In this document: piece after piece, positions 1 to 21,651 of the stretch
Position numbering within the stretch: the first letter of the stretch is position 1
How the letters are laid out: each line of letters begins with the position of its first letter
Source of the DNA: an uncultured Oscillospiraceae bacterium
GTDB lineage: Bacteria; Bacillota; Clostridia; Oscillospirales; Oscillospiraceae
Assembly (NCBI GenBank): GCA_934589145.1
Contig: CAKTNW010000035.1
Span: 1-21,651 of the forward strand
Length of the DNA stretch: 21,651 nucleotides
Reading direction: 5' to 3'
Program-made: the position numbers and the translations under genes
Notes under the pieces: model-generated
Seen by the model: only the letters and a program-made list of their open reading frames with translations
What the model was told of the DNA's origin: nothing
Databases searched by the model: none

Positions 1-108
1 GCCACCGTGGAGACCGGCGCCGAGGTGAAGGTGCCCCTGTTCATCAACATCGGCGACAAGATCACCATCGACACCCGCACCGGCGAGTATATCGGCCGCT
101 GCAAGTAA
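1..108 (+). CDS. efp: Elongation factor P, C-terminal end (partial)
   Basis: Only the last 35 codons are present, ending with TAA at 106-108; the gene starts upstream of the window. The residues [17 protein letters not shown] followed by a [14 protein letters not shown] ending match the third (OB-fold) domain of elongation factor P. That protein binds ribosomes stalled at consecutive prolines and helps peptide bond formation. The lysine-modification region lies in the missing N-terminal domain. A zinc-ribbon gene follows 44 bp downstream on the same strand, and the two probably share a transcript. The call rests on a short but highly characteristic tail. Confidence 0.93.
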
Positions 109-152
109 TTTCATCCGTAGCAACCAACCGACCGTAAAGAAAGGAGCCGAAT

Positions 153-590
153 ATGGGTATTTCTGAGAAGGTAGCATATCTGAAGGGTCTGGCCGAGGGT
201 CTGAAGCTGGACGCCGAGAGCAACGAGGGCAAGCTGTTTGCCGCCATCATCGACGTGCTGGATCAGATGGCCGACGAGATCGCCGACATGCAGGACGAGA
301 TGGTGGACATCGAGGATGGCCTGGACGCCGTCAGCGACGATCTCAGCGAGGTGGAGGAGTCCCTCTACGAGCTGGACGACGAGGACGAGGAAGAGTGGGA
401 CGATGAGGACGACGAGGATGAGGAGTGCTTCATGACCACCTGCCCCGAGTGCGAAGAGGAAGTCTATTTCGACGAGACCGTTCTGGAGGACGGCGAGGTG
501 GTGTGCCCCAACTGCGGCACTAAGCTGGAGTTTGATCTCAGCGACCTGGCCAACGCCCTGAACGAGGCCGCCGACGAGGACGACGAGTAA
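153..590 (+). CDS. Acidic CD1247-type protein with C-terminal zinc ribbon
   Basis: A 145-residue protein starting at ATG 153 behind AAAGGAG. Residues 1-75 look helical and probably coiled coil (KVAYLKGLAEGLKLD, then repeated acidic heptad-like segments). Residues 76-95 are almost entirely Asp/Glu. The C-terminal part carries two CxxC pairs (CPEC and CPNC, about 23 residues apart), a zinc-ribbon arrangement. This matches the clostridial family whose N-terminal domain is named after C. difficile CD1247, which I recall as being commonly found beside efp. The biochemical role is unknown. The acidic middle and zinc ribbon would fit a protein- or nucleic-acid-associated factor, but that is inference. 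It lies directly behind efp and before a strong terminator, so it is probably the last gene of the efp transcript. Confidence 0.85.
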   Translation: MGISEKVAYLKGLAEGLKLDAESNEGKLFAAIIDVLDQMADEIADMQDEMVDIEDGLDAVSDDLSEVEESLYELDDEDEEEWDDEDDEDEECFMTTCPECEEEVYFDETVLEDGEVVCPNCGTKLEFDLSDLANALNEAADEDDE

Positions 591-684
591 TTCCAAACGA
601 TAAAAAACACAGGCTGCCAAAGGCCGGCTCCGCATAAGAAAACATACGGTTTTGCCTGCGCCTATTTGGCTAAAATGCGACCGA

Positions 685-720
685 AAAAATACCCCCATAC
701 GTCAGTATGGGGGTATTTTT
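685..720. terminator. Perfect bidirectional intrinsic terminator
   Basis: A 16-bp perfect stem (685-700 with 705-720) and a 4-nt loop. The inner stem is TACCCCCATAC with its complement, flanked by A5 on the left and T5 on the right, so it can work on both strands. It ends the efp/CD1247 transcript about 95 bp after the stop at 590. Confidence 0.93.
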
Positions 721-1016
721 GCAGCCGATTTTATCTCAAATATTCATTGGCAAAACTGCTTCGCACCGGAAAAGAGTAAATTTTGTGTGGGGTCGCGGCG
801 CGATGGTGAAGGCATGCTGACGCATGGCAAACCAGCGCAACAATGACATCCGCGCAAAAGTTGCCTTTTCCGGCGTGTGTTTTCTTGTGTGGAGTCGGCC
901 AAGACAGCCTGTGCTTTTATGTGTATCTGAGCGATTATCCCGGTTGGGGGACACGGTGTCTCCTGGTGTGCGGCCCACATGGCCCCACCGCAAGCGCGCG
1001 GGCAATATGACAGTGC
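721..1016. other. Gene-free spacer between terminator and hydantoinase stop
   Basis: About 300 bp. The open frames here (for example 736-1029 on the minus strand) translate into Arg/His/Thr-rich strings with no family resemblance and no ribosome binding site. I see no tRNA, riboswitch or further terminator. One short inverted repeat, GACACGGTGTC, lies near 950. Two loosely similar stretches (around 780-795 and 883-898, both like TTGTGTGGRGTCG) hint at a degraded repeat, but nothing firm. Confidence 0.5.
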
Positions 1017-2384
1017 TTACAGCTCGCACTTGCCCCGCTTGAGGTACTGGCCCTTTACGTCGTTGACAACGCCATTCTCCACGGCGGGCATGCCCCGCAG
1101 GTACACGGCGGCGATGCTGCCGGAGGTGCGGAACCCCTCGAAGGGGGTGTAGTCGCAGCGGGACACCATGTCGGCGGCGTGGAGGGTGTGATCCGCCGCC
1201 GGGTCGTACACCACGATGTCGGCGTCCGCGCCGGGGGCGATGCAGCCCTTCCGGGGATACAGGCCGTAGAGCCTGGCGGGATTTTCGCTGAGGGCGCGGC
1301 AGAAGGTGGGCAGGTCGATGCGGCCCGCCGCCACGCCGGTGGTATACACCACCTCGCCACGGGTCTCCACGCCGGGAAGGCCGCCGGGAATGGTGGTGAA
1401 GTCCCCCTGGCCCGCCAGCTTCTGCTGCGTGGTGAAGGAGCAGTGGTCGGTGGACACGGTGTTGACCCGGCCCTCACGCAGGCCATCCCACAGCGCGTCC
1501 TGATCCGCCTTTTTGCGGATGGGGGGCGAGCACACGAACTTGGCGGAGGACAGCCAGTCCTCCTGGTAGTACACACTGTCGTCCAGAGCCAGATACTGGG
1601 GGCAGGTCTCGGAATACACCGTCTGGCCCCGGCCACGGGCCTGGTCGATCTCGCTGAGGGCCGCGGCGTTGGTGGTGTGGACGATCACCACGGGCGCCTC
1701 CGCCGCCTGGGCGATCCGCAGGATGCGGCCCACGGCCTCCGCCTCCAGATAGTCGGGGCGGGTCTGGGGATGGCAGGCGACGGTGTTCTCGCCCTTGGCC
1801 TTCTTCTCGGCCACCAGCGCGTCGATGACGCCGCTGTTCTCGCAGTGGACGCCGCAGATGCCGCCCCGTGCCTTCAGCGCCTTCAGGGCCCGGTACAGGT
1901 CGCCGTCCGGCAGCATCATGGCGGGATAGGTCATGTACATCTTGAAGGAGGTGATGCCGGCGGCGAACATGTCGTCCAGCTCCCCCTCGATGCCATCGTT
2001 CCAGTCGTCGATGGTCATGTGGAAGCCGTAGTCACAGTGGCAGTCCGCCGCCTTCCTGTGCCAGAGGTCGAGGCCGTAGGCCAGGGTTTCGCCCTTGTTG
2101 GGGCAGGCAAAGTCGATGACGGTGGTGGTGCCGCCGCGCAGGGCGGAACGGCTGCCGCTCTCGAAATCGTCGGCGGTGGTGGTATTGCACACGTCCAGGT
2201 CGAAGTGGGTGTGGGCGTCAATGAAGCCCGGCAGCAGCAGCTTGCCGGTCACGTCCACCACCTGGGCGTCAGGCGCGTCGATATGGGGCGCCACGGCGGC
2301 GATCTTCTCGCCGTCCACCAGCACATCGGCCATCACGACGGCGCTGCCGCTGACCACGCGGCCGCCGGTAAAGAGTCGTTTCAT
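1017..2384 (-). CDS. Dihydropyrimidinase / D-hydantoinase family amidohydrolase
   Basis: A 455-residue cytosolic TIM-barrel amidohydrolase of the dihydropyrimidinase/hydantoinase group, which opens cyclic amide rings such as dihydrouracil or hydantoins. The full binuclear metal set is visible: HTH at 58-60, the lysine expected to be carboxylated in SFKMY (K148), H180 in GVHCEN, H236 in IVHTTN and D313 in STDHCSF. The length is normal for the family. The start at 2384 is preferred over an in-frame ATG at 2402, because AGGAGGT at 2393-2399 sits just upstream of 2384 and would fall inside the longer reading. No dihydropyrimidine dehydrogenase or beta-ureidopropionase gene lies alongside, so the physiological substrate (pyrimidine, hydantoin or another cyclic ureide) cannot be told. 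It appears to be a single-gene unit, divergent from dnaG. Confidence 0.88.
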   Translation of the reverse strand: MKRLFTGGRVVSGSAVVMADVLVDGEKIAAVAPHIDAPDAQVVDVTGKLLLPGFIDAHTHFDLDVCNTTTADDFESGSRSALRGGTTTVIDFACPNKGETLAYGLDLWHRKAADCHCDYGFHMTIDDWNDGIEGELDDMFAAGITSFKMYMTYPAMMLPDGDLYRALKALKARGGICGVHCENSGVIDALVAEKKAKGENTVACHPQTRPDYLEAEAVGRILRIAQAAEAPVVIVHTTNAAALSEIDQARGRGQTVYSETCPQYLALDDSVYYQEDWLSSAKFVCSPPIRKKADQDALWDGLREGRVNTVSTDHCSFTTQQKLAGQGDFTTIPGGLPGVETRGEVVYTTGVAAGRIDLPTFCRALSENPARLYGLYPRKGCIAPGADADIVVYDPAADHTLHAADMVSRCDYTPFEGFRTSGSIAAVYLRGMPAVENGVVNDVKGQYLKRGKCEL

Positions 2385-2428
2385 CGGAAAGTACCTCCTC
2401 ATTTTTGCTTTTTGCCTATTTTTTCTCC

Positions 2429-2437
2429 ATTATAGCA
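2429..2437 (-). promoter_or_regulatory. Extended -10 promoter for the hydantoinase gene
   Basis: On the minus strand this reads TGCTATAAT, a consensus -10 with an extended TGn. No good -35 lies 17 bp further upstream, which is typical of extended -10 promoters. It is about 45 bp before the start at 2384. Confidence 0.6.
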
Positions 2438-2520
2438 CCATGTCTCCGGCATGGATACAAAAATTTTTTGTTTTTTGAAAAAATCCAGTTGAAAAAAGAG
2501 GGGATCCGAAAGTTATCCCG

Positions 2521-2526
2521 TATAAT
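2521..2526 (+). promoter_or_regulatory. Candidate -10 (TATAAT) for dnaG-rpoD
   Basis: TATAAT lies 45 bp before the dnaG start. No convincing -35 is seen at 16-18 bp; TTGAAA at 2489 is 26 bp away. A short inverted repeat (GGGAT at 2501-2505 with ATCCC at 2515-2519) sits immediately upstream and could be an operator. The promoter call is tentative. Confidence 0.4.
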
Positions 2527-2571
2527 AGTATGAGGCAAGATTTTGGCCCGGTGCGGAAAGGAGGCCACGCC

Positions 2572-4340
2572 ATGTTTCCCCAGACATTTCTGGACGAGCT
2601 GATCGCCCGCAACGACATCGTGGACGTGGTGGGCTCCTATGTGACGCTGACGCCAAAGGGCGGCAGCTATTGGGGCTGCTGTCCCTTCCACAATGAAAAG
2701 ACGCCCTCCTTCCACGTTTTACAGGACAAGCAGTTCTATCACTGCTTCGGCTGCAAGAAGGGCGGCGGTGTGATCAATTTCATCATGGAGATCGAGAACC
2801 TGTCCTATCCCGACGCCATCCGCTTTCTGGCCAAGCGGGTCAACATGGAGGTGCCGGAGGATCGGGAATCCGCCGACGCCGACCGATTGCGCAAGCGGTT
2901 GCTGGCGCTGAACCGGGACGCCGCCCGGTGGTATTACGGCGTGCTGCAAAGCCCCGACGGCGCGGCGGTGCGGGCGTATCTGGACAAGCGGGCCATCTCG
3001 CGGAAGATCGCCGTGCGCTTCGGCATGGGCGCGTCCATGGATAGCTGGGACGCGCTGCTGCGGGCCATGACCGCCCAGGGCTATACCAAGCAGGAGCTGC
3101 TGGCGGCGGGGCTGATCGTGGCCAACAAGAACGGCGGCTTTTACGACAAATTCCGCAACCGGCTGATGCTGCCGGTCATCGATGTGCGGGGCGACGTGGT
3201 GGGCTTCGGCAGCCGGGTCATCGACAAGTCCGAGCCCAAGTACATGAACAGCACAGAGACGCCGGTATACAGCAAGCGCCGGGTGCTGTACGGGTTGAAT
3301 CTGGCGAAAAAGACCAAGCGGCCCAACATGATCCTGTGCGAGGGCAATCTGGACGTGGTGACGCTGCACCAGGCGGGCTTTGATAACGCCGTGGCCTCTA
3401 TGGGTACGGCGCTGACCACCGAGCAGATTCGATTGCTGGGCCGGTACACCAAGGAGCTGGTGCTGTGCTACGATAACGACAACGCCGGTCAGCTGGCCAC
3501 CCAGCGGGCATTGGAGATGCTGAACAACACCGAGTTCACCGTCCGGGTGCTGAAGCTGCCCCGGCGGCTGGTGAACGGGGAATATGTGAAGCAGGATGCC
3601 GACGATTTCATCAAGTTCCAGGGCGCGCCCGCCTTCGAGCGATTGCTGTCCGGCAGCGAGAACGGCGTGGAGTTCCGCATGTCCCAGGTGGCCGCCAAGT
3701 ACGACCTGCGCAGCGATCAGGGCCGCATCGACTACACCGCCGAGATCAGCCAGGTGCTCTCGGAGCTGGACAACGCCGTGGAGCGGGAGGTATACGCGGG
3801 CCGGGCCGCCGAGGCCGCCGGGCTCTCCCCCGACGCCATGCGGCAGGAGGTGGAGCGGGCCGCCCGCAAGCGCCGGTACAGCGACCGGAAAAAGCGGGAG
3901 CGGCAGGAGCTGAATCCCGCCCTGACCATGCAGCCGGCGGCACGGGGCAGCCGCTACGCCAATCTCCGCAGCGCCATGGCGGAGGAGGGGCTCATCCGCC
4001 TGCTGCACCTTGACCCCACGCTGTTCGGCGACGCCATGCCCCTGCGGCCGGAGGAGTTCTCCTCCCCTCTGCTGGGCAAGATCTACAGCGCCATGTGGCC
4101 CCGGCGGTACGACCGCACCGGGCTCTCCGCTCTGACAGGGGAGCTGTCCGGCGAGGAGATGAGCCACCTGACCACGCTGCTGCAAAAACCGGAATCCACC
4201 GCCAACGCGCCCCAGGCGCTGGCGGACTACATACGGGTGATCCGCGAGGAGCAGGCCAAACGGGATGCTTCCGGGCTGGATCCCCTGCTGTTGGCACAGG
4301 AGACATTCAAAGACAAGAAACGATATGGAGGAAAGCGCAT

Positions 4341-4344
<4 letters not shown>
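2572..4344 (+). CDS. dnaG: DNA primase
   Basis: A 590-residue replicative primase that makes the RNA primers used at the replication fork, working with the DnaB helicase. The N-terminal CHC2 zinc finger is complete: C37 and H40 in CPFH, C58 and C61 in CFGC. The TOPRIM catalytic core shows E257 in CEGNLDVV and the acidic pair D301/D303 in YDNDNAG. The C-terminal part (roughly 430-590) matches the less conserved helicase-interaction region in length and position. The start at 2572 follows AAAGGAGG with good spacing; an in-frame ATG at 2530 lacks such a site. The stop overlaps the rpoD start (ATGA, 4341-4344), so primase and sigma factor are translationally coupled as in the classical macromolecular-synthesis operon. 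An upstream rpsU is absent here. Confidence 0.97.
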
Positions 4345-5750
<1,406 letters not shown>

Positions 5751-5781
5751 GCAGGATGGGCAAAACGCCTGATGACCGTGC

Positions 5782-5902
5782 GTAGGGGGCGATGCCTACA
5801 TCGCCCCGCCGTATACCAAAATGCCATCGTAAGCTGCACGGGCCGATGCACCCCAAGGGTACTTGTTCCGCTTCGCTCCACTGCGTGGGCATCGGCCCCT
5901 AC
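5782..5902 (-). repeat. Modular palindromic intergenic repeat, copy A
   Basis: The element is bounded by GTAGGGG at 5782 and CCCCTAC ending at 5902. Read on the minus strand it has the same order as copy C at 20260-20344: GTAGGGGCCGATGCCCAC, then ATCGGCCCG, a linker containing TACGATGGCATTT, and a second GC-rich hairpin ending in CTAC. Copy A carries 37 extra bases (5848-5884) in the loop of the first hairpin. It lies between rpoD and the cupin gene. It is non-coding. Confidence 0.8.
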
Positions 5903-5934
5903 AACATGCATGTCCCTACCGAAAGGAGAAACTT

Positions 5935-6270
5935 ATGATCCTGGATTTTGATACCATGGCCGCCAATGCCGTGCCCCATTTCAAGGGCGGCGAGGGACAG
6001 GCCATCGTCCGCAAATTCGACGATCCCCGCATGGGCGCGGTGGTGCATCTGACGCTGCCGGCGGGCTCCTCCATCGGCCTGCACACCCACACCGGCAACT
6101 GCGAGATCATCTATGTGCTCTCCGGCAGCGGCCGGTGCATCGACGACGATGCGGAATATCCCGTCAGCGCCGGGATGTGCCACTACTGTCCCGAGGGGCA
6201 TACCCACAGCATCATCAACACCGGCGACACGGAGCTGAAGCTGCTGGGCGTGCTGCCGGTGGTGAAATAA
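5935..6270 (+). CDS. Small single-domain cupin protein
   Basis: A 111-residue protein that is essentially one cupin beta-barrel. The first metal-binding motif is visible as GLHTHTGNCEIIYVLSGSG (two His and a Glu) and the second as GHTHSIINTG, so a divalent metal site looks intact. Such small cupins range from isomerases and dioxygenases to sugar- or polyketide-binding proteins, and the sequence does not reveal the substrate. The start at 5935 follows AAAGGAGA; the open frame continues upstream into the repeat element but without a ribosome site there. A membrane-protein gene follows after 23 bp and probably shares the message. No clear promoter was found between the upstream repeat and this start, so it may be read through from rpoD. 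Confidence 0.85.
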   Translation: MILDFDTMAANAVPHFKGGEGQAIVRKFDDPRMGAVVHLTLPAGSSIGLHTHTGNCEIIYVLSGSGRCIDDDAEYPVSAGMCHYCPEGHTHSIINTGDTELKLLGVLPVVK

Positions 6271-6293
6271 GAGACCGAAAGGAGACTTCCACT

Positions 6294-6725
6294 ATGGATA
6301 CCACACTTGGCTATATCCTCTGCACCCAGTCGCCGGGTCTGTTTCTGGCGGCGCTGATGCTGCTGCTGTTTTACTTTGCCCGCCGCCGCGAGCATCACGT
6401 CCGGGCTGTTATGGATCTGGTGCTGTGCATCGTCTGCGCCGCGGGCGGCGTGGCGCTGTACTTCGTGGGCATGGGCGCGGGCCACTTCACCATCCAGGAT
6501 TTCTACGCCATCCGCGTGCCCGGCTGGATCGGCATGGGCGTGGTGATGGCCGTCAACGTATGGCTGGTGATCCGGGGCTTCCTGGCGGTGAACCGCCGCC
6601 GCACGGCGGAGAAGAACGCCAACCGTGCCGCCAATGTCCAGGCCATGCAGGAAGAGCAGGCGCGCAAGGCTGCCGAGAAGCAGGCCGCCCTGGACAGCGA
6701 TACGACCCCTCCCGAGGAGAAGTAA
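6294..6725 (+). CDS. Small membrane protein of unknown function, three predicted TM helices
   Basis: A 143-residue protein not recognised as a known family. Three hydrophobic segments are visible: about residues 8-27 (ending in ARRREHH), 36-58 (LVLCIVCAAGGVALYFVGM) and 73-96 (GWIGMGVVMAVNVWLVI). A hydrophilic Ala/Arg/Glu-rich tail of about 45 residues follows, probably a cytoplasmic helix. It starts at ATG 6294 behind GAAAGGAGA, 23 bp after the cupin stop, and ends just before a strong terminator. The context suggests it is co-expressed with the cupin, but that gives no function. Confidence 0.75.
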   Translation: MDTTLGYILCTQSPGLFLAALMLLLFYFARRREHHVRAVMDLVLCIVCAAGGVALYFVGMGAGHFTIQDFYAIRVPGWIGMGVVMAVNVWLVIRGFLAVNRRRTAEKNANRAANVQAMQEEQARKAAEKQAALDSDTTPPEEK

Positions 6726-6741
6726 ACGGCTGAAAACGTAC

Positions 6742-6782
6742 AAAAAACCAGCGCCGCTGCAAGGCAGCGGCGCTGGTTTTTT
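6742..6782. terminator. Bidirectional terminator between convergent genes
   Basis: A 19-bp perfect stem: A6CCAGCGCCGCTGC (6742-6760) pairs with 6764-6782 around the loop AAG. T6 on the + side and A6 on the other allow termination of both the membrane-protein transcript (+) and the dcyD transcript (-), whose stop lies only 7 bp away. Confidence 0.95.
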
Positions 6783-6788
6783 GTGAGC

Positions 6789-7745
6789 TTATCCCAGATC
6801 CACGTCGATGGCGAACAGGCCGCCCGCGCCGCCGGAATACAGGTACAGCACATTGTCGGTGGGTTTGAACTTTCCCTCACGGGCCAGCTTGATGAGACCG
6901 GCGAAGGCCTTGCCGGTGTACACGGGGTCCAGGAACAGGCCCTCGTTCTCCGCCATCAGGCGGATGGCGGCATTGCCCTCGGCAGAGGGGATGGCGTAGC
7001 CGGGGCCGCACATGTTCACCAGATGGACGTCCTCGGTGGTGGGGATGAAATCCAGCTCCAGCAGCTTGGCCGCCTCCTGCATGATGCGGGTGGTGATCAC
7101 GTCGAAGGGATCGCTGTCCACCATCATGCCCACCACCTGGGTGTCGGGCATGAACAGCTTCGCACCCAGGGCCACACCGGCGTGGGTGCCGCCGCTGCCC
7201 TCGGCGCAGCAGACGTAGTCGAACTTCATGCCGGTATCGGCGATCTCCTTCATGCAGTTGACGTAGCCCAGGGCGCCGATGGCGTTGGAGCCGCCGCAGG
7301 GGATCTTATAGTAGGGCTTGCCCAGCGCCCGGCCCACCCGATCCATCTCGGCGTAGATATCGTCATAGCTGTCGGTATCCATGAAGCGCACGTCGGTGTC
7401 CATGAGATACTCCAGCAGCTGGTTGCCCTTCCGGTCGGTGACGCCCCGCTTTTTCAGGATCAGGATGGGGGTCATGCCCAGCTTTTTGGCGCAGGCCGCC
7501 GTCAGCATAGCGTGGTTGGACTGGGCGCCGCCGGTGGTGAACACCACCTCCGCCCCCTGGCGCTTGGCATCGGCCAGCAGGAACTCCAGCTTGCGCACCT
7601 TGTTGCCGCCCAGGCCGATGCCCGTCAGGTCATCCCGCTTGATATACACGTTGGTGCCCAGGATGCGGCTGATGTTCTCCAGCTTCTGGATGGGCGTGGG
7701 CAGAACGGCCAGCGGGATCCGGGGAAAGGACTGTAAAGACTTCAT
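6789..7745 (-). CDS. dcyD: PLP-dependent D-cysteine desulfhydrase / ACC deaminase family
   Basis: A 318-residue fold-type II PLP enzyme. The lysine that binds PLP is K49 in GLGGNKVRKLEF, followed by the GGAQSNHA motif (75-79 region), the glycine-rich phosphate loop GSGGTHAG, and YLYSGGAGG near the C-terminus. The family includes D-cysteine desulfhydrase (D-cysteine to pyruvate, H2S and ammonia), ACC deaminase and L-cysteate lyase. The His in QSNH favours the desulfhydrase side, but the substrate is not proven. The start at 7745 has AAGGAGG upstream. It lies 33 bp behind a PatB/MalY-type C-S lyase on the same strand, and the two are probably one operon devoted to breaking down sulfur amino acids. 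A terminator follows the stop directly. Confidence 0.85.
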   Translation of the reverse strand: MKSLQSFPRIPLAVLPTPIQKLENISRILGTNVYIKRDDLTGIGLGGNKVRKLEFLLADAKRQGAEVVFTTGGAQSNHAMLTAACAKKLGMTPILILKKRGVTDRKGNQLLEYLMDTDVRFMDTDSYDDIYAEMDRVGRALGKPYYKIPCGGSNAIGALGYVNCMKEIADTGMKFDYVCCAEGSGGTHAGVALGAKLFMPDTQVVGMMVDSDPFDVITTRIMQEAAKLLELDFIPTTEDVHLVNMCGPGYAIPSAEGNAAIRLMAENEGLFLDPVYTGKAFAGLIKLAREGKFKPTDNVLYLYSGGAGGLFAIDVDLG

Positions 7746-7778
7746 AGAATAAACCTCCTTATGGAAAATGCGTGAATT

Positions 7779-8954
7779 TTACCGGCTGCGGATGGCCTGC
7801 TCCATGCGGACAAGGCCCGCCTCCAGCACATGACGGGGACAGGCGATGCTCCACCGCTCGAAGCCCGCGCCCTCCGCGCCGAAGTGATAGCCCTCGGTAA
7901 AGAAGCAGCGGGCCTTTTCCCCCATGAACCGCTCCTGCTCCTTGGCATCCATCCCCAAAAAGCGGAAGTCCAGCCAGGGCAGATAGGTGGCCTCCAGCGG
8001 TGTGATGCCCACCTCCGGCAAATGATCGCGGCAGAAGTCCGACAGCAGGCGGAAGTTGCCGTCCAGCACCGTCAGCAGCTGATCCAGCCAGCCCTCGCAC
8101 CGCTCCCATACGGCGATGCAGGCGGCGTAGGACAGAATGTCACGGCCGGAATCCTCCCGCATGGCGCGGTAGGCCCGGCGGCGCTCCTCGTCCGCCATCA
8201 CCACCGCCGCGCCCTTGATGGCGGCAATGTTGAAGGTCTTGGTGCAGGAGGTGGAGACGGCGCAGTTGCGCAGATACTTCTCCTCCAGCGACGCCATGGA
8301 CACGAAGCTGTGGCCCGGCAGGATCAGGTCGGCGTGGATCTCGTCAGCGATAATGAACACCCCGTGGCGCAGGCAGATGTCCGCGATCTGTTCCAGCTCA
8401 TCCCGCGTCCACACCCGGCCCACCGGGTTGTGGGGATTGCACAGGATCAGCATGGTGGTATCCTCCCGGCGGCACAGCGTCTCCAGCAGGGCAAAGTCGA
8501 TGGTATAGCGGCGATCCGCCCCCAAGCGCATGGGACAGTCCAGACGGCGGCGCTCCAGCGGCTCCGGCGCGTCCAGGAAGGGCGGATACGCCGGGGTCAT
8601 CACCACGATGCCGTCCCCCGGTCGGGTGAAGCAGCGGATCATCCGGTGCATGGCGCCCAGCACACTGTCGGCGTCCACCACCCACTGGCCGGGAATGTCC
8701 ACGCCGTGGCGGCGCTGCATCCAGCGGCGGAAGGCGGCGATGTACTCCCGCGGCGTGCGGGTATAGCCGAATACCCGGCCCTTCATGAAGTCCTGTACGC
8801 CCTCACTCAGCTCCGACGGCGGCAGGAAATCCATATCCGCCACGGAGAAGGGCACGATCCCCCGAGGCACGTCGGGGTAGCGCGCCTTCATCAGCTCATA
8901 TTTCTCCGCGCCGGTGTCCCAGCGATCCGGCAGCGTGGTAAAATCATAGGTCAT
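7779..8954 (-). CDS. PatB/MalY-family C-S lyase (cystathionine beta-lyase type aminotransferase fold)
   Basis: A 391-residue fold-type I PLP enzyme of the MalY/PatB branch, which cleaves C-S bonds in cystathionine, cysteine or related thioethers to give a thiol, pyruvate and ammonia. Evidence: an N-terminal RWDTGAEKYE and SVADMDF signature, the CNPHNPVG motif (172-179), ADEIH with PLP-contacting D204, the Schiff-base lysine K239 in CTKTFNIA, and a C-terminal FERWSIACPR with the carboxylate-binding arginine. The usual SKTFN reads TKTFN here, a mild change. The start at 8954 follows AGGAGGA and a near-consensus promoter. It is transcribed first, with the dcyD-like gene second, and is divergent from a ThrE-type exporter. 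An aminotransferase role is possible but less likely given these motifs. Confidence 0.88.
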   Translation of the reverse strand: MTYDFTTLPDRWDTGAEKYELMKARYPDVPRGIVPFSVADMDFLPPSELSEGVQDFMKGRVFGYTRTPREYIAAFRRWMQRRHGVDIPGQWVVDADSVLGAMHRMIRCFTRPGDGIVVMTPAYPPFLDAPEPLERRRLDCPMRLGADRRYTIDFALLETLCRREDTTMLILCNPHNPVGRVWTRDELEQIADICLRHGVFIIADEIHADLILPGHSFVSMASLEEKYLRNCAVSTSCTKTFNIAAIKGAAVVMADEERRRAYRAMREDSGRDILSYAACIAVWERCEGWLDQLLTVLDGNFRLLSDFCRDHLPEVGITPLEATYLPWLDFRFLGMDAKEQERFMGEKARCFFTEGYHFGAEGAGFERWSIACPRHVLEAGLVRMEQAIRSR

Positions 8955-8988
8955 GGGATGTTCCTCCTATTTCCGTTATGTACCCCCT

Positions 8989-9016
8989 ATTGTATCGATT
9001 TTCCCGCCGCTGTCAA
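8989..9016 (-). promoter_or_regulatory. Promoter for patB-dcyD
   Basis: Minus strand: TTGACA (9011-9016), 16 bp spacer, TACAAT (8989-8994). Transcription would begin about 25 bp before the ribosome site. Its -35 lies 14 bp from the -35 of the divergent exporter promoter. Confidence 0.88.
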
Positions 9017-9030
9017 GCGCCAAAAGACGG

Positions 9031-9059
9031 TTGACATTTTCCGCCGTCCCGCCTATAAT
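9031..9059 (+). promoter_or_regulatory. Exact-consensus promoter for the ThrE-type gene
   Basis: TTGACA at 9031-9036, a 17-bp spacer and TATAAT at 9054-9059 match the housekeeping consensus exactly. The expected start is near 9066, giving a leader of about 42 nt. Confidence 0.92.
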
Positions 9060-9107
9060 GTGACGCGGATTTTTTGCAATGCCATTTCTCAGTCTGAGGT
9101 AACATAT

Positions 9108-10352
9108 ATGATGGATTACTATCTTTTGACCGATGTGGCGGCCCGGCTGGGCTGCCAGCTGGCCCTGGCTGGGGCCGAGACCTTCCGGGTGGAGGACACC
9201 GTTCGCCGGGTGCTGGGCGCCTACGGCGTACACTGCGAGGTGTTCGCTATCCCCAACAGCCTGACCGTCAGCTTTGAGGCGGCCAACGGCAAGCCCCTGA
9301 CCATCCTGAAGCGCATCGGCTACCACGGCAACGATCTGGAGGCGCTGGAGCAGCTGAACGCCCTCAGCCGCCGCATCTGCCAGGAAAAGCCGGAGGTGGA
9401 GGTGGCCTCGGAGTGGCTGCGGCAGACTATCGTCCAGTGCCGGGTGTACCGCCCCGCCATCGCCTATCTGGGCAGCTTTCTGGGGGGACTGGGCTTCGCG
9501 CTGGTGTTCGGCGGTTCCATCCGGGACTGCCTGTGGGCGGGGCTGATGGGTCTGATCATCGGCTGCGTCAACCGGTTCATGGATCGGGTGGAGGCCAACC
9601 CCTTCTTCAGCACCATCATCGCCTCGTTCCTGATGGCGGTGCCCGCCTACATCGCGGCGGGGCTGGGGTGGCTGGATAACCCAGACGCGGCCATCATCGG
9701 CGCGCTGATGATCCTGGTGCCGGGACTGCTGATCACCAATTCCATGCGGGACATCATCTACGGCGACACCAACTCCGGCGTGGTGCGCATCGTGCAGGTC
9801 TTTCTGTCGGCTTTCGCCATCGCGCTGGGCACGGCGGCGGCCTGGCGGGTGACGCAGCCGGTCTACGGTCTCAGTGCCGTGGTGGAGACGGCGTCGCTGG
9901 TGTGGCCCGCCTGGGCACAGGCCCTGGCGGTGTTTGTGGGGTGCTATGGCTTTTCCATCCTGTTCAACATCCACGGCAAGTGGATGGTGCTGTGCGTCAT
10001 CGGCGGCACAGCCACCTGGATGATCTATCTGCTGTGTGAGGCGCTGGGCATGGACGTTTACACCATGAACCTGTACGCCACCATCTTTGCCGCCCTGTAT
10101 TCCGAGGTGATGGCCCGGGTGCGCCGCTGTCCGGTGACGCCGTATCTGGTCATCGCGATCTTCCCGCTGCTGCCCGGCGCGGGCGTGTATTACACCATGA
10201 GCCTGGGGCTCCAGGGGGAGATGCTCGAGGCGCTGCGCAAGGGGCTGGAGACGGCGGGCATCGCCGGTTCTCTGGCGGTGGGCATCCTGCTGGTGTCCAC
10301 AGTGTTCCGGCTGCTGACGGCCTTCCTGGCCCGCAGGGAGTGGAAAAGATAG
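9108..10352 (+). CDS. ThrE-family threonine/serine exporter (fused YjjP-YjjB type)
   Basis: A 414-residue integral membrane protein. Residues 1-115 are the soluble N-terminal domain of the family, with the characteristic GAETFRVEDTVRRVLGAYG near 20-40 and a beta-rich segment (FAIPNSLTVSFEAANGK). About ten hydrophobic helices follow, including the YjjB-like second half (VETASLVWPAWAQALAVFVGCYGFSILFNI onwards, cited here as a region around residues 265-300). Known members export threonine and serine using the proton gradient. In Clostridia the two halves are often separate genes; here they are fused. The start could be 9108 or the adjacent ATG 9111; GAGGT at 9096-9100 favours 9108. It is divergent from two cysteine-type lyases, which hints at a role in amino-acid overflow, but the substrate is not proven. 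Confidence 0.88.
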   Translation: MMDYYLLTDVAARLGCQLALAGAETFRVEDTVRRVLGAYGVHCEVFAIPNSLTVSFEAANGKPLTILKRIGYHGNDLEALEQLNALSRRICQEKPEVEVASEWLRQTIVQCRVYRPAIAYLGSFLGGLGFALVFGGSIRDCLWAGLMGLIIGCVNRFMDRVEANPFFSTIIASFLMAVPAYIAAGLGWLDNPDAAIIGALMILVPGLLITNSMRDIIYGDTNSGVVRIVQVFLSAFAIALGTAAAWRVTQPVYGLSAVVETASLVWPAWAQALAVFVGCYGFSILFNIHGKWMVLCVIGGTATWMIYLLCEALGMDVYTMNLYATIFAALYSEVMARVRRCPVTPYLVIAIFPLLPGAGVYYTMSLGLQGEMLEALRKGLETAGIAGSLAVGILLVSTVFRLLTAFLARREWKR

Positions 10353-10393
10353 CAGCGCGGCTGTGAAGAACAGTCCCTGCAGCGATACACGAA

Positions 10394-10418
10394 AACCGCC
10401 ACCCGATGGGTGGCGGTT
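10394..10418 (+). terminator. Intrinsic terminator after the exporter gene
   Basis: AACCGCCACCC (10394-10404), loop GAT, and GGGTGGCGGTT (10408-10418), followed by TTCTTCTTATT. The U-tract is interrupted but adequate. It lies about 40 bp after the stop at 10352. Confidence 0.85.
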
Positions 10419-10502
10419 TCTTCTTATTGGAAGGGACACGCTGTCAGGCGTGTTTGCCCTTGTGAATCGATGGTATCGTGCTTTGCCGGCTGCCCACCGA
10501 CC

Positions 10503-11459
10503 TTACCCGAAATACTTTTCCCGGAAGGGGACACGTTCCACCTGGAAGCTGCGGCCCCGGAGATAGTTCAGGATCCCCGCGTCGGTGGGGAAGTCGAAGG
10601 TCAGCTTGTAGGAGTACAGCGCCTGCCGCGTCTCGCCGTAGCGGCGGTTCACGTCGCCCCGGCCGTACTTGCCGTCCCCCAGCAGGGGACAGCCCATGTG
10701 GGCGAAGGTGGCGCGGATCTGATGGGTGCGGCCGGTCTCCAGCCCTACCTCCACCAGGGCCAGCTCGCCCCGGCGCTCCAGCGTCTCGTAGGTGGTGACG
10801 GCGGTCTTGCCGCCGGGGACGGGCTTGGTGCGGACGGACACCTCTTTCTTCTTCTCATCCTTCACCAGAAAGACCTCCACCCGGCCCTTGGGCGGCTGGG
10901 GTGCGCCCACCGTGACGCAGAGGTAGCGCTTGTCCATCTCCCGGTCACGGATCTTCTCGTTGATGATCCGCAGCGTCTCGGCGTTCTTGGCGGCGATGAC
11001 GATGCCGCCGGTGTTGCGGTCGATGCGGTTGCACAGGGCGGGGGTAAAGGCGTTCTCCCACTTGGGGTTCCACTCCCGCTTCTGATAGAGGTACGCCTGG
11101 ATGTGGTTGATGAGGGTGTTGACCTTTTCCGTCTCGTCGGCGTGCACCACCAGTCCCGGCCGCTTGTCCAGCAGCATCAGGTTCTCGTCCTCGTACACGA
11201 TGGTAAGGCTGGGCTTGAAGAGGGTCAGGAACATGTTGTCCTCGCGGGGCTTGTCAAAGAACTCGTCGTTGATGTATAATTGCAGCACGTCGCCCTCACA
11301 AAGCCGCTGATCCCGCTGGGCCCGCGCGCCGTTGCACTTGATGCGCTTCAGGCGGATGTATTTCTGCAGCAGCGCCGGCGGCAGCAGCGGCAGAGATTTG
11401 GATACGAAGCGGTCAAGCCGCTGTCCGGCGTCGTTTTTTCCGATGGTCAGCTCCCGCAT
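10503..11459 (-). CDS. RluA-family 23S rRNA/tRNA pseudouridine synthase
   Basis: A 318-residue enzyme that isomerises specific uridines in rRNA (or tRNA) to pseudouridine. An N-terminal S4 RNA-binding domain is seen at about 10-65 (GQRLDRFVSKSLPLL, then LQKYIRLKRIKCNG). The catalytic aspartate is D147 in NRIDRNTGG, the family's RLD motif with Ile in place of Leu. The downstream ETGRTHQIRATFAHMGCP and LGDGKYG motifs are intact. The start at 11459 follows GGGGAGGT; an in-frame ATG at 11600 would place the promoter inside the gene. Which uridine is modified cannot be read from sequence; RluC/RluD-like and paralogue groups all share these motifs. It is a single gene, divergent from yceD-rpmF, with which it shares a ribosome-related theme. 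Confidence 0.92.
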   Translation of the reverse strand: MRELTIGKNDAGQRLDRFVSKSLPLLPPALLQKYIRLKRIKCNGARAQRDQRLCEGDVLQLYINDEFFDKPREDNMFLTLFKPSLTIVYEDENLMLLDKRPGLVVHADETEKVNTLINHIQAYLYQKREWNPKWENAFTPALCNRIDRNTGGIVIAAKNAETLRIINEKIRDREMDKRYLCVTVGAPQPPKGRVEVFLVKDEKKKEVSVRTKPVPGGKTAVTTYETLERRGELALVEVGLETGRTHQIRATFAHMGCPLLGDGKYGRGDVNRRYGETRQALYSYKLTFDFPTDAGILNYLRGRSFQVERVPFREKYFG

Positions 11460-11492
11460 GGGCGCACCTCCCCAAAAGATTGGTCTGCCTTC

Positions 11493-11521
11493 ATTGTACC
11501 CAAGGGCGGGACAAATGTCAA
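11493..11521 (-). promoter_or_regulatory. Promoter for the pseudouridine synthase gene
   Basis: Minus strand: TTGACA (11516-11521), 17 bp spacer, TACAAT (11493-11498). This is about 34 bp before the start codon. Confidence 0.9.
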
Positions 11522-11579
11522 AGGGAATCTGCGGCGGGGGAGAGGGCAGAAAAATATGGTGAAAAATTGCAAAAAAGAT

Positions 11580-11608
11580 TTGACAACCCTTGTTTTTCAC
11601 GTTATAAT
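11580..11608 (+). promoter_or_regulatory. Exact-consensus promoter for yceD-rpmF
   Basis: TTGACA at 11580-11585, 17 bp spacer, TATAAT at 11603-11608. It leaves a short leader of about 20 nt with GAGGT before the ATG at 11636. A strong promoter fits a ribosomal-protein operon. Confidence 0.93.
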
Positions 11609-11635
11609 ACTATCTGTGTCATTGCGAGGTGTACT

Positions 11636-12133
11636 ATGCTTTTGAATGTGAACAAGCTGCTGCATACGCCGGACGTCGCTCAGGATGTCCAGTTTACCAT
11701 GGATCTGAGCGACTTGGAATTCGGCGGCGGCTACCCCGTGTCCCAGCCCGTCACTGTGGAAGGCAGGCTTCGGAACAAGGCTGGCGTCCTGCTGTGTACG
11801 CTGGAGGCAAGTACGACGCTTCACTGCGTCTGTGACCGCTGCGCAAAGCCCTTCACCAAGGACAAGACCGTGACCTACCAGTGCGTGCTGGCCCAGGAGC
11901 GGCAGTCCGACGATGACGAGGATATCGTGCTGCTGGACAACGACGAGGTGGACTTGGGCGAAGTGGCTCGCACTGCGTTTATCCTTGAGATGGACACGAA
12001 AAACCTCTGCTCACCGGACTGCAAGGGCCTGTGCCCCGGCTGCGGCGTGGATCTGAATGTAGAGCCCTGCCGCTGTAAGAAGGCGGTCGACCCGCGTCTT
12101 GCCAAGCTGGCCCAGCTGTTGGAGGATCGGTAA
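11636..12133 (+). CDS. yceD: YceD/DUF177 family protein
   Basis: A 165-residue soluble protein of the DUF177 (YceD) family, found before rpmF in most bacteria and linked to ribosome or 23S rRNA maturation in some of them. It carries an early cysteine cluster (HCVCDRC, C64-C69) and a second one (CSPDCKGLCPGCG at 125-137, then CRC at 145-147). These resemble metal-binding ligands and are typical of Gram-positive members. An acidic stretch (SDDDEDIVLLDNDEVD) lies between them. The start at 11636 agrees with the GAGGT site and strong promoter. The rpmF start follows 60 bp after the stop, so the two are co-transcribed. Confidence 0.9.
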   Translation: MLLNVNKLLHTPDVAQDVQFTMDLSDLEFGGGYPVSQPVTVEGRLRNKAGVLLCTLEASTTLHCVCDRCAKPFTKDKTVTYQCVLAQERQSDDDEDIVLLDNDEVDLGEVARTAFILEMDTKNLCSPDCKGLCPGCGVDLNVEPCRCKKAVDPRLAKLAQLLEDR

Positions 12134-12193
12134 GCGGAAGCTGAACTATTATACTACTGCTCACGGCAGTTAAAAGACCAAGGAGGTGTCAAC

Positions 12194-12391
12194 ATGGCAG
12201 TCCCTAAGGGAAAAGTATCGAAGCAAAGACGCAATAAGAGACGCAGCTCCGTTTGGAAGCTGGCGACTCCCGGTCTGGTGGCATGCCCCAAGTGTGGTGC
12301 GCTGCATCTGCCTCACAGAATGTGCCCGGAATGCGGTACCTACAATGGCCGTCAGGTCAAGGAGATCAAGTCCGTGGCCGCTGGCAAGTAA
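12194..12391 (+). CDS. rpmF: 50S ribosomal protein L32 (zinc-binding form)
   Basis: 65 residues, the normal length for bL32. The N-terminus MAVPKGKVSKQRRNKRRS is diagnostic. Four cysteines in two pairs (C31/C34 in CPKC, C44/C47 in CPEC) show the zinc-containing version; zinc-free paralogues lack them. It follows yceD and is preceded by a very strong AAGGAGGTG site. A terminator ends the message 23 bp after the stop. Confidence 0.98.
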   Translation: MAVPKGKVSKQRRNKRRSSVWKLATPGLVACPKCGALHLPHRMCPECGTYNGRQVKEIKSVAAGK

Positions 12392-12413
12392 GTCATCGAC
12401 GTGTGTCCTTGTT

Positions 12414-12439
12414 AGGAGGGAAGATTTTTCTTCCCTCCT
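12414..12439 (+). terminator. Terminator after rpmF
   Basis: AGGAGGGAAGA (12414-12424), loop TTTT, and TCTTCCCTCCT (12429-12439), followed by TACTTTTTTG. Confidence 0.93.
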
Positions 12440-12477
12440 TACTTTTTTGCGATATTCTATTTTCTCATACAAAAAAG

Positions 12478-12500
12478 AAGGCCGTCCCTTGGACGGCCTT
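12478..12500 (-). terminator. Terminator after the ribU-type gene
   Basis: Stem AAGGCCGTCC (12478-12487) with GGACGGCCTT (12491-12500), 3-nt loop. On the minus strand it is followed by a T-run (A-run at 12471-12477 on +). It lies 7 bp beyond the stop at 12508. Confidence 0.92.
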
Positions 12501-12507
12501 CCCTATT

Positions 12508-13119
12508 TTACTTGTGCAGCAGCGGGCTCAGGGGCTTGTAGATCAGGAAGCACAGCGCCACGTCCAGCAGTCCCTTCACCAGCGTGAAGGGCACGTTGAA
12601 CACCAGCAGGCAGTTGAAGAGAGCGTTCTGGGTGGGCACATGGGACACGCCGCCCAGGATCTCCTCGTACATGCCCACGATGGCCTCCAGCGGCAGGTTG
12701 TACAGCACCACATAGGCGGGGTACACGATGAAATAGTTGGTGGCCAGACTCACCAGCGCCATGGCCGCCGCGCCCACGACGGAGCCCACCAGCGCGCTCT
12801 TGCGGCTCTTGCTGCGCTTGTAGACCATACCGGCGGCGAACACGAACACCGCGCCCAGGATGAAGTTGGACAGCTCGCCCACGCCGGCGCTGGTGCCGAA
12901 GGGCAGGTGCAGCAGGTTCTTCATCAGCTGGATGGCCACGCCGTACACCGGGCCCAGGGAGAAGGTGCCCAGCAGGGCAGGCAGGTCGGAGATGTCCAGC
13001 TTGATGAAGGAGGGCACCAGGGGTACGGAGAATTCGATGAACTGCAGCACGGCGGCTACCGCCGTCAGCATGGCCGCCACGGCCAGATGATGGGTTTTCT
13101 GCTTTTGCTTCTGGGTCAT
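12508..13119 (-). CDS. ribU: Riboflavin ECF transporter S component (RibU type)
   Basis: A 203-residue membrane protein, the substrate-binding S component of an energy-coupling factor transporter. About six hydrophobic helices are seen. The RibU-like signature KLDISDLPALLGTFSLGP lies after the first helix, followed by KNLLHLPFG, and the first helix has small-residue AxxxA-type spacing expected for docking to EcfT. The start at 13119 follows AAAAGGAG; the open frame continues upstream through the riboswitch but is not coding there. An FMN riboswitch on the same strand 96 bp upstream strongly supports riboflavin as substrate, with expression shut down when FMN is plentiful. No EcfA/EcfT genes are nearby, so it is a group II system using shared energising modules encoded elsewhere. 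Confidence 0.94.
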   Translation of the reverse strand: MTQKQKQKTHHLAVAAMLTAVAAVLQFIEFSVPLVPSFIKLDISDLPALLGTFSLGPVYGVAIQLMKNLLHLPFGTSAGVGELSNFILGAVFVFAAGMVYKRSKSRKSALVGSVVGAAAMALVSLATNYFIVYPAYVVLYNLPLEAIVGMYEEILGGVSHVPTQNALFNCLLVFNVPFTLVKGLLDVALCFLIYKPLSPLLHK

Positions 13120-13147
13120 AAAAAAAGACTCCTTTTCAATGGTGTAA

Positions 13148-13177
13148 CACCCTTGGAAACGGTTGTCTCCCAAGGTG
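13148..13177 (-). promoter_or_regulatory. Hairpin in the riboswitch-ribU leader (possible expression platform)
   Basis: CCTTGG (minus strand, 13170-13175) pairs with CCAAGG (13151-13156), extended by CAC/GTG with one bulge. It sits between the FMN aptamer and the ribosome site. No U-run follows it, so it would act on translation or antitermination if it acts at all. A weaker GCAT/ATGC hairpin followed by T6 lies nearer the aptamer (about 13185-13208) and is an alternative terminator candidate. Confidence 0.4.
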
Positions 13178-13214
13178 CACGCATCAAAAAAGAGCATCAC
13201 GAAAATGCCGTACA

Positions 13215-13331
<117 letters not shown>

Positions 13332-13356
13332 AATTGATCCAGTTGTGTTCGTCAGT

Positions 13357-13385
13357 ATCATACAACAGCTTTCGGCAAAATGCAA
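13357..13385 (-). promoter_or_regulatory. Promoter upstream of the FMN riboswitch
   Basis: Minus strand: TTGCAT (13380-13385), 17 bp spacer, TATGAT (13357-13362), about 20 bp before the aptamer. The -35 is weak. The same hexamer pair and spacing occur at the ilvA promoter. Confidence 0.6.
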
Positions 13386-13440
13386 GCATTTTTTTGCGGA
13401 ACTTTTCCATGTTTTTCCATGAAGCTGACGGCAGGAAAAA

Positions 13441-13471
13441 GCACAGCCGTCCCAGTCAGGGACGGCTGTGC
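13441..13471 (-). terminator. Terminator after the EamA transporter gene
   Basis: GCACAGCCGTCCC (13441-13453) pairs perfectly with 13459-13471 around a 5-nt loop. On the minus strand it is followed by TTTTTCC. It lies 12 bp past the stop at 13484. Confidence 0.92.
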
Positions 13472-13483
13472 CGCTGTGTACGT

Positions 13484-14449
13484 TTACGCTTTTTGCTTTT
13501 CCGGGAACTGGATCTGGGCCAGGATCACGGCGATGAACATGATGACGCAGCCGATGTACTCCCGCACACTCATCTGCTGGTGCAGGATGATGGCGCCCGC
13601 GATGACGGCGAACACGCTCTCCAGGCTCAGCAGGATGGTGACCACCGTGGGGTTGGAGTCCTTCTGGGCCAGGATCTGCAGCGTATAGCCCACGCCGGAG
13701 GAGAAGATGCCCACATACAGGATGGGCAGGGCGCAGGCCAGAATGGCATTCCAGTCGGGCGCGGCGAAGATGGAGGTGGCCGCCGACACGTCACCGGTGC
13801 CGTTCATGCCCAGGATCACGCACACCACCTTGGCGATGGTGGCCCACACCGCCGCCACGAAGAACTGCACGCAGCTGAGCTTGAGGCCGTCCACCGTGGC
13901 GGTGAAGTGGTCGATCACCAGAATGTGGATGGCGAAGCACACGGCACACACCAGCACCAGCAGGTCGCCCGGCGCCAGAGAGAAGTCGCCCTTGATGCAC
14001 AGCAGGTACAGCGCCACCACGCTGCACACCACGGCGATCCAGGTGGACAGATTCACCTTCCGCTTGAAGAACAGTCCGAACACCGGCACCAGCACCACAT
14101 ACAGGGCGGTGATGAAGCCCGCCTTACCGGCGTCGGTACCGGCGGCAAGACCCGCCTGCTGGAAGTTGGAGGCCACCGCCAGCGCCGTACCGCAGCAGAT
14201 GCCGCCGAACCACATCTGGCGGTTGGCGGCCTTCCGCTGGATGGCGGTCAGGCTGGGCTTATCCTTGTTGACGGCGTCAAAAATGACGATCAGCACCAGC
14301 AGCGCCGCCACCGCGATATAGGAGCGGATGGCGTTGAAGGTAAAGGTATCAATGGCGTCGGCGCACAGATCCTGGGCCACAAAGGCCGTGCCCCAGATCA
14401 GGGCCGCCAGAATGGGGAACACCACCTGGCGTACTTGGTTGTGTTTCAT
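13484..14449 (-). CDS. EamA/DMT-superfamily transporter
   Basis: A 321-residue membrane protein with about ten hydrophobic helices in two EamA repeats. The first opens with FPILAALIWGTAFVAQD; the second begins near GDLLVLVCAVCFAIHILVIDH and ends with LLSLESVFAVIAGAIILHQ, the usual glutamate-containing end motif. Members of the drug/metabolite transporter superfamily export amino acids, nucleosides or other metabolites, and the sequence does not reveal which. The start at 14449 follows GAAAGGAAAG; an in-frame ATG at 14512 would lie inside the palindromic repeat. The gene is on the same strand as plsY, but the repeat element of copy B lies between them. No clear promoter was found, so it may depend on read-through. 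Confidence 0.9.
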   Translation of the reverse strand: MKHNQVRQVVFPILAALIWGTAFVAQDLCADAIDTFTFNAIRSYIAVAALLVLIVIFDAVNKDKPSLTAIQRKAANRQMWFGGICCGTALAVASNFQQAGLAAGTDAGKAGFITALYVVLVPVFGLFFKRKVNLSTWIAVVCSVVALYLLCIKGDFSLAPGDLLVLVCAVCFAIHILVIDHFTATVDGLKLSCVQFFVAAVWATIAKVVCVILGMNGTGDVSAATSIFAAPDWNAILACALPILYVGIFSSGVGYTLQILAQKDSNPTVVTILLSLESVFAVIAGAIILHQQMSVREYIGCVIMFIAVILAQIQFPEKQKA

Positions 14450-14494
14450 AGGGAGCTTTCCTTTCTGTATGGGGGAATTGAGAGCAAATATTTC

Positions 14495-14630
14495 GTAGGG
14501 CGGGGTGACCACACCCCGCCGCCGATGGCGCGGAGGATATCGTGCGGCGGCATGTGGTCATGCCGCCCTACACAAATATCCGGATGATCGGTATGTTATC
14601 CTCACGGACGACCGCAAGGGTCGCCCCTAC
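14495..14630 (-). repeat. Modular palindromic intergenic repeat, copy B (composite)
   Basis: Two parts. 14495-14571 opens with GTAGGGCGGGGTGACC and closes with CCGCCCTAC, each end forming its own GC-rich hairpin (GCGGGGTG with CACCCCGC-type; GCGGCATG with CATGCCGC). 14572-14630 contains an AT-richer linker and a third hairpin (CGACC/GGTCG) ending in CCCCTAC. Bases 14491-14523 are identical, in reverse orientation, to 20316-20348 of copy C (33 of 33). It lies between plsY and the EamA gene. Confidence 0.85.
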
Positions 14631-14653
14631 GGGTGCATTTTCGGTGGCCTTCC

Positions 14654-15301
14654 TTACTCCTTCGGCGGGCCGGAGTGCCATTTGAACTTCCGCTCCTGGC
14701 CCTTCAGTAGCCGGGCGATGTTCTCCCGGTGGCACCACACCACCAGCACGGAGATGATCAGGGCCAGGGCCGTATACAGCAGGTTGTGGCCGTAGAACAA
14801 AAACACGGACACCGTCAGGCTGGCACCGGCGAAGATGGAGCCCAGGGACACATACTTGCTCAGCAGCCACAGCGCCGCGAACAATCCCCAGGCCACAAGG
14901 CCCACCTTCCAGCCCAGCATCCAGGCCAGCGTGCCGCCGCACAGGATGCCCTTGCCGCCCTTAAAGCCATAGAAGGCGGGGAACATATGGCCCAGCTCGC
15001 AGCCCACGCCCGCCAGCAGCAGGCCCAGCGTCCAGTCCTGCCGCAGGAAGTAGAACAGGTACCCGCCGATGAGGCCCGCCACCACGGTCTTGCCCATGTC
15101 CAGGGCGATGACGCCCAGGGCGTACTTGGCGCCGTAGGTGCGGTAGAAGTTGGTCAGGCCCGCGTTGCCGCTGCCGTGGGAGCGGACGTCATCCTTGATG
15201 ATGAAGTGGGAGATGACCACCGCGCCGTTGAAGCAGCCCAGCAGATACGACACCAGCAGCGTCAGCGCCACGCAGAATACGGTGAAAATGATGCGGCTCA
15301 T
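14654..15301 (-). CDS. plsY: Acyl-phosphate:glycerol-3-phosphate acyltransferase
   Basis: A 215-residue membrane enzyme that makes lysophosphatidic acid from acyl-phosphate and glycerol-3-phosphate, the first acylation in phospholipid synthesis. The PlsY motifs are present: GSGNAGLTNFYRTYG with the conserved Ser/Asn, DMGKTVVAG, GHMFPAFYGFKGGKG for phosphate binding, and a C-terminal RHREN-like CHRENIARLLKGQE. Five or more hydrophobic helices are visible. The start at 15301 overlaps the der stop by 4 bp (ATGA), so the two are translationally coupled; the frame stays open far back inside der, but that part is not coding. Partner PlsX is not in the window. It is the last gene of the DUF512-der-plsY cluster. 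Confidence 0.95.
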   Translation of the reverse strand: MSRIIFTVFCVALTLLVSYLLGCFNGAVVISHFIIKDDVRSHGSGNAGLTNFYRTYGAKYALGVIALDMGKTVVAGLIGGYLFYFLRQDWTLGLLLAGVGCELGHMFPAFYGFKGGKGILCGGTLAWMLGWKVGLVAWGLFAALWLLSKYVSLGSIFAGASLTVSVFLFYGHNLLYTALALIISVLVVWCHRENIARLLKGQERKFKWHSGPPKE

Positions 15302-16629
15302 GCGTTGTCGTCCTCTCCCTTCTGGCGGATGGTCATAATGACGGGGGTGCCCTCCAGGCCGAACACGCCGCGGATCTGGTTCTCCAGATATCGGCGGTAG
15401 GAGAAGTGGAACAGTTTCTTGTCGTTGCAGAACACCACGAAGTGGGGCGGCTTGATGCCCACCTGGGTCATGTAGTAGATCTTCAGGCGGCGGCCCTTGT
15501 CCGTGGGCGGCTGCACGCGGGTCTGGGCATCGGCCAGGACGCTGTTCAGCATGCCGGTGGTGATGCGCATGGAGGCCTGGTCGTTGACGTAGTTGATCAG
15601 CTCGAAGAGCCGGTTCACCCGCTGACCCGTCAGGGCGGAGATGAACACGATGGGCGCGTAGGTCATGAAGCTGAGATCCCGGCGGATATCCTCCCGCATG
15701 CGGTCCATGGTCTTGTCGTCCTTCTCCACGGCGTCCCACTTGTTCACCACGATGATGCAGGCCTTGCCCGCCTCGTGGGCCAGTCCCGCCACCTTGGTGT
15801 CCTGCTCGGTAACGCCGTCGTTGGCGTCGATCATGATAAGGCACACGTCGCTGCGCTCGATGGCCATGGTGGCCCGCAGGACGCTGTACTTCTCGATATT
15901 GTCGTCCACCTTGGACTTCTTCCGCATACCGGCGGTGTCGATGAAGTTGTACTTGCCCTGGGCGTTCTCGAAATAGCTGTCGATGGCGTCCCGGGTGGTG
16001 CCCGCCACGTTGCTGACGATGACCCGCTGCTCACCCAGGATGCGGTTGGTCAGGCTGGACTTGCCCACGTTGGGCTTGCCGATGATGGCCACCTGGATCA
16101 CGTCGGACTCGTCGTCCTCGTCCTCCTCAGGCGGGAAGTACTTCAGGCACTCGTCCAGCAGGTCGCCGGTGCCGTGGCCGTGAACGGCGGACACGGCGAT
16201 GGGGTCGCCCAGTCCCAGGTTGTAGAACTCATAGAAATCCGGATCCACCGTGCCGGTGGCGTCCATCTTGTTGACGGCCAGCACGATGGGCTTCTTGCTG
16301 CGCTGCAGCATCCCGGCCACCTCCTGGTCGGCGGCGGTCATGCCGGTCTTGATGTCGGTGACGAACACGATCACCGTGGCGTTGTCGATGGCGATCTGGG
16401 CCTGCTCCCGCATGAAAGACAGGATCTGGTTGTCGGTGCTGGGCTCGATGCCGCCGGTGTCCACCAGGCGGAACTTGTGGCCCAGCCACTCGCTTTCGCC
16501 GTAAATGCGGTCGCGGGTGACGCCGGGGGTGTCCTCCACGATGCTCAGGCGCTTGCCGATCAGCTTATTGAACAGCATGGACTTGCCCACGTTGGGGCGG
16601 CCCACGATGGCGATCAAAGGTTTTGCCAT
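15298..16629 (-). CDS. der: Ribosome-assembly GTPase Der (EngA)
   Basis: A 443-residue protein with two tandem GTPase domains and a C-terminal KH-like domain, the unique Der architecture. Domain 1: GRPNVGKS at 10-17, DTPGVTRDR, DTGGIEP, NKMD. A short acidic linker (EEDEDDES) follows. Domain 2: GKPNVGKS near 182-189, DTAGMRKKSKV, NKWD. Der acts in late assembly of the 50S subunit and is essential in well-studied bacteria. The start at 16629 has GGAGGG upstream. It lies 18 bp behind the DUF512 gene and overlaps plsY, so one operon is likely. Nothing unusual in length or motifs. Confidence 0.98.
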   Translation of the reverse strand: MAKPLIAIVGRPNVGKSMLFNKLIGKRLSIVEDTPGVTRDRIYGESEWLGHKFRLVDTGGIEPSTDNQILSFMREQAQIAIDNATVIVFVTDIKTGMTAADQEVAGMLQRSKKPIVLAVNKMDATGTVDPDFYEFYNLGLGDPIAVSAVHGHGTGDLLDECLKYFPPEEDEDDESDVIQVAIIGKPNVGKSSLTNRILGEQRVIVSNVAGTTRDAIDSYFENAQGKYNFIDTAGMRKKSKVDDNIEKYSVLRATMAIERSDVCLIMIDANDGVTEQDTKVAGLAHEAGKACIIVVNKWDAVEKDDKTMDRMREDIRRDLSFMTYAPIVFISALTGQRVNRLFELINYVNDQASMRITTGMLNSVLADAQTRVQPPTDKGRRLKIYYMTQVGIKPPHFVVFCNDKKLFHFSYRRYLENQIRGVFGLEGTPVIMTIRQKGEDDNA

Positions 16630-16647
16630 AGTCTATCCCTCCTCATA

Positions 16648-17949
16648 TCAGACAGCGGTGTCCAGCATGGCGTCCAGCAGGGCGCCGCCGTCGTCGTCCA
16701 CGATCCGGACGGGACTGCCCAGCTCCTGGGACAGCCTGTCCACCGTGTAATCATCCAGAAATACCGTCTCGCCGTGGCGCAGCATGTGCACCGTCAGCAG
16801 CACCCGCCGTCCGGCCACACGGCCCTGTAGCTGCCGGGAGATGTCCTGCCCCGTCAGAAGGCCGGTCACGTCGATGGTGTGGCCGAAGAAATCGTTTTTC
16901 ACGGCGATCACCTCCCCGTCCAGATGGGGGAAGTAGGCCTTCGCCCGGTCCACCAGCGTCTGCATGAAGGGCGCGGCGGCCATGCCGGTGGCGATGGTGA
17001 AGGGGCTGGGGGCGGCGTCCGGCTCCTCCATTTTCATGGCGAAGAGGAACTCCTGCTCCAGCGACCGCAGCATGCCCACGCCGTTCTCGATCTGGCGATA
17101 GCCCTCGTAATAGTCCTCCTCCGGCAGGGGCAGTCCCGCCCGCAGGAACAGCTCGTCGGCGCAGAAGAACCGCCGGGTGCCGTAGCGCCGCAGGTTCTCC
17201 TGTCCGAACTCCTCAGCGATGGCGATGATCTCCCGGGCGCAGTCCTTTTCCACCGGCCGGAGCCTGGCAAGGCCCTGACGGTACTTGGTGATGCCCACCG
17301 GCACCAGCGAACAGCTGGAAAACTGCCACTCCGTCAGATCCCGCAGGGTGCGGCGCAACTGGTCGCCGTCGTTCCAGCCGGGGCACACCACGATCTGGCC
17401 GTTCATGACGATGCCCGCCTGGCAGAAGCGCCGGATGTATTCCAGCGACCGCTCCGCCCCCTTGTTGCCCAGCAGCGTGCAGTGGAGCTGGGGGTCGGTG
17501 GCGTGGACGGACACGTTGATGGGGCTGATGTGCAGGTCGATGATCCGCTGGGCCTCCCGCTCACTGAGGTTGGTCAGGGTGGTGTAGTTGCCCAGCAGGA
17601 AGCTGAGCCGCTCGTCGTCGTCCTTGATGTACAGGGACGGCCGCATGTGGGGCGGCATCTGATCCACGAAGCAGAACAGGCAGTGGTTGGCGCACTGGTG
17701 CATCTCGTCCATCAGATAGGTGGGGAAGTTCAGGCCCAGGTCGCGGCCCTCCTCCTTGCGGACGGTGACCGTCCGCTCCTGCCCGTCCTTCATAAGCCGC
17801 AGCACCGCCACCGGATCGTAGCCATAGAACCGGTAGTCCAGCACGTCCACGATGTGGTGGCCGTTGATCTCCAGCAGCTGTTCCCCCACGGTGATCCCGG
17901 CTCTCTCCGCCGGGGAATGGGGGTCAATGGAAGTGATGACGGTGCTCAT
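16648..17949 (-). CDS. DUF512 protein with PDZ domain and radical-SAM-like Cys motif
   Basis: A 433-residue protein. Residues 1-65 form a PDZ-like domain (SPAERAGITVGEQLLEINGH). A cysteine cluster C86-x3-C90-x2-C93 (CANHCLFC) follows, the spacing of radical-SAM enzymes that hold a 4Fe-4S cluster. The rest includes SVHATDP and GWNDGDQL motifs and the DUF512 C-terminal domain (ending DNDFFG-like region VKNDFFGHTIDVTGLLTGQD). The family is annotated as Fe-S oxidoreductases related to NifB/MoaA and is widely kept beside der in Clostridia, but its reaction is unknown. The start at 17949 follows AAGGAG and a likely promoter. It heads the operon with der and plsY, suggesting a housekeeping role, which is inference. 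Confidence 0.88.
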   Translation of the reverse strand: MSTVITSIDPHSPAERAGITVGEQLLEINGHHIVDVLDYRFYGYDPVAVLRLMKDGQERTVTVRKEEGRDLGLNFPTYLMDEMHQCANHCLFCFVDQMPPHMRPSLYIKDDDERLSFLLGNYTTLTNLSEREAQRIIDLHISPINVSVHATDPQLHCTLLGNKGAERSLEYIRRFCQAGIVMNGQIVVCPGWNDGDQLRRTLRDLTEWQFSSCSLVPVGITKYRQGLARLRPVEKDCAREIIAIAEEFGQENLRRYGTRRFFCADELFLRAGLPLPEEDYYEGYRQIENGVGMLRSLEQEFLFAMKMEEPDAAPSPFTIATGMAAAPFMQTLVDRAKAYFPHLDGEVIAVKNDFFGHTIDVTGLLTGQDISRQLQGRVAGRRVLLTVHMLRHGETVFLDDYTVDRLSQELGSPVRIVDDDGGALLDAMLDTAV

Positions 17950-17998
17950 AGTAACGTTCTCCTTACAAAAGGGCATAGGAATACATGATAACCATACT

Positions 17999-18027
17999 AT
18001 TATACCGATTTTCACCCCATTACGCAA
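17999..18027 (-). promoter_or_regulatory. Promoter for the DUF512-der-plsY operon
   Basis: Minus strand: TTGCGT (18022-18027), 17 bp spacer, TATAAT (17999-18004). The leader is about 45 nt. Confidence 0.7.
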
Positions 18028-18389
18028 GATAAAAAACCGTATATTCCATTGTTTTTCCCAGTATACGCCATTCAACACCAAAAGTAAAACGCATGATTTC
18101 GATGGATGCCATGAATTTTTGGAATGGACTGAGAGAGACATAGACAGGAGCCGCGGCAACGCCGCGGCTCCTGCTGCATATGCTGTTGTCCCCTGTCCCG
18201 CCCTGCCGGGGAAATCGACGCCGCGGTCGTAACGATGCACGGTTCTGATGCGCGTGTGCGGTATGCAGCGCGTGCGTTCTGCGGTGGGGGATCGAACCCC
18301 GGAGCTGCGCCCGCTCCATCCATACTGCGAGGACTCATTCTCAGCCTCAGAGATGGCGTCCGCCTTTTCCCGGCTCCATAGCTTGCGCG
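18028..18389. other. Gene-free, hairpin-rich spacer
   Basis: About 360 bp between the DUF512 promoter and the DIP1984 stop. It holds a strong GC hairpin at 18145-18173, a short palindrome GCATATGC near 18176, and on the minus strand two neighbouring hairpins around 18284-18321: GGAGC/GCTCC with a 7-nt loop, then GGGG-TTCGATC-CCCC, which resembles a tRNA T-arm. No complete cloverleaf can be drawn. Open frames here (for example 18020-18319, minus) look non-coding. No known RNA family is recognised. Confidence 0.45.
18145..18173. repeat. 13-bp perfect GC-rich inverted repeat
   Basis: CAGGAGCCGCGGC (18145-18157) pairs with 18161-18173 around AAC. Neither side carries a T-run, so it is not a standard terminator, though it lies downstream of the DIP1984 gene on the minus strand. 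Confidence 0.75.
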
Positions 18390-18845
18390 TTATTGCAGCT
18401 CAGTGGTCCAGTTCAGGCCCTGGATGGTCTCCTCCAGCAGCCGCAGGTCGCGGGACATATCGTCCACCTGCTTCTGCATCTGGGACACCTTCACGGTGCT
18501 GACGATCCTGATCTCCGTCCGCAGGCCCCGGGGCACCACGTCGCTGGCGTTCTGCAGGAACTCCCGGTAAAGGCCCAGCTTCATTTTCAGGCAGTCCCGC
18601 CGGGCCAGCAGCGCCGTCAGGCTCTCGCCCGTTTCGCTGCGGGCGGCGGTGTTGGTCAGGTTGATGCGGCAGATCAGCTCCTCCAATTCGGCGCTGACGC
18701 TCTCCATCTCGGCAAGCAGCGCCTTGGGATCCTCGGCGGGCTGCTCCCCCTCCTGCACCTTGGCGTTGTTCATCAGCCGCGCGCCCAACTGGGCCATGCG
18801 CCGCTGCAGGTCGGCCCGCTGGGCCAGTGCGTTGGCAAGCTTCAT
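18390..18845 (-). CDS. DIP1984 family protein
   Basis: A 151-residue, highly helical protein matching the DIP1984 family (sometimes labelled septicolysin) along its length. Family-typical segments are visible: MKLANALAQRADLQRRMAQL at the start, NAKVQEGEQPAEDP near 27-40, ELICRINLTNTAAR in the middle and IQGLNWTTELQ at the end. No signal peptide or membrane segment is seen, and it is probably a coiled-coil soluble protein. Its function is not known; the toxin-like name should not be taken as evidence. The start at 18845 follows AAGGAGTG, only 4 bp after the threonine ammonia-lyase stop, so it is translated from the same message. Confidence 0.88.
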   Translation of the reverse strand: MKLANALAQRADLQRRMAQLGARLMNNAKVQEGEQPAEDPKALLAEMESVSAELEELICRINLTNTAARSETGESLTALLARRDCLKMKLGLYREFLQNASDVVPRGLRTEIRIVSTVKVSQMQKQVDDMSRDLRLLEETIQGLNWTTELQ

Positions 18846-18849
18846 GTCC

Positions 18850-20046
18850 TCACTCCTTGATGGTATAGCCCCGGTCGGCCAGATACTGATAGAGCTGGTG
18901 GATGTGCTCGTGGTTGCGGGTCTCCACCACCATGCGGACGCGGCAGGAGCCCACGCCCACCTTCATGCTGCTGCGCTCGTGATATACCTCCAGCACGTTG
19001 ACGCCCTCGTGGGACAGGGCCGCCAGATAGGTGGCCAGGGCGTTGGGCTGGTCGGGCAGCACGGTGGAGAAGCTGGCGATGCGCCCCTCGGCGGTCAGGC
19101 CGTGCTTGATGATGCGCTCCAGCATGGTCACGTCCACGTTGCCGCCGGACAGCAGGGCGCACACGGTCTTGCCCTTCAGATCCAGCTTGCCGGACATGAC
19201 CGCCGCCACGCTGACGGCGCCCGCGCCCTCGGTGATCAGCTTCTGCTTCTCCAGAATGGTCAGGATGGCCGCGGCGATCTCGCTCTCGCTGACGGTGATG
19301 ACCTTGTCCACATACTGGCGGCACATGTCAAAGGTCAGGGTACCGGCGGTCTTTACCTGGATGCCGTCTGCCATGGTGCCCACCTGGGGCAGGGTGATGA
19401 TCTTGTCCTGCCGCAGGGCCTCATACATGCTGGCGGCGCCCTCGGCCTGCACGCCGATGACCTGGCAGGCGGGCTTCAGCTCCTTCACGGCCTTGGCCAC
19501 GCCGGAGATCAGTCCGCCGCCGCCGATGGCCGTGATGATCACGTCCACATCGGGAAGCTGCTGCAGGATCTCCAGGCCGATGGTGCCCTGACCGGCCATG
19601 ATGCTGTAATCGTCAAAGGGATGGATGAAGGTATAGCCCTTCTCATCCCGCAGGCGGATGGCCTCGGCATAGGCGTCGTCGTACACGCCGGGCACCAGCA
19701 CCACCTCCGCGCCGTAGCTGCGGGTGGCCTCGATCTTGGACAGGGGCGCGCCCTGGGGGATGCAGATGACGGCGTGGATGCCCATGTCCCGGGCGGCAAA
19801 CGCCACGCCCTGGGCATGGTTTCCGGCGGAGCAGGCGATAACGCCCCTCGCTTTCTCCTCGTCCGACAGCGTGGCGATCTTGTAGTATGCGCCCCGCAGC
19901 TTGAACGCGCCGGTCTTCTGCAGGCAGTCAGCCTTCAGAAAGAGACGGCAGTCCTGGGTGATACCGGTGCTGGGGATCACGGGCGTTTTGTTGATGACGC
20001 CGGACAGTACCCGCTGGGCGTCGTGCAGCATGGCCATAGTCAGCAT
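18850..20046 (-). CDS. ilvA: Threonine ammonia-lyase (threonine dehydratase) with ACT domain
   Basis: A 398-residue fold-type II PLP enzyme converting threonine to 2-oxobutyrate and ammonia. Seen: the PLP lysine K49 in TGAFKLRGA, SAGNHAQG near 74-81, the phosphate loop IGGGGLISG, and LLSGGNVD near the end of the catalytic part. A single ACT-like domain occupies about 320-398. This short, one-ACT form resembles the TdcB-like/Clostridial version rather than the longer biosynthetic IlvA with two ACT-like repeats, so the role could be catabolic or in isoleucine synthesis. The ACT domain suggests control by an amino acid. The start at 20046 follows AAGGAGG; the upstream open frame crosses the promoter and is not used. 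The DIP1984 gene follows. Confidence 0.93.
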   Translation of the reverse strand: MLTMAMLHDAQRVLSGVINKTPVIPSTGITQDCRLFLKADCLQKTGAFKLRGAYYKIATLSDEEKARGVIACSAGNHAQGVAFAARDMGIHAVICIPQGAPLSKIEATRSYGAEVVLVPGVYDDAYAEAIRLRDEKGYTFIHPFDDYSIMAGQGTIGLEILQQLPDVDVIITAIGGGGLISGVAKAVKELKPACQVIGVQAEGAASMYEALRQDKIITLPQVGTMADGIQVKTAGTLTFDMCRQYVDKVITVSESEIAAAILTILEKQKLITEGAGAVSVAAVMSGKLDLKGKTVCALLSGGNVDVTMLERIIKHGLTAEGRIASFSTVLPDQPNALATYLAALSHEGVNVLEVYHERSSMKVGVGSCRVRMVVETRNHEHIHQLYQYLADRGYTIKE

Positions 20047-20107
20047 AGTGGTTCCTCCTTCACATTTGTGCGTGGGACGTATACAATATTTGATTTTTTG
20101 TATTTCT

Positions 20108-20136
20108 ATCATATCATACACCGCCCGCAAATGCAA
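20108..20136 (-). promoter_or_regulatory. Promoter for ilvA
   Basis: Minus strand: TTGCAT (20131-20136), 17 bp spacer, TATGAT (20108-20113). Downstream, an inverted repeat ATACAA (20081-20086) / TTGTAT (20098-20103) lies in the leader next to the expected start point and could be an operator. Confidence 0.6.
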
Positions 20137-20162
20137 GCAATTACAGGGGTTTTTTCGGAAAT

Positions 20163-20191
20163 TTGACAAACGGGGGAATTTTGTCTATAAT
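20163..20191 (+). promoter_or_regulatory. Exact-consensus promoter for the E2-like gene
   Basis: TTGACA at 20163-20168, 17 bp spacer, TATAAT at 20186-20191. It is divergent from ilvA. Transcription from about 20198 would include repeat copy C in a leader of about 210 nt. Confidence 0.9.
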
Positions 20192-20211
20192 ATATGTTCG
20201 GTTAAATATCC

Positions 20212-20344
20212 GTAGGGGCCGGCGTCCCCGACGGCCCGCCCAGCAATCGCACCATCCCCGTAGGGGCCGATGCCCACATCGGCCCGCACGGCATACGATG
20301 GCATTTCCGGTCAATGGCGGCGGGGTGTGGTCACCCCGCCCTAC
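20212..20344 (+). repeat. Modular palindromic intergenic repeat, copy C (composite)
   Basis: Unit 1 (20212-20239) is a hairpin starting GTAGGGGCC. Unit 2 (20260-20344) starts GTAGGGGCCGATGCCCAC, continues with a hairpin, the linker TACGATGGCATTT (20294-20306), and a second hairpin GGCGGGG with CCCCGCC, ending CTAC. Its end matches copy B in reverse orientation, and its start and linker match copy A in reverse orientation. Confidence 0.85.
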
Positions 20345-20406
20345 GAAAAAACATAACACCCAACCTGTAACGACAAATACACATAAAAAAGGAGAAACCC
20401 ACACAT

Positions 20407-21282
20407 ATGGAGCAACAAAAACGTCGCCGGGGCGACCGTAAGGATGGCCGGCTGCTGCGGGAGCTGGACTCCCTGCACTTCATCACCGGCATCATCTACC
20501 CCAACCGCTGCGATAACGAGGCGTATATCTCCCAGCGCATCGACCTGACGGCCATCAACGCGTACCTGGCCAAGAAGAACGAGACGGAGACGGACTTCCC
20601 CTATACCATGTTCCATCTCATCGTGACGGCCCTTCTCAAGACCATCACCCTGCGCCCCAAGCTGAACCGCTTCATCGTCAACAGCAACTTCTATCAGCGC
20701 AACGAGGTCACCGCCGCCTTCGTGGTGAAGAAGCAGTTCTCCGACAAGGGTGCCGAGGCCCTGGCCTTCCTCCACAGCAAGGAGGACTTCACCGTGGAGG
20801 ACGTGCACCAGTACATCCGCTCCCAGGTGCAGGCCTGCCGCAGCGAAAAGGCGGACTCCTCCACCGAGAATATGGATATCCTCAACAAGCTGCCCCGCTG
20901 GCTGGGCAAGACCGCCGTCAAGTTCATCATGTGGCTGGACAAGCACGGCTGGGTGCCCGACGACATGGTGGCCACCGATCCCTATTACAGTTCCGTCACC
21001 CTGTCCAACCTGGGCTCCATCAAGCTCAAGTGCGGCTATCACCACCTGACCAACTGGGGCACCTGCTCCCTCTTCTGCATCATTGGCGAGAAGAAGCTGT
21101 CCCCCATCTACGACGACCAGGGCAACGTCACCATGCACGAGACGCTGGATCTGGGCCTGACCATCGACGAGCGGCTGGCCGACGGCTATTACTACTCCAA
21201 GTCCGTCAAGCTGCTGAAATACCTGCTGGAAAACCCGGAAGAGCTGGAGAAGCCTTTGAAGGAGGAAGTACAATATGAGTGA
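20407..21282 (+). CDS. E2-like (2-oxoacid dehydrogenase acyltransferase fold) protein, no lipoyl domain
   Basis: A 291-residue protein resembling the catalytic domain of dihydrolipoyl acyltransferases and chloramphenicol acetyltransferase. Supporting segments are FHLIVTALLKTITLRPKLNRFI, SNLGS at 200-204 (as in SNLGMFG of E2) and TIDERLADGYYYS near the C-terminus. The last aligns with the catalytic DHRxxDG motif but has E255 where the histidine should be; D259 is kept. There is no lipoyl or E1/E3-binding domain. It may therefore bind acyl-CoA or use a different mechanism; that is inference. The start at 20407 is 12 bp after GGAG. Its end overlaps the acyl-CoA synthetase start by 8 bp, which suggests joint work on an acyl group. 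Confidence 0.8.
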   Translation: MEQQKRRRGDRKDGRLLRELDSLHFITGIIYPNRCDNEAYISQRIDLTAINAYLAKKNETETDFPYTMFHLIVTALLKTITLRPKLNRFIVNSNFYQRNEVTAAFVVKKQFSDKGAEALAFLHSKEDFTVEDVHQYIRSQVQACRSEKADSSTENMDILNKLPRWLGKTAVKFIMWLDKHGWVPDDMVATDPYYSSVTLSNLGSIKLKCGYHHLTNWGTCSLFCIIGEKKLSPIYDDQGNVTMHETLDLGLTIDERLADGYYYSKSVKLLKYLLENPEELEKPLKEEVQYE

Positions 21283-21651
21283 AGTCAAGACCCCGTGGAA
21301 GGACTATCTGGGCGACGTACCCATGCACCTGGACTATTTCCAGGGCAGCATGTTTGACGCCGTGGCCCGCATGGCCGAGCTGTATCCCAACAACATCGCC
21401 TTCGATTTCATGGGCAAGTCCACCACCTATAAGAAGATGGTGCAGGAGATCGAAAAGTGCGCCAAGAGCTTAAAGACCCTGGGCGTGCGGCCCGGCGACA
21501 AGGTCACCATCGCCATGCCCAACTGCCCCCAGGCCATCTACATGTTCTACGCCGTCAACCTGGTGGGCGGCATTGCCAACATGATCCACCCCCTGTCGGC
21601 GGAGAAGGAGATCGAGTTCTATCTCAACGAGTCCCAGTCCACCACCGCCAT
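21275..21651 (+). CDS. AMP-forming acyl-CoA synthetase, N-terminal part (runs off window)
   Basis: 125 complete codons of an ANL-superfamily acid-CoA ligase, cut by the window end. The start at 21275 follows GGAGGAAG and lies inside the end of the E2-like gene. Family features seen: YFQGSMFDAVARMAELYPNN, DFMGKSTTYKKM, GVRPGDKVTIAMPN and YAVNLVGGIANMIHPLSAE, which match the N-terminal region of long-chain fatty acid-CoA ligases. The catalytic P-loop (TSGTTG-type) and later motifs are beyond the window. It would activate a carboxylic acid to acyl-CoA with ATP; chain length cannot be judged. The overlap with the E2-like gene implies co-translation. Confidence 0.88.
   Translation, partial: MSEVKTPWKDYLGDVPMHLDYFQGSMFDAVARMAELYPNNIAFDFMGKSTTYKKMVQEIEKCAKSLKTLGVRPGDKVTIAMPNCPQAIYMFYAVNLVGGIANMIHPLSAEKEIEFYLNESQSTTA

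Follow-up and report, generated by a model that had tools for sequence, protein, structure and literature searches.

What are the palindromic elements that lie between genes at three places in this stretch of Oscillospiraceae DNA (the window, 21,651 nucleotides), and how do they spread? The initial annotation described three copies, A, B and C, of one modular REP- or MITE-like element built from exchangeable hairpins. Our findings favor, at about even confidence, a model where the copies are clusters of GTAG-tagged REPs belonging to a REP/RAYT system whose RAYT carries the hairpin pair that it reads. GTAG-REPs and RAYTs are both known; what is new is the matching hairpin pair inside the RAYT coding sequence, in RAYTs known from relatives.

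GTAG-tagged hairpins in the window

Read directly from the sequence, the three copies do have the common ends claimed for them (GTAGGGG...C(C)CCTAC). Copies B and C are 100% identical over 33 bases (14491-14523 and 20316-20348), and A and C share a linker (5819-5848 and 20277-20306, 87% identical, TACGATGGCATTT being present in both) that was found in the window alone among the loci compared. The modular design is likewise real, but its repeating unit is a single GTAG hairpin: on inspection, the three copies, all intergenic, are clusters totalling eight such units.

5782..5807, plus strand: REP A1, GTAG followed by GGGGCGATG-CCTA-CATCGCCCC
5840..5902, minus strand: REP A2, GTAG followed by a GGGCCGATGC stem enclosing a 39-base loop, head-to-head with A1; from direct reading
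14495..14520, plus strand: REP B1, GTAG followed by GGCGGGGTG-ACCA-CACCCCGCC
14546..14571, minus strand: REP B2, GTAG followed by GGCGGCATG-ACCA-CATGCCGCC, head-to-head with B1
14606..14630, minus strand: REP B3, GTAG followed by GGGCGACC-CTTGC-GGTCGTCC, with one G.T pair
20212..20237, plus strand: REP C1, GTAG followed by GGGCCGGCG-TCCC-CGACGGCCC, 9-bp stem, pair 7 being a G.A mismatch
20260..20285, plus strand: REP C2, GTAG followed by GGGCCGATG-CCCA-CATCGGCCC
20319..20344, minus strand: REP C3, hairpin identical to that of B1, head-to-head with C2

The commonest layout is GTAG, a 9-bp stem and, mostly, a 4-base loop, the tag adjoining a short palindromic stem; C1 has a mismatch and A2 a long loop. 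The opposed pairs A1/A2, B1/B2 and C2/C3 span 60-121 bp from end to end, which is the REPIN/BIME layout. Among the best 30 of 99 matches of the window copies to other loci, the aligned segments span 27-36 nt, the hairpin plus a few flanking bases; C2 is the most frequent unit among the sequences compared (25 occurrences). The proposed interchangeable cassettes are borne out insofar as A and C have the linker and one stem in common and the other hairpin exchanged; stems of different sequence, on the other hand, define separate REP subfamilies, and the stem also varies from one RAYT to another.

These units resemble BIMEs/REPINs and the GTAG-tagged REPs surveyed by Di Nocera and others (2013; PMC3733652), whose main text describes palindromes of 6-13 bp with loops of 2-4 bases, often CMA, that are paired head-to-head at distances of 20-100 bp, lie mostly between genes and fall into many stem subfamilies. 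That text reports such repeats in Proteobacteria, Cyanobacteria, Chloroflexi and the PVC group, with no mention of Firmicutes or Clostridia; compared with what it describes, our case differs in its host, Oscillospiraceae, and in having many stem families in one genome.

Chance is a poor account of the hairpins in the window, which holds five perfect GTAG plus 8-bp hairpins against a mean of 0.013 and a maximum of 1 in 300 first-order Markov sequences. Applied to 97 other loci (about 1.28 Mb), the same strict rule yielded eight, seven of which fall in four loci chosen for a Y1/RAYT gene. Under a looser rule (one mismatch, offset) GTAG was not distinct in the other loci, at 18.8 matches per 1000 tags, within the 10.9-25.2 range of 14 control tags; nor was the bare word GTAGGG clearly enriched (11 versus 7.1 expected; 9 of 100 shuffles reach 11).

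Two sister genomes retain the neighboring genes and are without hairpins at all three loci, so that the orthologous sites lacking the element, which the initial annotation had proposed to look for, do exist.

5751..5934, no strand: spacer with copy A, from the rpoD stop to the next start codon; 184 bp versus 11 bp in both sisters
14475..14653, no strand: stretch with copy B; 179 unaligned bp versus 10 in both sisters
20171..20382, no strand: stretch with copy C; 212 unaligned bp versus 59 in sister L267

The hairpins of copy C are missing from the other sister (L268) as well. No exact insertion boundary is visible at the three empty sites, where the flanks have diverged, and no target-site duplication, which along with terminal inverted repeats would mark a MITE of a DDE transposon. 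Most simply, the sequence comparison suggests that the elements were gained in the lineage of the window after its split from the sister species. The same comparison bears on whether they are mainly RNA structures (terminators or mRNA stabilizers) under selection and not mobile DNA. All three copies are indeed intergenic, copy C being flanked by a TTGACA/TATAAT-like promoter and a start codon; yet the sisters keep the genes without the hairpins, the same hairpins recur at many sites in relatives, and no Rfam family matches them (the window's sole gathering-level match being to an FMN riboswitch). We thus regard this explanation as highly improbable.

Hairpin families and RAYT genes in relatives

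Relatives do carry many more than three copies. With the stem left free, we find the window-type pattern in 39 of 250 genomes of the family, with up to 237 copies, and a reversed-pattern control gave zero. By this one pattern, the statement in the initial annotation that such repeats are common in Oscillospiraceae holds for part of the family, and many stem families coexist within single genomes. The stems also co-vary: counting pairs at six unconstrained positions, with no fitting to a structure, we found all six paired in 45 of 80 unique units, the maximum in 500 shuffles being 7. Tag, hairpins, head-to-head pairs and the high copy number in relatives together uphold the view of a REP-like family.

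The anticipated Y1 transposase is present in relatives, as short REP-associated tyrosine transposases (RAYTs). Their HUH and Y..NP columns, the latter marking the catalytic Tyr region, are nearly invariant, and their fold is of the Y1 type. The best curated model is NF047646, which three proteins match at 66.6-76.7 bits against a cut-off of 80, and the top PDB fold match is 4er8, which shows a RAYT in complex with a REP hairpin. In these respects, and in the REP-like hairpins near the gene, they resemble RAYT/TnpAREP and the REPtrons (E. coli rayT). The Y1 HUH fold and hairpin recognition are shared with IS200/IS605 too; to PF01797, however, the TnpA proteins of relatives score up to 138 bits, RAYT-like matches about 21-36. 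An NF047646 match occurs in 31 of the 39 pattern-positive genomes, eight having none, versus 15 of 36 pattern-negative ones (p = 0.001), and in 167 of 348 genomes of a phylum sample.

Individual window hairpins can be traced to these genes. A1 matches at 26/26 bases a hairpin within the RAYT gene of locus L139, C1 matches equally (26/26) the right-hand hairpin within that of L197, and the B1 stem recurs within that of L172, the loops differing by one base. For the stems of B2 and B3 there is no exact partner among the RAYT genes of the relatives examined; the B2 stem is common in genome G112.

As in REPtrons, same-stem REPs lie beside the RAYT gene in the same genome in relatives, less clearly for the third of three stems searched. 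Two are concentrated in the genome of their own RAYT: GGAAGGCAG has 30 copies there and 0 in 79 other genomes, and GGACGGCC 27 and 9, respectively. The third, GGGACGCCG, is not, with 60 copies in G185 against 9 in its RAYT's own genome, G051. Genome G113 is a single contig of 2.19 Mb, and here 26 of the 27 GGACGGCC copies fall in a stretch of 0.2 Mb, own RAYT included. After removal of two non-hairpin matches and all those in five RAYT loci, the general pattern falls there from 93 matches to 78, of which 66 occupy 31% of the chromosome, with a strand switch near mid-chromosome (14+/5- versus 11+/48-, p = 2e-5; by cluster, 8/2 versus 3/25, p = 1e-4). In G094 (4.3-Mb chromosome), by contrast, 80 copies are spread without bias (18+/21- versus 17+/24- around 2.2 Mb). 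Local, fork-linked spreading is therefore a lead from one genome.

A hairpin pair inside the RAYT coding sequence

Unforeseen by the initial annotation, an internal head-to-head GTAG hairpin pair occurs in 48 of 69 distinct parsed RAYT reading frames, where REPtrons have REPs bordering the coding sequence. The pair occupies two fixed places flanking the HUH codons: the left hairpin, in the sense strand, lies about 120 nt upstream of them and the right, in the opposite strand, about 67 nt downstream; ten non-overlapping control tags gave zero internal pairs. By the rule used, both places are empty in 14 of the 69 and hold the right hairpin only in seven, and nine RAYTs have hairpins solely at flanking distance. 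A class sample of 30 loci, chosen for their resemblance to internal-pair RAYTs and hence biased, gave 29 parsed (both arms 20, right only 6, neither 3); twenty further loci gave 12 parsed (both 5, right only 3, left only 1, neither 3). Among the best 30 matching loci of the phylum sample, 10 were parsed, 0 with an internal pair.

The two arms have an identical stem in 31 of 48 pairs, against at most 6 in 2000 permutations, and in 29 of 46 after dropping two near-copies; they match although one is the reverse complement reading of the other. Left stems differ among RAYTs (32 distinct), and the pairs show five main stem/loop geometries. On a RAYT tree with the hairpin-coded residues masked, geometry follows the enzyme, requiring 20 changes against a minimum of 25 in 1000 shuffles; the correlation between stem similarity and protein identity is weak (Mantel r 0.11, reached in 51 of 2000 permutations). 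These figures supersede those of the unmasked tree (12 changes, r 0.2), where the link was inflated because hairpin-coded loop residues were kept. On that unmasked tree, 38 of whose 66 inner branches are poorly supported, the inside/outside state needs 11 changes against a shuffled mean of 12.8, with 54-58 of 500 shuffles as low.

Such scatter is what passive decoration would predict: REPs would insert where the protein tolerates them, gene conversion with abundant same-stem REPs would keep the arms alike, and the pair would be functionless. In agreement, both places are loops in the predicted protein model, and REPs inside other genes are already published, those described in the main text of PMC3733652 being read in frame inside proteins, as here. 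The intragenic REPs and RPEs of that text, however, occur in a variety of unrelated genes and mostly at differing positions, whereas here two fixed places in the transposase itself carry matching arms on opposite strands. Moreover, in 44 of 48 pairs the first base of the left arm is also the first of a codon, with GTA-GGG the usual frame, and the arms match in proteins only about 40% identical. We consider passive decoration unlikely.

Autoregulation, which we also hold to be improbable, would make the internal pair a putative operator, the RAYT binding its own hairpins in mRNA or single-stranded DNA and limiting its own expression; the window elements would still be RAYT-spread REPs. The hairpins lie inside the gene, hence are expected in RAYT mRNA, and both arms match one enzyme; full GTAG units head-to-head at two fixed places nevertheless exceed the needs of one operator.

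The arrangement also departs from the systems that it most resembles. E. coli K-12 has six REP matches near rayT, all of them outside the gene, and in IS200/IS605 the hairpins flank the gene, as given in the text consulted from PMC8266576. Among the papers listed in our literature searches, none was evidently on REPs in Oscillospiraceae or on REPs inside RAYT coding sequences.

A proposed union of enzyme and address in one gene

Bertels and colleagues have reportedly written on domesticated bacterial transposases. For the present family we suggest, with confidence just short of even, a HUH transposase with its own recognition sequence written into its gene, such that two protein loops double as a DNA address; address and reader, being one gene, would change together and seed new REP families. 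By analogy with the known REP/RAYT system, the REPs would be non-autonomous, and the RAYT, a single-tyrosine HUH transposase, would recognize hairpin and GTAG tag on single-stranded DNA and copy or move the recognized hairpin. We infer binding, cleavage and movement, as well as the role of the internal pair. Many short RAYTs of this group carry in their own coding sequence the pair that they presumably recognize, most likely kept as DNA: a reference version of the hairpin, fused to the gene for the enzyme, through which enzyme and hairpin could change together. Divergence of RAYTs would then yield new stem families, matching stems spreading as intergenic REPs.

According to PMC8266576, the pathway by which REPs are disseminated is the subject of ongoing work. 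If a RAYT gene displays the hairpin that it reads, enzyme-hairpin pairs would become predictable from sequence alone. Dozens of natural RAYT-hairpin pairs, with different stems and five main geometries, are at hand; if our reading is true, they would allow a direct test of how an enzyme acting on single-stranded DNA co-evolves with its target. Gut Oscillospiraceae are thereby added to a system that the published text consulted describes mainly from other phyla.

Hairpin units in the window and at sister loci

Read directly from the window sequence, copies A, B and C, its three repeat clusters, comprise units of a single design in which GTAG is followed by a palindrome, commonly with a 9-bp stem and a 4-base loop (e.g. 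ACCA, CCCA or CCTA). In copy A two hairpins stand head-to-head, the second with a 39-base loop; copy B adds a third unit to such a pair, and copy C has two rightward units and one leftward unit. The initial annotation had described three copies of a modular palindromic intergenic element, REP- or MITE-like; its coordinates and shared stretches are correct and the repeats are real, but the repeating unit is one hairpin, present eight times in total. A strict rule finds five hairpins in the window versus a mean of 0.013 in 300 Markov sequences of equal length; looser hairpin rules and the bare word GTAGGG give no clear excess. The 9-bp stem of unit C1 carries a G.A mismatch at pair 7. Non-standard pairs at this position occur in 21 of the 71 unique 9/4 units at the examined loci, and may be a recognition feature.

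The dnaG-rpoD region resembles uncultured Oscillospiraceae or Clostridia, the nearest loci being L001 and L002 at ~86% nucleotide identity. Genes flanking the three copies are collinear between the window and two sisters, and comparison of the orthologous sites, as the initial annotation had proposed, found the element absent from all three loci in both. From the rpoD stop to the next start codon there are 184 bp with copy A versus 11 bp in both sisters; the unaligned stretch at copy B measures 179 bp versus 10 bp in both, and that at copy C 212 bp versus 59 bp in one sister (L267), the copy C hairpins being missing also from the other (L268). The extra DNA at the window sites exceeds the hairpin cluster in length, and no target duplication is visible at copies A, B or C against the sister sites. 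Judged from these alignments, the copies would most simply have been gained in the window's lineage. Other features of the window are as follows.

13212-13335, minus strand: FMN riboswitch (108.7 bits)
20163-20406: surroundings of copy C, with a TTGACA-18-TATAAT promoter-like pair before it and a gene start after it
6740-6784: perfect inverted repeat of 21 bp with a 3-base loop and A-rich and T-rich ends, intergenic

Since copy C lies between the promoter-like pair and the gene start, it is probably within the 5' untranslated region of the following gene, which encodes a 2-oxoacid dehydrogenase acyltransferase-type domain. The inverted repeat is likely a terminator serving both strands. The riboswitch sits upstream of a same-strand ECF transporter S component gene (PF12822), probably a riboflavin transporter.

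Dispersed REPs and their putative transposase in relatives

Genome-wide counts describe the relatives' genomes, not the window's own. A family pattern modelled on the window's four perfect 9-bp stems, in which either arm may carry any letters, matches 39 of 250 family genomes, far beyond three copies (up to 237, in genome G112), and a reversed-pattern control matches none of the 250; each of the four window stem types is found again among the matches listed. Within the stretches sampled, hairpins follow 23 of 842 GTAGs in G113, 102 of 835 in G112 and 21 of 598 in G017, the latter two stretches taking in RAYT (REP-associated tyrosine transposase) genes, and six control tags gave 1 to 15 hairpins each, though most are commoner than GTAG. 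The stems co-vary, a point raised initially: among the 80 unique units in examined sequences that fit the design with six unconstrained pairs, 45 are fully paired at these positions and 71 (with 37 distinct stems) form five or six pairs, against maxima of 7 and 19 in 500 shufflings of the 3' arms. The reported elements are classed as REPs, for which no report from Oscillospiraceae was found in the literature searched. In G113 they are concentrated in ~31% of the chromosome, with a strand switch near its middle (loci L218-L237 and L309-L325); this genome by itself suggests local, strand-biased spread, whereas G094 shows no such clustering or strand switch.

The Y1 transposase that the initial annotation had sought is found in relatives. 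PF01797, its profile, matches in 9 of 16, partly at full IS200 strength and partly weakly, and GTAG hairpins are present at four weak loci (L085, L086, L088 and L092). Three of these score best, among curated models, with the RAYT profile NF047646 (REP_Tyr_transpos), at 66.6-76.7 bits, below its cut-off of 80; when the structure predicted for a homologue (mean pLDDT 81) is compared with the PDB, the top match is 4er8, in which a RAYT binds a REP hairpin. NF047646 matches 49 of 80 genomes searched, with 31 of 39 pattern-positive versus 15 of 36 pattern-negative genomes (p 0.001) and 3 of 5 chosen on other grounds.

A hairpin pair inside RAYT reading frames

Ninety of 106 NF047646 matches and five loci from the PF01797 search (95 in all; 4 duplicates, 22 not parsed) yielded 69 distinct parsed frames. 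GTAG hairpins occupy both internal places, head-to-head around the HUH codons, in 48 frames, the right place only in 7 and flanking distance only in 9; the remaining 5 have neither by rule, one of them (L169) carrying the pair at both places with a stem beginning slightly past GTAG. A looser motif parsed four of the 22 leftover loci (one with both arms, one left only, two neither). Ten of eleven other tags gave both arms in 0 of 69 frames; the eleventh, TAGG, overlaps GTAG and detects the same hairpin, shifted. The left hairpin, on the sense strand, most commonly starts 123 nt upstream of the HUH codons; the right one, on the opposite strand, most commonly ends 67 nt downstream of them. Left GTAG lies on a codon boundary in 44 of 48 genes, so that GTA GGG is read as Val-Gly, both residues being invariant across 54 aligned homologues; the predicted structure places the left segment at a beta-hairpin tip and the right in a loop joining the HUH strand to the next helix.

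Both arms consist of one DNA sequence, running in opposite directions, and thus encode different peptides; from sequence, their identity is not protein conservation. Within a gene the left and right stems agree exactly in 31 of 48 cases, against at most 6 in 2000 permutations (29 of 46 without two near-copies); stem and loop lengths are common to both arms in 46 of the 48, and there are 32 distinct left stems. One main rival explanation, passive decoration of the gene by the pair, is hard to square with arms that match and lie at fixed places. When hairpin-coded residues are masked, a 55-row RAYT tree requires 20 changes of stem/loop geometry, fewer than in any of 1000 shuffles (25 or more), and more similar proteins have only slightly more similar stems (Mantel r 0.11, a value at least equalled in 51 of 2000 permutations). 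The unmasked tree (12 changes, r 0.2), stronger-looking, was set aside for the masked version.

RAYT stems also occur dispersed. Stem GGAAGGCAG, carried by three RAYTs of G017, occurs 30 times in that genome, 6 times inside those genes, and 0 times in 79 other genomes; GGACGGCC, of a G113 RAYT, has 27 in G113 (2 inside the gene), 5 in G191, 4 in G232 and 0 in 77 others. Stem GGGACGCCG, of a G051 RAYT, has 9 copies in G051, 60 in G185, 7 in G232 and 1 in G126, which goes against a simple rule tying a RAYT's stem to its own genome. A RAYT with this stem was not seen in G185, though seen in G051; G185 may have lost it, or its assembly may be without it, making GGGACGCCG there a possible orphaned REP family. 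As for the window, A1 matches a RAYT-internal hairpin of L139, and C1 one of L197, at all 26 bases. With other loop letters, the C2 stem lies inside RAYTs of L139, L150 and L200 and the B1/C3 stem inside that of L172; for B2 and B3 the loci examined offer no exact counterpart in a RAYT.

Reach and proposed role of the internal pair

Class-level relatives, chosen for likeness to internal-pair RAYTs, have both arms at 20 of 29 parsed loci and the right only at 6. Across the phylum, the 10 loci parsed among the 30 best-scoring include none with the internal pair and three with arrays outside the gene. Unlike the internal pair, six matches to a REP pattern near E. coli K-12 rayT are all outside the gene. 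By these sequence comparisons, the pair is frequent within a single group of short clostridial RAYTs. Its layout is a variant of REP/RAYT systems for which the literature searched showed no report. The established behaviour of TnpAREP provides a model: by analogy, the RAYT would act on single-stranded DNA, binding the folded hairpin together with the GTAG tag and cleaving nearby. Autoregulation via the internal pair is the other main rival; most likely, the pair serves the enzyme as a reference hairpin of its own, retained because it ties the target to its reader.
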